From Herbiconiux sp. VKM Ac-1786 (lineage in GTDB: Bacteria > Actinomycetota > Actinomycetes > Actinomycetales > Microbacteriaceae): a stretch of DNA of 64,000 nt. Positions 1 through 64,000 of this stretch are shown here, piece by piece. The notes below the pieces were generated by a model. That model made no database searches and was not told the DNA's origin. It saw only the letters and a list, made by a program, of their open reading frames with translations. The stretch covers positions 2,094,513 to 2,158,512 of the forward strand of contig NZ_JADKSG010000001.1 of assembly GCF_015350805.1 (NCBI RefSeq). Direction: 5' to 3'. Positions within the stretch are counted from its first letter, which is position 1; every line of letters starts with the position of its first letter. A program made the translations under genes and the position numbers.

Positions 1-608
1 ACCTCGTCGAGCGTCTGCTGCTGACGGCGGGCCCGGCCGAGCGCCACCTCGAGCAGCCCCGCCTGCTGGCGCAGCAGCCCCCGCTGCGCCGCCGTGCGCG
101 CCGAGGTGGCGAGGGTGGTCGTCGCGATGAACACGAGCGTGGTGGGCAGGAGCAGCACGGTGGGGATCGAGGCGACGCCGAGCGCCTCCCCGCGGAGCGC
201 CGCCGAGGTCCAGAGCAGCGCGGTCGAGAGCCCCACGCTCACCACCGCTCCTGCGAAGCCGAAGTGGCTGGCCAGCCAGATGACGGGGAAGACGAGCAGC
301 AGCCCCGCCCCGAGCATCGTGTTGCCCTCGCGCACGGCGATGATCGCCACGATGTCGACGAGCGGCAACAGTGCCGCCCAGTTGCGGTGGATGCGCGACC
401 AGGGGATGAGCGCCGCCGCCCCCGTCAGCACGAACACGACCGAGACGCCGCCGAAGAAGCGGATGTCGAGCACGGAGCTCGGCTGGAACGCGTAGCTCGC
501 GCAGACGAGCAGCAGCAGGGCGGCCGACAGCAGCAGCTGCGACTGGAAGACGCCGCGGTCCAGCCGCGAGCGCCGCTCCGCCTCGGTGCTCTCCGCTGCC
601 CTGGCCAT
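1..608 (-). CDS. Sensor histidine kinase, N-terminal membrane part (partial)
   Basis: The gene runs off the left edge, so only about 202 residues are visible. After a charged N-terminus there are roughly six hydrophobic segments, the first near residue 24 (QLLLSAALLLLVCA). They are followed by a charged helix (LLEVALGRARRQQQTLDE) that looks like the linker into a PAS or kinase region. The ATG is preceded, exactly six bases upstream on the minus strand, by TACCCT, a leaderless start pattern seen repeatedly in this window. It is divergent from the response regulator at 701. The kinase call rests on this architecture and neighbourhood; the catalytic domain is outside the window, so another membrane sensor protein is possible. 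Confidence 0.55.
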   Translation of the reverse strand, partial: MARAAESTEAERRSRLDRGVFQSQLLLSAALLLLVCASYAFQPSSVLDIRFFGGVSVVFVLTGAAALIPWSRIHRNWAALLPLVDIVAIIAVREGNTMLGAGLLLVFPVIWLASHFGFAGAVVSVGLSTALLWTSAALRGEALGVASIPTVLLLPTTLVFIATTTLATSARTAAQRGLLRQQAGLLEVALGRARRQQQTLDE

Positions 609-614
609 GAGTTG

Positions 615-620
615 AGGGTA
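615..620 (-). promoter_or_regulatory. -10 hexamer TACCCT of a leaderless start
   Basis: On the minus strand TACCCT lies six bases before the ATG at 608. Transcription would begin at or next to the start codon. No clear -35 is visible. Confidence 0.4.
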
Positions 621-700
621 CAGGCAAGCCCCGCACCGGATTGGACTGCCCGAACGTGTGCCGGGTACCATTCGAGAAGGGGTCAGGGGTGGATGGCGGC

Positions 701-1348
701 ATGAACGACAGGGTGCACACGGTCGGCATCGTCGACGACCACGAGCTGATCCTCGACAGCCTGACGGGCTGGCTCGGTGCGAATGCGCCCGAGCTCGACG
801 TCGTGGCCCACACCACCTCCTGGGTCGACATGGCCCGGCACCCCGCCTTCCCGCCCGACATCGTGCTGATGGATCTGCAGCTGAAGGAGCCCGTCTCGGT
901 CGAGGCGCGCATCCGGATCTGCCGCTCGGTGGGGGCGACGGTCGTGGTGCTGAGCGCGCTCGACAACCCCGAGAACGTGCGCCGGGTGCTGGCCGCCGGG
1001 GCTGCGGCCTTCGTCTCCAAGTCGCAGTCGGCCGACGAGCTGCTCGCCGCGGTGCGCCGCGTGCTCGGCGTGCGGCCCGAACCGGGCGCGGTGGCCTGGG
1101 ACGAGGCCGCCCGGCCGTCGCGGAACGCCGTCTCGGGCATCCGCTTCAGTGAGCACGAGGAGGAGACGCTGCGACTGTACGCCTCGGGCCACAGCCCGGT
1201 GGAGGTCGCGATGATCCTCGGCACGAACATCCAGATCGTCAAGAACGCGCTGGAGCGGGTGCGCGAGCAGTACGCCTCGGAGGGGCGTCAGGCCGAACGC
1301 AAGCAGGATCTGATGCTGCGCGCGGCCGAAGACGGCTACCTCGCATGA
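701..1348 (+). CDS. Response regulator, receiver plus atypical HTH
   Basis: A 215-residue cytoplasmic response regulator. The receiver begins VHTVGIVDDHE, with the acidic pair near residues 11-12. The phosphoacceptor Asp lies in IVLMDLQL, the conserved Thr/Ser in VVLSALD and the Lys in FVSKSQS. A linker leads to a C-terminal region (FSEHEEETLRLYASGHSPVE) that aligns with the start of a LuxR/NarL HTH but has an unusual recognition helix. The next gene starts 7 bp after the stop, so it is probably in an operon with the kinase-like genes at 1356 and 2561. An in-frame GTG at 689 with AAGGGG upstream is an alternative start. The DNA target is unknown. Confidence 0.85.
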   Translation: MNDRVHTVGIVDDHELILDSLTGWLGANAPELDVVAHTTSWVDMARHPAFPPDIVLMDLQLKEPVSVEARIRICRSVGATVVVLSALDNPENVRRVLAAGAAAFVSKSQSADELLAAVRRVLGVRPEPGAVAWDEAARPSRNAVSGIRFSEHEEETLRLYASGHSPVEVAMILGTNIQIVKNALERVREQYASEGRQAERKQDLMLRAAEDGYLA

Positions 1349-1355
1349 GCGCCCG

Positions 1356-2564
1356 ATGACGCTGCAGATCGCGGCCGACGTCGACGGGCGGAGCACGAGC
1401 CGCGCACTCGCCACCGCGGGCACCTGGCTGGCCGGGGTGTTCCTCGCAGCCACCGCCCTGATCGCGATGACGTTCATCCCCGTCACGGGGCGCGGCGACA
1501 TCGTGCTCGGCATCGCGGGTCTCGCCGTGACGGGGGTCGCCGTCGTGGCCGCGCTCCGCACCGCCTCGCACCTGCGCGCGGTGCTGTACACGATCGCGGC
1601 CGGCCTCACCCTCGGGCTCTACGCCTTCGTGGTGACGGGCGTGAGCGTGGCGGCAGCATCCCCCGGCGCCGCCCCGGCCAGCGACTACGTGCTGCTGTCG
1701 ATGCCCGAGTTCGCCATCCTCGTGGTCGGCATCGCGGCGCGGTCGCTCGGCCGCTCGCTGGTGCTCGGCACCCTAGCCCTCGTGGTCGGCCCGGGGCTCG
1801 TGCAGCTCGCGGCCTGGCAGCAGGGCATGCGGCTCGCCCTCGACGTTCCGGTGGTCGCCTCGTGGATCGCGCTGTCGCTGTTCGTCGTCTCCCTCTGGGT
1901 CGGCCGGCGCGAGGCGGCGCGCGGCACCGCGCAGATGCTCGACTCGGCGCTCGCCGAGGAGCGCGACCTCGCGAACGCGCGGTTCTCGGCCCGGGCCGCC
2001 GACTGGGTCGCCGACACCGTGCTGGCCGACCTGCGTGCGCTGGCCGCCGCGGCGCCCGGCCCGCTCGAGGACCGCACGCTGCAGTCGCTCGACCGCGACC
2101 TGGCGAACCTCGCCGACACGAGTCTCGTGCTCTCCGGCCCCGAGATCGGGGCGTCGGCCTCGCGGTCGCTCGCCTCGGTGCCGCTGCTGGTGTCGGTGGT
2201 GCGGGCGGCCGAGCAGCAGGGGCTGCGCATCCGTGTGACCGGCGACACCGAGGTGATCAACGGTGTGCGGCCCTCCGACGCCCGCAACCTCGAGCGCGCC
2301 ATCGCGGAGTGCCTCGACAACGTGCGCCGGCACTCCGGCCAGGACGAGGCCGAGATCGCCGTCTACTTCAGCCCGCCCGAGGTGAGCGTGATGGTGTCGG
2401 ATGCGGGGGTCGGCTTCGACGTCGACGCCGCGGGCGACGAGACGGTCGGCCTCCGCGTCGGCGTGATCGACAGCATCGTCGAGGCCGGCGGCTCGGTGCA
2501 GATCTGGTCGCGGCCCGGAACGGGCACCGCCGTGTTCATGACGGTTCCGGGAGCCCCCGCGTGA
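1356..2564 (+). CDS. Sensor histidine kinase-like protein with HATPase domain
   Basis: 402 residues. The N-terminal half has about six hydrophobic segments between residues 20 and 180. It is followed by a helical region (AEERDLANARFSARAADWVADTV) without a clear phospho-accepting H-box. The C-terminal HATPase_c domain has an N-box (AIAECLDNVRRHS) and a G1 box (VSDAGVGFDV), then a glycine-rich end (RPGTGTAVFMTV). It resembles NarX/DesK-type kinases that work with NarL-type regulators, here the gene at 701. Its last four bases overlap the GTG of the next gene, indicating coupled translation. Because no H-box histidine is obvious, it may be an ATP-binding regulator rather than a true kinase. Confidence 0.75.
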   Translation: MTLQIAADVDGRSTSRALATAGTWLAGVFLAATALIAMTFIPVTGRGDIVLGIAGLAVTGVAVVAALRTASHLRAVLYTIAAGLTLGLYAFVVTGVSVAAASPGAAPASDYVLLSMPEFAILVVGIAARSLGRSLVLGTLALVVGPGLVQLAAWQQGMRLALDVPVVASWIALSLFVVSLWVGRREAARGTAQMLDSALAEERDLANARFSARAADWVADTVLADLRALAAAAPGPLEDRTLQSLDRDLANLADTSLVLSGPEIGASASRSLASVPLLVSVVRAAEQQGLRIRVTGDTEVINGVRPSDARNLERAIAECLDNVRRHSGQDEAEIAVYFSPPEVSVMVSDAGVGFDVDAAGDETVGLRVGVIDSIVEAGGSVQIWSRPGTGTAVFMTVPGAPA

Positions 2565-3742
2565 GCGGGCCCGCGGCCGGCCGCGCACCGAGCCGCTCGG
2601 TGCCGCTCGGCTCGGTGCGCGCCCCCCGCGGATCCACGGCCCTCGACTTCGACCCGCTGGCCGCCATCAGCGCGCGCGGCTTCCTGATCGTGGTGGCCGC
2701 GGTGTGCCTCTCGGCCGCCGTGGCGCTGACGGTCACGACCGCCTCGCAGGTCTCGTCGTGGCCGCTCGCGATCGGTGCGCTGGTGGCGCTCGCGGCGGGC
2801 TTCGGCTGGTTCATCCGCTCGGCCTTCGACTTCACGGTGGGCGTCACCAACGACCGCTACGCCACGGCCTTCGCCCTGCTCGCGGTCGCCACGGTGCTGA
2901 ACTCGCTCGGCTCGCTCGGCAGCAACGTGCTGGTGCGTGACGACTGGGGCCTGCTGACGCTGGCGTTCGCGCTGATGGCGGCCGCGCCGTTCCGCACCGC
3001 GGCCGAGCTCGGCCTGTACACCGGTGTCTCGACCGCGCTCGTGACCGTGCTGTCGCTGCTGCACGTGTTCTTCAGCCCGCTCACGGCGGTGCCGATCCCG
3101 GTGATCGTGCTGGTCGCCTGCGCGCCGGTGCTCGCGCTCGGACTCGGGGCGATGGGCTACGCCCGCGTGCTGCTGACCGGTATCTACGCCGAGCGGCTCG
3201 CCCAGGCCGAGGCCCGCGACCGGCAGTTCGACGCGCTCCGGCAGCGGTTCATCGACGAGGACGGGGTCGGCGCGATCGGCCCCCTCCGCGACGAGGTGGT
3301 GCCCTTCCTCGCGCGGCTGCGGGTGGCCGGCGAGCTGACGGCGGACGACCGGGTGCGCGCCGCCGAGCTGACCGCCCTGCTGCAGGCGGCCGTCGACGGC
3401 TCGCGCCCGATCGACTCGCTCGGCGACCAGGTCGACGTCTTCATCGACGAGGCGGGGCTGTCGCTGCGCATGCACGAGGACGACCGGGCGACCATCCGCG
3501 CGGTGCTGCGGGAGCTCAACCAGTCACCGCGCCGCACGCCCGGCTCGCTCGTGCTCGAGCTGCTCGAGGGCGAGGAGGACCGCTTCGGCATCATCCGCTG
3601 CTCGAGCACCGACGTGCGGAGCCTCCGCGCGGAGGTGCTGCCGTTCATCCGGATGATGCGGCTGATGATGAGCACCGCCTCCGGCGAGGTGGCGGGCGAC
3701 GAGCTGCTGCTGCACTTCGACCTGCAGCGGCTCGCGAGCTAG
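2561..3742 (+). CDS. Membrane protein with kinase-like layout but no ATP-binding boxes
   Basis: 393 residues from a GTG that overlaps the previous stop (GTGA). There are about six transmembrane segments (residues 30-205), then a soluble helical region. It is built like its neighbour at 1356: membrane sensor, helix (ALRQRFIDEDG), then a C-terminal segment in which AVLRELNQSPRR sits where the N-box would be. The glycine-rich G1 and G2 boxes are absent. It is probably a degenerate kinase paralogue acting as a sensor or antagonist in the same signalling unit. The stop codon overlaps that of the convergent MarR gene by four bases. Confidence 0.6.
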   Translation: MSGPAAGRAPSRSVPLGSVRAPRGSTALDFDPLAAISARGFLIVVAAVCLSAAVALTVTTASQVSSWPLAIGALVALAAGFGWFIRSAFDFTVGVTNDRYATAFALLAVATVLNSLGSLGSNVLVRDDWGLLTLAFALMAAAPFRTAAELGLYTGVSTALVTVLSLLHVFFSPLTAVPIPVIVLVACAPVLALGLGAMGYARVLLTGIYAERLAQAEARDRQFDALRQRFIDEDGVGAIGPLRDEVVPFLARLRVAGELTADDRVRAAELTALLQAAVDGSRPIDSLGDQVDVFIDEAGLSLRMHEDDRATIRAVLRELNQSPRRTPGSLVLELLEGEEDRFGIIRCSSTDVRSLRAEVLPFIRMMRLMMSTASGEVAGDELLLHFDLQRLAS

Positions 3743-4203
3743 GACGCGTCGTCGAGCGCGTCGCTCATGCTGTGCAGGAAGCGGTGCAGCACCTGGGCCT
3801 GCGTGTCGTCGAGCCGGCGGGCCACCGTCATCATGCGCGTGTGCATGGCGCCGAGGGTCTCCCGCACCTCGTCGTCGGACCCCGGGGTCGCGACGACGGC
3901 GAGGCTCCGACGGTCGTTCGGGTGCGGCATGCGGGTGAGGTGGCCCGACTTGGTGAGACGGTCGAGCATGACCGTCACCGAGGCCGACTTCATGCCGAGG
4001 TGCTCGGCCAGCATGCCCGGGGTGACCAGCTGCCCGTCGCCCTGGGCCTTCAGCAGGAAGCGCAGGGCGGCCAGGTCGTTCTCGCCCATGTTCATCGACT
4101 CGCGTGTGCGGCGCCGCATCGCCTCCTCGGCGAGACGGTAGGCCCGCAGCTCGGCGAGCACCTCGTAGTTCTTCGGCGCCGTGGCGGCGTCAGCTGCGGT
4201 CAT
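3739..4203 (-). CDS. MarR-family transcriptional regulator
   Basis: 154 residues with the MarR winged-helix order: N-terminal dimerisation helix, HTH around residues 55-95 (GMLAEHLGMKSASVTVMLDR), and a wing with the DRR signature (PHPNDRRSL). Its first 14 bases overlap the end of the MarR gene at 4190, so the two are cotranscribed. The two proteins share a distinctive motif, RESMNMGENDL here and QESMNMGENDL in the partner, so they are recent paralogues and could form heterodimers. The ligand is unknown. Confidence 0.88.
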   Translation of the reverse strand: MTAADAATAPKNYEVLAELRAYRLAEEAMRRRTRESMNMGENDLAALRFLLKAQGDGQLVTPGMLAEHLGMKSASVTVMLDRLTKSGHLTRMPHPNDRRSLAVVATPGSDDEVRETLGAMHTRMMTVARRLDDTQAQVLHRFLHSMSDALDDAS

Positions 4204-4717
4204 CGCGATCGGGCTGGTGGTTGTCGACCTGGTCGACGGCTTCGCGCATCTCGGTGAGGAAGTCGACGATGATGCGCACCTCGTCGGCGCTCAGGCGCTC
4301 GACCACGTCGATCAGCTCGGGACGCACGTCTCCGAGGGTGGCCGCTTCGATGGCGTCTTTGGGGATGGTCGGCACGATGATGAGGGCACGACGGTCGAAC
4401 GGGCTCGGCTCGCGGTGGATGTGGCCGTTCTTCTCGAGCCGGTCGAGCAGCACGGTGATGGAGGCGCTGGTGATGCCGAGGTACTGCGCGAGCTCCTTCG
4501 GACCGACGGTCTTGCCCTGCTCGGTCGCCCTCAGCAGGTAGCGCATGGCGATCAGGTCGTTCTCGCCCATGTTCATGGACTCCTGCGACCGACGGCGCAT
4601 GGCGGACTCGGCGGAGCGGAAGGTGCGCATCGCCTCGAGTACGGCGATGCTCCTGTCGCGTTCGGCGTCGTCTCCGTACCAGTAGTGTGGCGCCGAATCG
4701 GGTCGATTCGTGGTCAT
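4190..4717 (-). CDS. MarR-family transcriptional regulator, first gene of pair
   Basis: 175 residues, paralogous to the gene at 3739. The HTH (ELAQYLGITSASITVLLDRL) and wing (SPFDRRALIIV) are typical of MarR proteins. The ATG at 4717 lies six bases after TATGTT on the minus strand, which fits a leaderless mRNA. The operator-like sequence TACTAGACGGGCTAAT (4741-4756) covers the expected -35 region, so negative autoregulation is likely. A related site lies upstream of the divergent small gene at 5033. Confidence 0.88.
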   Translation of the reverse strand: MTTNRPDSAPHYWYGDDAERDRSIAVLEAMRTFRSAESAMRRRSQESMNMGENDLIAMRYLLRATEQGKTVGPKELAQYLGITSASITVLLDRLEKNGHIHREPSPFDRRALIIVPTIPKDAIEAATLGDVRPELIDVVERLSADEVRIIVDFLTEMREAVDQVDNHQPDRDDRS

Positions 4718-4723
4718 CCTTCA

Positions 4724-4729
4724 AACATA
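4724..4729 (-). promoter_or_regulatory. -10 hexamer TATGTT for the MarR pair
   Basis: Six bases upstream of the ATG at 4717. The operator at 4741-4758 would overlap the -35 region. Confidence 0.45.
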
Positions 4730-4740
4730 GACCATCTCTT

Positions 4741-4758
4741 TACTAGACGGGCTAATGA
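4741..4758. promoter_or_regulatory. Candidate MarR operator, copy 1
   Basis: TACTAGACGGGCTAATGA. It matches the copy at 5070 in 14 of the first 16 positions (TACTAGACrGrCTAAT). It is AT-rich in otherwise GC-rich DNA and covers the promoter region of the MarR pair. Confidence 0.6.
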
Positions 4759-4775
4759 TCTCGGGATCTCACCCT

Positions 4776-5033
4776 TCACGCAGCGGCGAGCACGCTCTCG
4801 CTCACCCGCACCGCGGGGGCGGTCTTCAGCATCGCGGCCGCGGCCGAGAGCGACAGGGCCTGGCCGGCCTCGACGGCGCGGTCGTAGCGGGTGCCCGAGA
4901 GGGCGACGTACACGCGGCCGGCGCGCTCGACGAAGCCGAGGAAGGTCTCGCCCGAGACGACCTCGTAGAGGCCCTCGTCGCGACGGCTGACGTGATAGCT
5001 GATCCCCTGTGAGATGAGTTCCATGCTGGTCAT
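4776..5033 (-). CDS. Small protein of unknown function, likely MarR target
   Basis: 85 residues, soluble and mixed alpha/beta (YHVSRRDEGLYEVVSGETFL, then an Ala-rich C-terminal helix). No family was recognised. The ATG at 5033 has GGAGGG eight bases upstream; a second ATG three codons downstream is less well placed. The promoter region contains the second copy of the MarR-type operator (5070-5085), so it is probably controlled by the neighbouring MarR proteins. Confidence 0.7.
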   Translation of the reverse strand: MTSMELISQGISYHVSRRDEGLYEVVSGETFLGFVERAGRVYVALSGTRYDRAVEAGQALSLSAAAAMLKTAPAVRVSESVLAAA

Positions 5034-5069
5034 GAGCGCCGCCCTCCGTGTTCCCTCGTGTCGAATTAC

Positions 5070-5091
5070 TACTAGACAGACTAATTAGTAG
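5070..5091. promoter_or_regulatory. Candidate MarR operator, copy 2
   Basis: TACTAGACAGACTAATTAG and the bases after it, including a perfect 10-bp palindrome ACTAATTAGT at 5080-5089. It lies 37-58 bp upstream of the ATG at 5033, where it would block the core promoter. It shares TACTAGACrGrCTAAT with 4741-4756. Confidence 0.6.
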
Positions 5092-5238
5092 TTGCCCGAA
5101 CGCAACGGGGTTGACGGGGCGGGTCAGGATTGATACACAAAAGAGTCGCTCTCGGGCACTGCCGACGGATTGTCACTACTCTGGAGCACAGATGTCGGCT
5201 CGATGCCTGAGCCGACGACCTGACCCGGGGGTTCCAGT

Positions 5239-6105
5239 GTGACGGAAACAGTCGACGGCGCCCGCCGTGCGGGCGAACCCGACTCGCAGCGGCCGCGCTC
5301 CCGCATCCCCGCCGCCGAGGTGCGGCGGCGGGTGCTCGACGTGGCGATGGAGCGCGTGGAGGGCATCGGCCTCACCATCGGCTTCGAGCACATCGTGATG
5401 GACGACCTGATCCGCGAGGCCGGAGTGCCGCGCAGCTCCACCTACCGGCTGTGGGACTCGAAGGAGGCCTTCGTCACCGAGCTCCTGATCGAGATCGCGC
5501 GGGAGACGTCGAACAAGCTCACCGACGACGAGACCCTCGAGCTCAGCGAGCGCATCCTGCTGGCCCACATCGACGAGCTGGCGGATGCGCGGCAGCGCCA
5601 GCAGGTGCTGTACGAGGTCATCCGGGTGGCCCTCGAGCACAACTACCGCGCCGTGATCGAGTCGGTGGCCTGGCAGTCCTACGTCGGACTCTCCGCGACC
5701 CTGCTCAGCCACCTGGACTGGCCCGCCCGCGCCGAGATCGAGCGCGCCCTGCTCTCGGGCAGCGCCGAGTTCGTCGAGCGCATGGCGGAGTTCCACCGGC
5801 AGTTCTCGGCGGTGCTCGGCTATCGGCTGAAGCCCGAGTGGGAGGGCGACTACCGCCCCTACGCCACGGTGATCTCGGCGGTGGTCGAGGGGCTGGGGCT
5901 CCGGCACCTCGGAAACCCCGCCATCGTCGACGCCCGCTACCGGGGGCCGGCGACCATCACCTCCGACGACCCCGACTGGGCCCTGCCCGCCATCGCGCTG
6001 CTCGCCGTGTTCGAGCGCTTCCTCGAGCCCGACCCCGACTACGACTCCGCCGCGGTGATCGCGTCGCTGAAGGAGCGGGCCGGAGAAGCCGGCGCCGGGC
6101 ACTAG
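5239..6105 (+). CDS. TetR-family-like transcriptional regulator
   Basis: 288 residues from a GTG. The N-terminal HTH spans about residues 25-75 (VRRRVLDVAMERVEGIGL, later REAGVPRSSTYRLWDSKEAF), with the Y-x-x-W/F-x-x-K end of a TetR recognition region. It is followed by an all-helical ligand-binding and dimerisation domain. At 288 residues it is longer than the usual ~200, owing to an extended C-terminal domain. Its stop overlaps the convergent small gene by four bases. Target and ligand are unknown. Confidence 0.8.
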   Translation: MTETVDGARRAGEPDSQRPRSRIPAAEVRRRVLDVAMERVEGIGLTIGFEHIVMDDLIREAGVPRSSTYRLWDSKEAFVTELLIEIARETSNKLTDDETLELSERILLAHIDELADARQRQQVLYEVIRVALEHNYRAVIESVAWQSYVGLSATLLSHLDWPARAEIERALLSGSAEFVERMAEFHRQFSAVLGYRLKPEWEGDYRPYATVISAVVEGLGLRHLGNPAIVDARYRGPATITSDDPDWALPAIALLAVFERFLEPDPDYDSAAVIASLKERAGEAGAGH

Positions 6106-6371
6106 CGTCGCTGCTCGTTGAGCACGCTCGGCACGGCGTTCGCCAGCGCCGTGCGATGGCACTCGCGGGCCGCGTCCTCCAGCGTACCGAAGTAGCCGGC
6201 GCCGATCAGCTGCCGGGGCTGCTCCCAGGTGACGGCCCGGAAGGTCCAGACCGTTCGCTCGCCGACCCGCACCGGCAGGTGCCGGATCTCGGCGAAGGGC
6301 TGGGTGGTGCCGGGTCGTGGAAAGATCCACGAGTTCGCGTGCAGGGTCTGAACGGGGTGCCAGTCGGCCAA
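6102..6371 (-). CDS. Small conserved-looking protein of unknown function
   Basis: 89 residues from a TTG at 6371, chosen because AGGAG lies five bases upstream. The longer frame to 6410 lacks a ribosome site. The sequence is rich in Trp and aromatics (HANSWIFPRPG, WTFRAVTWEQPRQL) and looks like a small beta-rich domain followed by a helix. No family recognised. Its stop overlaps that of the TetR-type gene, so the two transcripts converge. Confidence 0.6.
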   Translation of the reverse strand: MADWHPVQTLHANSWIFPRPGTTQPFAEIRHLPVRVGERTVWTFRAVTWEQPRQLIGAGYFGTLEDAARECHRTALANAVPSVLNEQRR

Positions 6372-6476
6372 CGATGCTCCTCTCGAGAAGCACGCCGGCC
6401 CGCGCACCACCGATGGTAGTGCGCGGGCCTGACATTCGTGGCCGAGGGGCCGCCGGCTGCGCCGGCGCCCTGCGGA

Positions 6477-6593
6477 TCAGCCGGAGGGGTTCTCCACCGG
6501 GCTGCCGCCGGGCTCGGTGCCCGTGTCGGGGTCGACCGTCTCGGGGTCGGGGACGTCGGTGTCGGGCTCGGTGCCGGGCTTCGCGTCGGTCAT
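6477..6593 (-). CDS. Tiny acidic disordered protein
   Basis: 38 residues, MTDAKPGTEPDTDVPDPETV then more Pro/Asp/Glu/Gly, with no hydrophobic core. Its ATG overlaps the stop of the gene at 6590 (ATGA), which argues for real coupled translation. It is the last gene of a three-gene unit with 6590 and 6807. Function unknown; composition suggests an intrinsically disordered protein. Confidence 0.5.
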   Translation of the reverse strand: MTDAKPGTEPDTDVPDPETVDPDTGTEPGGSPVENPSG

Positions 6594-6772
6594 TCCGTGT
6601 CTCCGTCCTGGTTCCCGCTGTCCTGGTTTCCGCTGTCCTGGGCGCCGCCGCCCGAGACCGTGTCCTCGCCGGGCTCGGAGGTGCTGCCGTCGGAGCTGGA
6701 GCCGTCGGGCAGGTCTTCGGCGCGGTCCTTCTCGGACTCGCTCACGTCGGTGGATCCGTCTTTCGCGGTCAT
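6590..6772 (-). CDS. Small acidic disordered protein
   Basis: 60 residues, very rich in Ser, Asp, Glu and Gly, ending with a near-duplicate stretch (QDSGNQDSGNQDGDTE). AAGGAG lies seven bases before the ATG. It sits 34 bp after the stress-protein gene at 6807 and overlaps the next gene by four bases. No domain is recognisable; a disordered, stress-related role is inferred from its neighbour only. Confidence 0.55.
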   Translation of the reverse strand: MTAKDGSTDVSESEKDRAEDLPDGSSSDGSTSEPGEDTVSGGGAQDSGNQDSGNQDGDTE

Positions 6773-6806
6773 CGTCGTCTCCTTACTGTTCGGTGGTGGG
6801 GGTCGT

Positions 6807-7289
6807 TCAGAGGTCGAGCTTGGCGTTGTCGCCGCCCTCGTAGGGCTCGCCCGTCACCTTCGACTTCACGAAGCTGAACAGGGTGGCCACGCGGCCGCCG
6901 GGGCTGTCCCAGTACTCGGCGCCGTCGGCGGTGAACTTCAGCAGGCGCACCTCGGGGTCGTCGGGGCCGTCGGGGAACCAGGCCTCGAGCGTGGAGCTCC
7001 ACAGCTCCTTCACCTTGGTCTGGTCGGCGACCTCGGCGGCGGTGCCGGTGAGGGAGACCCAGCTGTCGTTCGAGCTCAGCGTGACGCCGGCCGTCGGGTT
7101 CACCTGGAGGTTCTGCAGCGCCGAGGCGTGGGCGCCCACGATGAACCAGAGGTCGCCGTCGAACTCGGCCTCCTGCACGGTGAGCGGATGCGCGACCAGG
7201 CGGCCCTGGTCGTCGACCGTGGTCAGCATCGCGAAGCGGAAATCCTTCACGAGGCCCGCGAGGGTCTCGGTGTCGCTTTTCTCTGTCAT
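6807..7289 (-). CDS. Pyridoxamine 5'-phosphate oxidase-like general stress protein
   Basis: 160 residues of the split-barrel flavin-binding fold found in general stress protein 26 (COG3871). Visible markers are FRFAMLTTVDDQGRLVAHPL near residue 17, LWFIVGAHASALQNLQVNP, and a late segment AEYWDSPGG. The usual role is binding FMN or F420 and reducing small substrates under stress. The ATG at 7289 was chosen because TACGGT lies seven bases upstream; the frame extends further but without a ribosome site. It heads a unit with two tiny acidic proteins. Confidence 0.82.
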   Translation of the reverse strand: MTEKSDTETLAGLVKDFRFAMLTTVDDQGRLVAHPLTVQEAEFDGDLWFIVGAHASALQNLQVNPTAGVTLSSNDSWVSLTGTAAEVADQTKVKELWSSTLEAWFPDGPDDPEVRLLKFTADGAEYWDSPGGRVATLFSFVKSKVTGEPYEGGDNAKLDL

Positions 7290-7296
7290 GTTCGCG

Positions 7297-7302
7297 ACCG
7301 TA
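7297..7302 (-). promoter_or_regulatory. -10 hexamer TACGGT of a leaderless start
   Basis: Seven bases upstream of the ATG at 7289 on the minus strand. Confidence 0.4.
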
Positions 7303-7389
7303 CTGCTGTTGGCGGTTTTCGGCTCGCGTGTCTCACTGGGAGAGCACCTCGCATCGCGAGTCCCGCCTCCCGAAGAGAACCAGGATCTC

Positions 7390-9477
<2,088 letters not shown>

Positions 9478-9500
9478 GTGCCGGGTGATCGGGGCAGGCG

Positions 9501-9506
9501 TACGGT
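9501..9506 (+). promoter_or_regulatory. -10 hexamer TACGGT of a leaderless start
   Basis: Seven bases upstream of the ATG at 9514, which it helps to fix. Confidence 0.4.
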
Positions 9507-9513
9507 GACGGCC

Positions 9514-9783
9514 ATGAGCGATCAGAGCAACATCGAGGAATCCGTGGCAGGGGCGGCGCCCGAGGGCGAGACCCTGGGCGGCACCCATCCCGACCCCGAC
9601 AACACCGCGAGCAAGGACCCGAGCGACTGGGTCACCGGCGACGAGCCGATGACCGGGCCGCAGAAGAGCTACCTCGACACCCTCGCCCGCGAGGCGGGGG
9701 AGGAGCTCCCGGCCGACCTCACCAAGGCGCAGGCCTCCGAGCACATCGACCGCCTGCAGAAGAGCACCGGCCGAGGCCAGTGA
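9514..9783 (+). CDS. DUF3072 domain protein
   Basis: 89 residues. The N-terminal half is acidic and probably disordered. The C-terminal half carries the DUF3072 pattern (PMTGPQKSYLDTLAREAGEE, then LTKAQASEHIDRLQ), a small helical domain common in actinobacteria and proteobacteria with no known function. The ATG sits seven bases after TACGGT. It is followed by a hairpin at 9790-9810 and a convergent gene. Confidence 0.85.
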   Translation: MSDQSNIEESVAGAAPEGETLGGTHPDPDNTASKDPSDWVTGDEPMTGPQKSYLDTLAREAGEELPADLTKAQASEHIDRLQKSTGRGQ

Positions 9784-9789
9784 CCCCGG

Positions 9790-9810
9790 CCGGTCCCCTC
9801 CGGGGGCCGG
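9790..9810. terminator. Hairpin between convergent genes
   Basis: CCGGTCCCC, loop TCC, GGGGGCCGG: a 9-bp stem with one G-U pair filling the gap between the stops of the genes ending at 9783 and 9811. No T tract on either side. Confidence 0.5.
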
Positions 9811-10845
9811 TCAGAACGCGCGCCGGGCGCCCCCCTCGCCGAGGGGTGGCGACCCGGCGTTGCCGTGCGCGGAGGCGAGCCCGCCCAGGAGCTCGGCGAG
9901 AGCATCCGGAGCCGACACCGTCGGGGCCCAGCCGAGCACCGCGCGGGCCCGCTCGGTCGACATCAGCGGCACCGTGGTCGCGATGTCGAGCCAGCCCGGG
10001 TCGGACGGCTGCACGCGGAGCTTCCAGCTCGCCCACATCAGAGCGCGCACCACGGCCGCGCGGATGGGCACGGCGCGGCCGCCGAGCGCCGCGGCCAGCA
10101 CGTCGGGCGAGACCACGGGTTCGGTGGCGATGTTGAACGCCCCGCCCGCCTGCCGCTCGATGGCCCGCCAGAAGGCGTCGGCCACGTCGTCGGCGTGCAC
10201 GACCTGCGAGATCAGCTGCGAGGGCAGGGTGACGACCGGCAGCCGCAGCCGGCCCAGCAGCCGCCGCGGCACGAACGGCCCGGCGAACAGCCGCGCGATC
10301 TCGGAGGAGGCGTCGGCCTGGAAGACGAGGCCCGGCCGCAGCCGGGTGACGACGGTCGACGGGTTCGCCCGTTCGAACGCGTCGAGGGCGCGTTCGTTGA
10401 TCGCCTTGTGCCGCGAGTAGTGCGAGCTGGGCAGTCCACCGGTCGGCCACTCCTCGTCGACCCGGCGGTACTTCGGGCCCGGGCTGTAGGCGCCGACCGA
10501 CGAGGCCACCAGAACCTGGGGCACCCCGGCGTCGGCCGCGGCGCCGAGCACGGCCGCCGTGCCGCGCACGTTGGTGCGCCAGAGCAGGTGCTCCAGGTGG
10601 TTGGGCTGCAGGGCCCAGGCCAGGTGCACGACGGCGTCGGCGCCCTGGAGGATGCTCGTCAGCCGGCGCCTGGCCGTGTCGTCGCCCACGTCGACGGCGT
10701 GCCAGCGGAGCCCGGCGTACGGCTCCGTCTCGTCGGGGATGCGGCGGGCGACGCCCACCACCTCGGTGGCGGCGGGGGCCTGGGCGAGACGGCGGAGCAG
10801 AGCGGTGCCGAGATTGCCGGTCGCGCCGATGACGACGATCTTCAC
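9811..10845 (-). CDS. NAD(P)-dependent epimerase/dehydratase (extended SDR)
   Basis: 344 residues from a GTG. The N-terminal Rossmann motif is IGATGNLGTALLRRL (GxxGxxG), with a downstream ADAVVHLAWAL segment. The active-site region reads HYSRHKAINERAL (YxxxK), with a Ser further upstream (VASSVGAYSPG). These place it in the extended short-chain dehydrogenase family that oxidises, reduces or epimerises nucleotide sugars or related substrates. AAGGA lies upstream of the start. The substrate cannot be told from the sequence, and no sugar genes lie nearby. Confidence 0.85.
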   Translation of the reverse strand: MKIVVIGATGNLGTALLRRLAQAPAATEVVGVARRIPDETEPYAGLRWHAVDVGDDTARRRLTSILQGADAVVHLAWALQPNHLEHLLWRTNVRGTAAVLGAAADAGVPQVLVASSVGAYSPGPKYRRVDEEWPTGGLPSSHYSRHKAINERALDAFERANPSTVVTRLRPGLVFQADASSEIARLFAGPFVPRRLLGRLRLPVVTLPSQLISQVVHADDVADAFWRAIERQAGGAFNIATEPVVSPDVLAAALGGRAVPIRAAVVRALMWASWKLRVQPSDPGWLDIATTVPLMSTERARAVLGWAPTVSAPDALAELLGGLASAHGNAGSPPLGEGGARRAF

Positions 10846-11055
10846 GAGGAGTCCTTCCGGAGCGGATTCAGGGCTGTGCGAACCAGCATCGTCCGGTTGT
10901 CCGATTATGGGAGTACGAGTCTCAACGGATTCTCGCTAACCTCGACGCAGGTCGGGCGGCGGCGCCGACCGTTTCGGGTACTGTCGGCGCCGCGCCCCAC
11001 CGTTCCTCTTCACCTGCCCCTTTGCTGGGAGTCCTCACAGGAGTAGGCAGGAGGT

Positions 11056-11346
11056 ATGAGCGACACCGATTCCGACGCGCTCGGAGCAGACACACTGCCC
11101 GATGTGGATGTTCAGAAGGGCGACCTCGGCGACGAGGACCTGACCCGCAAGGACATGACATACAGCCCCTCGAGCGGTCGCGAGACCGAGGAGCTGCAGC
11201 ACGAGGCCGGCGAGTCCGCCGCCCTCGACGACCCCGACATCGATGCGAGCCGCGTCACGTCGCTGCCCGGCACGGGCGGCCCCGACGACGTCGGCGAGAT
11301 CGACATCGAGGGTGCGGAGATCAACATCCCGCACCGCACGAACTGA
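11056..11346 (+). CDS. Small acidic protein, first of three coupled genes
   Basis: 96 residues, rich in Asp, Glu, Gly and Ser, hydrophilic throughout (DVDVQKGDLGDEDLTRKDM). No domain recognised; likely disordered. AGGAG lies upstream. Its stop shares one base with the next start (TGATG), and that gene in turn overlaps the GlsB-like gene, so the three are translationally coupled. A stress-related role is inferred from the GlsB-like neighbour. Confidence 0.65.
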   Translation: MSDTDSDALGADTLPDVDVQKGDLGDEDLTRKDMTYSPSSGRETEELQHEAGESAALDDPDIDASRVTSLPGTGGPDDVGEIDIEGAEINIPHRTN

Positions 11347-11525
11347 TGCCTCCACGCGACGAGGACAAGTCCTCGATCGGCGAGCGGCTCACCGGTGAAC
11401 GTGATCCGAAGGATCCCGACGGTCTGCTGACCGTCGACGACGTCACCCCTCAGACGGAACCGGCAGACAGCATTGCCGGGGACGAGTACCCGACCATCCC
11501 CGAACACAAAGGAATCACATCATGA
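11346..11525 (+). CDS. Small hydrophilic protein, middle of coupled trio
   Basis: 59 residues: PPRDEDKSSIGERLTGERDP, then an acidic stretch ending in PEHKGITS. It starts on the last base of the previous stop and overlaps the next start by four bases (ATGA). No family recognised. The coupling and GC-rich third positions support it as a real gene despite its size. Confidence 0.6.
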   Translation: MPPRDEDKSSIGERLTGERDPKDPDGLLTVDDVTPQTEPADSIAGDEYPTIPEHKGITS

Positions 11526-11791
11526 GCTTCATCGCCTTCCTCATCCTCGGCCTCATCGCCGGCGCCATCGCGAAGCTGATCCTCCCGGGCCGTCAGGGCG
11601 GCGGCTGGTTCGTCACGCTGCTGCTCGGCGTCGTCGGCGCCCTGCTCGGCGGCTGGCTCGGCGGCCTGCTGTTCGGTGCGAACCTGCAGGACTTCTGGTC
11701 GATCCAGACCTGGGTCGTCGCGATCGTCGGCTCGATCGTCGTGCTGCTGATCTACGGCCTCATCTTCGGCCGCAAGGGCAGCCGCGCCTAA
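11522..11791 (+). CDS. GlsB/YeaQ/YmgE-family stress membrane protein
   Basis: 89 residues with three hydrophobic segments and the glycine-rich pattern of the transglycosylase-associated / GlsB family: FLILGLIAGAIAKLILPG, then LLLGVVGALLGGWLGG, then a final helix ending FGRKGSRA. Members are small inner-membrane proteins induced by envelope or acid stress; in firmicutes GlsB anchors Asp23-type proteins. It is the third gene of a tightly coupled trio and is followed by a strong hairpin. Confidence 0.88.
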   Translation: MSFIAFLILGLIAGAIAKLILPGRQGGGWFVTLLLGVVGALLGGWLGGLLFGANLQDFWSIQTWVVAIVGSIVVLLIYGLIFGRKGSRA

Positions 11792-11833
11792 CCCGACTCT
11801 GAGGCCGCGCACACCGCGACCCCGAACGACCGC

Positions 11834-11870
11834 GACGGCGGCCGGCTGACCTGTTCAGCCGGCCGCCGTC
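11834..11870. terminator. Perfect 16-bp hairpin shared by convergent genes
   Basis: GACGGCGGCCGGCTGA, loop CCTGT, then the exact reverse complement. It lies downstream of the GlsB-like gene, and its right arm includes the stop codon and last codons of the minus-strand gene at 11855. It can therefore serve both transcripts, although no T tract follows. Confidence 0.7.
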
Positions 11871-12160
11871 GGCGGTTCGGCCACCAGCTGGATGTCGCCC
11901 TTGTTGGCCGTCTCGGCGATCGCCGCGACCCACTGCGCGTTGATGGGGTGCCGCTCCGCGGTGTCGAAGCGGAAGCGCAGCGCGGTGTGGGGGTTGATCC
12001 AGATCGTCTCGCGTCCGCTGCCCTGCGCCTTCGCCACGGTCCAGCTCAGCGCGCACGACTCGGCTCGCCGCAGTTTGCCGATGATGACGATCTTGAGATG
12101 CGCGAGCATCCGGTCGTCGATCTCGATCTCGAAGTCGCCGCCGTAGATGAGTGTGCCCAC
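11855..12160 (-). CDS. DUF7882-type small protein
   Basis: 101 residues from a GTG. The start (GTLIYGGDFEIEIDDRMLAH) and the middle (LKIVIIGKLRRAESCALSW, then IWINPHTALRFRFD) match a small family frequent in Microbacteriaceae, often mislabelled ATP-dependent DNA ligase and now DUF7882. No ligase motif (KxDG) is present. GTG 12160 lies six bases after CATAAT on the minus strand. Function unknown. Confidence 0.75.
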   Translation of the reverse strand: MGTLIYGGDFEIEIDDRMLAHLKIVIIGKLRRAESCALSWTVAKAQGSGRETIWINPHTALRFRFDTAERHPINAQWVAAIAETANKGDIQLVAEPPTAAG

Positions 12161-12166
12161 GGCCCC

Positions 12167-12172
12167 ATTATG
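12167..12172 (-). promoter_or_regulatory. -10 hexamer CATAAT of a leaderless start
   Basis: One mismatch from TATAAT and six bases upstream of the GTG at 12160. Confidence 0.45.
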
Positions 12173-12205
12173 CGCGCTCGACGAGCGCCCACCGCACGTT
12201 CGGGG

Positions 12206-12211
12206 CAGGCT
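12206..12211 (+). promoter_or_regulatory. -10-like hexamer CAGGCT
   Basis: Six bases upstream of the ATG at 12218, divergent from the promoter at 12167. A weaker match to TAnnnT than the others. Confidence 0.3.
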
Positions 12212-12217
12212 TGGGCC

Positions 12218-12592
12218 ATGAAGCGAATCACGTATGCCGGCGAGACCGTCCTGACCTCGGACGAGGTGGCCACGGCGCTCGTGGAGCTCACCGCTGCCCT
12301 CGCCAAGCGGGGCCTCGCGGAAGCGGTCGTGATCCCCATCGTCACCGCCTCGGGGCGGCTCGACCGCTCGGCCGAGCTCGTGGTCGGCATGGGCAACGAC
12401 GTGCTCGCCGTGCCCGACGACTTCGAGGGGGAGGAGCCCGACTTCTCCGCCGAGGCCGAGTCGCTCCGCGCCCATATCCGGTCAGTCACCCCGAACCGGT
12501 CGAAGGCGGTGCCGGTGCAGCAGTCCGAGTCGGGCCCGATCGACGACTTCGAGCTGGAGCTGGGCGCGGTCGGGGACCTGAAGCCCCTGTAG
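12218..12592 (+). CDS. Hypothetical protein, divergent from DUF7882 gene
   Basis: 124 residues. The first half is an alpha/beta segment (RITYAGETVLTSDEVATALV, then AVVIPIVTASGRLDRSAELV); the C-terminal 50 residues are acidic and low-complexity. No family recognised. The ATG at 12218 lies six bases after CAGGCT. It shares a 57-bp divergent promoter region with the gene at 12160. Confidence 0.7.
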   Translation: MKRITYAGETVLTSDEVATALVELTAALAKRGLAEAVVIPIVTASGRLDRSAELVVGMGNDVLAVPDDFEGEEPDFSAEAESLRAHIRSVTPNRSKAVPVQQSESGPIDDFELELGAVGDLKPL

Positions 12593-12619
12593 ACCGACCC
12601 GGTCGCCGAACCCCGCCGC

Positions 12620-12805
12620 TTACGCGATCTCGGTCAGCGCCTCTTCGGGCGACTCGAACGGTCCGAACCAGGCCTTCCCCGTGTGCAGGTGCGCCAGCTT
12701 GGCGTGCCAGCCGTCCTTCATGCGGTAGAGCCGCGCGATCGGCTGCGTGACGTCACCCGTGTGCACGAGTGCGCTCTTCTCGTTCTCGAATTCGATGGTC
12801 CCCAT
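12620..12805 (-). CDS. Small protein of unknown function
   Basis: 61 residues beginning MGTIEFENEKSALVHTGDV and ending in a helix (FESPEEALTEIA). The HAKLAHLHTGKAWFGPF core looks like a small beta domain. ATG 12805 is six bases after TATCGT on the minus strand; the frame extends upstream to 12871 but without a start signal. No named family. Confidence 0.65.
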   Translation of the reverse strand: MGTIEFENEKSALVHTGDVTQPIARLYRMKDGWHAKLAHLHTGKAWFGPFESPEEALTEIA

Positions 12806-12811
12806 GCAGCA

Positions 12812-12817
12812 ACGATA
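12812..12817 (-). promoter_or_regulatory. -10 hexamer TATCGT of a leaderless start
   Basis: Six bases upstream of the ATG at 12805. Confidence 0.4.
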
Positions 12818-12995
12818 GACACACCTCGGTTTCAGGCGGGTAAACAGTTCGCGACGTGACCTGCGCGACAAAGGCGGTCACCGGAACGACAGAACGACCC
12901 CTCCCGCTTCATCCCGCTCCACCCCCCTCGAAATGCTGATCCAGCGGTCGCCGAAGAGCGTCGCCGCGATCCGGAGAACGTCTCGAGGGGGACCC

Positions 12996-13511
12996 ATGCT
13001 GCAGAACAAGAACACGTCGATCGACGCCGAGAAGGGGCTCGACCGCCGCACCGTCATGAAGGGCGCCGCCTGGTCGGTTCCCGTCATCGCCCTGGCCGTC
13101 GCCACCCCGGCGCACGCCGCCTCGATCGTCGACGTCGGCGCCTTCGCGCTCCGCGGCACCTGCGGCACCCTCGGCCTCCTCGGTCCCGGCTTCACGCTGC
13201 AGGCCGGCCCGACCACCCCGCTGCCCGTCGGCACCACCGTCACCATCACCGGCTCGGGCGTCGCCAACATCGGTGTGTTCTCGGTCACGGGTGGCACCGC
13301 CACGGTGAACGTGCTCTCGGGCACCAGCCGCCAGATCACCCTGACCGCCGCCCTCCCGGCCGGCGCGACCATCGCGTTCAGCACCACGCTGTCGATCTCG
13401 GTCGCCTTCCAGCTGAACGCGGTCGCGACGCTCCCCACCGGCTACTCGGGCACCGGCGCGAAGACCGCGGGCAATGTCAGCAGCACGCTGATCCTCTGCT
13501 CGGCCAACTGA
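12996..13511 (+). CDS. Secreted protein with Tat-like leader and two cysteines
   Basis: 171 residues. The leader has twin arginines (DRRTVMKGA), then AWSVPVIALAVATPAHA, with a likely signal-peptidase site after AHA (about residue 41). The mature part is Gly/Thr/Val-rich with beta repeats (GTTVTITGSGVANIGVFSV) and looks like a small beta-sandwich. It has exactly two cysteines, one near the mature N-terminus (RGTCGTLG) and one four residues from the end. GAGGGG lies a few bases before the ATG. The leader core nearly matches those of the genes at 26590 and 29399. The next gene encodes a thioredoxin-fold membrane protein. Confidence 0.8.
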   Translation: MLQNKNTSIDAEKGLDRRTVMKGAAWSVPVIALAVATPAHAASIVDVGAFALRGTCGTLGLLGPGFTLQAGPTTPLPVGTTVTITGSGVANIGVFSVTGGTATVNVLSGTSRQITLTAALPAGATIAFSTTLSISVAFQLNAVATLPTGYSGTGAKTAGNVSSTLILCSAN

Positions 13512-13524
13512 CCCACCCCGTCCG

Positions 13525-13562
13525 GCGCTCGGCGGCGGCCCACTCGGGTCGCCGCCGGGCGC
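13525..13562 (+). terminator. Hairpin after the secreted-protein gene
   Basis: GCGCTCGGCGGCG and CGCCGCCGGGCGC form a 13-bp stem with one G-U pair and a 12-base loop, starting 13 bp after the stop at 13511. No T tract; it could be a terminator or an RNA-stabilising stem ahead of the gene at 13612. Confidence 0.45.
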
Positions 13563-13611
13563 TCCGCCGTCTCTGCGGGTGCCGTCGCCCGCTCCGGAGG
13601 AAGTCCCGTCG

Positions 13612-14601
13612 ATGACCGCTGCCGCCGCCGCCCTCGCCCTGACCCTCGCCGCCGTGCTGCTCGTGAGCGGCACCCTCAAGCTGCTGCCGCGCGGCCGCCT
13701 GACCACGGATGACCTGGCCGAGCTCCTGGTCCCGGCTCCGCTCCGGCGCCCCTGGTTCACCGCGGCCCTCCCCGCCGCCGAGCTGCTGCTCGGCCTCGCC
13801 ATGCTCGTGGCCCCGGCCCCGCTGTTCACCGTGGCCGCCATCGCCACCGTGCTGCTCACCCTCGCGTTCACGGTCGTGGTGGTGCGCGTGCTGCTCCGAG
13901 ACGACCGGGTCGACTGCGCCTGCTTCGGGATGCTCCGCACTCCCCTCACGCTCGCCACCGCCGGGCGCAACATCGCCCTGGTGCTCGCGGCCGCCGTGGT
14001 CTCCGTCACCACCCACCAGGGGGCGGTGCTCACCCTGCCCGCCCTCGCGCCGGACGGCTGGACCGCCTTCTTCGCCACCACCACCGCCGTGCTCGCCCTG
14101 ACGGCCCTTCTGCTCGCAGCCGCGCGCCGCGCACCGGCCGCCGAGCCGACGCCCCCGGCGACCGGCCGCGACGGCACCGCCTGGCTCGTGCCCGACGTCG
14201 AGGTGCTGGCCGACGGGGAGCTGGTGCCCCTCGTCGAGCTGGCCCGCGCGAAGCCGCTCCTCCTGGTGCTGCTGTCGGCCGACTGCCACGCCTGCGAGCG
14301 GGTCGCGCCGCAGCTCGCGGGCTGGCGGGAGCGGTTCGGCGGGGCGGTCGAGGTGGCCGCGCTCACCTCGGACGACGCGGCGAGGCTGGCGGCCGCGCAT
14401 CCGCTGCTCGACGCCCCCGTGCACCGGGGGGCCCGGGCCGTGATGACGGCGGCCGGCATCCCGGGGTACCCGTCGGCCCTGCTGCTCGGCACCGACGGCA
14501 CCGTGGCCGGCGGCCCCGCGGTCGGTTCGGTCGAGGTGGAGGCCCTCGCGACGACGATCTCCGACGTGCTGGCCGCCGCCTCACCCGTGGCATCTCGGTA
14601 G
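13612..14601 (+). CDS. MauE/DoxX-like membrane protein fused to a thioredoxin-like domain
   Basis: 329 residues. The first ~190 have four to five transmembrane segments with the MauE-type motif DCACFGML after the second hydrophobic block, as in methylamine-utilisation MauE and DoxX-like redox membrane proteins. The C-terminal ~130 residues form a thioredoxin-like domain with CxxC (SADCHACERVAPQL) and the cis-proline segment IPGYPSALLLG. GGAGGAA precedes the ATG by ten bases. It probably moves electrons across the membrane to or from extracellular disulfides. The upstream secreted protein with two cysteines is an obvious candidate client, by inference. Confidence 0.8.
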   Translation: MTAAAAALALTLAAVLLVSGTLKLLPRGRLTTDDLAELLVPAPLRRPWFTAALPAAELLLGLAMLVAPAPLFTVAAIATVLLTLAFTVVVVRVLLRDDRVDCACFGMLRTPLTLATAGRNIALVLAAAVVSVTTHQGAVLTLPALAPDGWTAFFATTTAVLALTALLLAAARRAPAAEPTPPATGRDGTAWLVPDVEVLADGELVPLVELARAKPLLLVLLSADCHACERVAPQLAGWRERFGGAVEVAALTSDDAARLAAAHPLLDAPVHRGARAVMTAAGIPGYPSALLLGTDGTVAGGPAVGSVEVEALATTISDVLAAASPVASR

Positions 14602-14687
14602 TGATTGCTGATGCGTCCGGGGCCGGTGGGCGTTTGAATGGTGAAGTGGCTTAGCGATCAACGAGTGTCGACGCAATGGGGGTAGAC

Positions 14688-15593
14688 ATGGCTCAGAACG
14701 CGCAGAACGCGCCGAACCCGTCGACGTCGTCGAGCGCTTCGACGATGGAGTCGCTGCGTCGGCAGCGCGCCGTGGGGGAGCGGGGCGCCCGCTTCGGCCA
14801 GACCGAGCTCTCCATCCTGCGGGTGCCTTCCGGCGGCACCCCGGTGCGCAAGATCTGCCGCCCCGACGAGATGGCGGTCGAGGTGATCGTGCCCCTCGGC
14901 GGCGCGATCATGGTGCGCCCCGAGAGTCGCGACGAGCGCGCGGTGCGCGCCGGTGAAGCGCTCTATCTGATCGGCTGCCGCCGCTACGCCGCCTACGCCC
15001 TCCGCGGTGCGAGCGCCGTCACCCTCGGGCTGCCCTTCTCGGCGGTCGACGAGTACATCGACCGGTCGAGCACCTCACCCGTGCTGGTGCAGAACTCGGC
15101 CGTGCTGACGCCCGCCACGTCGTTCCTCGGCACGCTGCTCGAGGGCGGCGACGAGCTCGACCGGCTGTCCAGCTACTTCGCCGAGAAGCTGATCTGGGAG
15201 ATGGTCGCCTCGGTCTACCTCGAGGGCAAGGGCGTCGGTGCCGCCGAGGCGCCGAACACGGGTATCCTCGACCGGGCGATGGCGCAGATCGCCGCCTACC
15301 GCACCGACCGCTCGCTCACGCCAGAGGCGGTCGCCCGCTCGCTGAACGTATCGATGCGCCAGCTGCAGCGCGTGTTCGCCTCGACGGGGTCGACGCCGTC
15401 GCGGGAGATCCGCCGGCAGCGGGCCGAGCTCGCGGTCTCGATGCTGCGCAGCGAGTCGTTCGGGGTGCTGAACGTCACGCAGATCGCGCACCACAGCGGC
15501 TTCAGCGACGCCGCCGAGTTGCGACGGGCGCTGGTGGCCTTCGGCTACCCCTCGCCGCGAGAACTCAGAGCGGGTGTTCCGACGCCTCGATGA
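14688..15593 (+). CDS. AraC-family transcriptional regulator
   Basis: 301 residues. The N-terminal ~190 form a ligand or dimerisation domain with a cupin-like core (DEMAVEVIVPLGGAIMVRPE). The C-terminal ~100 are a two-HTH AraC domain: LTPEAVARSLNVSMRQLQRV, then RAELAVSMLRSESF and VTQIAHHSGFSDAAELRRAL. This layout matches AraC regulators with an AraC-binding-like N-terminus. An ATG four codons upstream (14676) is less likely because GGGGG is placed for 14688. The 3' end overlaps the convergent PqqD-like gene by 29 bases. Confidence 0.85.
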   Translation: MAQNAQNAPNPSTSSSASTMESLRRQRAVGERGARFGQTELSILRVPSGGTPVRKICRPDEMAVEVIVPLGGAIMVRPESRDERAVRAGEALYLIGCRRYAAYALRGASAVTLGLPFSAVDEYIDRSSTSPVLVQNSAVLTPATSFLGTLLEGGDELDRLSSYFAEKLIWEMVASVYLEGKGVGAAEAPNTGILDRAMAQIAAYRTDRSLTPEAVARSLNVSMRQLQRVFASTGSTPSREIRRQRAELAVSMLRSESFGVLNVTQIAHHSGFSDAAELRRALVAFGYPSPRELRAGVPTPR

Positions 15594-15891
15594 GGTGCCG
15601 CTCGACCAGTTCCGCGAGGAACGAGGTCACGTCGGCCTGCACCGCGTCCGGCTCGATGCCGAAGCGCTCGGCCACCGCGGCCACGACGCCCTCGGCGCCG
15701 TCGTCACCGTGCTCATGCACCGCCGTCCAGATCGCGGCGGCGGAGCCCTCGAGCACGAACGGCACCGCGCCGACCTCCGCCAGGTCGAGCACCGCGATAC
15801 GCCCGGCAGCAGCGGCGCCGGCAGCTCCGCCCGCGCCCTCGTCGTCCGAGCTGTGCCACGCGACGTCGGGCCCGATGCGGTAGGTCGTCAC
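15565..15891 (-). CDS. PqqD-like protein, stand-alone
   Basis: 108 residues. The C-terminal two thirds follow the PqqD fold: VPFVLEGSAAAIWTAVHEHG, then a helix, then VQADVTSFLAELVERHLIEA. PqqD proteins act as leader-peptide recognition elements that bring precursor peptides to radical-SAM or other modifying enzymes. No radical-SAM enzyme or obvious precursor is nearby. Its start overlaps the stop of the upstream gene at 15888 by four bases, so the two form an operon. A second PqqD domain lies in the kinase at 30942. Confidence 0.75.
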   Translation of the reverse strand: MTTYRIGPDVAWHSSDDEGAGGAAGAAAAGRIAVLDLAEVGAVPFVLEGSAAAIWTAVHEHGDDGAEGVVAAVAERFGIEPDAVQADVTSFLAELVERHLIEASEHPL

Positions 15892-16211
15892 TCCTCCACT
15901 CTATCGACGCCCGTCACGCCCTCCCGGGCGGCCGAGACGTCGATGAACTCCCGCAGGTCGGCGACGACCTCCTCGGGAGAGCGCCGGGTGGCCAGCGCGA
16001 GATGGCCGGCCAGCCACGACAGGCAGACGACGGATGCTCCCACCACGTCCCCCGCATCCGGAGCCGCACCGCCACCGATCAGCTCGGCGAGCGCCGTGGT
16101 CATGGCCCGTGTGTTCTCGTCGGTCGTGGCGTCGCCGCTCTGCGACACCACCGCGTCGAGCAGGAGCATCGCGGCGCGCGCACCGTCGGCCGGCATACCG
16201 TTCTCGTTCAT
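15888..16211 (-). CDS. Helical protein of unknown function, partner of PqqD-like gene
   Basis: 107 residues, predicted all-helical (AMTTALAELIGGG, VVGASVVCLSWLAGHLALA, SPEEVVADLREFIDV). No family recognised. A promoter-like TTGACA with an 18-base spacer lies upstream. The coupled overlap with the PqqD-like gene suggests a joint task, possibly a helper protein, but nothing in the sequence names it. Confidence 0.65.
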   Translation of the reverse strand: MNENGMPADGARAAMLLLDAVVSQSGDATTDENTRAMTTALAELIGGGAAPDAGDVVGASVVCLSWLAGHLALATRRSPEEVVADLREFIDVSAAREGVTGVDRVEE

Positions 16212-16238
16212 CCTGGACCCCCACAGTCTCGGTTGAGC

Positions 16239-16268
16239 GTATTAACCCGCCTGAAGGCAGGGTGTCAA
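16239..16268 (-). promoter_or_regulatory. Candidate sigma-70 promoter of the PqqD operon
   Basis: On the minus strand TTGACA (16268-16263), an 18-base spacer, then TAATAC (16244-16239). Transcription would start near 16232, about 20 bases before the ATG at 16211. Confidence 0.5.
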
Positions 16269-16395
16269 CCCTATCGATCTCAGTAGTGGCGAGCCCGGCG
16301 ATGACAACGATGACAGTGTAAGTTCCGTAGTGCGTCAGTAGTCCCTGGAGGAGACCCGACTTCCCCACTGCCTGGGCGCATCCTGATGGAGAACC

Positions 16396-16917
16396 ATGAC
16401 CCCGAGTTCCCCGAGCGATCCGAGCGATCGCTCTCCGCACGACCAGGCCGTCGCCGAGACCGCGTCCTGGGTCTCCGGCGTGGTCGCGCGCTCGCGCAGC
16501 GCCGCCCGCCCGGTGCCCGGCATCGTCGCGCCGCTCGAGTTCGTCGTCGACTTCGCCGCCAACAGCCAGGCCGACGCGGTCAGTGTGTCGATGGCGAACG
16601 GCACCGTCGGTGTCGCGCCCTGGGCCGCCGACGCGTCCGGCGTCGTGACGATCAGCGTGCGCTGGTCGAACGGCTTCGCCCTGGCGGGCCTGGAGGCCGG
16701 CAGCGAGATCGACGGCTGGACGGTGGCGGCCGTCGCCGCGGGCCGCGCCGACCTCGAGCATCCGTCGCTCGGCCGGGGCGAACCCGCCGTCGCCGTGCCC
16801 GCCCTCACGCTCGTGAAGGCCGGCGCCCCCGACGGGCTCGACGAGATCACGGCGCGGGTGTCGGGCACCTCCGACTACTGCCGCGACTTCACGATCCGCG
16901 GCTGGTCGCGCGCCTGA
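16396..16917 (+). CDS. Hypothetical protein
   Basis: 173 residues, apparently soluble and beta-rich (FVVDFAANSQADAVSVSMAN, GVVTISVRWSNGFALAGLE, then a C-terminal ITARVSGTSDYCRDFTIRGW). No signal peptide or transmembrane segment. GGAG lies a few bases before the ATG. No family recognised. It is divergent from the PqqD operon but has its own start region. Confidence 0.65.
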   Translation: MTPSSPSDPSDRSPHDQAVAETASWVSGVVARSRSAARPVPGIVAPLEFVVDFAANSQADAVSVSMANGTVGVAPWAADASGVVTISVRWSNGFALAGLEAGSEIDGWTVAAVAAGRADLEHPSLGRGEPAVAVPALTLVKAGAPDGLDEITARVSGTSDYCRDFTIRGWSRA

Positions 16918-16966
16918 CCTGCCCCTGGCAGCACGCGCCCGGCCAGCACAGCGCGGGCATGAAGAA

Positions 16967-17007
16967 GGCCCCTCACCGGATCGTTTGGGGTTCACCGGCG
17001 AGGGGCC
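16967..17007 (-). terminator. Strong rho-independent-type hairpin, minus strand
   Basis: GGCCCCTCGCCGG and CCGGTGAGGGGCC form a 13-bp stem with one G-U pair and a 15-base loop. On the minus strand it is followed by TTCTTC and begins one base after the stop of the short ORF at 17009. On the plus strand the tail (GCTACGC) is not U-rich. Confidence 0.65.
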
Positions 17008-17008
17008 G

Positions 17009-17071
17009 CTACGCACTCGCAGCGATTGGGTGACCGCTGTAGCGAGACGCCGTCGAATCCTCAGACGTCAT
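17009..17071 (-). CDS. Possible 20-residue peptide ORF
   Basis: MTSEDSTASRYSGHPIAASA, with GGAGGAG nine bases before the ATG and a strong terminator starting one base after the stop. It occupies the otherwise empty gap between 16917 and the recQ gene. The ribosome site and terminator argue for a short transcript, but the peptide could be incidental to a small RNA. No known leader-peptide signature was seen. Confidence 0.3.
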   Translation of the reverse strand: MTSEDSTASRYSGHPIAASA

Positions 17072-17218
17072 CGGGTCCGACTCCTCCACCATAGGCGTGT
17101 CGCGCGGTGCGCCAACCGTCTGTCGCTTATATCACCCGCAGTCTCACCCTTGGCTCACCCGCCCCCCTTCGGGGGACGCGCCGAGACCCCGCTGTGGTGG
17201 CCGGCGGCGGCGGAAAGC

Positions 17219-17224
17219 TAGGGT
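17219..17224 (+). promoter_or_regulatory. -10 hexamer TAGGGT of a leaderless start
   Basis: Six bases upstream of the GTG at 17231 (recQ-type gene). Confidence 0.45.
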
Positions 17225-17230
17225 GAGGGC

Positions 17231-18865
17231 GTGCAGAGCGAGCTGGTCGACCGCATCGAGGACGTCGCCCGCCGCGTCTTCGGCTGGCCGCAGCTGCGGC
17301 CCGGTCAGGCCGAGGCGATCGGAGCCGTCGCGGGCGGCGCCGACGTGCTCGCCGTCATGTCGACGGGCTACGGCAAGTCGGCGATCTACCAGATCGCGGG
17401 CCACCTGCTCGAGGGCCCCACGGTGGTCGTCTCGCCGCTGATCTCGCTGCAGCTCGATCAGGTGCGGCACATCGACGAGCGCACCGGCACGAACGACGCG
17501 GTCGCCGTCAACTCCTCCCAGTCGAAGCGCTCGAACGCCGCCGCCTGGAGCGCCGTCGCCTCGGGCGAGGCCGAGTTCATCTTCCTCGCGCCCGAGCAGC
17601 TCGCCCGTGACGAGGTGATCGACGAGCTCGGCACCCTGGGCGTCGGCCTCGTGGTGGTCGACGAGGCGCACTGCGTCTCGGCCTGGGGTCACGACTTCCG
17701 CCCCGACTACCTCCGCCTCGGCGGCATGATCGACCGCCTCGGCCGGCCCCCGGTGCTGGCCCTCACCGCGACGGGTTCCGCCCCCGTGCGCGAGGAGATC
17801 GTGCAGAGACTGCGGATGCACGACCCGGTGCTCTTCGTGCGTGGCTTCGACCGCCCGAACGTGCACCTCGCGGTCGAGCGCCACGAGAGCGAGCACGAGA
17901 AGGCGCGCGCCGTGCTCGCCGAGGTCGTGGCGGCGCCGAAGCCGGGCCTCGTCTACGTCGCCACCCGGGCGGACACCACGACGACGGCCGACGAGCTGGC
18001 GCAGGCGGGCATCCGCTCGGCCGCGTACCACGGCGGTCTCGGCGCCACCGGTCGTCGAGCGGTGCACGAGCTGTTCCAGGGCGACGGCGTCGACGCCGTG
18101 GTGGCCACCTCGGCGTTCGGCATGGGCATCGACAAGCCGAACGTGCGCTTCGTGGTGCACGCCGACATCACGGATTCGCTCGACTCCTACTACCAGGAGG
18201 TCGGTCGCAGCGGCCGCGACGGCGCCCAAGCGTGGGCCACCCTGCACTACCGCGAGGAGGACCTGGGACTCCGCCGCTTCTTCGCGGGCGGCCGGCCCGC
18301 ACCCTCCGACGTCGAGGCGATCATCCGCTCTCTGGCCGTCGACGACCCGCGGATGCTCGTCGCCGTCGCCGCCCGCAGCAGCCTCTCGCCCCGCGCCGCC
18401 GGCACCCTGGTGAACCTGCTCGTCGAGTCGGGCGTGGCCACCGAGGACGCCACGGGCATCGCCCTGGCCCGCCCGATCGACCCGTCGGACGCGGTGGCCG
18501 CGGTCGAGCGCCTCGCCGACCAGCGGCTGGACATCGAGGAGTCGCGGCTGGCGATGATCCGCTCGTACGCCGAGACGACCCGCTGCCGCCGTCAGCTGCT
18601 GCTGGCCTACTTCGGCGACACCCTCGCGGAGCCCTGCGGCAACTGCGACACCTGCGACAGCGGCAGCGCCTACCGCCCGCCCGTGCCGTCCTCGCCCGGC
18701 CTGCCCGTCTTCGAGAAGTCGCAGCGCGTGCGCCACACCCTCTGGGGCCCGGGCGAGATCGTCAGCGTCGAGCCCGACCGCGTCACGGCCTTCTTCGCGA
18801 CGAAGGGCTACCGCGTGCTCTCCCTCGCGGCGATCGCGGCCCACGCCCTCCTCGCCCCGGCCTAG
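17231..18865 (+). CDS. recQ: RecQ-family ATP-dependent DNA helicase
   Basis: 544 residues from a GTG. The superfamily-2 motifs are in order: Walker A STGYGKS (Lys49), DEAH box (Asp144-His147), LALTATGSA (motif III), and QEVGRSGRDG (motif VI). The C-terminal zinc-binding region has the cysteine set CRRQLLLAYFG...CGNCDTC. The final ~80 residues (QRVRHTLWGPGEIVSVEPDR) resemble a small beta domain rather than HRDC. RecQ enzymes unwind DNA 3' to 5' in recombination and repair. The GTG lies six bases after TAGGGT. At 544 residues it is shorter than E. coli RecQ. Confidence 0.93.
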   Translation: MQSELVDRIEDVARRVFGWPQLRPGQAEAIGAVAGGADVLAVMSTGYGKSAIYQIAGHLLEGPTVVVSPLISLQLDQVRHIDERTGTNDAVAVNSSQSKRSNAAAWSAVASGEAEFIFLAPEQLARDEVIDELGTLGVGLVVVDEAHCVSAWGHDFRPDYLRLGGMIDRLGRPPVLALTATGSAPVREEIVQRLRMHDPVLFVRGFDRPNVHLAVERHESEHEKARAVLAEVVAAPKPGLVYVATRADTTTTADELAQAGIRSAAYHGGLGATGRRAVHELFQGDGVDAVVATSAFGMGIDKPNVRFVVHADITDSLDSYYQEVGRSGRDGAQAWATLHYREEDLGLRRFFAGGRPAPSDVEAIIRSLAVDDPRMLVAVAARSSLSPRAAGTLVNLLVESGVATEDATGIALARPIDPSDAVAAVERLADQRLDIEESRLAMIRSYAETTRCRRQLLLAYFGDTLAEPCGNCDTCDSGSAYRPPVPSSPGLPVFEKSQRVRHTLWGPGEIVSVEPDRVTAFFATKGYRVLSLAAIAAHALLAPA

Positions 18866-18881
18866 CAGTATCGCCCAGGGG

Positions 18882-18901
18882 CATCAGTCACGTGGCTGAT
18901 G
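18882..18901. repeat. 20-bp near-perfect palindrome with CACGTG core
   Basis: CATCAGTCACGTGGCTGATG, a symmetric palindrome apart from one T/C pair, in the gap between the stops at 18865 and 18940. It may be a binding site or a minimal transcript-end hairpin. Confidence 0.4.
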
Positions 18902-18939
18902 GGTGGCTCCGCTCCGATGGTGTTGTGAGGCCGACATCG

Positions 18940-19362
18940 TCACGAGAGCTCCTCCTGAACCTCCGCATCCCGCAGCCGGCGCAGCGCACGCTGATGCAGC
19001 TCGAGGTTGCCCGCGCCGAGCACGAGGAGAGCGACCGCGTAGGCCAACTGCCCCCAGTCCTGCCGCACGAGCGCGAAGATCGCGATCCCCACCATGCCCA
19101 CGGTGAGCACGCTGCCCACCACCTGCATCACCCGTGCCCGCCGCAACCGCTGCCGCAACGACGGCGTGACATCGGGCGGCCACGGCTCATCCCACGACCG
19201 CCGAACCAGCCACACCCACCCGACCGACAAGAGGATGCTCGCCCCCACCAGCACGACCGCCCCCACGATGCTCCACGGCGGCACCGCCAGCAGCAGCCCC
19301 CCGACCACCGCGACGACCCCGGCCCCACCCACCGCGTCCCACCCGGCCGCCCGCGGACTCAC
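18940..19362 (-). CDS. Membrane protein of unknown function
   Basis: 140 residues from a GTG whose GTGA overlaps the previous stop. About four hydrophobic segments: GVVAVVGGLLLAVP, IVGAVVLVGASILLSVGWVW, VVGSVLTVGMVGIAIFAL and LAYAVALLVLGAGN. It ends in a charged helix (LRRLRDAEVQEELS). No family recognised. It forms an operon with the gene at 19359. A much longer frame reading to 19533 is rejected because it runs through that neighbour. Confidence 0.65.
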   Translation of the reverse strand: MSPRAAGWDAVGGAGVVAVVGGLLLAVPPWSIVGAVVLVGASILLSVGWVWLVRRSWDEPWPPDVTPSLRQRLRRARVMQVVGSVLTVGMVGIAIFALVRQDWGQLAYAVALLVLGAGNLELHQRALRRLRDAEVQEELS

Positions 19363-19742
19363 GCCCCCACCCCGCCCGCCCGCGCCGTAGTGGGCCGAGC
19401 ATCCTCGAGCCGCAGTGCCCCCACGACCAGCAGTGCGAGCCCCCCGAATGCGAGCCCGTAGATGATGATCGTCACGGGCCAGCTCCCGCCGCTCACCGTG
19501 GCCACCCCACCGATCCCATCGGTCCAGGTGCACGACCGCCCGAGCGGGAACATCGTCAGCTCACCGGTCACCGTTCCCTGCGCGACGTCGTTCAACGGCA
19601 GCGGCGACCACGGCCCTTCGCTCGCACAGTTCGCCCCGGCCCCGCCGTCGTGCAGGTTCACGAACACCGCGCCCACCCACATGAGACACCCCACCGCCAG
19701 CGCTACGACCCCCACCGCGACAGCCGACCACGCGCGCCTCAT
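19359..19742 (-). CDS. Two-TM membrane protein with extracytoplasmic loop
   Basis: 127 residues. A transmembrane segment (VAVGVVALAVGCLMWVGAV), a ~55-residue outside loop with two cysteines (NCASEG, SCTWTDG) that could form a disulfide, and a second segment (IIIYGLAFGGLALLVVGAL). Start fixed by TAGGGT six bases upstream. Function unknown; cotranscribed with 18940. Confidence 0.65.
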   Translation of the reverse strand: MRRAWSAVAVGVVALAVGCLMWVGAVFVNLHDGGAGANCASEGPWSPLPLNDVAQGTVTGELTMFPLGRSCTWTDGIGGVATVSGGSWPVTIIIYGLAFGGLALLVVGALRLEDARPTTARAGGVGA

Positions 19743-19748
19743 GCCCGC

Positions 19749-19754
19749 ACCCTA
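19749..19754 (-). promoter_or_regulatory. -10 hexamer TAGGGT of a leaderless start
   Basis: Six bases upstream of the ATG at 19742, identical to the hexamer before the recQ-type gene. Confidence 0.45.
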
Positions 19755-19842
19755 CGCCCAAGTCGACACTCGTCGCCCATTCCCAGCGACCCCCGCTAGC
19801 CTCCCTGCACCGCCCCCGCCGTCGCAGTGAGAGGACAGACCC

Positions 19843-20559
19843 ATGGGCACAGCCCCCATGCACTTCACCGGCTACCTCCCCGAAGACGCCCCCGGCCCCC
19901 GCATCGCCCAGGCCGCCAAGGCGCAGACACTCCCTGTCCCGGTCATGGGCTTCACCCCCCAACCGACCCTCGACGACGTCCACCTCGAGAACACCGAGAC
20001 CGGCGGCGGCAGCATGACCGTCGGCATCAGCTACACGCTCTGGCGCAACCCGACCGACCGCTCCGACCCGGTCAACCTCGCCGACCTCGACCCCGAAGCC
20101 CTCCGCTCCCTCGAGCAGCCCTCCCCGCACCCGCGCCCAGCCTGGCTCCTCGAACTGGTCGAGCGGATGCACTACCCTCTCCTCTGGGAAGCCGTCCGCA
20201 CCACCTGGCACCAGACCCCGACCGAGTTCTCGTCCCCACCGACCCTCCTCGTGGCCCACGCCCACCACATCCTCCGAAACGGCTTCCGCGCCGAGCTCGG
20301 TCTCGCCCCCGGCTCCACCGACCGAACCCCCACCCACCCCGCGCACTCGGCCGCCCTCCTCACCGAACGGGCGGTCCGCCCCCGCCCGCCCGTCGACGTC
20401 GACGGCACCCCGCGCGAAGCCCTTGAGATCGACACCGACCCACTCATCTACGCCCTGGCCGTCCCCCTCACCCCCACGTCCACCCTCACGGCAGTCGTCC
20501 CCCGAGCCGACCTCCCACACGTCACCCTCTCCTTCGCCCGCCGAACCCTCTTGCCCTAG
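19843..20559 (+). CDS. Hypothetical protein
   Basis: 238 residues, soluble, with two likely parts: a beta-rich N-terminus (residues 1-75, SMTVGISYTLWRN) and a helical middle (AWLLELVERMHYPLLWEAVR, then LLVAHAHHILRNGFRAELG). GAGAGGA precedes the ATG and TAGCCT about 40 bases upstream may be the -10. No family recognised. The stop overlaps the convergent membrane gene by four bases. Confidence 0.65.
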   Translation: MGTAPMHFTGYLPEDAPGPRIAQAAKAQTLPVPVMGFTPQPTLDDVHLENTETGGGSMTVGISYTLWRNPTDRSDPVNLADLDPEALRSLEQPSPHPRPAWLLELVERMHYPLLWEAVRTTWHQTPTEFSSPPTLLVAHAHHILRNGFRAELGLAPGSTDRTPTHPAHSAALLTERAVRPRPPVDVDGTPREALEIDTDPLIYALAVPLTPTSTLTAVVPRADLPHVTLSFARRTLLP

Positions 20560-21329
20560 CAAGTGATGGTGACCGGAGGCGAGTCGGTCCCCGGCATGAT
20601 GATCTCCCCGATCACCGTCGTCCCGTCGGACAGGTAAACGGGTATGGAGCGATCGAACCGATTGGCGCCGTTGATGAAGTCTTGCGCTTCGTCCCAGGTC
20701 ATCCCGGTGGGACCGCCAGACTCCATCTCGTCGGCGTAGGCGTACCCGCGCAAGCAATTGGTGGCCGAAACCGGGACGAGGTCAGGATTGTCCAGCCCCT
20801 TCGGCGCACCGTATGTCTGGCCCGCGTCGTTGACGCCCCAGTCCGTCTCGATCGTCTTGGAGTAATGCGCGGCAATTGACCATTCAACGTCAGGGGACGT
20901 CTCAATCGTCACCGTCGACGGGTCGCCCACGGTGAGCGGCACGACTCCCCATGACAGGGTGTCGGTCGTGTCGTCCGTGCACAGGAAGGTGTCAAAATCA
21001 CGGAAGTCGAAGGCCCCGGGGCTGAGGCACGTGACCGTCATCTCGATCCCGTTCGCACCCTCCGGTACCGGGCCGAGGTCGAGCGTCCCGGTGCCGACGA
21101 ACGTGCCGGACGCCTGTTCGCTGAACTCGGTGACGATGGGCGTCCCAGGTGGGGCGGACAGCTGTGCCACCGCTACTCCCGCTGTTCCCGTGATGCCGAG
21201 CAAGGCCGCCGCGGTCACGCCGAGCCACCACCGCCGTCTGGTGGAGGGCTTCTTCCCCGACGCGACAGATTCCAGCAGCACCACGCGCAGGGCGTCGGCG
21301 TAGTCGGGCCTCACCTCTATGTCGTTCAT
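20556..21329 (-). CDS. Membrane-anchored partner of the ECF sigma factor (putative anti-sigma)
   Basis: 257 residues: a cytoplasmic N-terminus of about 35, one transmembrane segment (WWLGVTAAALLGITGTAGVAV), and a ~200-residue outside domain with four cysteines, one of them the last residue. The start overlaps the sigma gene stop by four bases, the usual sign of a sigma/anti-sigma pair. The cytoplasmic tail lacks the zinc motif HxxxCxxC and is short, so anti-sigma activity is inferred from position only. It could instead be the sigma factor's main target. Confidence 0.65.
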   Translation of the reverse strand: MNDIEVRPDYADALRVVLLESVASGKKPSTRRRWWLGVTAAALLGITGTAGVAVAQLSAPPGTPIVTEFSEQASGTFVGTGTLDLGPVPEGANGIEMTVTCLSPGAFDFRDFDTFLCTDDTTDTLSWGVVPLTVGDPSTVTIETSPDVEWSIAAHYSKTIETDWGVNDAGQTYGAPKGLDNPDLVPVSATNCLRGYAYADEMESGGPTGMTWDEAQDFINGANRFDRSIPVYLSDGTTVIGEIIMPGTDSPPVTITC

Positions 21330-21916
21330 GATCGATTCCCTTCGGCAGCGAGTCGGTGGGTGGCAGAACCGCTCAGATCGGTCCGGAGCCTCGCTTTGAT
21401 GCGCGAAAGCCGTGTCCGCGCGGTGCCGACCCTGATTCCGAGCACATCCGCCGCCTCGGCGATCGCGTAGTCCTCGATGACGACCAAAGCGAGCAACCCC
21501 CTGTCGACGGCCTTGAGCGAGCCGATCGCATCCTTCAGATCAGGATGGAGCTCATTCGACGCGAGAAATGCTTCCTCCTCGGCGGACAGTCCCGGCGGGT
21601 CATGAGGAACTCGACCCAGCAGATGTCGGTAGCGCCGGGCCGCCCGCTGCAGATTCATCGCCGTGTTGGTGGCGGTGACCAGCAACCACGGCAGGATGGA
21701 CCCGTCCGTCTCCCGCACAGCATCGCGCTTCCGCCACAACTCCAAGAAGACGGTGCCGAGCACGTCCTCGGCGTCGGTCCGGTCGCCCAGCACCCGGAAC
21801 GCATGCCGGAAGACTCGATCCCGATGACGGTCGAAGAGTGCTCCGAAAGCCGCTTCGTCTCCCGCCCGCGCACTCGCCCAGAGAGCGAGCTCCTCCGATT
21901 CCCCGTGATTCCCCAT
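21326..21916 (-). CDS. ECF-type RNA polymerase sigma factor
   Basis: 196 residues. Region 2: AAFGALFDRHRDRVFRHAFR, with the DAEDVLGTVFLELWRKRD segment that contacts core polymerase and -10 DNA. Region 4: AVDRGLLALVVIEDYAIAEA, then ADVLGIRVGTARTRLSRIKA (the HTH). This is the standard two-domain ECF layout. It is cotranscribed with the membrane protein at 20556. It is divergent from the LCP gene at 22051, which could be in its regulon; no ECF promoter was identified with confidence. Confidence 0.88.
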   Translation of the reverse strand: MGNHGESEELALWASARAGDEAAFGALFDRHRDRVFRHAFRVLGDRTDAEDVLGTVFLELWRKRDAVRETDGSILPWLLVTATNTAMNLQRAARRYRHLLGRVPHDPPGLSAEEEAFLASNELHPDLKDAIGSLKAVDRGLLALVVIEDYAIAEAADVLGIRVGTARTRLSRIKARLRTDLSGSATHRLAAEGNRS

Positions 21917-22050
21917 ACCCTGTCATGTCCTCACACCCCGTGATCGTTACAGACTGCCGCACTCCTCGGTGAGAGCCACCTACCCACCCCCGATTCAGCC
22001 CCCGACCATCGCCATGTGGCAAGATGACCCGGATCGACCGGGGAGACGAC

Positions 22051-23262
22051 ATGCAGATGCACCACGCCAGACGGCCGACCCCGTCACCCGTTTCTTTCAT
22101 CCTGAAGTGGGTCGCCGTCGCAGCCGCCGTAGCCCTGATCAGCGTCGTCTCGATCACCGCCTACGCCGTCACCAGCGTCACCCAGCAGTTCAGCTCGAAC
22201 GCCGTCGACATCGGCAACTCGACCGCCGCCCCGCCCGCCCCGCCGCCCTTCCTCGGCGCCTACGAGGGCGGCTTCAACCTGCTCGTCGTCGGCACCGACA
22301 ACGACCCGAACCAGGGCGTGAGCTTCGGTGAGCGCGACGCCACCCTGAACGACGTGAACATCCTGCTGCACGTCTCGGCCGACCACCAGAACGCCGTCGT
22401 CGTCAGCTTCCCCCGCGACCTCGTCATCCCGCAGCCCGAGTGCACCGACCCCGAGACCGGCACCGTCTCCGACGAGAGCAGCGGCGAAGCGCTCAACGAC
22501 GCCTGGGGTCGCGGCGGCCTGGCCTGCACCGCGGCCACGATCTCCGGCATCACCGGCGTCGACATCCAGTACGCGGCCGCCACCTCCTTCGACGGCGTCA
22601 TCGAGCTGACCAACGCGGTCGGGGGAGTCGAGGTCTGCCTCACCGGCGACATCGCCGACACCGATTCGGGGCTCTACCTGCCCGCCGGCCGCACGGTCAT
22701 CCAGGGTCAGGATGCTCTCGCCTTCCTCCGCAACCGCAAGGGTGTCGGCGACGGCAGCGACCTGTCCCGAATCGGTTCGCAGCAGCAGTACCTCTCCTCA
22801 CTGCTGCGCAAGATCAAGAGTGAGAGCACCCTCTCCGACATCACCAAGGTCTACGGCCTCGCCCAGGCGGCGGCGCAGAACATCAAGCCGTCCACCTCGC
22901 TGCAGAGTGCCGACTCGATGGTCTCGCTGGCGCTCACTCTGAAGGACATCGACCTCACCAAGGTCGTCTTCGTCTCCTACCCCGTGGCCGAGTACGTCAA
23001 CGACCCGAACAAGGTGCAGCCCGTGCCCGAACTGGCCGACGAGCTGTTCTCGAAGATCCTCGCCGACCAGCCCTTCACCCTCAGTCCCGACTCGGCGCCC
23101 ACCGGCTCGGCCGACGAGGGCGAAGCCGCTCCTGATCCGGCACCCACCGACGCCGCACCCCCCGCCGACGCCGTTCCGACAGACTCGGCGGCCACCCCCG
23201 AAGTCATCGAAGGCCTCTCGGGTCAGAACGCTGCAGAGGAGACCTGCGCAGTCCCCAACTGA
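22051..23262 (+). CDS. LytR-CpsA-Psr (LCP) family cell-wall ligase
   Basis: 403 residues: one N-terminal transmembrane segment (ILKWVAVAAAVALISVVSIT) and an outside LCP domain. Typical motifs are FNLLVVGTDND, the catalytic stretch VVVSFPRDLVIP, and the arginine-rich site FLRNRKGVGDGSDLSRIGSQ. LCP enzymes transfer glycopolymers from lipid carriers to peptidoglycan (or arabinogalactan). The C-terminal ~70 residues are an Ala/Pro/Asp/Thr-rich tail. ATG 22051 has GGGGAG just upstream; an ATG nine codons earlier lacks one. It could attach the polymer made by the locus at 30-58 kb. Confidence 0.9.
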   Translation: MQMHHARRPTPSPVSFILKWVAVAAAVALISVVSITAYAVTSVTQQFSSNAVDIGNSTAAPPAPPPFLGAYEGGFNLLVVGTDNDPNQGVSFGERDATLNDVNILLHVSADHQNAVVVSFPRDLVIPQPECTDPETGTVSDESSGEALNDAWGRGGLACTAATISGITGVDIQYAAATSFDGVIELTNAVGGVEVCLTGDIADTDSGLYLPAGRTVIQGQDALAFLRNRKGVGDGSDLSRIGSQQQYLSSLLRKIKSESTLSDITKVYGLAQAAAQNIKPSTSLQSADSMVSLALTLKDIDLTKVVFVSYPVAEYVNDPNKVQPVPELADELFSKILADQPFTLSPDSAPTGSADEGEAAPDPAPTDAAPPADAVPTDSAATPEVIEGLSGQNAAEETCAVPN

Positions 23263-23333
23263 CCCCGGCGCGGTTCTTCTCGTAGGACCGACCTCGTCGC
23301 CAGCGCTCACTCGACGACCCAGCCACACCGTCT

Positions 23334-23424
23334 TCGGCAAGCGCGTAGCGCGCGGCAGCCATGTCGGGTGCAGGCCGTGTCTCGGCTGCGACCAGGATGC
23401 TGCCGCGCGCTCCGCGCTTGCCGA
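23334..23424. repeat. Long imperfect inverted repeat
   Basis: Arms of 26 bases (23334-23359 and 23399-23424) differ at one position, with a 39-base loop. It lies 72 bp after the LCP gene stop. It is GC-rich and lacks a T tract. It may be a terminator or a palindromic intergenic element; no second copy was noticed in the window. Confidence 0.65.
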
Positions 23425-23477
23425 CGGATGACCATGGTCGGCTAGTCGAGAAAGCCAGATCAAGCAATGAATTCGAT

Positions 23478-23506
23478 TGATTTCGCACCCTACGGGGACT
23501 AGAATT
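23478..23506 (+). promoter_or_regulatory. Sigma-70 promoter of the HNH gene
   Basis: TTGATT (23478-23483), a 17-base spacer, then TAGAAT (23501-23506), ending 11 bases before the ATG at 23518. One of the best promoter matches in the window. Confidence 0.65.
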
Positions 23507-23517
23507 GAGCCACGCTC

Positions 23518-24828
23518 ATGAACGCATCAGTCATCTTCGAACCGGTCTCCACCGACGCCACCCCGTCGGTCGTCGAGACGCGCGAATCGTTGCTCCGCGG
23601 CATCGGTGCCGACGCCGACGCGGTGGCCGTCATCCAGCGCGAGCAGGCCGTTCTCGACGCCCGGGCAGTGCTGCATCTGGCCGCTGCGGCTCGCAAGTCG
23701 ACCTGGTTGGCGAAGCTTCCCGATGGCTCCCTCGAGCACGCGCGCCGATCCCTGGTCGCCGAGGTCGCGACGACGCTGGGCCTGCCCGAGTCGACAGCCG
23801 CGCAGCGCATCGACGATGCCGAGATGCTCTGCGAATCCTTGCCGGTCACCCTCGACGCGCTGACCCGTGGCGACCTGACGTACCGCCACGCACAAGCCGT
23901 CGTGCGCCAGGCGCGATCGCTTCCCGAGAGCGCCCGGGGCGAGTTCGAGGTCGTCGCCCTGGCGAACGTGCACCGCCAGACCCCGACGCAGCTGTCGACC
24001 CACGCTCGAGTGGTTCGCGAGCGGATGCACCCTGAATCGATCGACGTGCGCCACCGTGAAGCCCGCGAAGAGCGTGCCGTGTGGCTCGAGAAAGAACGCG
24101 ACGGCATGGCGACCCTGGTGTGCCACCTCCCCGCCGTCGCGGCGACGGCCATCGACGACACCCTCGACCAGCTCGGCCGGGCCTTGCGCGCTCCCGATGA
24201 GACGCGCACCCACGCCCAGCTCCGAGCCGACTCGCTCGTCGAACTCCTCCTCCACCGCGACGGCGACAGTGACGTCGTCACTCGAGCGCGCGGGATCACG
24301 GCCAACATCGCCGTCACCGTGCCGGTGCTGACCCTCCTGGGCCGCTCCGCCGAGCCGGCTGAGCTCCACGGCTACGGCCCCATCGATCTCGACACCGCCC
24401 GCGAGCTCACCGCGGCGGCCCCGTCGCTCCTGCGCATCCTCATCGACCCGATCACGAGCCAGCGTCTCTCGGTGGGCCGCGACCGCTACAAGGTGCCGGC
24501 CGATCTCCGCGCCGCCGTCATCCTCGACGACGAGACCTGCCGCTTCCCCGGCTGCACGCGCAACGCCGACCGCTGCGATCTCGACCACGTCCTCGACTGG
24601 GCCAAGGGCGGCGACTCCAGCCTCGCCAACTTGGCGGCCCTCTGCCGCCGCCACCACACCCTGAAGCACCAGACCGACTGGACCGTCACTGCAGCCCCGA
24701 ACCGCGCCCTCCACTGGACGTCCCCCTCGGGGGCCCGCCACATCACCGACCCACCACCTCACGGCCCCGCCCCGAGTCCGCCCGCGCGCCCTGCACTACA
24801 ACATCTCGCAGACGACCCGCCCTTCTAG
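23518..24828 (+). CDS. DUF222 / HNH endonuclease domain protein (13E12-type)
   Basis: 436 residues. The N-terminal ~330 are the DUF222 helical domain (LGLPESTAAQRIDDAEMLCE, LTYRHAQAVVRQARSLP). The C-terminus has an HNH nuclease fold: TCRFPGCTRNADRCDLDHVL, then NLAALCRRHHTLKH, with the zinc-site cysteines and the active-site DHV. These proteins are multi-copy in many actinobacteria; their biological role is not settled. No mobile-element ends are seen here. The promoter at 23478 implies a very short leader with no ribosome site. Confidence 0.92.
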   Translation: MNASVIFEPVSTDATPSVVETRESLLRGIGADADAVAVIQREQAVLDARAVLHLAAAARKSTWLAKLPDGSLEHARRSLVAEVATTLGLPESTAAQRIDDAEMLCESLPVTLDALTRGDLTYRHAQAVVRQARSLPESARGEFEVVALANVHRQTPTQLSTHARVVRERMHPESIDVRHREAREERAVWLEKERDGMATLVCHLPAVAATAIDDTLDQLGRALRAPDETRTHAQLRADSLVELLLHRDGDSDVVTRARGITANIAVTVPVLTLLGRSAEPAELHGYGPIDLDTARELTAAAPSLLRILIDPITSQRLSVGRDRYKVPADLRAAVILDDETCRFPGCTRNADRCDLDHVLDWAKGGDSSLANLAALCRRHHTLKHQTDWTVTAAPNRALHWTSPSGARHITDPPPHGPAPSPPARPALQHLADDPPF

Positions 24829-24881
24829 CCCGAAGTCGCGTCGGCGAATGTTCGTGCTGTAGTGATTCAGCGAGCCTGTTC

Positions 24882-25052
24882 TCAGCCCCCGTCGGGTGCC
24901 GGCCGCTCGAGCTCGGTGTGCAGGTGCTCGAGGGGGAACTCCGTCACCGCATCGACCCCGTCGAGGATGACCTGCCAGTGCTCGTCGGCGCCAGGCCCTA
25001 CGATCACGCCCTCCCGCCCGGTGGCACGAACTGTGAACCGTGTTCCCGGCAA
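24882..25052 (-). CDS. Small basic/acidic beta-type protein (short gene)
   Basis: A 56-residue frame from a TTG at 25052: PGTRFTVRATGREGVIVGPG, then ADEHWQVILDGVDAVTEFPL, then a C-terminal HLHTELERPAPDGG. Third positions are strongly C/G, as in real genes here, and the product looks like a small beta-barrel. The only good ribosome site (AAAAGGAG) is about 18 bases upstream of the TTG, just before an ATC codon in frame. Either a non-standard start is used or the start codon has been lost. Confidence 0.5.
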   Translation of the reverse strand: MPGTRFTVRATGREGVIVGPGADEHWQVILDGVDAVTEFPLEHLHTELERPAPDGG

Positions 25053-25434
25053 CTTGCGGTGCGGCGCGATGCTCCTTTTCCGAGGTCAGGTCCAGCCCAG
25101 GCGATCTCCGGTTACGGTACCTCGATCGGCTCCTGCCCGCCGCCCTTTGATCGCGCGCCCGCGCGATGCTATGCGGGTCGCCCAGTAATGCCTTAGACAC
25201 CATGGCGTGCTCTTTCACACCCTCACCGCAACCGTCCCCCGCCGCTATCGATCTCGGACCCCGCAGGCACCCTTGAAGTGTTGGTCGGCGACGGGGTGCA
25301 ACAGCGCGACACGAACCGCGGCCCAAGTACGTCATGGCCGAAGACTCGCCTCGAAAGGACTCGCCCAGGGCCCTTGATGGCTGGCTGAGCGGCCCGTGGT
25401 CGGACTGCCGTCCGGAGACTCGGACCTTTCCACT
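25053..25434. other. Non-coding stretch, nothing identified
   Basis: About 380 bases with no frame showing coding codon bias, no clear hairpin and no similarity to mobile-element ends. It ends at the promoter of the gene at 25447. It may hold decayed sequence. Confidence 0.5.
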
Positions 25435-25440
25435 TATCGT
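25435..25440 (+). promoter_or_regulatory. -10 hexamer TATCGT of a leaderless start
   Basis: Six bases upstream of the GTG at 25447; decides the start of that gene. Confidence 0.4.
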
Positions 25441-25446
25441 GGTCGG

Positions 25447-25686
25447 GTGGTCCCCACCGTTGTAGCGCTGATAGTTGGCCCCCTTGCCTGTGCGTCCGGC
25501 GTTCTCACCATTTGCTTTCGCCATCGGCTGACGGACTGGCAGAACTACATGTATCGAGAGTTCGGCTGGAATCCGCGCGGCAAACGGCAGGACCTCACGG
25601 TGACCGGAATGACTGTCATCGGCAGCGTTCACCTGTTGATCGGAGTGTCGTTGCTGATCAACGCTCTGATCCGGTTGTCGTCGTGA
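25447..25686 (+). CDS. Small membrane protein of unknown function
   Basis: 79 residues with two transmembrane segments (VVALIVGPLACASGVLTICF and MTVIGSVHLLIGVSLLINAL) joined by a ~30-residue charged loop (HRLTDWQNYMYREFGWNPRG). This layout is common among small unnamed actinobacterial membrane proteins. The GTG at 25447 follows TATCGT by six bases; the frame reaches back to 25396 without a start signal. Confidence 0.55.
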   Translation: MVPTVVALIVGPLACASGVLTICFRHRLTDWQNYMYREFGWNPRGKRQDLTVTGMTVIGSVHLLIGVSLLINALIRLSS

Positions 25687-26016
25687 CATGGTGCGCACTG
25701 CGGTTGCGAACTCGCAGGGCGAACGAATGCTGACCATCGGTATCCGCTTGGGCTAGTTCGTGCCGATACGAGTTTGCGGCGGTTTCATGGCGGGGTAGTG
25801 GCTTGGCGATAGGTCTCATTCAGGAACCCCAGCAGGCTTTGCCCTGTCGGCTTCGGCTAGAAGGACGTGCTGGAGGGCCCGAGTGAAGTCGCGCTAAGTG
25901 ATGGAAACAGGCCCGCTCGTCTTCACCGAGCTAAGCGGCCCAGAGAGACTCTCGGCCTGGGGGCTCGAAGTCTCGTGCCCTCAAGTGCAAGAGGTCTGCC
26001 GGCCAGCTCATCGAGG
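25687..26016. other. Non-coding stretch, nothing identified
   Basis: About 330 bases between the small membrane gene and the end of the gene at 26017. No frame has a plausible start and codon bias, and no strong hairpin was seen. Confidence 0.5.
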
Positions 26017-26514
26017 TCAACGCAGGATCTCCACCATCAGCACCCATGCGTTCACGATCGACACGATGAAGATCACGATGAACCCGGCCGCCACATGGAA
26101 CAACCCGTCCGGGTTGCCCGTCATGAGCAGCACGCCCCCGACGAGCACACCCGAGAGCTGACCGATCCCGAGCACGATCGTCGGAACTTTGAGAGCGAAC
26201 CGTGGCCCGTCGTGGCTCCGCAGCATCCGCACCGCAGCATCCACCTGGAACCCGAGCGCGGCCGCCGCGAACGCCACCAACTCGATGCCCAACATCTCGG
26301 CGCTCTGCGAGGGGATGAGCATGGCCATCGACGACACGAGAATGACCGCGATCGACGCGATCGTCGCACCAGCTCGCGCAGGCAGCGCCGACCCGGCGAT
26401 GATCTGCTTCACGTTCACCGACACGGCGACGATGATCAACCCCGCGAGCGCACCGGCGGCCCCCACAGTCGCCGCCGCGAAGTCGTGCCACCCCTCGAGA
26501 TCCACGCTCGTCAT
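26017..26514 (-). CDS. Membrane protein of unknown function
   Basis: 165 residues with four to five transmembrane segments: AAATVGAAGALAGLIIVAVS, ASIAVILVSSMAMLIP, IELVAFAAAALGFQ, VLGIGQLSGVLVGGVLL and IVIFIVSIVNAWVL. The N-terminal WHDFAAATVGAAGALAGLI pattern recurs in unnamed actinobacterial membrane proteins. ATG 26514 was preferred over the one at 26535 because TACGCT lies six bases upstream. Confidence 0.68.
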   Translation of the reverse strand: MTSVDLEGWHDFAAATVGAAGALAGLIIVAVSVNVKQIIAGSALPARAGATIASIAVILVSSMAMLIPSQSAEMLGIELVAFAAAALGFQVDAAVRMLRSHDGPRFALKVPTIVLGIGQLSGVLVGGVLLMTGNPDGLFHVAAGFIVIFIVSIVNAWVLMVEILR

Positions 26515-26520
26515 GGGGGA

Positions 26521-26526
26521 AGCGTA
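26521..26526 (-). promoter_or_regulatory. -10 hexamer TACGCT of a leaderless start
   Basis: Six bases upstream of the ATG at 26514. Confidence 0.4.
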
Positions 26527-26546
26527 GCGAACCATGAACGCGAGAA

Positions 26547-26576
26547 GCGGGCCGGTTTGATGTCGAACCGGCCCGC
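26547..26576 (-). terminator. Terminator after the secreted-protein gene at 26590
   Basis: GCGGGCCGGTT, an 8-base loop, and AACCGGCCCGC form a perfect 11-bp stem, 13 bases past the stop. TTCTCGC follows on the minus strand. Confidence 0.65.
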
Positions 26577-26589
26577 CGCAGCGAACGGA

Positions 26590-27045
26590 CTAGGCCGCGT
26601 TGACCGACACGTCGACGGTGTCGTCGTACTTGACGCCGTCGGGTCCGGTCCAGAACGCCTGAATGGCACCCAGGATGCCGGGCTGCGCGTTGGCTGCGAA
26701 GGTGACGCCGACTCGTGCAGCACCTTCTCCATCCGTGGTGGCGGTGTTCTCGTTCATGGTGAACGGGCCGGACACGTAGACGAACGACACGACCTGTCCG
26801 GCGACCGGGTTGCCCTCGGGGTCGGTCCTCACCCGTGCGCCGGGGCGGAAGTCGTCGACGAGCGTCTCGCCGGGGTTGCCGGTCGCCGAGATGCCGGCGA
26901 ACGTGTACTTCGGGATGGGCGTCTCGCTGGCCGCGGCGAGGGGCGTCGCGACGGCGACAGCGATGACGGGGACGGCCCAGGCCGACCCGGCCAGGACCTG
27001 ACGTCGGGAGATTCCGGGCGCGCTGATGTTCTTGCTCATTCGCAT
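26590..27045 (-). CDS. Secreted protein with Tat-like leader
   Basis: 151 residues. Leader: ISRRQVLAGSAWAVPVIAVA, then VATPLAAAS, likely cleaved after AAA or AAAS (near residue 38). The mature ~110 residues are beta-rich (GEGAARVGVTFAANAQPGIL, TDGEG) and look like an Ig-like or filamin-type domain with no cysteine. A second ATG two codons in (27039) is possible. Its leader core nearly matches those of 12996 and 29399. It lies 238 bp from tatC, which reads the same way; the gap argues for separate transcription. Confidence 0.78.
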   Translation of the reverse strand: MRMSKNISAPGISRRQVLAGSAWAVPVIAVAVATPLAAASETPIPKYTFAGISATGNPGETLVDDFRPGARVRTDPEGNPVAGQVVSFVYVSGPFTMNENTATTDGEGAARVGVTFAANAQPGILGAIQAFWTGPDGVKYDDTVDVSVNAA

Positions 27046-27283
27046 TCTGCTTTCGGATCGACCGCCCCTGATGGCGCACGGCGCGGCCTTGGGGTACTGG
27101 CCTCAGGTCACCGGCGCGGGCGGAAGTCACCAAGCTACGGCGGGCAGGATGCGATAGGTACCGCCTCGGCGGGTGGTGTTGCGAGTGGGGTGCACGCCCG
27201 CTTGGGGGGTTTATGGGCGGTGAGCAGAATCACCCCAATCCGATACCCTCGCCGCTACGAAATGCGGCGACTCGGGTGATGGT

Positions 27284-28132
27284 TCAGATGACGTCGAGAC
27301 CCAACTCTGCATCGATTGCGCGATTCTTCTTCGCCACGCGACGGTCGTGAAGATACGCGATGCCGGCTGCCCCGAAGTACAGCAGCACCATGGGAATCGC
27401 GAGCAGGAACATGGACATGACGTCGGCCGCCGGTGTGGCGATCGCGGTGAAGAGCGTGATCACAAGAATGGCGATTCGCCAGGACTTCAGGATGGCCTTG
27501 GCCGTCAGCACACCGGCGAAGTTCAGCAGCACCAGGAACACCGGCAGCACGAACGCGATGCCGATGGCGAGCACCAGCTTGAGTACGAAGTCGTAATAGG
27601 TGCGGGCCGAGATCAACGCGGTGGTGTCTTGAGGCGCGAATCCGGTGAGCAGCACGACCATGTGCGGCATCACGAACCAGCCCGCAGCACAGCCGGCGAG
27701 GAACAGCGGCACGGCGGAGAGCACGAAGCCGACTGCGTACTGCTTCTCGCGTCGCTTCATGCCGGGCACCGCGAACGCCCAGATCTGGTAAAGCCAGACA
27801 GGCGACGAGATGACGACGCCCACGGTGAAGGCGATCTGAATACGGAGATCGAACGCTGACGAGATGTCAGTGAAGTTCAGCGAGGCAGTGCGCCCCTGCG
27901 CATCGGAGAGCTCCTGGATCGGCACGGTGAGCGCCTGCAGCACGGCATCCGACAGGATCCAGCCGACGACCATGCCGACCACGATGCCGAGCGCCGCCAG
28001 GAAGAGCCGCTTGCGCAGTTCGATGAGGTGCGCGCCGAGCGACATGCGCCCGTCGGCGGGGCGCTTCGATCGAGGCTTCTTCGGCGCGCGCTCGTCGCCC
28101 GAGCGCGAGCTCCGCGCTCCGATGGCGACCAT
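27284..28132 (-). CDS. tatC: Twin-arginine translocase subunit TatC
   Basis: 282 residues, six transmembrane segments. Family markers: HLIELRKRLFLAALGIVVGM at the first cytoplasmic region and helix, FAVPGMKRREKQYAVGFVLS, and GIAFVLPVFLVLLNFAGVLT. TatC recognises the twin-arginine signal of folded substrates. It follows tatA by 2 bp, so they are one operon. A basic 30-residue N-terminal extension precedes the usual start. At least five likely Tat substrates are in this window (12996, 26590, 29399, 40551, 53136). Confidence 0.95.
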   Translation of the reverse strand: MVAIGARSSRSGDERAPKKPRSKRPADGRMSLGAHLIELRKRLFLAALGIVVGMVVGWILSDAVLQALTVPIQELSDAQGRTASLNFTDISSAFDLRIQIAFTVGVVISSPVWLYQIWAFAVPGMKRREKQYAVGFVLSAVPLFLAGCAAGWFVMPHMVVLLTGFAPQDTTALISARTYYDFVLKLVLAIGIAFVLPVFLVLLNFAGVLTAKAILKSWRIAILVITLFTAIATPAADVMSMFLLAIPMVLLYFGAAGIAYLHDRRVAKKNRAIDAELGLDVI

Positions 28133-28134
28133 CG

Positions 28135-28437
28135 TCAGTTTTTGCCGGAGTCGGGCTCGCTGCGCGCCGCGTCGGAGTGAACCGGCGTCACGCGCGGCGT
28201 CTCGAGCGGGGGAGCGACATCGGTCGTCGTGGCGGACGGTGCGCTGGGCGCGGGCGGCGTCGTGTCGACCGCGTCACCCGGCTTGTCGTCGTCGCGCAGT
28301 CCCTTGGTCTCCTGCTTGAAGATGCGCATCGACTGGGCCAGCCCCTTCGAGAGGGCGGGAAGCCGGGTCGCGCCGAACAGCAGCAGGATGACCACGAGTA
28401 CGACGATCAGATGCCAGCCGTTGAGATTTCCGAGCAT
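28135..28437 (-). CDS. tatA: Twin-arginine translocase subunit TatA
   Basis: 100 residues. One N-terminal transmembrane helix (WHLIVVLVVILLLFGATRLP) runs into the hinge and amphipathic helix (ALSKGLAQSMRIFKQETKGL) typical of TatA. A Pro/Thr/Ala/Asp-rich cytoplasmic tail follows. TatA forms the translocation channel with TatC. No tatB is adjacent, as is common in actinobacteria where tatB lies elsewhere. GGGGG precedes the ATG. Confidence 0.95.
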   Translation of the reverse strand: MLGNLNGWHLIVVLVVILLLFGATRLPALSKGLAQSMRIFKQETKGLRDDDKPGDAVDTTPPAPSAPSATTTDVAPPLETPRVTPVHSDAARSEPDSGKN

Positions 28438-28481
28438 GAGAGGAGCCCCCTAGTGGTTTTGGTCGAGTGTACCCGGCGCAG

Positions 28482-29216
28482 TCATGAGACTGCTCCGAGT
28501 CGGGTGAACGGAAAGACGATGCTGAAGACATGGCCCACGACGCCAGACCGGTCGACGAGCCGCACGCACGTAGCGGTCGTCGGAGCGCCACGGCACTGAG
28601 CGATCGAGTCACTCGACGCTGAGCGATGATCGCCGAGTACGAAGTACTGGTCATCGGGCACGGTGAACGGGGTGAAGCAGCGCAGCGATGCCGGAACCGT
28701 CGAGCAGTCGAGCACTCCGGCTTCGAACGGCAGATCGTCGAGGATGTAGGGCTCGTCGACTGCGGCGCCGTCGACCGTTATGCGCCCCTCGGCATCGCAG
28801 CACGACACCGTCTCACCCGGCCCGGCGATGACCCGTTTCACCAGCACGTGATCGTTGGTCGGTCCGATACCCACCAGGCCACCGACCCATTTCGCGGCGG
28901 CCTTCAAGGGGTTCGTCTCCGGCGGTGGTGCCGGTTCCCAAGCCGTCGAAGCATTGAACACGACGACGTCACCGTCGACGGGTCCACCCCCGAGGTAGGC
29001 GAGCCGATTGACCAGGATGCGATCCCCGACCTCGAGCGTCGACTCCATCGACCCCGACGGCACCGAGTACAGCCGCACCAAGAACGTCTGCACGAGGGCG
29101 AGAACGACGATCGCGGCCACCAGATTCACGAACGGATTCCGCGCCAGTCGACGGACGAGTGACGGCCCGCCGGAGGCGCCAGTAGGGGAGTCAGAGAGGG
29201 CGGTCACAGCGCTCAC
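28482..29216 (-). CDS. lepB: Signal peptidase I
   Basis: 244 residues from a GTG. One N-terminal transmembrane segment (LVAAIVVLALVQTFLVRLYS) is followed by the catalytic box VPSGSMESTL (nucleophile Ser56), the general-base box HVLVKRVIAGPGE, and the LGDHRSASSDS box. This is the standard S26A layout for cleaving Sec and Tat signal peptides outside the membrane. A pair of cysteines (SCCDAEG) and a second cysteine pair suggest disulfides. It lies 44 bp upstream of tatA in the same direction, probably one export operon. The long frame to 29339 has no start signal. Confidence 0.92.
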   Translation of the reverse strand: MSAVTALSDSPTGASGGPSLVRRLARNPFVNLVAAIVVLALVQTFLVRLYSVPSGSMESTLEVGDRILVNRLAYLGGGPVDGDVVVFNASTAWEPAPPPETNPLKAAAKWVGGLVGIGPTNDHVLVKRVIAGPGETVSCCDAEGRITVDGAAVDEPYILDDLPFEAGVLDCSTVPASLRCFTPFTVPDDQYFVLGDHRSASSDSIAQCRGAPTTATCVRLVDRSGVVGHVFSIVFPFTRLGAVS

Positions 29217-29398
29217 CTTAATAGAAGGAGTGGCTCGATCTCCTATCGGGTTTCTTGCGGTCGTCCGGAAGGGTGAATCGCAGGGTGAAAAACTCGTCGT
29301 CCAGCTGATCGAACTCGTCGCCCTCGTTACTTTCGACACGCGCGTGAGGGCCTTCCGGCCCCGAGCGATCCATCGAACTTCGACATTGGGGACCCTCT

Positions 29399-29962
29399 AT
29401 GACCTTCACTCCTTCCCACGACTCCGAGTCCACTTTCACGGGTGAGTCTGCAGGTGAGACTCGCGGGCTTACCCGCCGCCAGGTCACAACTGCGGCGGCC
29501 TGGGCCGCACCGGTGATCGCGCTCGCGGTCGCGACCCCGCTCGCCGCCGCCAGCGAGGTCTTCGACAGCCCGACCGCATTCGTGAGCGGTGCTCTCGCCG
29601 CAACCGGCACGAGCGCAACCCAGCGCACGGCCACCTACGAGGGCGGCGCGCTCAACTACAACAGCGCAGGTGTTCCCGGGCTGAACTCCGGCGACATCAC
29701 GATCACCGTCTACAACACCAAGACCGCCTCGTGGACTCTGACCACCGACGTGGTCACCGCCTATCAGGCGGCCGGCTGGGTCCTCGTGTCGGCGAGCCCG
29801 GAATCGACGGTGTTCATCCACGCGGCCATCAGCAACGGTGCCACCATCTCGATGCCGGCCATCAGCTGGTCCGCTCAGGTCGGCAGCTCCAAGCCGGTCC
29901 TCGGCATCATGGTTTCCTCTGACAACGACGATGTCTCCGGCCTGGGTGTGAGCCTGAACTGA
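29399..29962 (+). CDS. Secreted protein with Tat-like leader
   Basis: 187 residues. A hydrophilic N-region of about 24 residues precedes LTRRQVTTAAAWAAPVIALA, then VATPLAAASE, giving a cut near residue 50. The mature part is Thr/Ser/Ala-rich and beta-predicted, with no cysteine (ISNGATISMPAISWSAQVGS). GGGGA lies upstream of the ATG. It is divergent from lepB-tatA-tatC and is followed by a clear terminator. The leader core is shared with 12996 and 26590. Function unknown. Confidence 0.78.
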   Translation: MTFTPSHDSESTFTGESAGETRGLTRRQVTTAAAWAAPVIALAVATPLAAASEVFDSPTAFVSGALAATGTSATQRTATYEGGALNYNSAGVPGLNSGDITITVYNTKTASWTLTTDVVTAYQAAGWVLVSASPESTVFIHAAISNGATISMPAISWSAQVGSSKPVLGIMVSSDNDDVSGLGVSLN

Positions 29963-29987
29963 TGCAGGCTTGATCCTCGCGGGGGTG

Positions 29988-30016
29988 GGTGGCTGTGGGC
30001 TTGGTCCACAGCCACC
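29988..30016 (+). terminator. Terminator after the secreted-protein gene at 29399
   Basis: GGTGGCTGTGG, loop GCTTGGT, CCACAGCCACC: a perfect 11-bp stem followed by TGTTTC, 25 bases past the stop. Confidence 0.75.
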
Positions 30017-30042
30017 TGTTTCGCGCGGCCAGACGACTCAAA

Positions 30043-30945
30043 TCACAGTGTGCGTCGAGAGCGCCGAACTGTGAGAAGTCCCTTGAACCCGTAGGCCAAG
30101 CGTTTCACGCGAGCTGCGACTAGGCCCTTGACCGATCCAGCGAGTTCTGGGTGCTCCTGGACGTACAGGTCGGCCGGTGGCCAGATGATCTTGCCCAATT
30201 CGGCCGGTCGCTGCCGTAGGGGCAAAGATCCGAGGTATGTAAGCCACTGACCGGTGCGCGAGCGATGCGCGATTCTTCGCTTCCACGCTCTAAGTGCGTC
30301 CGAGTCATTGACCGGCACGCCGCGCAGAAGGTCGCACTCTTCAAGCATTGGGCGAAGTGTCTCTAGGCTGCCGGTTCGACCAGCCAGTTCCACGACGCCA
30401 TGACCGAGTTCGTCGTCCGCGCGCAAGAGGTCCACAAGATGGGAGTACTCGGTCTTCTGACGGTCGGTGTACATACCGCGGAGCGCGTGAAGACCGGCGA
30501 TGGCCGCTGATGCTGCTCTGTCGGTGCCGGTCGCCGAGTGATTCCCCAATGTGAAGCTCTGCCTGTGTGACCACAACTCCTCGAAGACATCCTCGGGTTC
30601 CCCGAGAAACCCCGGGAAGAAACGGTGCACATCGAGGTCCACGGGCCATTCATCGTTCATCAGGGTCGTGGAGTGCTGTTCGAGCAGGTCGAAGACCCAG
30701 TAATGAGTGCGTGGCCGCCAGCCGACGTCTCCCATGGCCTCGACGAGATCCTCGGCGTGCGCCGGTTCGACGATCACGTCGACGTCGGCGTAGTTCCGCC
30801 GCGCTCGTAATCCGAGCTGCTCCAGCACCAGGCCTTTCACGACCAGGATGCGGATGCCCCGTTCCTCCGCGCGGCGCGACACGAGCGCCGCCAGCAGCAT
30901 CACCGCTTCTCTCGGCCGAAGGTCGGCAGCCTCTGAGATCGTCAC
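30043..30945 (-). CDS. Nucleotidyltransferase-family protein, partner of HprK/PqqD kinase
   Basis: 300 residues from a GTG that overlaps the stop of the kinase gene (GTGA), with GGAG eight bases upstream. It matches the uncharacterised nucleotidyltransferase family (PF14907 type): ILVVKGLVLEQLGL, then the metal-binding DxD pattern in RNYADVDVIV, followed by VDLDVHRFFPG. The rest is helical. Such proteins occur beside HprK-like kinases and PqqD domains in lasso-peptide clusters, where their exact reaction is poorly defined. Here there is no lasso cyclase or protease, and exopolysaccharide genes follow. Confidence 0.75.
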   Translation of the reverse strand: MTISEAADLRPREAVMLLAALVSRRAEERGIRILVVKGLVLEQLGLRARRNYADVDVIVEPAHAEDLVEAMGDVGWRPRTHYWVFDLLEQHSTTLMNDEWPVDLDVHRFFPGFLGEPEDVFEELWSHRQSFTLGNHSATGTDRAASAAIAGLHALRGMYTDRQKTEYSHLVDLLRADDELGHGVVELAGRTGSLETLRPMLEECDLLRGVPVNDSDALRAWKRRIAHRSRTGQWLTYLGSLPLRQRPAELGKIIWPPADLYVQEHPELAGSVKGLVAARVKRLAYGFKGLLTVRRSRRTL

Positions 30946-32054
30946 GGCGTACGCTCCGCGCAATTGTGATACTCAACGACGCCCGAGTCCACCATGGCGT
31001 CCAGTGCGGCGATCACGAGCGGCGAAGGATCCATGTCGCCAGCCGGCCCGACTGCGATCAGTACTCGCGCGACGACTACGTCGAGCGTCGGGCCGTCATG
31101 GAGAGAGTCCCAGATCGCGGGGCCGATCCCGTCGAGAACGACTACACGGCTCCCGAGCAGCAGGACGGCGTACTCATCGATCGCGATGGCGTCCAGGGCC
31201 TGCACTCGGGTGTAGCACTCCGCCGAGGGTGAGGTGAACGATGCGACGGGAAGTGGACGCCAGTTGGTGCTGCGTTGTGCTCCGATGATTTCGGGCACCA
31301 GTACCGGCACCGACGTAGATTCTCGATAGTGAAGGCGCCGGACTCCTCCGACACCGTCGATGAGATCAGCGAGACGTTGCAGTGGGTTCGGAAGCTCCGG
31401 AAGGTAGCTGAGCTCGGGTACCAGGCGCACCAGCGCTTCAACGGGGTCGACATCGTCAACCACGGGGGGCTCCGGGGCTGTGTCGTCCCGGTCGAGAAGA
31501 ACGATGGCCGCGATGTGAAGCGCGCGGTCGGGCAGTGAGCGAAGCCCGAGCGCCGCGGGAGAGACTTGCTTCTTGGCGCCTGGGTCAAGCGCATCGATGA
31601 CCGACAACGGCTTTTGGTAGGGGAGCACGGTGCCGTCGGCCGCGATGCCCACGGTCTCGTCGGTGACGTAACCGAAATGGCGGCCGAGGGCCGTTGCCAA
31701 GGTGGTCTTCCCCCGGCCTGATGGCCCCACGAAGGCCACCACGTCTCCTTCGGGCAGAGCGATGGCACACGCGTGCAGCATCACGAGTTCGTGTTTCCGC
31801 TGTTCGATGGCAGCGAGCGTCACACGTGTCGAAAGCAATGCGGAGAGTTCTCTCACCGTGCCGCCAAGGACATCCGCCGAGGTATTCTCCTCACCGACGA
31901 GCGCAGCGGACAGAATCAGATCGTGACTGTCATGGTCGACCTTCGCCGCCTGCCATGACCGCTCGATGTCCATCCGGCCTTGGGCCTCGACTCTGTGAAG
32001 GTCGAGGCCGATGGTGACACCGATAGCGCTGATCCGAAGTCCGGGGCCGGTCAT
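30942..32054 (-). CDS. HPr-kinase-like P-loop kinase fused to a PqqD-like domain
   Basis: 370 residues. The central kinase part has a Walker A GPSGRGKTT (Lys116) after MLHACAIALPEGDVVAFV, and a downstream acidic loop YVTDETVGIAADG as in HprK-like peptide kinases. The C-terminal ~85 residues (LLLGSRVVVLDGIGPAIWDS, then LDAMVDSGVVEYHNC) have the PqqD pattern. This joins a kinase to a peptide- or leader-binding module in one chain. ATG 32054 is six bases after TATCGT on the minus strand, preferred over 32072. It is coupled to the nucleotidyltransferase. The substrate is unknown. Confidence 0.75.
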   Translation of the reverse strand: MTGPGLRISAIGVTIGLDLHRVEAQGRMDIERSWQAAKVDHDSHDLILSAALVGEENTSADVLGGTVRELSALLSTRVTLAAIEQRKHELVMLHACAIALPEGDVVAFVGPSGRGKTTLATALGRHFGYVTDETVGIAADGTVLPYQKPLSVIDALDPGAKKQVSPAALGLRSLPDRALHIAAIVLLDRDDTAPEPPVVDDVDPVEALVRLVPELSYLPELPNPLQRLADLIDGVGGVRRLHYRESTSVPVLVPEIIGAQRSTNWRPLPVASFTSPSAECYTRVQALDAIAIDEYAVLLLGSRVVVLDGIGPAIWDSLHDGPTLDVVVARVLIAVGPAGDMDPSPLVIAALDAMVDSGVVEYHNCAERTP

Positions 32055-32060
32055 AGTGTC

Positions 32061-32066
32061 ACGATA
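32061..32066 (-). promoter_or_regulatory. -10 hexamer TATCGT of a leaderless start
   Basis: Six bases upstream of the ATG at 32054; divergent from the BY-kinase gene at 32222. Confidence 0.45.
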
Positions 32067-32221
32067 GTGCACACTGAGAGGTCAGGTCCGTGAGGGGGAG
32101 GCGTGACGCCGCCGGTCCTGCTCTGGCAATGTGCACCCCTACAATGTTGGAATCGGCCGGGTGGCCGCAATGGTGGAGCCTTCGGAGCGCCTGGGAGCTC
32201 CCCGATGAGATTGAGGCAGAC

Positions 32222-33826
32222 ATGGAACTGCGTTCGTATCTACAGATCGTTCGCGCGCACTGGCTGGCGATCATCGCGCTCGTCTTACTGGGCGGCATCG
32301 TCGGGTTCGGCTGGGCGTTCATCCAGCCCAAGGTCTACACAGCGGACGCCAGCGGTTACGTCTCTGCCGGCAGCAACGACGACACGGGCAACGCACTCGT
32401 CGGCGACAACCTGGCTCAGTCGAAGGTCAAGTCCTACATCGACATCGGCAGCTCTCGTGCGGTCGCGCAGGCTGCGATCGACGATCTCGGACTCCAGGGC
32501 GTCGCACCGGAGAGCCTCGTCAATCGCATCACGGTCACCAATCCCTCGGGCACTGCACTTTTGAAGGTCAGTGCCACCGGGCCGACCCCGACCGACGCTC
32601 GCGATCTCGCCGAAGCCTGGTTGCGCGGTATCGCCACTCAGATCCAGGTCGTCGAGAACGGCGGAACCGCTCCGACGACCGGCGTCGGAGTTGTCCAGCT
32701 CGTCCCTCTCGATTCCGCGGTGCTACCGAGCAGTCCGAGTTCGCCCAACACGCGCCTCGCCATCGGCATCGGCCTCATAGCTGGTCTGATCGGCGGTTTC
32801 GCATACGCCATGATCCGCCACACCTTCGATCGACGCGTTCGCTCGGCGGAGGCCGTGGAGAAGGAGGTCGGGGTGCCGGTCATCGGATCCATCCCGATAG
32901 ATCGCCGATTTACCGACAGTGACCGTCTGGTCTCCATGGATGGTGCCACGGACTACTCCCAGATCGACGACGATGCGGCCGTCGCCGAGGCATTACGCGA
33001 AGTGCGCACCAACCTGCAATTCATGAACGTCGACAACCCGCCCCGCGTAATTGTCGTGACCAGCCCTCTCCCCGGCGACGGCAAGTCCACGACCATCGCC
33101 AACCTCGCGATCGCCCTCGCAGCAGCGGGGCAGCCCGTCGTCCTCGTCGATGCCGACCTTCGGAGGCCCACGGTCTCGAAGACCTTCAACCTCGTCGAAG
33201 GGGTAGGTCTCACCGACGTGCTGGCAGGCCGATCCCAGCTCATGGATGTTCTACAGCCATGGGGGAACTCCGGCCGGCTCATGATCTTGGCGGCAGGGAA
33301 GACCCCACCCAATCCAAGCGAGTTGCTGGGGTCGGAACGTATGCATTCGCTGCTATCGGAGTTGTCCGGTCAGGCAATGGTGCTGATCGACGCGCCGCCG
33401 CTGATCCCCGTCACCGACGCCGCCATCCTGACCCATAACACCGACGGTGCGCTCGTCGTCGCGAGCGTCAACAAGACCACCTACGAGGGTCTCAGCAAAG
33501 CGATGCAGATCCTGGAGCGGGCCAACGCGCGCCCCCTGGGGATTATCCTCAATCGTGTGCCCCGGCGCGGCCCTGGATCGTCGTATGGCTACGGCTACGG
33601 CTACGGTGCGTACACGACGCGCCCATCCGAGGAGTCCGAGCCGGTACCCGCAGCCGAGGATCCGATCAGCGCTGCAGCGCGGGAACTCGACCCCACATTG
33701 TTCTCGCCGCGCTCCGGCATCGCACCCGTTGCCGATCCGCCAACGGCAGATCAAACTCGCGCTCTGCCGGCTCCCGCCGAAGCCGTGACAAGACGCGAGA
33801 TGCGACGACAGGCCAATCGCTCCTGA
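32222..33826 (+). CDS. Wzz-type chain-length protein fused to BY-tyrosine kinase (copy 1)
   Basis: 534 residues. The N-terminal ~210 carry two transmembrane segments (HWLAIIALVLLGGIVGFGWA near residue 14 and GIGLIAGLIGGFAYAMI near 185) around a Wzz-type outside domain. The cytoplasmic kinase has Walker A LPGDGKSTT (Lys288), A' VVLVDADLRRP and B MVLIDAPPL, as in CapB/CpsD and Wzc. A tyrosine cluster (SYGYGYGYGAYTTR) follows for autophosphorylation. It controls polymerisation and export of surface polysaccharide. The start uses ATG 32222; the upstream frame to 32090 has no start signal. The stop shares a base with the phosphatase gene. Confidence 0.92.
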   Translation: MELRSYLQIVRAHWLAIIALVLLGGIVGFGWAFIQPKVYTADASGYVSAGSNDDTGNALVGDNLAQSKVKSYIDIGSSRAVAQAAIDDLGLQGVAPESLVNRITVTNPSGTALLKVSATGPTPTDARDLAEAWLRGIATQIQVVENGGTAPTTGVGVVQLVPLDSAVLPSSPSSPNTRLAIGIGLIAGLIGGFAYAMIRHTFDRRVRSAEAVEKEVGVPVIGSIPIDRRFTDSDRLVSMDGATDYSQIDDDAAVAEALREVRTNLQFMNVDNPPRVIVVTSPLPGDGKSTTIANLAIALAAAGQPVVLVDADLRRPTVSKTFNLVEGVGLTDVLAGRSQLMDVLQPWGNSGRLMILAAGKTPPNPSELLGSERMHSLLSELSGQAMVLIDAPPLIPVTDAAILTHNTDGALVVASVNKTTYEGLSKAMQILERANARPLGIILNRVPRRGPGSSYGYGYGYGAYTTRPSEESEPVPAAEDPISAAARELDPTLFSPRSGIAPVADPPTADQTRALPAPAEAVTRREMRRQANRS

Positions 33827-34419
33827 TGATCGGCGACATCTTCGGCTCGCCTGTCGCACCAGTCGGACCGACCTTGATCACTTTCGTGTGCACCGGCAAC
33901 ATTTGCCGGTCGCCGCTGGCCGAGAAGGTCCTCAGGTTGAGAATGGCTGAGGCGTCCATAGATGACATCCTCGTCTCGAGCGTCGGACTGCACGCGGTAG
34001 TGGGATCGGGAATGGACGGCCTACCCGCTGAAATCGCGAGCCGAGAGGGAGCCGACCCGGCGCACCTCGCCGTCCAGGCAGACGCAGAGAACATTCGCGC
34101 GTCCAGCCTGGTGCTCACCATGACGCGAGAACAACGATCAGAACTTGTGAGGGAGTTTCCTTTCGCACTGAAACGCACCTTCACCCTTGCCGAATTCGTC
34201 CGGATCCTCGAGGAGTCGCCGCCCGTCGCTACTCGATCTGCCCGCTCGAGACCCCTCTTCGACACCGTCGTCGAGGCCGGTGTGCTGCGTTCGTCGATCC
34301 CACTCTCCGATGCCGACGACGTCGATGATCCCTACCGTCGGTCGCCCGCGACTCACGAACGGGTCGGTTCCGAGATAATCGCGCTGGTCGACCGGCTGAT
34401 GAACTCTCTCGCTGGTTGA
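33826..34419 (+). CDS. Low-molecular-weight protein-tyrosine phosphatase (copy 1)
   Basis: 197 residues, starting on the last base of the kinase stop (TGATG). The active-site loop CTGNICRS (Cys22 to Arg28) and the late acid DDVDDPYRRS identify the LMW-PTP family. It is longer than the usual ~150 because of an insert around residues 120-165. It probably removes phosphate from the tyrosine cluster of the kinase upstream, resetting polymer export. Confidence 0.9.
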   Translation: MIGDIFGSPVAPVGPTLITFVCTGNICRSPLAEKVLRLRMAEASIDDILVSSVGLHAVVGSGMDGLPAEIASREGADPAHLAVQADAENIRASSLVLTMTREQRSELVREFPFALKRTFTLAEFVRILEESPPVATRSARSRPLFDTVVEAGVLRSSIPLSDADDVDDPYRRSPATHERVGSEIIALVDRLMNSLAG

Positions 34420-34470
34420 GTCGACTTGACCGCAGGCGTCGACACGGATGGAGTCGCGGAGAGCGTGAAG

Positions 34471-34476
34471 TAGGCT
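34471..34476 (+). promoter_or_regulatory. -10 hexamer TAGGCT before the second phosphatase gene
   Basis: Transcription would start near 34483, leaving a leader that holds GAGAGG before the GTG at 34502. Confidence 0.35.
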
Positions 34477-34501
34477 TGATGTGGCTATCGAGAGGATCCA
34501 T

Positions 34502-35101
34502 GTGGAAGACGTTCGAGTCCTGACGGTCTGCTCGGGGAACATCTGTCGATCCCCGTTGGCCCAGCTGATGATCGCAGACGGGCTCGCCGACATTTCTGGT
34601 TTTGTCGTCGAAAGTGCTGGCACGATCGCTAAAGACGACCAGGAAATGCCTGAGCAGGCTCAGGTGATCGCCCGAGGGTTCGGGCTGGAGCCCGCCGGTC
34701 ACAGAGCGCGCTATCTGACGGAAGATGTCGTCGTGGAGGCCGATGTGCTGCTTGCCATGTCGCGATCTCACCGAAGCGAGATCGTGAGACATGCGCCCTC
34801 GAAGATCTCCAAGACGTTCACGGTAAGGGAGTTCGCCCGGCTTGCCTCTGGCGTCACTGACGAGCAGATCGTCGCGGCGGCCGGCGACGGAAGTCTGCGC
34901 GACCGGGTGGCAGCGGCGCTTCGCCTGGTAGTCGCGCAGAAGGCGTCGAGCCCCCGTCCGACTGATCCGGAGCTCGACGACGTCATCGACCCGTACCGCC
35001 GCGACGACTCCGTTTATCGTCAGTCAGCCGATGAACTGGAGCCTGCTGTGGGGGAGGTCGTGCGCGTTCTGCGACTTGCGTCAGGAGCCGGAAAACACTG
35101 A
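34502..35101 (+). CDS. Low-molecular-weight protein-tyrosine phosphatase (copy 2)
   Basis: 199 residues. Active-site loop CSGNICRS (Cys10), acid segment LDDVIDPYRRDDSVY. GTG 34502 has GAGAGG six bases upstream; the frame also allows GTG 34481. It is paralogous to 33826, with the same insert before the final acid loop. It may serve the second kinase at 37764 or act redundantly. Confidence 0.88.
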   Translation: MEDVRVLTVCSGNICRSPLAQLMIADGLADISGFVVESAGTIAKDDQEMPEQAQVIARGFGLEPAGHRARYLTEDVVVEADVLLAMSRSHRSEIVRHAPSKISKTFTVREFARLASGVTDEQIVAAAGDGSLRDRVAAALRLVVAQKASSPRPTDPELDDVIDPYRRDDSVYRQSADELEPAVGEVVRVLRLASGAGKH

Positions 35102-35255
35102 GATTCAGCACGTCGTCAGCTGATTGGGAAACACCCTGGAAACGACCATTTCATCGTTCGTTGATGTACCGAGTCGTCTGGCGGCCCCGATACGGCTAAA
35201 ATCACTCTTTGGGCCGACTCTTATCCATGTATGAGATTGTGTCTTGGGGGCATAG

Positions 35256-36737
35256 ATGACGACAACTGCTCGGCAGACCGTGGGCATCGAGAAGGCAGTA
35301 CGTCCCGACTGGCGGCAGTCGTACTCGCGGCGGCTGAGTGTCACCGATCTAATCGTGATCGCGGTCGCGGTCGGTGCTACTCAGGTGCTCTGGTTCGGAT
35401 TTTCGGTGAACGACCGCGTCGTGACCGAGAGCCTGAACTCGCTCGCCCTCAGCTACACCGTGGTGTCGGTCGTCTTGACCGTCTGCTGGGTCGGGCTGCT
35501 CGGCATCTACGGCTCTCGAAGTGACCGCATCATCGGCACCGGTACGACGGAGTACAGGTTGATCGTCGACGCCAGTCTTCGGCTATTCGGGGTCTTCGCG
35601 ATCATCGCCTTCCTTTTCAGGATCGAGTTCAGCCGCGGCTACTTCATCCTCGCCCTCCCGATCGGCGTGCTCTCCTTGCTTCTTGCACGCTGGCTGTGGC
35701 GCAAGTGGCTGAACAATCGCCGCGCGCGCGGCGAGTACTCAGCCCGTGTTCTCCTGGTGGGTTCGGAGATCTCCGTGTTACACACCGCGAAAGAGCTGGC
35801 GCGCCTTCCGTCTGCCGGGTATTTCGTGGTCGGCGCCTGCATCCCGAGTGGCCTCGTCGCAGATCATCTTCCCGGGACAGATATCCCGGTCGCCGGCAGC
35901 GTCGACCGCGTGAGCAGTGCGATCGACGCGACCGGCGCCGACACCATCGTGATCACCAGTTCCGACGAATTGTCGCCCGAGCGCATCCGGGAACTCAGCT
36001 GGTCGCTCGAGCCCGGCCGACAGCATCTGGTTGTCGCACCGAGCCTCACGGACATCGGTGGTCCGCGAATCCACACCCGCCCCGTCGCCGGACTGCCCCT
36101 CATTCACGTGGAGACGCCGCGCTACGAAGGATTCAAGCGCTATCAGAAGCGCATCTTCGACGTGGTCGCCTCCTTCGCCTTGCTGCTCCTGCTGTCCCCG
36201 GTGCTGGTCGCCATCGCCGTCATCATCAGGCTGAGCAGCCCCGGAGCGGTGTTGTTCCGGCAGGAGCGGGTCGGGCTCGACGGCCAGTTGTTCAGCATGC
36301 TGAAGTTCAGGTCGATGGTGACGGACGCGGAGTCCCTGATGCAGGAGATCTCGAGCGAAGACCGTGACAAGGGCAACGCGGTGTTGTTCAAGATGAAGAA
36401 CGATCCGCGCGTCACGCCGGTAGGCCGCATTCTCCGCAAGTTCAGCCTCGACGAACTTCCGCAGTTATTCAACGTGCTGCGGGGCGATATGTCACTGATC
36501 GGTCCTCGTCCGCCATTGCAGCGGGAGGTGGATCTCTACGAGAGCCACGTGCACCGGCGTTTCCTGATGAAGCCCGGTATCACCGGCCTATGGCAGGTCA
36601 GCGGTCGCTCCGACCTTTCTTGGGAGGACTCGGTGCGCCTCGACCTCTACTACGTCGAGAACTGGTCGATGGTAGGTGACCTCGTCATCCTTGTGAAGAC
36701 TGCGCGGGCTGTCTTTGCCAGTAGCGGCGCCTACTGA
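35256..36737 (+). CDS. Undecaprenyl-phosphate glycosyl-1-phosphate transferase (priming enzyme)
   Basis: 493 residues. Four N-terminal transmembrane segments (residues 30-150), a cytoplasmic Rossmann-like region (ARVLLVGSEISVLHTAKEL), a fifth hydrophobic segment (VVASFALLLLLSPVLVAIAV), and the bacterial sugar transferase domain: KFRSMVTDAESL, LRKFSLDELPQLFNVLRGDM, SLIGPRPPL and KPGITGLWQVSGRSDLSW. It puts the first sugar phosphate on undecaprenyl phosphate and so starts each repeat unit. GGGGG lies before the ATG. The AT-rich upstream region contains TAAAAT, a plausible -10. Confidence 0.93.
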   Translation: MTTTARQTVGIEKAVRPDWRQSYSRRLSVTDLIVIAVAVGATQVLWFGFSVNDRVVTESLNSLALSYTVVSVVLTVCWVGLLGIYGSRSDRIIGTGTTEYRLIVDASLRLFGVFAIIAFLFRIEFSRGYFILALPIGVLSLLLARWLWRKWLNNRRARGEYSARVLLVGSEISVLHTAKELARLPSAGYFVVGACIPSGLVADHLPGTDIPVAGSVDRVSSAIDATGADTIVITSSDELSPERIRELSWSLEPGRQHLVVAPSLTDIGGPRIHTRPVAGLPLIHVETPRYEGFKRYQKRIFDVVASFALLLLLSPVLVAIAVIIRLSSPGAVLFRQERVGLDGQLFSMLKFRSMVTDAESLMQEISSEDRDKGNAVLFKMKNDPRVTPVGRILRKFSLDELPQLFNVLRGDMSLIGPRPPLQREVDLYESHVHRRFLMKPGITGLWQVSGRSDLSWEDSVRLDLYYVENWSMVGDLVILVKTARAVFASSGAY

Positions 36738-36782
36738 AGTGTTGGTCTCTTCCAGCTAGTTGCTGGCGGTGACCGGGCGCCG

Positions 36783-37724
36783 TCACTTCCAGGTGCTACC
36801 GCCATCGAGAGATCGCACGACGGTGGTGCCGGCCCACAGCCACGTCGCAGTCGAGTTCCCCGAAATCGCGATGTCGGTGCTCTCATTGCCAGTAGCTACG
36901 CACCGCGAGACCGTCATCGGATCAGCGGAGCCTGTGGCGGCGATCGCGCTGACTACCACGCCCACACACGCGGGGTCGTCGGAGAGAGCTGCAACGAGGT
37001 AGCCCTCAGTCCCCGTTCCGATGGCTGCGGCGCTTCGAACGGGAGTGGATGCCTCCCACGTGACCCCGGTGTCAGTGGTGCGATGCAGCGACCCGTCGGA
37101 GCAGAGCGTTGCGGCGCTGGTTGCGTCCACGGCGGCGAGACCGACGATTTCCGGACAGGGGGCCTGCCTCACACCGGCCGGCGAGACGACGATGGCGCGA
37201 TTGCCGGGTTCGATCCGCCAAACAGTCGCTACTCGGTCCGGAAAAGCCGTCCACTGGGTACCCTCCGTAGTGGTGCCTACCCACGTCGGGCTGCAGTCCT
37301 GCTTTGTCTGCGCGATGAGGAATGCGGATCGACTGTCTCCGAGAATCGAAAGCGAGACCGCGGCTGAGATACCGCCCTGCGCACCCAAGTCGAAGCCGTC
37401 CCAGGTATTGCCCCCATCGGCTGAATGCTCCACCAGCGCGTCTGCCTTAGGACACGTACCTGTTTCAGAGCGCCACGCCGACGTCGCGTCGAAGGCCGCC
37501 AGCAAACGGGTCGCCGGCGGTAGATCGACGGCGTCAGGTTCCCCGCCTGGCGTGCTCAGCAAGTTTGACGAGATCGGTGTTGCCGTGCTTTGCGGCATTG
37601 ACGACCCATTCGACAGGGCGGCCGCGACGAGCACACCATCAACGATCAAGAAGGCGCCGATCGCGATGGCGGCCAGAATGCCCCGGGCGGAGCGCACCGA
37701 GTTCGGATTGCGTGTCTTGGCCAT
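36783..37724 (-). CDS. Membrane-anchored Asp-box (BNR-like) repeat protein
   Basis: 313 residues. Short cytoplasmic N-terminus, one transmembrane segment (GILAAIAIGAFLIVDGVLVA), then an outside domain with three Asp-box motifs: SADGGNTWD, TTDTGVTWE and SLDGGSTWK, plus a partial TTEGTQWT. These mark a beta-propeller like those in sialidases and PSII-stability-like proteins. No catalytic residues could be assigned. GGAAG precedes the ATG. It lies 39 bp downstream of the second BY-kinase, so the two are probably cotranscribed. A surface carbohydrate-binding role is inferred. Confidence 0.72.
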   Translation of the reverse strand: MAKTRNPNSVRSARGILAAIAIGAFLIVDGVLVAAALSNGSSMPQSTATPISSNLLSTPGGEPDAVDLPPATRLLAAFDATSAWRSETGTCPKADALVEHSADGGNTWDGFDLGAQGGISAAVSLSILGDSRSAFLIAQTKQDCSPTWVGTTTEGTQWTAFPDRVATVWRIEPGNRAIVVSPAGVRQAPCPEIVGLAAVDATSAATLCSDGSLHRTTDTGVTWEASTPVRSAAAIGTGTEGYLVAALSDDPACVGVVVSAIAATGSADPMTVSRCVATGNESTDIAISGNSTATWLWAGTTVVRSLDGGSTWK

Positions 37725-37763
37725 CTCGAGCTTCCGTTCGACTATCCGCCGCGTGTCCGCCGA

Positions 37764-39176
37764 CTACTTTCGGCCGCGCCGGGCGCGAGGCTTGGGCATG
37801 ACCTCTGAGGGCTGCTCGGCCCCGCCGTAGTAGCTGTACTCGGTGCCACCGTAGGCGTCGGGACCCTTGCTCGGAAGCATCGTCAGGACGACTCCGATCA
37901 CCTTGCTGTTGGTCTGATTTAGGTTGCGGATCGCCCCGGCGACCTCGGTCTTCTTCACCTTCCCGGCTGCAGAAACAACGATTGCCCCGGCGGTCAGGCT
38001 GCTCAGGACAGCCGCGTCGGTCACCGGCAAAAGGGGTGGCGAATCGAGGAGCACGTAGTCGACCTGCTCATTCAGCGCTTGGAGGAGGCTGACCATGGCC
38101 TCTGACCCGAGCAGCTCGCTGGGGTTCGGCGGCACCTGGCCGGCAGGCAGGACGAACAAGTCCTTATCACCCCAGCGCTGCAGCACGTCGGCCAGTGCGG
38201 CTCGCCCGATGAGCACGTCGGTGAGCCCGACGGCGCCCTCGAGGCCCATGTACTCAGCCAGCCTCGGAAGCCTGAGGTCAGCATCGACGAGAACGACGCG
38301 CGCCCCTGTCTCGGCCAAGGCCAGGGCCAAGTTCGCGGTCGTCGTGCTCTTGCCCTCCCCGGGAATTGAAGAAGTGACCACGAAGGCGCGGTTGTCGTCG
38401 TCGACGTTCACGAATCTCAAGTTCGTACGGAGGGCGCGGAACGACTCTGCACGAGGGTTGCGTGGGTCGGTGTAGACGATCAGCGGGTGCTTGTTCGACT
38501 CGGGGTCGTAGGTCGTTCCACCGAGGATCGGGACATCGGTTAGAGCCTCAATGTCGTGGCGGCCGTGCACGCGGGTGTCGAGAGTCGAACGGAGGAACGC
38601 CGCCCCGATCCCGATGATGAGGCCGAGAAGAGCGCCGATGCCAATGTTCGCAGCGAGGTTCGGGCTGGAGGGCCGAGAAGAGGGTTCGGCAGGCTGAATG
38701 GTCTGCACCTTCACCAGACTGGGGCCGCCACCGGTGGGCTCTTCGAGATCGTTCGCCACGGTCTGGAAGCTGTCCGCAGTGGCATTGGCGATGTTCGCGG
38801 CCTGCTGCGGGTCGGGGTCGGAGGCGCTGATACTGATGATCGTCGTGCCGGAGGTGGCCGCAGCAGTGATCTTGGTCTCGAGGGCCGATGCCGTCATATC
38901 GAGGTCGAGGGCGTCGATCACCGGGTCGAGCACCGCAGGGCTCGAGACGACGGCGACGTAGGACTGCACCTTCTGCTGCGCGTAGGTGTTGCCCTGAATG
39001 AGCTCGCCCGTGCTCGAAGAGTCTGTCTGCACGGACACGAAAATGCGCGTCTCCGACTCGTACTGCGGGGTGGCCACGATCGCGAGCGCCGAACCGACGG
39101 CCACACCCAGGAGTAGGGCGACAATGATCAGGACCCAGCCCTTGCGGAGCACGCGGATGTAGTCTTGTAAGGTCAC
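37764..39176 (-). CDS. Wzz-type chain-length protein fused to BY-tyrosine kinase (copy 2)
   Basis: 470 residues from a GTG with GAGAGG eight bases upstream. Two transmembrane segments (WVLIIVALLLGVAVGSALAI and IGIGALLGLIIGIGAAFL) bracket the Wzz domain. Walker A IPGEGKSTT (Lys276), A' VVLVDADLRLP, B YVLLDSPPL, and a tyrosine cluster (YGGTEYSYYGG) near the C-terminus. Same family as 32222, with a basic tail (KPRARRGRK). It reads opposite to copy 1, with an Asp-box protein as the second gene of its operon. Confidence 0.92.
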   Translation of the reverse strand: MTLQDYIRVLRKGWVLIIVALLLGVAVGSALAIVATPQYESETRIFVSVQTDSSSTGELIQGNTYAQQKVQSYVAVVSSPAVLDPVIDALDLDMTASALETKITAAATSGTTIISISASDPDPQQAANIANATADSFQTVANDLEEPTGGGPSLVKVQTIQPAEPSSRPSSPNLAANIGIGALLGLIIGIGAAFLRSTLDTRVHGRHDIEALTDVPILGGTTYDPESNKHPLIVYTDPRNPRAESFRALRTNLRFVNVDDDNRAFVVTSSIPGEGKSTTTANLALALAETGARVVLVDADLRLPRLAEYMGLEGAVGLTDVLIGRAALADVLQRWGDKDLFVLPAGQVPPNPSELLGSEAMVSLLQALNEQVDYVLLDSPPLLPVTDAAVLSSLTAGAIVVSAAGKVKKTEVAGAIRNLNQTNSKVIGVVLTMLPSKGPDAYGGTEYSYYGGAEQPSEVMPKPRARRGRK

Positions 39177-39390
39177 GTCGGTTGCCTCTCGTTTTTCACC
39201 GGGTGCAGCGGAGAGACTCGATTTCAATCGGATGACGAGTCCGTGCCCCCGTCTCCGATTGTTCCACACAAGCAGAGCCGACCTAGAATCCACACCTCAT
39301 GCAACTGCTCCTGATGGACCCAGGAAGGGCTTGATAGGCTCTACCGAGCGCCCGTGTGGGTGTTGCGAAGCCGAGGACCCTGGGGGAGTG

Positions 39391-40446
39391 ATGAGACATC
39401 GTGTTGCGACCGGACTTGTGATCGTCGCCCTCGCCTCGGGCCTCGCCGTAGCTCCGGCGATCTCGGCATCGGCTGACGTATCGGCACCGTCGACGATAGT
39501 GCTCCCCACCCCGGAGCCGACGCTGCCCGAAGAGCCCCAGCCGACCGATCCGCCGGATCCGGGGCCGACGGATCCGCCGCCCCTTCCCACAACTCCGCCC
39601 GTGGATCCGACACCGGCCCCGACGGAGGCAACGCCGCCCGAGGTTCCGGTCGAGGAGCCCGCCGAACCGGAGGTCCCGGTCGAGGTTCCGGTCGAAGAGC
39701 CGACGTTTGTTGACGGAGACGACAACAGCGACGTCGAAGAGGAGGAGGTCGCGCCGGTCGCCCCGTCGCCCTCGGAGACTCCCTCGCCGGCTCCGACCGT
39801 CACTCCCACGCCCATTCCGGCCGTTGACATCTTTGCGCCGTTCTACCCGCCGTCGTCCGGGGCCGCTCGTGATCTGCTCCCGCTGACGCTCGGCGGCATC
39901 GCCGCTGGCCTCGTGGTCGTCGCTGCGATTGTGGCCTTCATCGTTTCGCGCTGGAAGCTCGCCGGGCTGCGCTCGTCGCTGATCCTCACCGAGCGTCCCG
40001 TCGACACGACAGCGCATTCCGATCGCCGCCTGCCTCACAAGACTCCGAGCACTCTCGATATCTCCTTGTTGGTCGGTGCCCGATCGAGCGCTACACGGCA
40101 GCCGCCGAAGCCAAGTCTCTCGCTTCACCTTCCCGAACGACCACGAGTCGCCGCGTCCGAAAGCGGTGCTCAGCGGTTCGAAGTTCCTGCCACCCCGACA
40201 TCAAGGCGCGCCTCGGCGGTCAGCTCCCGACGCGCTTTCGATCTCGCTGCGGTGTTCGGCGGCAAGCGCCGAGCGGCGTCCAGGTCCGTGCTGGTCTCGC
40301 GTGATGGCCTGGATGGAGCGCTCGGTGCTGGCACCGACCGCGCCCAGGCCCCGACGCTCGATCTTGAATGGCAGACAACTAGCCGGGCCGCAAAATCCGG
40401 TCCCGCGTTGAAGCTCGACTTCCCGACGGCTCCCGCGCGCGCCTAG
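39391..40446 (+). CDS. Secreted Pro/Thr/Glu-rich surface protein with one TM anchor
   Basis: 351 residues: a signal peptide (LVIVALASGLAVAPAISASA), an outside stalk of ~115 residues made of Pro, Thr, Glu and Val repeats (PEVPVEVPVEEP), one transmembrane segment (TLGGIAAGLVVVAAIVAFIV), and a ~150-residue basic cytoplasmic tail. ATG 39391 follows GGGGGAG; the frame reaches back to 39232 with no start signal. No enzymatic domain. It could span the wall as a stalk and contact the export machinery inside, an inference from layout and position. Confidence 0.72.
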   Translation: MRHRVATGLVIVALASGLAVAPAISASADVSAPSTIVLPTPEPTLPEEPQPTDPPDPGPTDPPPLPTTPPVDPTPAPTEATPPEVPVEEPAEPEVPVEVPVEEPTFVDGDDNSDVEEEEVAPVAPSPSETPSPAPTVTPTPIPAVDIFAPFYPPSSGAARDLLPLTLGGIAAGLVVVAAIVAFIVSRWKLAGLRSSLILTERPVDTTAHSDRRLPHKTPSTLDISLLVGARSSATRQPPKPSLSLHLPERPRVAASESGAQRFEVPATPTSRRASAVSSRRAFDLAAVFGGKRRAASRSVLVSRDGLDGALGAGTDRAQAPTLDLEWQTTSRAAKSGPALKLDFPTAPARA

Positions 40447-40550
40447 CCTTACTTCGCTCCGCGGATGGATTCGGACGCGAATTCCTCGCGATGGTGCTGA
40501 TTTCCGTCGTCTGACGTACGATGGCCCCAGTGTGATTGGGGTCACCAAAA

Positions 40551-43082
40551 ATGGCAAATATCGATTTTTCTCGACGAATCTTTTTGTCTGCTTCCGCATT
40601 GGGTGTTGCGAGTGTCGCAATGGAAGCAGTCGCACCACCACGATCGGCATTCGCTGCCGCCTCGACGGCGCTTCCCGCGTTGTCTGGCACGACGGCGGAT
40701 GCGTCGGCCGCCTTGGCCGCCTACCTCGCCACCGCGGGTGCTAGTGCCGCCATCGTTGGCGACTACTTCATCGACTCGGAAATCGCGATACCGCACTCCG
40801 TGACATCACTGGAGATCCCGAGCGGCTCCCGTATCAAGGTGCGCGGCGATCACGCAGGACTCACTCGATCGGGAACGGTGACCTTCCGGGAGTTGCTCGC
40901 CGCGCCGGTCGCCCAAGGGGCGACGACCATCCAGGCCGCTGCGGCGACGTATCGAGTCGGTGAGTACATCCTCGTCACCACCTACGACGTCGTGCCGAAG
41001 TCGCCCGACAAGTACGGGTACATGCGCCAGGTGACGGCGGTGAACGGAAAGACCGTCTCGGTGGACGGCCCGATTCCGCGGGGCATGACCCTCCAGCCTC
41101 GTACGGCGATCGTGGCGCTCGCCCCGTCGATACGCCTGTGGGGCGCCGGCGAGATCGTGAGCACGGATGCGACGGTCACCAAGAGGCCGCTCCTCGCGTT
41201 CTTCGCCGTCAACGACCCGAAAGTCGAGGGCATCTACCTCCATGACTCGGGAGGAACTGCGGTCAACCTCGCCCATTGCCTCAACGGGACCATCGACTGC
41301 GCCATCTCCGACCTCAAAGACGATGGGGTGAACTACTTCGGCTACGGGGTGAATGTGACCGGGGCCACACGAGGTGTCGTCGTGAAAGGCCGAATCTCGC
41401 GGGTGCGTCATGCCGTGACCACGAACGCAGGCCCCCAGGTCACCGGTATCGGTCCGGCCGGCGAACCGGAGGACTGCCGCTTCGAGCCCGTCGTTGAAAA
41501 TTGCAGCGACAAGTCGATCGACACGCACCGCGTCGGCTGGAACACCACAATCGTGCCCAATGTGGTGGGTGGGCGCGGTGGAGTGCAGATCCGCGCCGAC
41601 AACACCCACGTGGTGGGCGGCACCATCGTCGGCAGTTCCGGCCCGGGCGTAGCCGTCGCCGATGTCGTCGGCGTCCCCGCGACGATCTCTGGAACAGCGA
41701 TCAGCTACCTCAAAGCGTCAGGTACAGCGCTCCTAGGCAACGGACCGGTGAACGCGTCCGACGTCACGATCCGCGACTGCTACGGGACGAACATCGTCCT
41801 CAAGGAGGGCTCGACCGTCACGGGAGGATCCATCAGCGCCGGCGGAAGTGTCGGGGTGCGGTTCATGGGGTCGAACAACACGGTCACCGATCTCCAGTTG
41901 GGTGCATCAGTGACCACCCCGTACGTCGAGGATCCGGGGGTCACTGGCAATTCCTTCGACACCGCGCCGCCCGACGACATCGAGATGCTGCCAGCTCCGA
42001 AGTCGCTCACCGCCATCAACATCGGCGGCACGGTCGCCGTCGGTAGTCAGCTCGTCGCGAGTAGCGGCACCTGGGATGTCATCGGTGTCACGACGACCTT
42101 CACCTGGTTGCGGGACGGCGTCGAGATCAATGGGGCAGTCGCGCGTACGCATCCCAAGTACGACGTAATCAGCGTCGACATGGGCAAGACCGTCAGCGTG
42201 CGGGTGACCGCCACCCGCACGGGTTACAACCCGGGCACAGCGACCTCACCCGGTGTTGCAGTCGCCGCCGGGCCGGCCCTGGCCCCGACGACGGCACCCG
42301 TGATGAGTGGGACGGGTGCCATAGGCACCTACCTCAGCGTGACGAAAGGCGTCTGGACACCGGCCGCTCAGTCCTGGACCTACACCTGGCTTGTCGGAGG
42401 TGTGGCCCAGAGCGGCCCTACCGGCGATCGGGTGCAGATCCAATCGGGCTGGGCGGGCAAGGACGTCGCCGTGCGCGTGACCGCCGCCCGAACCGGCTGG
42501 GCCTCCGGCTCGGTGACCACGCCGGTGATGAGGATGGCGGGCGCGGCCATTGCCAACACCGTGAAGCCTGCCATTTCTGGAACGGCCAAGGTCGGCTCGT
42601 ACCTCACGGTCTCCAACGGCACCTGGAACCCCTACCCCGGATCCTTCAAGGTCTCTTGGTATGTGAACGGCGTGGTCGTGTCGGGACTGACCGCATCCCG
42701 GGTGCAGGTGCGCTCCGATTGGTCGGGCAAGCAGGTCAATGCGCGCATAACGGCCGCGAAGGCCGGCTGGACGTCTGCGTCGGCCGACTCGGCAAAACTG
42801 ACCATCGCCGAGGCTCCTCTGCTGAACACCGGCCGTCCGATGCTGTCCGGCTCGGGCAAGGTGGGCGCTTTCGTGAGCGTGTCCTACGGATCGTGGAGCC
42901 CGTCGGCGTCCTCGTACTCGGTGGCGTGGTACGTCAACGGGACGGTTGTCTCTGGTCTCAGCACCACTCGGGTTCAGATCATGAGCGCCTGGAAGGGCAA
43001 GACCGTCGTGGCGAAGGTCACCGCGAAGCGAGCCGGATTCACCAGCACCACGTCATCCACCACTGCTCTCACAATCGCCTGA
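40551..43082 (+). CDS. Tat-exported beta-helix protein with four Ig-like repeats
   Basis: 843 residues. Tat signal FSRRIFLSASALGVASVAME, then a right-handed parallel beta-helix of ~420 residues as in pectate-lyase-like and tailspike proteins (GVNVTGATRGVVVKGRISRV, HAVTTNAGPQVTG). Four ~90-residue repeats follow, starting near 41995, 42274, 42544 and 42814. Each has the pattern VGSxL-x-VSxGTW, a YxWxxxG strand and GKxVxxRxTAxxxG. ATG 40551 is used; the TTG at 40536 is less likely. It is paralogous to 53136 over the helix. It is likely a surface polysaccharide-binding or -modifying protein. Confidence 0.8.
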   Translation: MANIDFSRRIFLSASALGVASVAMEAVAPPRSAFAAASTALPALSGTTADASAALAAYLATAGASAAIVGDYFIDSEIAIPHSVTSLEIPSGSRIKVRGDHAGLTRSGTVTFRELLAAPVAQGATTIQAAAATYRVGEYILVTTYDVVPKSPDKYGYMRQVTAVNGKTVSVDGPIPRGMTLQPRTAIVALAPSIRLWGAGEIVSTDATVTKRPLLAFFAVNDPKVEGIYLHDSGGTAVNLAHCLNGTIDCAISDLKDDGVNYFGYGVNVTGATRGVVVKGRISRVRHAVTTNAGPQVTGIGPAGEPEDCRFEPVVENCSDKSIDTHRVGWNTTIVPNVVGGRGGVQIRADNTHVVGGTIVGSSGPGVAVADVVGVPATISGTAISYLKASGTALLGNGPVNASDVTIRDCYGTNIVLKEGSTVTGGSISAGGSVGVRFMGSNNTVTDLQLGASVTTPYVEDPGVTGNSFDTAPPDDIEMLPAPKSLTAINIGGTVAVGSQLVASSGTWDVIGVTTTFTWLRDGVEINGAVARTHPKYDVISVDMGKTVSVRVTATRTGYNPGTATSPGVAVAAGPALAPTTAPVMSGTGAIGTYLSVTKGVWTPAAQSWTYTWLVGGVAQSGPTGDRVQIQSGWAGKDVAVRVTAARTGWASGSVTTPVMRMAGAAIANTVKPAISGTAKVGSYLTVSNGTWNPYPGSFKVSWYVNGVVVSGLTASRVQVRSDWSGKQVNARITAAKAGWTSASADSAKLTIAEAPLLNTGRPMLSGSGKVGAFVSVSYGSWSPSASSYSVAWYVNGTVVSGLSTTRVQIMSAWKGKTVVAKVTAKRAGFTSTTSSTTALTIA

Positions 43083-43127
43083 GTTCCAGCTGGCTGGCCG
43101 CCGCGCCCGACGCGCCGGGCCAGGGCC

Positions 43128-44264
43128 TCAGCTCTTCAGTGCGCGCTTCTGATGGCTGGTTATGAAGTGCCGTTCCACCAGGAGGAAGAAGCCGTAGGCC
43201 GCTGCGATTGCGACTGGGAGTGCACCGAACATCAGCAGCAGCCAATTCACGATCGTCGGCAGCTGCAGAGGCAACAGGAGGATGTTCGCCAGCGCCAGGA
43301 TAGGAGAGTGAATCAGATAGATGCTGTAGGAGAACAGTCCGAGCCCCACGAGCGGACGCCACTCGAGCACCTTCCGGCTGAGGCTCGGACGGTCCTCCAT
43401 CGCGGCGCGGCCAAGCGCGAGCAGGCCGAGCGCGACTGCGACGCCAGCCACGGTATCCGAGACCATCTGGGCGGGCCGGCTGGACGGCGGACTGACCAAC
43501 ATCCATGCGGCCGCCAGGACGGCAATGGCGATGGCTGCGACACCGATCCAGCGGCGCGGGAGTCGCGTGCCGCGGACAGTCGCCAGTGCGGCGATCATAC
43601 CCAGTGCGAAGAGCCCGATCATCCAGTAATTATCCGAACCGATTCCAGGTAGCGAGAAGGTGAGAACCGGGCCGAGCGCCAGGGCCGCACCGAGCATTAC
43701 CCACGGGTTGAACCAGCGGCAGAGCGGCAGCAGGAGTAAGGGCATCAGGAAGTAGATATGCCACTCGGTAGCGACCGACCAGGCGGGGCCATCGATCTGG
43801 TAGACCCAGTCGGGATTCCAGATGTGCACGAGCAGGATGTGCGAGACGATGCCCTCAAGCGTGATGGGCACCTTGTTGCCCCAAGCTGTGTCATGCCCCG
43901 ACTGCAGGGCGGGCGCGAGGGCGATCAGCAGCAGGAACAATGCGATCGCGGCGTAGTACGGCGGAAGGATTCGCTTGGCGCGACGCCATATGTACTTCCA
44001 GAACCCGCCTCGAAGCTCGAAGTTCGCGGTGCGGGCCACTGGGAGCATCAAAACGTAGCCAGAGAGAGTGATGAAGACCGGCACGGCGTAATTGCCCAGC
44101 TCTGCCAGGCGCGCGATGACCGGGAGCTGTTCGTCAGCATCACCGAGGTGCCCGGTGAACGTCGTGGCGTGCAGCGTAGCAACCGAGAGCGCGGCGATCG
44201 CGCGGAGACCGTCGGCGAACTCGAACTTCGGCCGGCGGGTGCTCTCTACCGTCGACTCGACCAT
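43128..44264 (-). CDS. Acyltransferase family 3 membrane protein
   Basis: 378 residues. Begins FEFADGLRAIAALSVATLHA (the motif R-x10-H of OafA-like acyltransferases), with about ten transmembrane segments, the LSGYVLMLPVAR region, and FSYSIYLIHSPIL near the end. It transfers acetyl or similar groups to sugars of the exopolysaccharide at the membrane. The start is uncertain: ATG 44264 is used, GTG 44288 and ATG 44360 are in frame. No SGNH domain, unlike the gene at 63638. Confidence 0.88.
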   Translation of the reverse strand: MVESTVESTRRPKFEFADGLRAIAALSVATLHATTFTGHLGDADEQLPVIARLAELGNYAVPVFITLSGYVLMLPVARTANFELRGGFWKYIWRRAKRILPPYYAAIALFLLLIALAPALQSGHDTAWGNKVPITLEGIVSHILLVHIWNPDWVYQIDGPAWSVATEWHIYFLMPLLLLPLCRWFNPWVMLGAALALGPVLTFSLPGIGSDNYWMIGLFALGMIAALATVRGTRLPRRWIGVAAIAIAVLAAAWMLVSPPSSRPAQMVSDTVAGVAVALGLLALGRAAMEDRPSLSRKVLEWRPLVGLGLFSYSIYLIHSPILALANILLLPLQLPTIVNWLLLMFGALPVAIAAAYGFFLLVERHFITSHQKRALKS

Positions 44265-44437
44265 TCCTGGCCTCAGTGGCTGCGTCACCGAGCGATCCCG
44301 ATGGTCGGGTCCTCGTTGTTGATCCGACCGGTCGTCGGCACAGTTGAAAAGCGCACACATTCCCCCAATGAAAGCCCCGCGGTCATCGTATCGGTGCGCA
44401 TCGTCCGCGCGCTATGCACGGGGCTCGGAGGAGGCGC

Positions 44438-45982
44438 CTAGTTCTCTCTGCCCGGCTCAGCCTGTCCGCCCGGCTCGGTTCCCGGCTTCCTGTCCCCGCG
44501 CGAGCGCAGCTTCTTCGCGATCCGCTGCCCGATCGGCGCGGCGATCTTGCGCAGGACCTCACGGTTCTCCCGACCGGCGAACGCCCAGAGAAGCGCCGAA
44601 AAGACGAGCAGCCCGGCGATCCCGACCGGTACCGCGAATGTCCAGAAGGAATGCTCGCTTGAGGCCCAGGGAGTCATCTGCAAGAAGGCGATTGCCACTA
44701 CCACGGGGACCATTGCGGCCACACTCCGGAAGACCTGACCCAGATAGGTCCAGACCGGTAGACCGATCAGTCGGTGCAGAATCTGTATACGCACGGGCCA
44801 CGTCACGATCCTCGACCACCGGGAGAGCGCTACGCCGTACAGCCCGAGGGGCAAGAGGGCGAAAACCATGATGACGCCTACGACGTTCTGGAGTATGGCA
44901 ACCCACAGCGCTACGTCGGCGCGCCCAATTGCCAAAAACGCGCTTCGATCGAAGTACATCACGGCACCGAACGCCCATCCGCAGGCGAGCACCCAGACAA
45001 GAGGAACGGTAGCCTCCCACCCTGGTCCGAAGGCGAAGGGAATGATCTGCGTCGCGAGGGCTGCAACGAGCCCGAACATGGGAACCCCGATGGCCGCTGA
45101 CGCAAAGGTCATCTGCAAGAAGATTCGATTGAGTCGGGGCAGGTCATCCTGCACCTTCGAGAACGTCGTGAGGGTCACCCGGGACATCACTGTCGTGACC
45201 AACTCGATCAGGATCGTGCCGATGCGCTGGGCCAGGTAGTAATAGCCGAGGTCCTGCGCACTGAAGAAAGCGCCGATGAGCAATTTGTCGATGTTCTGCT
45301 GCAAGGCGTCGAGTAGTCCGATACCCATGATGCGCACACCCATCGCCCACATCGACTTGAGTGATGTGAACGAGAATTCCAGCCGAGGCCTCCAGGAAGT
45401 GGCCGTCCACAGTACTACGACCGATGCGGCGTTGGTCACGAGCACCTGCGCCACGAGGGCCCAGACGCCGCCGCCGCTGAAGGCGATCACTACAGCGACA
45501 CCGGCACCGCAAAGCGCTCCGATCACTTGGCGGATCGCCAGATTGCGGAATCCAAAGGATCGTTCCAGTAGCGCAGCAGGCACTTGCGAAAGTGATGAGA
45601 CCGGGAGCCCGAGACCCAGCACTTGAAGCACGGTTGTGAGGTCCGGCTCACCGAAAAGGTCGGCCAGCAGGGGCGCCGAGAAGAACAGCGCGACGTAGAG
45701 CACCACGCTGATGGCGACCGAGGTCCAGAACGCCGTCGAGGTGTCCTTCTCTCCGAGGTCCTTCTTCTGCACCAGCACGGTGACGAAGCCGGACTCGACG
45801 AACACCTGCAGGAGCGCGGTGACGACGGTCGCCAGGGAGACGAGCCCGAAGTCCTCGGGTGAGAGCAGACGGGTGAGGACAGCGATGACCACCAGCGAGA
45901 GCAGGCGGGATGACCACCTCTCCAGCACGATCCACCCGATTGACCGGGTCGCTTTGCGACGCAGGTCGTCGCTGTCCGTCAT
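44438..45982 (-). CDS. Wzx-type oligosaccharide flippase
   Basis: 514 residues, 12 or more transmembrane segments. The N-terminus (ERWSSRLLSLVVIAVLTRLL, then SPEDFGLVSLATVV) is characteristic of the polysaccharide-transport (MOP/MATE) flippases. It moves lipid-linked repeat units across the membrane for polymerisation by the protein at 51598. GAGGGAG lies before the ATG. The basic C-terminal tail (KLRSRGDRKPG) is cytoplasmic. It is the last of a run of minus-strand genes. Confidence 0.9.
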   Translation of the reverse strand: MTDSDDLRRKATRSIGWIVLERWSSRLLSLVVIAVLTRLLSPEDFGLVSLATVVTALLQVFVESGFVTVLVQKKDLGEKDTSTAFWTSVAISVVLYVALFFSAPLLADLFGEPDLTTVLQVLGLGLPVSSLSQVPAALLERSFGFRNLAIRQVIGALCGAGVAVVIAFSGGGVWALVAQVLVTNAASVVVLWTATSWRPRLEFSFTSLKSMWAMGVRIMGIGLLDALQQNIDKLLIGAFFSAQDLGYYYLAQRIGTILIELVTTVMSRVTLTTFSKVQDDLPRLNRIFLQMTFASAAIGVPMFGLVAALATQIIPFAFGPGWEATVPLVWVLACGWAFGAVMYFDRSAFLAIGRADVALWVAILQNVVGVIMVFALLPLGLYGVALSRWSRIVTWPVRIQILHRLIGLPVWTYLGQVFRSVAAMVPVVVAIAFLQMTPWASSEHSFWTFAVPVGIAGLLVFSALLWAFAGRENREVLRKIAAPIGQRIAKKLRSRGDRKPGTEPGGQAEPGREN

Positions 45983-46007
45983 CGTGCTCCCTCGATGGCC
46001 GGACGGG

Positions 46008-46883
46008 TCACCGAGCGGTCCCCCGCAGGCGCGCCAGTCGTGTGATCACCCGGCGCGCAAGGCGCTTCACTTCCTCGCCGATCGCGAGCGGCCCGACGGC
46101 GGCCCACAGCGTGGACGCAATCCCCCGCGACGGCTCGATCCCGAAATCCCGACGCAGCCGCTCATCGTAAGGACGTGCTAGTCCGGAGAGCGACTTGGCG
46201 GAGTGATTCTCGCCGGTGTCGACGTGGTAAACGGCCGCCCGGAAGGGGAACTCGGCGAGGACACGGCCATGATCGCGATGCCACGCCTCGGCGTCGCGGT
46301 GAGCGCCCATGATGGCCGAGAGGCGGTCGGCGTAGCCTGCGGCAATCTCCTGCTGCGAGGCTGTCACGGACAGATCGCCCGGAACCCCGTAGGCCTCGAA
46401 TGGCACGACGAACGACGTGCCGCAGGTGCGGTTGAAGTTCGACTGGGCGACGTACGCGTTGCGGGCGCGGGAGTACATCCAGCCCTCCCGCACCACCCAG
46501 CCTGGATGCGCTGGGTTGTCTTGCACGAATTTCGCGAGGTCACGGTGCACGAAGTCGTCGGCGTCGAAGATCATCACGTGCGTCGGGTCGTACTCGGCCG
46601 CCGCGATGAGACCGATGCCAAGTTTGGTGCCCTTGTCCCAGACGAACGGCTCGCGTGCGGTCTGAGCACCGGTGGGGGGTGCCGGCGGAGGAAACTCCAC
46701 CTGCACGAAGTGCGTGCGCGCGGGCAGCGAAAAGTCGGGCCTCTTGTTGCCGACGATGATGATCACGAACTCTTCCGACGTCTGCTGGGCGACCGAGCGC
46801 AGCGTTTCGTCGAGGAGCTTCTCGACCCGGTCGTAGCTGACCGAGTTCTGGGGGTGGCGGAGCGTCGTGATGAAGGCGAGCAT
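46008..46883 (-). CDS. Glycosyltransferase, GT-A type
   Basis: 291 residues starting on the last base of the upstream stop (TGATG). The N-terminal half fits a GT2-like fold: AFITTLRHPQNSVSYDRVEK, EEFVIIIVGNKRP, then the nucleotide-sugar metal site VMIFDADDFVHRD (DxD). The second half has an acceptor region with NFNRTCGTSFVVPFEAYG. It adds one sugar to the repeat unit in the cytoplasm; donor and linkage cannot be told. The long frame to 47153 reads through the neighbour and is rejected. Confidence 0.82.
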   Translation of the reverse strand: MLAFITTLRHPQNSVSYDRVEKLLDETLRSVAQQTSEEFVIIIVGNKRPDFSLPARTHFVQVEFPPPAPPTGAQTAREPFVWDKGTKLGIGLIAAAEYDPTHVMIFDADDFVHRDLAKFVQDNPAHPGWVVREGWMYSRARNAYVAQSNFNRTCGTSFVVPFEAYGVPGDLSVTASQQEIAAGYADRLSAIMGAHRDAEAWHRDHGRVLAEFPFRAAVYHVDTGENHSAKSLSGLARPYDERLRRDFGIEPSRGIASTLWAAVGPLAIGEEVKRLARRVITRLARLRGTAR

Positions 46884-47935
46884 CAGCGCACCGAGAGTTC
46901 TTCGACGAAGCCCCTGGCCATCTCGGTGTCGGTCGCGTAGCGCGCCGTCGTGAACTTGCCCGTATAGCCGTCGAACACGGCGCCGATCTTGCGATAGTTG
47001 TTGTCGAGTGCCACGTGATCGATGCCGAGAAGCAGGGCGAGCACATGGGCGTGCAGCCGGTCGACCACGATCACTCCCGCGGTGGAGTAGAGCTTCAGCG
47101 CCCCGGTGATGTTGATTTCGTTCAGCGCCCGGATGAGCCGCTGAACCGCCCACTGCGGAAGCGCCGGGATGAACCGCAGCCGGCGGTGGTAGCGCACCAG
47201 GCGCTGGTGCAGACGCATCAGGGCGCGCGCGGCTCGGTACTTCACGGCGAGCCAGCCCTCGCTGTGCCAGTCGGTGCTCGAGACCGAGACACCGGGGATC
47301 CAGCCGGGTCCGATGGAGTGGAGGCCGGACATCGCTTCCTTGTCCTGACGGGCGATGATGAGCACCGAGGTGGCCGGAGCCGTGCTCTGCGTCCTCGGGG
47401 GCTCGTACCCTAGCGCCATGTCATAGCAGAACGTCGGGGTCAGATTCGGCAGCATCGCGGCCGCCCGTTCGATCGAGAGCTCGTCCCGGAGGAGCAGGTG
47501 GAAGTCGGGGTGGGCGCCGATGATGCGGTTCGCCTCGGCTGCGCGGTCGGCGGAGGCGAAGAAGATGGACTGGGACAGCTGCACGATACGGAAGTCGGGC
47601 AGGTCTGTCACGATCTTCTCGCGGTGCGACTGATGCCCTATCCAGAGGTCACCGAAGTTGCCGCCTCCGTGCAGGAGCACGACGCCCGAGGGCATCTTGC
47701 GGCGAAGTTCTTCGGGATCGAAGGTGCGGATGTCGGAGACGTAGCGGAGGTTCAGGCCCATGCGGCTCAGGTATGCCATCTCGCCCGCCCAGATGAGGGA
47801 GTCCCCCACGTTCGTCTGGTTCGGGGCATCGAGTAGAGCGACGTCGGTGGCGTCGCCGATCGCAGCTCGCAGCCTCGCCACCGTGGCGTCCCTGATCTCT
47901 GCGAGGTACTCGGAGTCGGTGTTGCTGAGCGGCAC
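46883..47935 (-). CDS. Polysaccharide pyruvyl transferase family protein
   Basis: 350 residues from a GTG with GAGGGAAG upstream. Family markers: NQTNVGDSLIWAGE near the N-terminus, GVVLLHGGGNFGDLW, LLLRDELSIERA, and a C-terminal VDRLHAHVLALLLGIDHVAL. Members transfer pyruvate from PEP to sugars as ketals (CsaB, EpsO, ExoV relatives). It is coupled to the glycosyltransferase at 46008. Pyruvyl ketals would add negative charge to the polymer. Confidence 0.87.
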   Translation of the reverse strand: MPLSNTDSEYLAEIRDATVARLRAAIGDATDVALLDAPNQTNVGDSLIWAGEMAYLSRMGLNLRYVSDIRTFDPEELRRKMPSGVVLLHGGGNFGDLWIGHQSHREKIVTDLPDFRIVQLSQSIFFASADRAAEANRIIGAHPDFHLLLRDELSIERAAAMLPNLTPTFCYDMALGYEPPRTQSTAPATSVLIIARQDKEAMSGLHSIGPGWIPGVSVSSTDWHSEGWLAVKYRAARALMRLHQRLVRYHRRLRFIPALPQWAVQRLIRALNEINITGALKLYSTAGVIVVDRLHAHVLALLLGIDHVALDNNYRKIGAVFDGYTGKFTTARYATDTEMARGFVEELSVR

Positions 47936-48082
47936 GCTTCCCTCTTTCTCGACGGCGCACGGGTGTTCGAGGCACCACAGCCGGCGTCCGCCCGTTGATG
48001 TGATGCAGATCAGAGCCCGTGCACCCTCGAGCCCTGGTGAGCATCCGACCGCACCGCGGCGCGGCGGACGCGCAGGCCCATC

Positions 48083-48892
48083 TTACTGATACAGCCGCCC
48101 GGAGGAGGTCCAGAGATCGGCCGGGAAGCTCTCCAGCAGCGGATCGGGGGACCAGTCGGGCGCCTGCTGCCCGCCCATCCGGAGAGCCTCGGCCACGGTC
48201 TCCGCGGGCTCGGCACCCGGCCGGCCCGTGCCGCGGTAGTAGTCGTCGAACTTGAAGATGGGTTCCGTGCCCGAGACTACGAGACGGGCGGGGATGCCGA
48301 GGCTCTCGGCGATGATCATCGCGTGCAGTGACGAGCCGACGACGAAGCTGCTGGCCGCGATGCGGCCGATGACGTCCCAGAGCGGCGCCTTCGGGTTAAC
48401 CAGGTGCGAGCTGTGCTTGGCCGAACGGTAGTCGTGGAAGTTGGGCAGCACGATGTAGTCGGATGCCTTGCGCCCCTTGGCCAGTTCGGCGCGGTCCCAC
48501 AGGTGCCCGACCAGCAGCCCCGGATCTCCGTACACCTCGGGGGCGGCGATACCGAGACGCGACAGGTAGTCGCGGGTGAGTGGTCCGCGTACGGCCCGGA
48601 CGTCGAGCGTAGTGAACGGCATCTCATCGTCGAGGCGCTTTCCGTTCGCCCCGATGCCCCACACCGTGTCGCCTTCTTCGGCAAAGTGGAGGATGGAGCC
48701 GATCGCGAGCAGCCGTCGGTCGGCGGGGGCCGATTGCGGGTCGATCCCGCGCTTCTGCAGGATGCGCTCCACGATGACCGGTCCGAGCAGGTCACCGAAG
48801 TTGTTGACCGGGCGCTTCGGCAGGTAGCGGCCGAGCCGTCCGGACACGACCTGCCGCGTCGGATTCCAGTGCACCAGTTCTACTTCGGCCAT
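48083..48892 (-). CDS. Polysaccharide pyruvyl transferase family protein (ExoV-like)
   Basis: 269 residues. NNFGDLLGPVIVERILQKRG, AVRGPLTRDYLSRLG, YGDPGLLVGHLWD and SSLHAMIIAESLGIPARLV match the short ExoV/WcaK-like branch of the pyruvyl transferase family. GGGGGAG precedes the ATG. Less similar to the neighbour at 46883 than expected of a duplicate, so the two likely act on different sugars. It is the first gene of the minus run ending at 44438, divergent from the glycosyltransferase at 49044. Confidence 0.87.
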   Translation of the reverse strand: MAEVELVHWNPTRQVVSGRLGRYLPKRPVNNFGDLLGPVIVERILQKRGIDPQSAPADRRLLAIGSILHFAEEGDTVWGIGANGKRLDDEMPFTTLDVRAVRGPLTRDYLSRLGIAAPEVYGDPGLLVGHLWDRAELAKGRKASDYIVLPNFHDYRSAKHSSHLVNPKAPLWDVIGRIAASSFVVGSSLHAMIIAESLGIPARLVVSGTEPIFKFDDYYRGTGRPGAEPAETVAEALRMGGQQAPDWSPDPLLESFPADLWTSSGRLYQ

Positions 48893-49043
48893 CTACCGTC
48901 TCCCCCTGTCCTGGTCGTGCAGCCACGACAGACCCAGACTAAAGGACGGGCGTGCCCGCCCGAGTTCCAGCCGTCGCCGGGCATCCATCTGATCTTCTAA
49001 GCTGGAGCGGCACGCCGCGTGACGGAGTAAGGGAGACCACGAC

Positions 49044-50072
49044 TTGGCACGTGACACGAACCGCACCGGCAATGATCGACGCATCCTCGTGATGTTCTCC
49101 GTGCCGCCGCCGACCGAGTCGACGAACCCGTACATTCCGCTCTTGGCCCACGCCGTGCGGGGTGAGCTCGTGGAAGTGAGCTACTTCTCCTGGAGGAGCG
49201 CTTTCCTCCGCAGAGTGGACGTCCTGCACGTGCATTGGCCCGAGCTGCTCGTGCGGCGGCCAAGCGCGCTGAAATCCGCCCTACGCTCGTTGGCCGGACT
49301 GGCGCTGCTGCTCAAGCTGCGCCTGACTAGCGCGAAGATTGTCTGGACGGTGCATAACCTGCGACCGCACGAGTCGGGGCCCGTGCTCGAGCGCCTCTTC
49401 CTGCGATGGTTCTACCGGAGCGTCGACCATCGCATCTACATCAACGACTCGGCTGAGAACGTCGGCGGTCCGTCAACCACGATCCTGCACGGCAACTACA
49501 GCGGCTGGTACCGGCCGGCGCCCGACGGTGGGACATCGGCGCGCTCTGGACTGCTGTTCTTCGGCCTGGTGCGGCCATATAAGGGGATCGAGTCACTGCT
49601 GGCAGCGTATGGCGGCCTCACCGGAAATACGCCTGCTCTCACGATCGCCGGCAAGCCCAACTCCGGCGAGTATCGTTCGCTGATCACGGCTCGGGCGTCG
49701 GAATTGCCGGGCCTGACGCTGCGTCTCGGGCACCAGAGCGACGACGAGCTATCCGGACTCGTGCATGCTGCCGAGGTCGTGGTCCTGCCGTACACGCAGA
49801 TGTACAACTCCGGTGCGCTCATCCTGGCGCTCAGTCTCGGTGCCCACGTGCTCGCTCCCCGAACCCCCGCGAACCAGGCGATGCTGGAGGAATTCGGGGA
49901 CGAGTGGATCACGCTCTTCGACGGGCCGCTCGAGTCACGGCATCTGCTCGACGCGCTCGGCCACGCCGCAGGGGCGGCGCGCGGCGCCCTGCCCGACATG
50001 TCCCGGCGCGACTGGGGCGACGCGGGCGATCGGCACGTGCAGCTCTACCGCCGCCTCCTCGGCGGCGCATGA
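49044..50072 (+). CDS. Glycosyltransferase, GT-B type
   Basis: 342 residues from a TTG with GGGAG nine bases upstream. The N-terminal domain has DVLHVHWPELLVRRPSALKS and IVWTVHNLRPHES. The C-terminal domain has FFGLVRPYKGIESLLAAYGG, LTIAGKP, LRLGHQSDDELSGLVHAAEV and VVLPYTQMYNSGALILALSL, the usual pattern of GT4-like retaining enzymes. It is the only plus-strand gene in this central part of the locus. Donor unknown. Confidence 0.85.
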   Translation: MARDTNRTGNDRRILVMFSVPPPTESTNPYIPLLAHAVRGELVEVSYFSWRSAFLRRVDVLHVHWPELLVRRPSALKSALRSLAGLALLLKLRLTSAKIVWTVHNLRPHESGPVLERLFLRWFYRSVDHRIYINDSAENVGGPSTTILHGNYSGWYRPAPDGGTSARSGLLFFGLVRPYKGIESLLAAYGGLTGNTPALTIAGKPNSGEYRSLITARASELPGLTLRLGHQSDDELSGLVHAAEVVVLPYTQMYNSGALILALSLGAHVLAPRTPANQAMLEEFGDEWITLFDGPLESRHLLDALGHAAGAARGALPDMSRRDWGDAGDRHVQLYRRLLGGA

Positions 50073-50073
50073 T

Positions 50074-50667
50074 TCAGCACGGCTGTGAGGTTAGCACCTT
50101 GACGAAGGCGCCGGTCTGGTAAAGGAACTCATTCACCCAGCGGGCCAGGTCGTAGTCGCGATCGTCCGAGACGAAGAGGGCGCGATGCCCGGGCGCCGTT
50201 AGGCACCGGTCGAAGAGCACGCGGGCACGGGCGATGTGGGTTACCGAGGTGACGACCACGATCGAGTCCAGGCCCTCGTCGGTGAGGATGGACTCCGCGG
50301 CTCGTGCCTCGCCCTGGGTCGTGAAGGGCCCGGGCGTGAAGCAGGTGACCGGGTAGTCGGTAAGTCCCGCGCAGAGGTTACGCACCCGCGGATGGGCGTA
50401 GTCCTCCTCGACGTCGGGCGGGACGGAGACGTACATGCGGTCCACCACGCCGTCGTCGACCAGGCGCTGCGCGGTTAAGAGGCGCTGGACGGTGGGCGGG
50501 CCGAGCACGAGCACGGCGTCGGCGTGATCGGGGTGGTCGAGCGGTGGTAAGGCGTAGACCTCCACTGCAACCCCGGTCATCAGCGCCAGCAACGCGAGAA
50601 GGGTCGCGCCCACGACGACGATCCGGAGCCGGAAGCGTTCCCAGCGATTCCGGCCTGGTCTCGCCAC
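50074..50667 (-). CDS. YdcF/ElyC-like (DUF218) membrane protein
   Basis: 197 residues from a GTG with GGGAG upstream, 11 bp after the previous stop. One transmembrane segment (LRIVVVGATLLALLALMTGV) then an outside domain: DHADAVLVLGPPTVQRLLTA, VYVSVPP-like MYVSVPPDVEEDYAH, TQGEARAAESIL, and VVVTSVTHIARARVLFDRCL. These match the DUF218 fold seen in ElyC and SanA, linked to envelope polysaccharide metabolism. Two or more cysteines outside may form disulfides. Exact role here unknown. Confidence 0.78.
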   Translation of the reverse strand: MARPGRNRWERFRLRIVVVGATLLALLALMTGVAVEVYALPPLDHPDHADAVLVLGPPTVQRLLTAQRLVDDGVVDRMYVSVPPDVEEDYAHPRVRNLCAGLTDYPVTCFTPGPFTTQGEARAAESILTDEGLDSIVVVTSVTHIARARVLFDRCLTAPGHRALFVSDDRDYDLARWVNEFLYQTGAFVKVLTSQPC

Positions 50668-50678
50668 GAGCTCCCTCG

Positions 50679-51587
50679 TCAGTTGGATCGCCAGACTGGT
50701 CGCTGTTTCCACCCTCTGATGCTGATCGCGACCGACTTCGGAGACGAGTTAAGGGCGCCGGCGACCAGGTAACCGAGTTTGCGAGGCCACGACGAGGCAG
50801 CGTGATACCGGATGCGGTTGATCGCCAGGCGCATATACCGGCGGTCAGCGAGACTGAGCGTCTGCCGGTGCTTCTCTACGTAGGCCTCCAGCCCTGCCGC
50901 CCGCATCTCGGTCGCAGCCGTGAGCTGACCCGACGAGTGTTTGCGCTGCAGTACGGCGTAGGTGGCGTTCACCCGGTAGGTGCCACCGGCTTGCAGATAG
51001 CGGTAAATAAAGTCACCGTCGTTAATTACGCGGAGCTCGTCGTCGAAGCCGCCGATCTTCCAGAACGCCTCCGCCTTGATGACGAAGTTGCTCCCGATGA
51101 AGCCGGGATTGATCGCGGCGACCTCTTTGGCCTGGAGGCCCTCGTTCATCGTGAGACCGGGCACGCGGAGCTCACCGCGGAACATCATCAGCCAGGACAC
51201 GACACAGTCGACGCCCGCGGAGCAGAGCAGGGCGACTGACTGCTCGAGGTAGGCAGTCTCCCACAGGTCGTCGTCGTCGAGGAAAGCCAGCAACGAGCCC
51301 GACGCGACGCGAGCGCCGGCATTCCGGGAGGATGACGCACCGCCCGGTCCGCCAGAGTTGTCGACGTAGCGGATGGGCACATCGGATTCTGCCGCGAGGC
51401 TGTCGACGATCTCCCTCGTGCGGACCTCAGCGTCGTCGCTGACCACGATCACCTCGATCGGAGGACGCGACTGGCTCAGCACCGATTCGACCGATTCCTT
51501 GAGGAAGTCGGGCCGCCCGTGGGTCGGGATGATGCAGGAGACGGTGTCGGGGGAGTGGGGCTCGGTCGGCTGCGGTACAGCGGTCAA
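50679..51587 (-). CDS. Glycosyltransferase family 2 protein
   Basis: 302 residues from a TTG that lies 10 bp after the stop of the polymerase gene. VSCIIPTHGRPDFLKESVES, IEVIVVSDDAE, GASSSRNAGARVASG and the metal site LLAFLDDDDLWE are typical of GT2. The C-terminal segment includes FIGSNFVIKAEAFWKIGGFD, which belongs to the acceptor region. The longer frame to 51749 overlaps the upstream gene and is rejected. It adds one sugar to the growing unit. Confidence 0.87.
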   Translation of the reverse strand: MTAVPQPTEPHSPDTVSCIIPTHGRPDFLKESVESVLSQSRPPIEVIVVSDDAEVRTREIVDSLAAESDVPIRYVDNSGGPGGASSSRNAGARVASGSLLAFLDDDDLWETAYLEQSVALLCSAGVDCVVSWLMMFRGELRVPGLTMNEGLQAKEVAAINPGFIGSNFVIKAEAFWKIGGFDDELRVINDGDFIYRYLQAGGTYRVNATYAVLQRKHSSGQLTAATEMRAAGLEAYVEKHRQTLSLADRRYMRLAINRIRYHAASSWPRKLGYLVAGALNSSPKSVAISIRGWKQRPVWRSN

Positions 51588-51597
51588 GTCGGACTGC

Positions 51598-52995
51598 CTA
51601 TCCTGTTCGGGGGACGGTTGACGAGGAAGCGGAGAGGGGGAGCGCGGTATCGCTCGCCGGAATCGCGAGATCGTCGGGATCGTCGCGGGAGAGCGGGGAG
51701 AGGGCGAAGCCGGCGAGGATCCAGAGCGGGCCGGTCGCGTCGAGGCCACCGGCGGTCTCCGACACGAGGCTCACGATGATCACTCCGGTGAGCGCCGCAC
51801 CCGGCATCGAGCGCCCGGCCATCACGCCTCGTACAAGCAGGTAGGCGATGATGGCGATGCCCACCCATCCGATCGACGCCAGGAAGATCGCCGCGAGGCT
51901 CTCATTGGCACCGCTCTCGTTTTCGAGGCCGATCCGGCTGAGACTGTTTCCAGCGGTGCCGAAACCGCCTCCAAGAGGGTGGGTGATGGCATAGGTGATG
52001 CCGCCGAAGAATCCATCGACGTGCTTTGCGGATTGTCCGTCACCGATAAATTCGGAGAAGCCCACGTAACCGAGCGCGACACCCACGATGAGGAAGGAGA
52101 GCTTGCCCGACTTGCGAGTGAGCAGGGGCTGAAAAGCCGCAAGGGCGAGCAATACGAATCCACCCCGGCTGAAGGCGAACAGCGCGGCGAGCAAAAACAC
52201 AACCGTAGCTACGAGCCGGAGTGCTTGATGGCTCTTCAACGTGTACCAGGCCCACATGACCCCAGACGCGACGAGCATGCCGAACGACGGCGGGTTGAGG
52301 ATCAGTCCACCCGAGCGCTCCAGGCGCACTCCGTCCGACGGGTAGTAGTAGTAGGCGTTCGGCAGGCCTTCAAATGACTTACCGTGAGCGTACTGGTTCA
52401 AGCCTAGGATGCCCAACGGATCGATCGGCCGCCAGCCCAATTGCTCGAACAGGCCATAGATGGCACCGACGAGAATGACGCCGACAACAACGGGGCCGGC
52501 CTTCATGATCTGCTCGCGAGTCAGCACCATACCGAAGAGCAGCAGGACCATCGGCACCGCCATCTGGCGGAACTGGGTGATGCCGAGGCCGAGTTCGGGA
52601 GCACGCACAACGGCGAAGCCCAGGACGAGTACCAGACCGATCACGAAGAGCCGCACCTTGGGCGTCGAGTCCTTTAGGAGCCGACCCGCCACATAGATGA
52701 TCATGCCGACAAGCACGATGTCGTCCAGCCACAGGGCGGTGGCGTTCAGCGTCGAGGCCGCGACCGCGCGCTGCACGGCGGATGCCACGACGAGCAGCGC
52801 AATGATGACGACCGGCTTCCCCATAGCAGCCGCGATCACCGACGCCGCGCCGAAACATGCGATCAAGAGCAGCACAGCAACCCCGGGACCACCGGTCAGT
52901 ACCGCCACGGTGACGACGACGACCGCCACTGCGGTTCCGGCGACGAGTCCCAATGACCTCACACTGTCGCTGTCGATCCATCGTCCACGTTTCAT
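51598..52995 (-). CDS. Wzy-type polymerase / O-antigen ligase-like protein
   Basis: 465 residues with about twelve transmembrane segments. The large loop around residues 200-240 (PLGILGLNQYAHGKSFEGLP, then YYYYPSDGVRLERSGG) and the later AFSRGGFVLLALAAF and THPLGGGFGTAGNSLSRIGL match the Wzy/WaaL superfamily. It polymerises flipped repeat units on the outer face of the membrane. The start is unclear: ATG 52995 is used; TTG 53019 with GGGGG upstream is an alternative. Confidence 0.83.
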   Translation of the reverse strand: MKRGRWIDSDSVRSLGLVAGTAVAVVVVTVAVLTGGPGVAVLLLIACFGAASVIAAAMGKPVVIIALLVVASAVQRAVAASTLNATALWLDDIVLVGMIIYVAGRLLKDSTPKVRLFVIGLVLVLGFAVVRAPELGLGITQFRQMAVPMVLLLFGMVLTREQIMKAGPVVVGVILVGAIYGLFEQLGWRPIDPLGILGLNQYAHGKSFEGLPNAYYYYPSDGVRLERSGGLILNPPSFGMLVASGVMWAWYTLKSHQALRLVATVVFLLAALFAFSRGGFVLLALAAFQPLLTRKSGKLSFLIVGVALGYVGFSEFIGDGQSAKHVDGFFGGITYAITHPLGGGFGTAGNSLSRIGLENESGANESLAAIFLASIGWVGIAIIAYLLVRGVMAGRSMPGAALTGVIIVSLVSETAGGLDATGPLWILAGFALSPLSRDDPDDLAIPASDTALPLSASSSTVPRTG

Positions 52996-53135
52996 CGCGG
53001 CGCGTGTCGTACTACTCAACTGAGGCCCCCGTCTCTGGCGTCGTGACACCCGGCAGTGGGCCCGAACCGTCCTGTCTGCGTCCGTTGCGGTAGTGCCAGG
53101 CTAGCGCATTCGAGGTTCCTGCGGAGAGGCACTCA

Positions 53136-54644
53136 TCAGTCCGACCCAAGCGAGAGGCGGTTATCCTCGCTCGGCTTCGACTCGACGACGTGCGTCCGCA
53201 CGTTTTTCCCCATGACGAGACCAGCCACGGTGTTGCGCGATCCGAGTATCTTCAGGCCCAGATCTGCAGATCCGTCTATTGTTCCACCGTCCACCGAGCT
53301 GTCATCGTTCAGCTCGATTCCGGTGCCGCTGGCGAGGGTGACCGTCGGCTCGACGATGGCCGCAGGCCCCTTGCAAAGGATTCCGACTTGCCCCTTGTGC
53401 AGTCCTTTAACCTTCACCTGGTCGATCGAGGTCGCGACTCGAACCACTGAGCTGACGAACACGCCGGGTCCGTCGCAGCCCTGGATCGACCCGCCGACCA
53501 CTCTCGCGTTGTCGGAGCGGACCTGCACACCGCCTCCGCCTCCCGTGACCCGAGGGACGATTGTGATGCCCCAACCCAGACGATGCGTGTCGACCGACTT
53601 GTTGCTGCAGTCATGAGCGTCCGGGGAGAAATAGCAGTTCTCCGGCTCGCCGGCATAGCCGACACCGACGATCAGCCCTCCGGCGTTGGTCGTGACCGCA
53701 TGCCTGACGCGCGAGATCGTGCCCTGCACTCGTGCGTCACGGGTCGACCCGGTCACGTTGACCCCGTAGCCGAAGTGGCTGGTGCCGTCGTCGAGCAGAT
53801 CGGACACAGTGCAGTCCACGACTCCGCCGAGACAGTGGCTGAGAGTGATGCCGGCAGCTCCGCTGTCGCTGACCGTGATGCCCGTGATGCTCGGATGCTC
53901 GGCCGCGAAGTAGTGAATCAGTGGCGAGAACATTCCGCTCGGGTCCTCGCTCAGTATCTGGCCGGTGCCGGAAATCTCCAGAACTGGGGCAAGCTCGATA
54001 AGCGAAGTGCGCGGCGAACGGGTGATGGATCGCGGGAGGGGCGAGTCCACCTCGATCTCCGATTCGCCGAGATCCACCGCCATCACCTGGCGGAGGTACC
54101 CGTAGCGGTCTGGCGAACCGGCGACCACGTCGGCGCCGGAGACCAGGAGATACTCGCCCACGGTGTAGGCGCTGGCCGCGCGCACCGGCAGGCGTGTCGT
54201 TCCGCTGGGCATCGTCTTGCCGGTCATCTCGCGAAACGTGATGGTACCGGCTCGGGTCAATGCCGGATGGTTTCCCCGGACGCGCAGGACGCTGCCGGGC
54301 GCGAGGATCAGTTGCCCCACGTTAGGCGGGACGATGATCTCGCTACCCAGCACGTAGGTACCGCGGAGGACGACCTGGGCGCCGGCGGACGCGAGCAGAG
54401 CCTGAATCGCGGAGGACGCATCCGTGTCGGTGCCGTCAAGGTCGGAAAAGGAGAGCGCCTTGCCGAGCGGACGGGTGTGCTCCCGAAAATCACGGTGCAG
54501 GCCGAGTGCCAGACCGACAGCCGCCGAGGCTACGCCCGCGACGCCCACTGCGGTGGCAGCGAGGAACGACCTCCGGGTGGTCGGGCGTTCTTCGTGCGGT
54601 GCGCCGCCAGGCGAGGCCGGCTCCGACGTCGGACCGGAAGTCAA
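53136..54644 (-). CDS. Tat-exported beta-helix protein without Ig repeats
   Basis: 502 residues from a TTG overlapping the previous stop (TTGA). A Tat signal TTRRSFLAATAVGVAGVASA, then a parallel beta-helix. It shares long stretches with the protein at 40551: DRYGYLRQV, HFGYGVNVTGSTR, ISRVRHAVTTNAG and SVDTHRLGWGITIVP. It lacks the four Ig-like repeats. It is cotranscribed with the glycosyltransferase at 54641. Possible roles are polysaccharide lyase, epimerase or surface binding; no catalytic residues could be assigned. Confidence 0.8.
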   Translation of the reverse strand: MTSGPTSEPASPGGAPHEERPTTRRSFLAATAVGVAGVASAAVGLALGLHRDFREHTRPLGKALSFSDLDGTDTDASSAIQALLASAGAQVVLRGTYVLGSEIIVPPNVGQLILAPGSVLRVRGNHPALTRAGTITFREMTGKTMPSGTTRLPVRAASAYTVGEYLLVSGADVVAGSPDRYGYLRQVMAVDLGESEIEVDSPLPRSITRSPRTSLIELAPVLEISGTGQILSEDPSGMFSPLIHYFAAEHPSITGITVSDSGAAGITLSHCLGGVVDCTVSDLLDDGTSHFGYGVNVTGSTRDARVQGTISRVRHAVTTNAGGLIVGVGYAGEPENCYFSPDAHDCSNKSVDTHRLGWGITIVPRVTGGGGGVQVRSDNARVVGGSIQGCDGPGVFVSSVVRVATSIDQVKVKGLHKGQVGILCKGPAAIVEPTVTLASGTGIELNDDSSVDGGTIDGSADLGLKILGSRNTVAGLVMGKNVRTHVVESKPSEDNRLSLGSD

Positions 54645-55639
54645 GTCGTTGAGGCCGCCTCTGCCCGCCGAGGGCCCGTCCCCGTGGTCAGCAGCCCCCG
54701 TAAGGTCTCGAGGGCGGCGCGCTCCTCGCCCGCCTTCTCGGCCTTGAGGGCAACCGTCCTATCAGCAAGACCGCTGCTGTCGTCGATCGCGCATCGTGCA
54801 GCTGAGCGGATGCTATCCACAGTGCCGTCCATGTACACCACCGCGTCGCCGAAGTAACCGCTGAGGGTGCGGGTGGAGGCGGTGATTAGCGGCCGCCCGG
54901 CACCGAGCGCCTCGTAACCCGCCCGCTGCATCGTGTATTCGCGGTCAGTGAGCGCGGCCACGGCTGTGCTGTAGCGGAGGAGCCGCTGGAAGTCGTCGTT
55001 CGTCACGTAGCCCGTGAATCGGATATTCGGCGAGGCCCCCTGACGCACTGCTTCCGGCGCTTTCCCGGTGAGCACCCAGGTGATGCCGGGTTCGGCCGCG
55101 GCTGCTTCGAGCAGGGCTTCAACCGGCTCGTCGTTGGCGTACGCGAGGGGCACCAGGATGTAACCCTGCCCGAGCACGGGTGCCAGCGTCGGATCATCGG
55201 GAGCGTCCCCTAGTCCTTCGGGCAGGCTCGGTAGGAGGTCGTGCATGACTACGACACGCGTGCCGCGCGCCTCGACCTGCTCGGCCAGAGCCTCGTTCGT
55301 GACAATTGCGAATCCCCGTTTCCGCAGCATCCGGAGCATCGGGCCGCTCGCCCAGCGCCATTTCGGGTTCTCCAGCGCGCCCGTGTGTAGATCGCCGACG
55401 AGCTGGGCCCGCCGCCCCTGGCGCACCGAGAGCACGGCGAGGAGCGCGACGATCGGTGGCTGCATGACGATGATGCTGGACGGTGCGCGGGTGCGCACCA
55501 GGGACCGGGTCTCGTTCCACTGCCGCAGGTAGCGCCGGAGTACGTTGCCGCTGCCGCCATCGAGGAACACTGCTTCGATGCCGAGCGCCTCGGCGAGATC
55601 GGCGCTGCGGCCGTGGTGGCGGATCCAGCTGATGAACAT
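54641..55639 (-). CDS. Glycosyltransferase, GT-B-like
   Basis: 332 residues. N-terminal domain: DLAEALGIEAVFLDGGSGN, SIIVMQPPIVALLAVLSVRQ, AQLVGDLHTGALENPKWRW. C-terminal domain: YILVPLAYANDEPVEALLEA, ITWVLTGKAPEAV, IRFTGYVTNDDFQRLLRYST and TMQRAGYEALGAGRPLITAS. This is a GT4-like pattern with a short N-terminal domain. GGAAGG precedes the ATG. It lies 21 bp after the gene at 55661. Confidence 0.82.
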   Translation of the reverse strand: MFISWIRHHGRSADLAEALGIEAVFLDGGSGNVLRRYLRQWNETRSLVRTRAPSSIIVMQPPIVALLAVLSVRQGRRAQLVGDLHTGALENPKWRWASGPMLRMLRKRGFAIVTNEALAEQVEARGTRVVVMHDLLPSLPEGLGDAPDDPTLAPVLGQGYILVPLAYANDEPVEALLEAAAAEPGITWVLTGKAPEAVRQGASPNIRFTGYVTNDDFQRLLRYSTAVAALTDREYTMQRAGYEALGAGRPLITASTRTLSGYFGDAVVYMDGTVDSIRSAARCAIDDSSGLADRTVALKAEKAGEERAALETLRGLLTTGTGPRRAEAASTT

Positions 55640-55660
55640 CGTTGCCTTCCGGATAAAAGG

Positions 55661-56599
55661 TCAAAGAACTCTGATCGCGGCGGCGCGCGTCAGCGTATCG
55701 GAGTCAATCTCGTCGACCTCGGCAGACACCGCCAGCCCTCGGCTCGCCACCTCTCGGGTGATCTGCAGCTGGTGGTCGTCGACGTGCTCTTTATGGCTCT
55801 TACGACGAGGCACCACGAGGGTCGGCCGCCGCAGGTCGAGGAGTCCCATGATCGTGCCCACCCCCGCATGGGTGACCACCAGATCGCTCTCGTTCGCCTC
55901 GCGCACGAACTCAGCCGAGGACATCTCGGTGTGCACCTCGCCCGGCAGATCGTCGCGCGGGGTCGAGCCGAGCTGCCAGACGAACTCCGTGCTGGCCGGC
56001 GCGACGGCGACCAATCGGTCCACCAGCCGGTCGAAACGGTAGGGATGGATCGTGCCGAGGGTCACGAACACCTTCCTCGGAAAGTTCGACGGGGCCCAGG
56101 AATCGTCGCGTGCGTAGGTGTCGAGCACCGAGAACTCCTGCTTCCAGCGCCTGGAATCGTACCCCGGATGTTGGGCGTAGCGCTCGATCCGAGGGAAGCG
56201 CTGAAGGATGCGACCGGTGAGCGACGGGCCGTCGAAGCGGGACACGCTTTCGATGTACACCGTACGAAGACCCCGTCGCTGCGCCGGAAGGTGCGACGCC
56301 AGTGCGATGGCCGCGCCCGTGCTCACGACAGCGTCGAACCGCTCCTCCGCCATGATCGACCGGAAGGTGCGCATCCCCTTCGCAACGCCGGCGTAGTCAC
56401 GCGGGGAGATATAGGGGATGAAGCGGTGGCGCTCGTCGCTCAGGAGCGACGTGCTCTGTGGCTTTTCAAAAGTCACCCAGAGCGAGTCCGAGGCCGGTTC
56501 GATCCGCTGAGACAGTCGATGCAGCTGCGACAGATGGCCGCCCGTGGACGCCACGAGGAGGAGTTTCTGCCCCTTCAGGCTCTCCAGAATCAAAGACAA
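55661..56599 (-). CDS. Alg14/Alg13-like glycosyltransferase fusion (GT28 type)
   Basis: 312 residues from a TTG with GAGGAG five bases upstream. The first half resembles Alg14/EpsE-type membrane subunits (KLLLVASTGGHLSQLHRLSQ, VVSTGAAIALASHLPAQRRG, TVYIESVSRFDGPSLTGRIL). The second half resembles Alg13 / GT28 catalytic domains (KVFVTLGTIHPYRFDRLVDR, DLVVTHAGVGTIMGLLDLRR, PTLVVPRRKSHKEHVDDHQL). In many polysaccharide loci these are two genes; here they are one. It likely adds the second sugar to the lipid-linked unit. Confidence 0.87.
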   Translation of the reverse strand: MSLILESLKGQKLLLVASTGGHLSQLHRLSQRIEPASDSLWVTFEKPQSTSLLSDERHRFIPYISPRDYAGVAKGMRTFRSIMAEERFDAVVSTGAAIALASHLPAQRRGLRTVYIESVSRFDGPSLTGRILQRFPRIERYAQHPGYDSRRWKQEFSVLDTYARDDSWAPSNFPRKVFVTLGTIHPYRFDRLVDRLVAVAPASTEFVWQLGSTPRDDLPGEVHTEMSSAEFVREANESDLVVTHAGVGTIMGLLDLRRPTLVVPRRKSHKEHVDDHQLQITREVASRGLAVSAEVDEIDSDTLTRAAAIRVL

Positions 56600-56757
56600 G
56601 CGTTCTCCTCGACTGCATGCACCACGTGCACGGGGGCGGAAATCGGGTCGGGTCCCATTGTGGCGCAGAATCGCCAGGCTGCTCGACAACTGCTAGAAAT
56701 GGTTCTGGCAGCACAGCGCGGTGGTCAGACGACATCCCATCAGTAGGAGTAACACTC

Positions 56758-58074
56758 ATGAAGATCTCTGTTGTCGGCTGCGGCTACCTGGGCGCGGTCC
56801 ACGCGGCTGCCATGGCCGAGCTCGGTCACGACGTCATCGGCATCGATGTGGACCAGGCCAAGATCGATGCGCTCGCCGCGGGCAAGGCGCCGTTCTTCGA
56901 GCCGGGGCTGCCCGAAATCCTGACGTCGGCCAGCGCGTCTGGACGCCTCGCATTCTCGATCGACACGTCGGCGGCGAAAGACGCGACAGTGCACTTCATC
57001 GCGGTGGGAACCCCGCAGAAGCCGGGCTCGCACAGCGCTGACATGACGTACGTCGATGCCGCTGTCGATGCCCTGTTGCCGTTCCTCAAGCCTGGCGACC
57101 TCGTCGTGGGCAAGTCGACCGTGCCTGTGGGCACGGCCGCTCGTCTGGCCGAGAAGGTGCGCACCGCCGAGCCCAAGGCCGACCTCGCGTGGAATCCCGA
57201 GTTCCTGCGCGAGGGCTTCGCCGTGAAGGACACGATCTCCCCCGACCGACTGGTCTACGGGGTGTCGCCCGATCCGGAAGCGGGTGCTGCCGCCAAGGCT
57301 GTGCTCGACGAGGTCTACGCCAAGGCCCTCAGCGAGGACACCCCTCTCGTCGTCACCGATTACGCGACCGCCGAACTGGTCAAGATCTCGGCCAACGCGT
57401 TTCTCGCGACCAAGATCTCTTTCATCAACGCAATCGCCGAGATCGCTGATGTCACCGGCGCAAACGTCACCGAGCTGGCGGATGCGATCGGCTACGACGC
57501 CCGCATCGGCCGGCGCTTCCTGAACGCCGGCATCGGCTTCGGCGGCGGATGCCTCCCGAAGGACATCCGTGCGTTCGGTGCTCGGGCTGAGGAGCTCGGC
57601 CGCGGTGAGTCGCTGGCTTTCCTGAAGGAGGTCGACGCCATCAACCTGCGCCGCCGCCAGTACGTCGTCGATCTCGTGGTCGACATGCTCGGAGGACAGG
57701 CCTTCGAGAAGAAGGTCGCCGTGCTGGGACTGGCGTTCAAGCCCGACTCGGACGACATCCGCGACTCGCCCGCGCTCGACATCGCCGTGCAGCTGAATGG
57801 GCTCGGTGCCGTCGTGTCGGCCACGGATCCGCATGCAATCTCCAATGCGAGGGCTAAGCATCCGCAGCTTCACTACGTCGAGGACGCGCGCGAGGCGGTC
57901 AAGGACGCCGAGATCGTGCTGCTCCTGACGGAGTGGAACGAGTACCGCGAGCTGGTTCCTGCGGACCTCGAGGGCCTCGTCGCGGGCAAGAAGATCGTCG
58001 ACGGACGCAACGTGCTGACCTCGGCCACCTGGGCCGACGCCGGCTGGGAGTACCGCGCGATGGGCCGCCCGTAA
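56758..58074 (+). CDS. ugd: UDP-glucose 6-dehydrogenase
   Basis: 438 residues, full length. N-terminal NAD site KISVVGCGYLGAVHAAAMAE; GKSTVPVGTA; catalytic cysteine in GFGGGCLPKDIRAF (Cys265); C-terminal UDP-binding domain with LGLAFKPDSDDIRDSPALDI and a final LLLTEWNEYRE. It makes UDP-glucuronate, supplying uronic acid to the polysaccharide. AGTAGGAGT lies upstream of ATG 56758. It marks the right edge of the exopolysaccharide locus. Confidence 0.95.
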   Translation: MKISVVGCGYLGAVHAAAMAELGHDVIGIDVDQAKIDALAAGKAPFFEPGLPEILTSASASGRLAFSIDTSAAKDATVHFIAVGTPQKPGSHSADMTYVDAAVDALLPFLKPGDLVVGKSTVPVGTAARLAEKVRTAEPKADLAWNPEFLREGFAVKDTISPDRLVYGVSPDPEAGAAAKAVLDEVYAKALSEDTPLVVTDYATAELVKISANAFLATKISFINAIAEIADVTGANVTELADAIGYDARIGRRFLNAGIGFGGGCLPKDIRAFGARAEELGRGESLAFLKEVDAINLRRRQYVVDLVVDMLGGQAFEKKVAVLGLAFKPDSDDIRDSPALDIAVQLNGLGAVVSATDPHAISNARAKHPQLHYVEDAREAVKDAEIVLLLTEWNEYRELVPADLEGLVAGKKIVDGRNVLTSATWADAGWEYRAMGRP

Positions 58075-58111
58075 AGTTCACCCGTTCTTGATTCGCCCGA
58101 GTGTGCTCGGG

Positions 58112-58121
58112 TTGTATACAA
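58112..58121. promoter_or_regulatory. Palindrome TTGTATACAA upstream of mqo
   Basis: A perfect 10-bp AT-rich palindrome between the -10 hexamer and the ugd stop, a plausible operator. Confidence 0.35.
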
Positions 58122-58127
58122 GGAGCG

Positions 58128-58133
58128 TAAACT
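58128..58133 (+). promoter_or_regulatory. -10 hexamer TAAACT of mqo
   Basis: Seven bases upstream of the GTG at 58141. AGGAG overlaps just upstream but is too far for a ribosome site if transcription starts here. Confidence 0.4.
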
Positions 58134-58140
58134 CGATCAG

Positions 58141-59616
58141 GTGAGCACAAAGAACGTGGATGTCGTCCTGATCGGTGGTGGCATCATGAGTGCCACCCTC
58201 GGAGTCATGCTGAAGCGCCTTCAGCCCGATTGGTCGATCCTCGTGTTCGAACGGCTCAGCGATGTCGCGCTCGAGAGCTCGAACCCATGGAACAATGCGG
58301 GAACCGGTCACGCGGCCTTGGCAGAGTTGAACTACATGCCCGAGGGGCCTGACGGGTCGCTCGAGACCTCGCGCGCCGTGAACATCAATGAGCAGTTCCA
58401 GGTGAGTCGGCAGTTCTGGTCCTCCCTCGTGGCGGACGGTGTGCTCGACGAGCCGAACAGCTTCATCAACCCGACTCCGCACATGACCTTCGTGCGCGGC
58501 GCCGACAACGTCGACTACCTCCGCCGACGGTGGGAGCTGCTGAAGGACGAGCCGCTGTTCGCCGGCATCGAGTTCAGCGACGACCCTGCGGTCATCTACG
58601 GCTGGGCGCCCTTGCTCCTTCGCGACCGCGAGAAGGGCGAGAAGATCGCCGCTACCCGCGTCGTCGGCGGAACGGATGTCGATTTCGGTTCGCTCACCCA
58701 CCAGCTCTTCGACTACCTGCAGCGCAACGGCGCTGAGCTCCGGCTCGAGACCGAGGTCAAAAAGCTCAAGAAGCAGAAGAACGGCTCCTGGGACATCTCG
58801 GTGCGCGAACTCGTCGGGACGACTCCGTACACCGTGAACGCGAAGTTCGTCTTCGTGGGGGCGGGCGGGCACGCGCTTCCATTGCTGCAGAAGTCGGGCA
58901 TACCGGAGATCAAGGGCTTCGGTGGGTTCCCGATCAGCGGGATGTTCTTCCGCACCGACAACCAGGCCATCGTCTCCCAGCACGACGCCAAGGTCTACGG
59001 AAAGGCTGCGGTGGGCGCCCCGCCGATGTCGGTGCCCCACCTCGACACCAGAGTGGTCGACGGCCAGTCGTCGCTCCTGTTCGGCCCTTACGCCGGCTTC
59101 AGCCCGAAGTTCCTCAAGACCGGTTCGTGGCTCGACCTTCCGGCCTCGATCCGGCTGCACAACCTGGGCCCGATGCTCGCCGTCGCTCGTGACAACTTCG
59201 ACCTCATGAAGTACTTGATCGGCGAGCTGCTTGCCAGCAAGAAGAAGCGCCTTGCCGCGCTGCGCGAGTTCATGCCAACCGCCGCCGAGAAGGACTGGTA
59301 TCTCATCACGGCCGGCCAGCGAGTGCAGGTGATGAAGAAGGACGCAAAGCGCGGGGGAGTATTGCAGTTCGGCACCGAAGTGATCACCGCCGCCGACGGT
59401 TCCATCTCCGGTCTCCTCGGCGCCTCGCCCGGAGCTTCGACCGCCGTGCCGATCATGATCGATCTCGTCAAGAAGTGCTTCCCCGAGCAGTACCCGACCT
59501 GGGAGAAGAGCTTGGCGAAGATGATCCCGTCCTTCGGCACGAAGCTCAACGCGAACCGCAAGGCGACCGAGAAGGAACTCGCGGCGACGGGCGAGGCGCT
59601 CGAGCTCTCCCGCTGA
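58141..59616 (+). CDS. mqo: Malate:quinone oxidoreductase
   Basis: 491 residues from a GTG. N-terminal FAD site VVLIGGGIMSATLGVMLKRL, the Mqo segments SSNPWNNAGTGHAALAELNY and NPTPHMTFVRG, and GTDVDFGSLTHQLFDYLQRN match the family. It oxidises malate to oxaloacetate and passes electrons to the quinone pool at the membrane, part of the citric-acid cycle in actinobacteria. The next gene starts 51 bp later. The long antisense frame 58078-59619 is a shadow. Confidence 0.95.
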   Translation: MSTKNVDVVLIGGGIMSATLGVMLKRLQPDWSILVFERLSDVALESSNPWNNAGTGHAALAELNYMPEGPDGSLETSRAVNINEQFQVSRQFWSSLVADGVLDEPNSFINPTPHMTFVRGADNVDYLRRRWELLKDEPLFAGIEFSDDPAVIYGWAPLLLRDREKGEKIAATRVVGGTDVDFGSLTHQLFDYLQRNGAELRLETEVKKLKKQKNGSWDISVRELVGTTPYTVNAKFVFVGAGGHALPLLQKSGIPEIKGFGGFPISGMFFRTDNQAIVSQHDAKVYGKAAVGAPPMSVPHLDTRVVDGQSSLLFGPYAGFSPKFLKTGSWLDLPASIRLHNLGPMLAVARDNFDLMKYLIGELLASKKKRLAALREFMPTAAEKDWYLITAGQRVQVMKKDAKRGGVLQFGTEVITAADGSISGLLGASPGASTAVPIMIDLVKKCFPEQYPTWEKSLAKMIPSFGTKLNANRKATEKELAATGEALELSR

Positions 59617-59655
59617 CATTCGTCGTTCACTCAGGTCTACAGACGTGGTCGCCGG

Positions 59656-59661
59656 TATCCT
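59656..59661 (+). promoter_or_regulatory. -10 hexamer TATCCT of a leaderless start
   Basis: Six bases upstream of the GTG at 59668. Confidence 0.45.
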
Positions 59662-59667
59662 GTCTCA

Positions 59668-61506
59668 GTGACCGACGAGACCCCTGCACGCCGATCCTCC
59701 CGAACTGTCGCTGAGCGACCCCGTCGGCGACGCCGCCGTCACCGCCGCTGGCCTTGGGTCGTCGGCGGGATCTTCCTCCTCCTCGTAATTGTCGCCGGTG
59801 GCGCGGTCTGGGTCGGCATGAGCGCGTTCACCGTGAAGAACGAGCTCGAGGCCGCTCGGCCGCTGCTGTCATCGGTCAAGGACAAGGTGCTTGACGGGAA
59901 GGCCTCCACCGCCCAGGCAGACGTCGACGAGTTGGCTGAGCACGCCACCAAGGCGCGCGAAGCGTCCTCCGGTCCCGCTTGGTGGATCGCCGAGCAGCTG
60001 CCGACCGTCGGAGCGAACCTCGTCGCCGTGCGCACCATCGCCGACAGTGTCTCCGACGTCGTCGACAACGCCGTAGTACCCGCGGTCGCCCTCGGAGACA
60101 CCCTCTCCCCCGCAGTGTTCAAGCCGGTCGATGGAGCGGTCAACCTCGCCGCGATCAACTCCGTCGCACCCGTGCTGGACTCGGCCGGCACGGCGTTGAC
60201 CGGCGCCAGCCAGAAGATCTCCGCACTCGACACCTCCTCTCTCATCGGTCCCGTGAAGAACGCAGTGACGGAAATCGACGAGCTGGTAGGCGAGGTGGAG
60301 CCGGCAATCGCCACGGCCAAGTCGCTCGCTCCTGTACTGCCCGATTTGCTCGGCGCGAACGGCCCCCGCAACTACCTGCTGGTCTTCGAGAACTCCGCCG
60401 AGGTGCGACCGCTGGGCGGCATTGCCGGAGCGCAGATCCTCGTGACAGCCGACCAGGGCAAAGTCGGCATCACACGCCAGACCACCGGGCGCGACTTCAA
60501 GTTCGAGTCGGAGCAGTTCGCCAACAGCCACGTCTCCGCCGAGGCGCGAGAACTCTATCTGCCACCGTTTGGTGTGCAGAGCCAGAACAACACTCTGACT
60601 CCGCGCGTGGAGGTCGCGGCCGATCTGACCCGCTCGATGTGGGCGAGCCAACTCGGAGTGACGCCCGATACCGTGATCTTCGTCGACCCGATCGCTCTGA
60701 GCTACGTCCTCGGGGCCACAGGCCCGATCGACCTGCCCGACGGCACGCAGCTGACCGCGGAGAACTCCAACGACGTGCTACTGAATCAGGTGTATCAGAC
60801 CTACTCCGAGGACGCGGATGCCCAAGACGCTTACTTCGCGGCAGCCGCCTCAATGACGTTCGGCTCGATCATGAATGGGAACGTCGACATCGCGAAGTTC
60901 GTGGACGCGGTGCAGAAGTCGGGCGCCGAGCAGCGGATGCTCGCATCGAGTATCGATGAGACGGTGCAGAAGCTCGTGACCGACGCGGGGCTTCAGGGCC
61001 GCATGCCCGAGCAGAGCGACGACGCACACGAGCTCGGTGTCTACTACAGCGATTACCTCGGCTCGAAGATGGACTACTACCTCCGCTCGACGATCCAGGT
61101 CGGGCAGCAGACGTGCGCCGCCGGCAACAGGGTAGTGCGCGTGCAGATCGCGGCCACGAACATCCTCGACCCAGCGTCAGTACCCGGCTTGTCGACATTT
61201 ATCACCGGCGCAGGCGGCAACGGCTTCCGCATCCCGCTCGGCGACCTGCGCGTCTTCACCTACGTCTACGCCCCGCCCGGGTCGACGATCGCGTCGATCA
61301 CCGGCAGCACCGACCAGACGCCGGCCCTCACCGGGGCCGACGAAGACTACCCGGTCGCGCGCGGCGTGATCCAGGCTGCCCCGGGGGAGACCCAGACCGC
61401 GACGATCGACATCGACGTGACCGACCTGCCGGAGAAGCGAATCGACACCCTGGTAGGCCCGATGCTCGCCCAGCCTGAGGTCTCGGAGCTTGCCTTCACT
61501 TGCTGA
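59668..61506 (+). CDS. DUF4012 membrane-anchored protein
   Basis: 612 residues from a GTG. A very basic N-terminus (RPRRRRRRHRRW), one transmembrane segment (PWVVGGIFLLLVIVAGGAVW), a helical region to about residue 230, then the DUF4012 domain starting RNYLLVFENSAEVRPLGGIA. A later MTFGSIMNGNVDIAKFVDAV and a Cys-containing beta region (VGQQTCAAGNRVVRVQIA) follow. DUF4012 proteins are often found in polysaccharide loci of actinobacteria; function unknown. The last residue is Cys. Confidence 0.85.
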   Translation: MTDETPARRSSRTVAERPRRRRRRHRRWPWVVGGIFLLLVIVAGGAVWVGMSAFTVKNELEAARPLLSSVKDKVLDGKASTAQADVDELAEHATKAREASSGPAWWIAEQLPTVGANLVAVRTIADSVSDVVDNAVVPAVALGDTLSPAVFKPVDGAVNLAAINSVAPVLDSAGTALTGASQKISALDTSSLIGPVKNAVTEIDELVGEVEPAIATAKSLAPVLPDLLGANGPRNYLLVFENSAEVRPLGGIAGAQILVTADQGKVGITRQTTGRDFKFESEQFANSHVSAEARELYLPPFGVQSQNNTLTPRVEVAADLTRSMWASQLGVTPDTVIFVDPIALSYVLGATGPIDLPDGTQLTAENSNDVLLNQVYQTYSEDADAQDAYFAAAASMTFGSIMNGNVDIAKFVDAVQKSGAEQRMLASSIDETVQKLVTDAGLQGRMPEQSDDAHELGVYYSDYLGSKMDYYLRSTIQVGQQTCAAGNRVVRVQIAATNILDPASVPGLSTFITGAGGNGFRIPLGDLRVFTYVYAPPGSTIASITGSTDQTPALTGADEDYPVARGVIQAAPGETQTATIDIDVTDLPEKRIDTLVGPMLAQPEVSELAFTC

Positions 61507-61639
61507 GACCGGGCTCCGAGCCCAGATAAATCCGTCCCCGCCCGCGGCATTACGTCGCCTATCGACGGTCGTCAGCATGCCATGATCAACATGCCGATGT
61601 GTATCGTGCCGCGGCAGGGGTAAGACGGTGGGGGCCACG

Positions 61640-63622
61640 ATGCATGATCAACGGATGGTATCTGGGCGGGGCAAGGGTGCTATCGGTCGTCTCGTGATGG
61701 CCTTGGTTGTAGCCCTGGCACTAGTTTGTGTGATTCCCGGCGCGTCCGCGTCGGCGTCACCGGCAGGGGTCTCGGAGACCGAGGCCGCCGGCGCTGCGAC
61801 TCCGGTGAGCGGCACGATCACCAGAGCCCTCCCGCTGGAGGGAGATCTCGCGCAATTCCAAGTAGGTTTCATCGCCCTCGATGAGCGGAACCCAGAGACG
61901 AATACGGTACTAGCCCGCGTCACGAACCCCGACGACAACGGCCGCTACTCGTTGCAGCTGCCGCCTGGGCGCTACCAGGTCTACGTCAGCCCGCCCTCTG
62001 AGAACAACCTCACCACCTATGACACACAGGTGTGGCAGGGGCTGCGCGACCGGTTCTTCGACCCCGAGTACCCGCTCGACGCCGTTCTGTCCGGCGCGCG
62101 CATCCTGATCGTGCAGCCGGACGCCCCGGTGTCGCTCGATTTGAGTATTGACCACGCGTCGGCCTTCACCTTCACCCCGAGTCCGACGGTGAGCGGGTCG
62201 CCCGCCGTCGGCGCGACCTTGACGGCGACGGTTCCAACCTGGACACCAGCCGCGACCGGCCGCGCTCTGGAGTGGCGCCGGGAAGGGGTGCCGATCACCG
62301 GCGCGACGGCGAGCACCTACACGCTCACGGCCGAGGACGAGGGCCAGCGCGTCACCGCCGTCGCACTGGGCGTAGACCCCGCCGGGCAGGTGACCGCAGC
62401 GACGTCGCCGCCCGTGACGGTCGAGAAGACGCTGTTCGGGCCTGTCCCTGAGATCCAGGGCACCCCAGCTGTTGGCGGTGTGCTGACGTCGGTGGTCGGG
62501 TCGTGGTCCCCCGAACCAGTTGAGCTGACGTATCGGTGGACACGCAGCGGTGCCCCGATCCAGGGCGCAACGGGTTCGTCGTACACAGTGGCGGCGGCCG
62601 ACGCTTCGACGAGCGTGACCGTGGTGGTCACAGGGCGTAAGTCGGGTTATCCCGACAAGGTGTTGGAAGCGGCGGCTGTGGAGATCGCTCCGCTCGGCCC
62701 TGATGTGCAGCGGGTTGCGGGGCCGGATCGGTTTGCGGGTTCGGCTTTGGTGTCTCAGAAGGTTGCGCCGATGACGGCGCCGCTTGTGTATTTGGCGAGT
62801 GGTGAGGGTTTCGCGGATGCGTTGAGTGGGTCGGCGATCGCGGCTCAGCGGTCGGCGCCCTTGCTGTTGTCGACGGCGGCGTCGATTCCGCAAGTGGTGG
62901 CGGATGAGATCGTGCGTTTGAGGCCGTCGAACATTGTGGTGCTTGGTGGTGAGGCGGCGTTGCGACCGTCGGTGGTGGCGCAGCTGAAGGCACTCCGGCC
63001 GGGTGCGACGATCACGCGGATCGGGGGAGCGGATCGGTATGAGATGTCGCGGAACCTGATCGCGCATCCGCAGTTCGGCGCGAAGACGTCGACGGCGGTG
63101 TATGTGGCGACGGGCCGGAACTTCGCCGACGCGTTGAGCGCGAGCCCGGCGGCTGCGGCGCGGAACGTGCCGTTGCTGCTTGTGGACGGGTCGAAGCAGA
63201 AGCTCACGGTGGCGGAGACGCAGTTGCTGACGTCGCGGGGTGTGAAGTCGGTGACGATCTTCGGCGGCTATGCGGCCGTAACGAGGGAGCTTGGGCTGGA
63301 ACTGCGCGCGCGCGCCGACGGCTACACCCGGGTGACGGGTGCTGACCGGTTCGAGGTCTCGCTTGCGATCGCGCAGGAATTCTTCACCAAGCACGGAGAC
63401 ACTGTCTATGTCGCGACGGGTGCGAACTATCCGGACGCGCTCTCGGGTGGTGTGCTGGCGGGGATCACGAATGGTCCGGTGTTCCTGGCGCAGCAGAACT
63501 GCATCGACGCGGGGTTCCTGACCGCGGTGCGGGACTTGAAGCCTAAGCACATCGTGATCCTCGGCGGCCCCGCGGTCATCGGCTTCGACGAGTACCCCTT
63601 CCCCACCTGCCCTGAGGGCTGA
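61640..63622 (+). CDS. Secreted CWB2 cell-wall-binding protein with Ig-like repeats
   Basis: 660 residues. Signal peptide (LVMALVVALALVCVIPGASA), a carboxypeptidase-regulatory-like domain (NPDDNGRYSLQLPPGRYQVY), two Ig-like repeats (SPAVGATLTATVPTWTPA; TPAVGGVLTSVVGSWSPE) like those of 40551, then three CWB2 repeats starting QRVAGPDRFAGSALVSQ, TRIGGADRYEMSRNL and TRVTGADRFEVSLAIAQ. CWB2 trimers bind wall polymers non-covalently. The CWB2 part uses more G- and T-ending codons than the rest. Start uncertain among GTG 61628, ATG 61640 and ATG 61655. Confidence 0.88.
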   Translation: MHDQRMVSGRGKGAIGRLVMALVVALALVCVIPGASASASPAGVSETEAAGAATPVSGTITRALPLEGDLAQFQVGFIALDERNPETNTVLARVTNPDDNGRYSLQLPPGRYQVYVSPPSENNLTTYDTQVWQGLRDRFFDPEYPLDAVLSGARILIVQPDAPVSLDLSIDHASAFTFTPSPTVSGSPAVGATLTATVPTWTPAATGRALEWRREGVPITGATASTYTLTAEDEGQRVTAVALGVDPAGQVTAATSPPVTVEKTLFGPVPEIQGTPAVGGVLTSVVGSWSPEPVELTYRWTRSGAPIQGATGSSYTVAAADASTSVTVVVTGRKSGYPDKVLEAAAVEIAPLGPDVQRVAGPDRFAGSALVSQKVAPMTAPLVYLASGEGFADALSGSAIAAQRSAPLLLSTAASIPQVVADEIVRLRPSNIVVLGGEAALRPSVVAQLKALRPGATITRIGGADRYEMSRNLIAHPQFGAKTSTAVYVATGRNFADALSASPAAAARNVPLLLVDGSKQKLTVAETQLLTSRGVKSVTIFGGYAAVTRELGLELRARADGYTRVTGADRFEVSLAIAQEFFTKHGDTVYVATGANYPDALSGGVLAGITNGPVFLAQQNCIDAGFLTAVRDLKPKHIVILGGPAVIGFDEYPFPTCPEG

Positions 63623-63637
63623 CCAGGCCGCTGACGG

Positions 63638-64000
63638 CTATTGCGGGTCATCGCCCATCGCGACTGCCAGGCGCTGGGCAATGATCGGAGCCGCCGTGGT
63701 GACGTAAGTGTTGGTGAGATGGTGCCGATCGCGGTAGACGGTGACGTTCCCGATCACCATGGGACACATCTGATCGCGGCAGTAGAGGTCGCCGACGTCG
63801 ATAAGCCCCGCTCGTGGCTCCATCTCCGCGGCAGCTGTGGTGGTGTCGAACTGCCTCATCGCCTGATCGAAGCCGACGAGGCAGTCGGTCCCCTCGACGG
63901 CCTCACGAGGATGCTCGATCACGCAATCCGTCATGTTCTCGGGAAGGAGGGGATTGTCGATGATACCGATTACGCGGGTGCCCTGGTCCACGGCGCGAGT
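63638..64000 (-). CDS. Acyltransferase with SGNH domain, C-terminal part (partial)
   Basis: The frame is open to the right edge; about 120 C-terminal residues are visible. They contain VIGIIDNPLLPENM, a CRDQMCPMVIGN segment and the catalytic pair region YRDRHHLTNTYVTTAAPIIA (Asp and His of the SGNH triad). This fits the extracellular SGNH domain at the end of OafA-type acyltransferases that O-acetylate cell-surface sugars. The membrane domain is outside the window, so the full architecture is inferred. Confidence 0.7.
   Translation of the reverse strand, partial: TRAVDQGTRVIGIIDNPLLPENMTDCVIEHPREAVEGTDCLVGFDQAMRQFDTTTAAAEMEPRAGLIDVGDLYCRDQMCPMVIGNVTVYRDRHHLTNTYVTTAAPIIAQRLAVAMGDDPQ

Follow-up and report, generated by a model that had tools for sequence, protein, structure and literature searches.

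Why should secreted proteins encoded by different genes share an almost identical signal peptide core? Three such proteins are encoded in the window, the whole stretch of 64,000 nucleotides that was analysed:

12996 or 12933 to 13511, forward strand: leader protein A, Tat leader at 13044-13124, RRTVMKGAAWSVPVIALAVATPAHAAS
26590-27045, reverse strand: leader protein B, leader RRQVLAGSAWAVPVIAVAVATPLAAAS, mature part Big_1-like
29399-29962, forward strand: leader protein C, leader RRQVTTAAAWAAPVIALAVATPLAAAS

A discrete class of Tat leaders

The shared core reported in the preliminary description can be read in all three leaders, and the synonymous codons do differ as it claimed, with identical codons at 9 of 19 identical residues between A and B, 11 of 19 between A and C and 12 of 21 between B and C. 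By sequence, the leaders have the twin Arg, hydrophobic stretch and N-terminal A-x-A site of a Tat signal, and a conserved Ser directly past the A-x-A site is a further element of the core. The genes had also been described as unlinked, which does not hold, as B and C flank a tatC-tatA-lepB group with 2.35 kb between them, A being 13 kb away. The mature part of B matches PF02369 (6.1e-7, under the Pfam gathering score), and that of C has no family match in the Pfam and NCBIfam scans. The mature part of A belongs to a mature cluster of ten members, and relatives elsewhere carry the same leader. One relative in the same genome (L006) resembles A in both leader and mature part, and so the statement that the mature proteins differ is correct for most but not for all.

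The three leaders are part of a larger set. When all 133 candidates in the 3.9 Mb genome were scored with a profile, 11 leaders were found at 48-68 bits, eight of them outside the window, and the next match scored 10.2 bits. The generic Tat model TIGR01409 matches none of these 11. Seven other TIGR01409 match sites were examined and a plausible leader was readable in three (L209, L211 and L214), all without W-x-x-P, so the core is absent from the three other Tat leaders that could be read in this genome. A core arising by chance, or belonging to any Tat leader, was rejected on this evidence and on the gap in score. The three leaders are therefore members of a discrete leader class.

Across genomes, 116 leaders were read from fetched loci (most leaders in the genome samples are known as coordinates alone, and L126, a profile match without the W, was left out). 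These carry 74 clusters of mature proteins, showing that the core marks varied proteins, as had been proposed, and not one protein family. Mature lengths are 83-510 residues with a median of 153, which are lower bounds because some proteins are cut by the ends of their loci. Within the core, [IV] is present at W+5 in 109 of 116 leaders and P at W+12 in 113. All 116 have a Ser within W+16..18, 108 of them at W+17, and conservation beyond is scant. The distance from W to Ser stays at 17 where that from RR to W varies (10 in L163; 6 in L008, L010 and L011), although this spacing is set in part by signal peptide length, and the gathering profiles already contain W, P and Ser. A later batch of 12 leader matches, some of them within the 116, includes one without Ser at W+16..18 (L221:15148-16092) and one without Pro at W+3 (L222:7272-8186).

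Membrane retention had been suggested as one purpose of the core, but a TM-like stretch was found in only two of 116 mature parts. A membrane anchor or sortase was rejected on the same count and on LPxT-like letters near the C-terminus (last 60 residues), seen in four of 116.

Co-occurrence with an HprK-like kinase

Further genes of the window bear on what might recognise the core:

30942..32072, reverse strand: HprK-like kinase with a C-terminal PqqD/RRE-like domain (about residues 288-376), co-occurring with the leader class
30043..30963, reverse strand: NTP_transf_5 nucleotidyltransferase (PF14907 5.5e-9, above the gathering score), overlapping the kinase gene
15565..15891, reverse strand: discrete PqqD/RRE-like protein (PF05402 4.5e-11), candidate leader reader
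32090..33826, forward strand: Wzc-type tyrosine autokinase (Pfam, NCBIfam)
After the Wzc-type gene, to 36737: two LMW phosphatases and a sugar transferase
13579..14601, forward strand: MauE domain and thioredoxin-like segment (PF07291 6.9e-18), adjoining A
14676..15593, forward strand: AraC-type regulator (PF12833 3.8e-12), neighbour of A

The kinase sits in an exopolysaccharide locus, and zero matches to it were found in plasmid records. Taking three genome samples together, 46 genomes have leader and kinase, six leader only, five kinase only and the rest neither. Counts of both, leader only, kinase only and neither are given below with Fisher values, which overstate independence because the genomes are related:

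Family sample: 11/1/0/88, Fisher 8e-14 (omitting three single leader matches of 18.6-19.8 bits; counting them, 11/4/0/85)
Order sample: 26/2/4/166, Fisher 4e-26
Class sample: 17/3/2/372, Fisher 7e-25 (omitting four kinase matches of 60-74 bits; counting them, 17/3/6/368)

The association is also seen inside genus g85 (Fisher 0.003, among the genomes listed, 4 and 7). Leader and kinase counts are lower bounds because a fraction of each genome's candidates was scored (leaders, for example, 80 of 145; kinase 33, 17 or 8 of about 150). The six leader-only genomes (G085, G110, G174, G201, G587 and G627) have one to four leaders each, that of G587 being one 25-bit match. In these, and in three genomes whose leaders are weak, 150 or all candidates were scored again, and kinase matches in the six reached 30 bits at most. 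One adaptor-bearing kinase thus accompanies the leader in nearly all genomes that have it, which hints, short of proof, that the proteins are chemically marked before leaving the cell. Recognition by a partner is, through this co-occurrence, the best supported of the three functions that the preliminary description had offered for the core.

Leaders are present in 24 of 37 fetched kinase regions and an NTP transferase in 23, the kinase being in all 37 by selection. These regions are not a random sample: one set was taken mainly at leader positions (kinase in 11 of 20), a second from kinase genomes not yet covered (leaders in 7 of 20), and a third consists of linked cases. The MauE/thioredoxin-like family is present in 12 of the 37, and the AraC-type regulator belongs to a cluster (CL14) found in four genomes.

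RRE-like domains as candidate readers

By profile, both the kinase domain and the discrete protein are clearly related to RRE/PqqD proteins. PF05402 is matched by 10 of 28 kinase homologues at E<=0.1 (best 1e-11), and the four best matches of the kinase domain profile among 177,635 PDB sequences are all RRE/PqqD proteins, including LppB and PbaB1, the binder of a WxxP leader. The PqqD-type profile A7 matches the TbiB1, LppB and PbaB1 chains at 8e-9 to 9e-8. The two types differ in the pocket: the Phe that sandwiches Pro in LppB is found in 1 of 24 kinase domains, and the Asp that binds Tyr in 0 of 24, while PqqD-type domains retain the Phe in 13 of 14. In 28 of 37 regions the kinase frame includes the RRE-like domain, and the PqqD type is a separate protein in 20 of 37 and an extra domain of the kinase frame in two more. 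The kinase-type RRE was matched in 37 of 37, by a model built partly from these regions. An AlphaFold2 single-sequence model of the kinase gave no usable fold (pLDDT 31.8).

RREs bind [Y/W]xxPx[L/V/I/F/A] according to the available parts of PMC13381572, and the core W-x-x-P-x-[IV] fits this motif. If cleavage after A(W+15) is assumed, its W, P and [IV] fall at -16, -13 and -11, the positions of Tyr, Pro and Val in LppA, of which Tyr-16 and Pro-13 are needed for good binding and V-11 is dispensable (PMC13381572, in part).

Proposed mechanism

The best reading, which we judge somewhat probable from these sequence comparisons, is that a Tat signal contains an RRE motif and that an N-terminal Ser of the protein is modified ahead of export. 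The signal would be composite: a Tat and signal peptidase leader, with W-x-x-P-x-[IV] carried in the h-region, followed by a Ser at near-fixed distance. In the cytoplasm the core would be bound by an RRE, either that of the discrete PqqD protein or that of the kinase itself or the two together, and the bound precursor would be presented to the kinase, which would phosphorylate the conserved Ser. The nucleotidyltransferase could then add to this phosphate, a sugar being one candidate. Since these steps would take place in the cytoplasm on protein that has already folded, Tat would serve as the route of export; the marked protein would exit by it, lose its leader to signal peptidase I, and either join the exopolysaccharide layer or become attached to it. 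The REMPs (DmsD, TorD) offer a precedent for reading the hydrophobic region of a Tat signal before export: they are cytoplasmic proteins that owe their specificity to its hydrophobic C-terminal parts. Most REMPs, however, serve one specific pre-protein (PMC3316669, in the parts available), whereas here one core is found on many proteins and an RRE is proposed to read it.

Comparison with known systems

The system would work like LPP, yet is no member of it, differing in its use of Tat, its whole proteins, its leader consensus and its peptidase. The comparison draws on the available parts of PMC13381572. Shared with LPP are an RRE (RRE-like by sequence here), an HprK-like kinase and an NTP transferase, encoded at a polysaccharide locus along with a leader peptidase of the signal peptidase type; in the window the kinase, RRE-like domain and NTP transferase stand together in such a locus. 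Both have a conserved N-terminal [Y/W]xxPx[V/I] leader with variable C-termini, and a conserved Ser 17-18 residues past the aromatic residue. In Bacillota LPP precursors this Ser, 18 residues past the aromatic, is phosphorylated, and LppK phosphorylates core Ser3. Here, in contrast, the motif lies inside a twin-arginine signal, the precursors are whole proteins by their mature lengths (LPP precursors, 35-200), the RRE-like domain is often in the kinase frame, and there are up to 42 leaders per genome. The LPP consensus YxxPxVLxHQxIxFETxxS is not followed; the common part is [Y/W]xxPx[V/I] and a Ser at similar distance. The LPP peptidase is SipW-like (archaeal-type), whereas the LepB here scores 104 bits with TIGR02227 and 16.9 with the archaeal TIGR02228. 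An LPP-type MsbA-like transporter was not found among 40 window ORFs scanned with Pfam.

Lasso peptide systems of the paeninodin/pseudomycoidin type have an HprK kinase, a nucleotidyltransferase and a B1 RRE; their kinase phosphorylates and their nucleotidyltransferase glycosylates a Ser (PMC8498205, in the parts available), and the WxxP leader is shared (paeninodin type). The carriers here are proteins, and neither a macrolactam synthetase nor a B2 leader peptidase was found among the same 40 ORFs. The HPr-rel-A system provides the best NCBIfam matches of the window kinase (TIGR04352) and the discrete PqqD protein (TIGR04353), at 25.8 and 25.4 bits, below the cut-offs of 200 and 35; TIGR04352 (HprK_rel_A) is matched by 26 of 28 kinase homologues at E<=0.01. 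No paper on this system was found in open-licence PMC. PEP-CTERM/EpsH sorting also places a short homology domain on many proteins and tracks an exopolysaccharide locus from genome to genome (PMC1569441, in the parts available), but the signal here is N-terminal.

It is possible, although we lean slightly against it, that this is a new protein-sorting and marking system not described in the literature searched. Tat signal peptides would contain an RRE address, and through it a single HprK/RRE machine would phosphorylate, and might also glycosylate, the N-terminal Ser on dozens of folded proteins that are unrelated to one another; this would happen ahead of Tat export and tie the proteins to exopolysaccharide. 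No link between Tat leaders and RREs was found among the matches listed in open-licence PMC. If true, RRE-guided modification is not confined to small peptides but can mark entire exported proteins, with Tat serving to allow the marking of folded cargo. PEP-CTERM sorting would then have a counterpart at the N-terminus, with RiPP-type leader recognition carried to a set of secreted proteins. The leader would be a tag by which to search for secreted proteins of a class that has no name in the family models tried, the HprK/NTP_transf_5/PqqD cassette of polysaccharide loci would gain a candidate job, and how proteins might be tied to exopolysaccharide could be tested directly. LPP and paeninodins are restricted to Bacillota according to Popov et al. 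2026 (PMC13381572, in part), and the genomes studied look actinobacterial from 67% GC and gene types, which would carry the logic over to another phylum.

Alternative explanations

The leader could instead be a tag for the whole exopolysaccharide locus, with the kinase and RRE acting on another precursor and the core kept for a Tat receptor, chaperone or the like. Genes for Wzc, phosphatase and sugar transferase stand at the locus of kinase and leader too, so co-occurrence alone cannot identify the leader-reading gene, and the loss of pocket residues from the kinase's RRE-like domain points the same way. Yet the leaders, although scattered through the genome, are rare where the kinase is missing, and the core fits the RRE motif with a near-fixed distance to the Ser, which leaves this explanation unlikely, if a serious competitor.

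Resemblance by descent only, in a duplicated family with fast-diverging mature parts and a core kept for Tat export alone, is improbable. Some mature parts are indeed related (in clusters with 10, 7 and 5 members) and tandem leader arrays occur in genus g94. However, 53 of the 74 clusters are singletons, the mature domains include Ice_binding, RCC1 and NHL, and W, P and Ser stay the same from family to family despite differing codons; the co-occurrence with the kinase would also be left without explanation.

Tat and signal peptidase genes between B and C

Between B and C lie three export genes:

27284..28132, reverse strand: TatC (PF00902 3.2e-60), the second of two in the genome, 80% identical to the TatC on contig C2
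28135..28437, reverse strand: TatA (PF02416 3.7e-16)
28482..29339, reverse strand: signal peptidase I, LepB (PF10502 3e-31; TIGR02227)

That these form a dedicated export line selecting the core is very improbable: B and C flank them in the window and in G011, and in G093 a leader gene is directly downstream of a tatC with lepB nearby, but the leader-rich genomes G073 (42 leaders) and G045 (20) have one TatC each and lepB is present in just 7 of 37 kinase regions, so the line fails as a rule for the class. A second Tat and a dedicated LepB were rejected as general partners on these counts. Accompanying tat genes had been anticipated, and extra copies do stand beside leaders in the window's genus (three genomes), but only there; a dedicated peptidase, also anticipated, could apply to a subset at most. 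A dedicated TatAC/LepB line may be a specialisation of the window's genus. The true start of LepB is probably downstream of the listed GTG, judging from the homologous frame in L129.

Leader class and its cargo

Three proteins of the window begin with a nearly identical Tat leader, and its sequence bears out the preliminary description both in how the leaders read and in that their synonymous codons are unlike. The features concerned are:

12996..13511 (+), leader protein A; MauE, AraC and PqqD proteins lie near it
26590..27045 (-), leader protein B
27284-29339, lepB-tatA-tatC, between B and C
29399..29962 (+), leader protein C
30043-30963, NTP_transf_5, right of C and overlapping the kinase gene
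30942-32072 (-), HprK-like kinase
beyond the kinase, Wzc, then two LMW phosphatases and a sugar transferase
farther right, polysaccharide flippase and pyruvyl, acyl and glycosyl transferases

Within the genome that the window comes from, a 32-position profile built from 11 leaders gave 11 matches scoring 48-68 bits, followed by one at 10.2 bits; a single-leader search returned the same 11 places. Columns R, R, W, P, V, A, P, A, A and S are invariant in these leaders. The generic Tat model matched seven other places in this genome, one over the cut-off, and none of the 11 leaders; W-x-x-P was seen in 0 of the three of these places where a Tat leader was readable. This separation, together with the gap between the 11 strong matches and the 10.2-bit one, marks the leaders as a discrete subclass. 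The class does not belong to Tat export in general, since TatC was found in 97 of the 100 family-sample genomes, against a leader match in 15 (convincing in 12). A single TatC is present in genomes G073 (42 leaders) and G045 (20 leaders); many of the G073 matches lie on one contig, C28.

The differing mature proteins described behind the shared leader were also found more widely: in the loci fetched, 116 distinct leaders were read, and their mature parts fell into 74 BLAST clusters, 53 of them singletons. The mature parts (n=116) have a median length of 153, and two contain a TM-like stretch. A Pfam scan of ten gave Ice_binding (one), RCC1 (two), NHL (one) and no family (six); that of B is Big_1-like, at a score under the gathering threshold. 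Judged by sequence, both the class and the diversity of its cargo are clear, and the carriers are unrelated proteins. The carrier that is ice-binding-like by Pfam is L036:1024-2583, and by eye a protein at L046 in the same genome is similar to it.

Motif geometry

W and the P at +3 (counted from W) were required by the leader search and are therefore present in all 116 leaders by selection. [IV] occupies +5 in 109/116, P +12 in 113/116 and Ser +17 in 108/116 (within +16 to +18 in all 116), after which conservation falls off. Of 12 matches in a later batch, one is without that Ser and another without the P at +3. In our view, the needs of a signal peptide account for A-x-A, but not for W, the first P or Ser.

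According to PMC13381572, the RREs (leader-peptide-binding domains) of lasso peptides and of linear polyphosphorylated peptides (LPP) bind [Y/W]xxPx[L/V/I/F/A]; Tyr-16 and Pro-13 of the LPP precursor LppA contribute to binding, whereas Val-11 was not needed; the kinase LppK phosphorylates core Ser3. Cleavage here would, from residue types, follow A(+15), which would place W at -16, P at -13, [IV] at -11 and Ser at +2, close to Tyr-16, Pro-13, Val-11 and Ser+3 of LppA. RR-to-W is longer in L219:1828-2634, L219:3600-4598 and L163:1018-1944 while W-to-Ser stays 17, which hints that RR and W..S may be separate modules.

Kinase and RRE-like domains

The region right of C is an exopolysaccharide locus, given its Wzc, phosphatases, flippase and sugar, pyruvyl, acyl and glycosyl transferases; Pfam scans of its long ORFs 39232-40446, 51598-53049 and 58078-59619 gave no family. 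Of 20 regions fetched mostly around leaders elsewhere, 11 contain the kinase, often with NTP_transf_5 and Wzc. The kinase profile (A3) was scored over the same samples as the leaders:

Genomes with leader and kinase (class-sample kinase counts leave out four matches of 60-74 bits)
Family sample: both 11, leader only 1, kinase only 0, neither 88
Order sample (198 genomes): both 26, leader only 2, kinase only 4, neither 166
Class sample (394 genomes): both 17, leader only 3, kinase only 2, neither 372

Leader and kinase thus co-occur, and are linked in part of the genomes. Across the union of samples, 46 genomes are shared between the 52 with leaders and the 51 with a strong kinase match; rescoring the six leader-only genomes gave no kinase match >30 bits. 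Among the matches listed for genus g85, four genomes have both and seven neither. Leaders adjoin the kinase in family f45, outside the order, and in G635 do so on both sides. In genus g94, small leader-protein genes stand 6-7 in a row near the kinase (L138:5953-13704, L139:5834-18219, L140:4703-11646), and their leaders have an RRR-x-x-x-GAAW flavour.

HprK_rel_A was matched at E<=0.01 by 26/28 kinase homologues; the window kinase scores far under its cut-off. A PqqD/RRE-like domain makes up the C-terminal 90 residues (PF05402 at E<=0.1 in 10/28 homologues); the four PDB sequences that its profile ranks highest are PbaB1, TbiB1, LppB and PqqD. With a model built from part of the same loci, this domain was found in all 37 fetched kinase regions, 28 times in the kinase frame and nine times in another, and on these profile matches the partner kinase evidently goes with an RRE-like domain. 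A separate PqqD-type protein occurs in 20/37 regions, and 2 further regions have a second, PqqD-type domain within the frame of the kinase; the PqqD-type profile matches TbiB1, LppB and PbaB1 with E-values of 8e-9 to 9e-8. The Pro-sandwiching Phe is kept in 13/14 PqqD-type domains, whereas 1/24 kinase-type domains has it. Two kinase-RRE paralogues are adjacent at L137:7807-11762, and in the second the P-loop motif seems lost by eye.

Proposed mechanism and relation to LPP

An RRE, for which the PqqD-type and kinase-type RRE-like domains are candidates, would bind W-x-x-P; the conserved Ser would be the acceptor, the nucleotidyltransferase would act after the kinase, and the leader proteins may be tied to exopolysaccharide. 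LPP, the paeninodin cassette and Tat are already known as parts. The system is LPP-like in logic but not an LPP member, because its leaders do not show the full LPP leader consensus and the SipW-type peptidase of LPP was not found here; LPP has both, whereas here an RRE-type motif lies inside a Tat signal on whole-protein cargo. This combination appeared in none of the papers listed by searches of the open-licence literature.

Tat genes and a possible sub-module

Another tatC is present in the window's genome on contig C2, which from neighbouring translations we take to be the canonical one. The locus itself holds a second tatC-tatA together with lepB (27284-29339); G011 (L129) keeps this arrangement, flanked by leaders on either side, and G093 (L130) keeps part of it, so that a dedicated Tat line is possible in this genus. 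Leader protein A, a MauE-thioredoxin protein and an AraC regulator (12996-15593), possibly a sub-module, are together again in L130 and L136.
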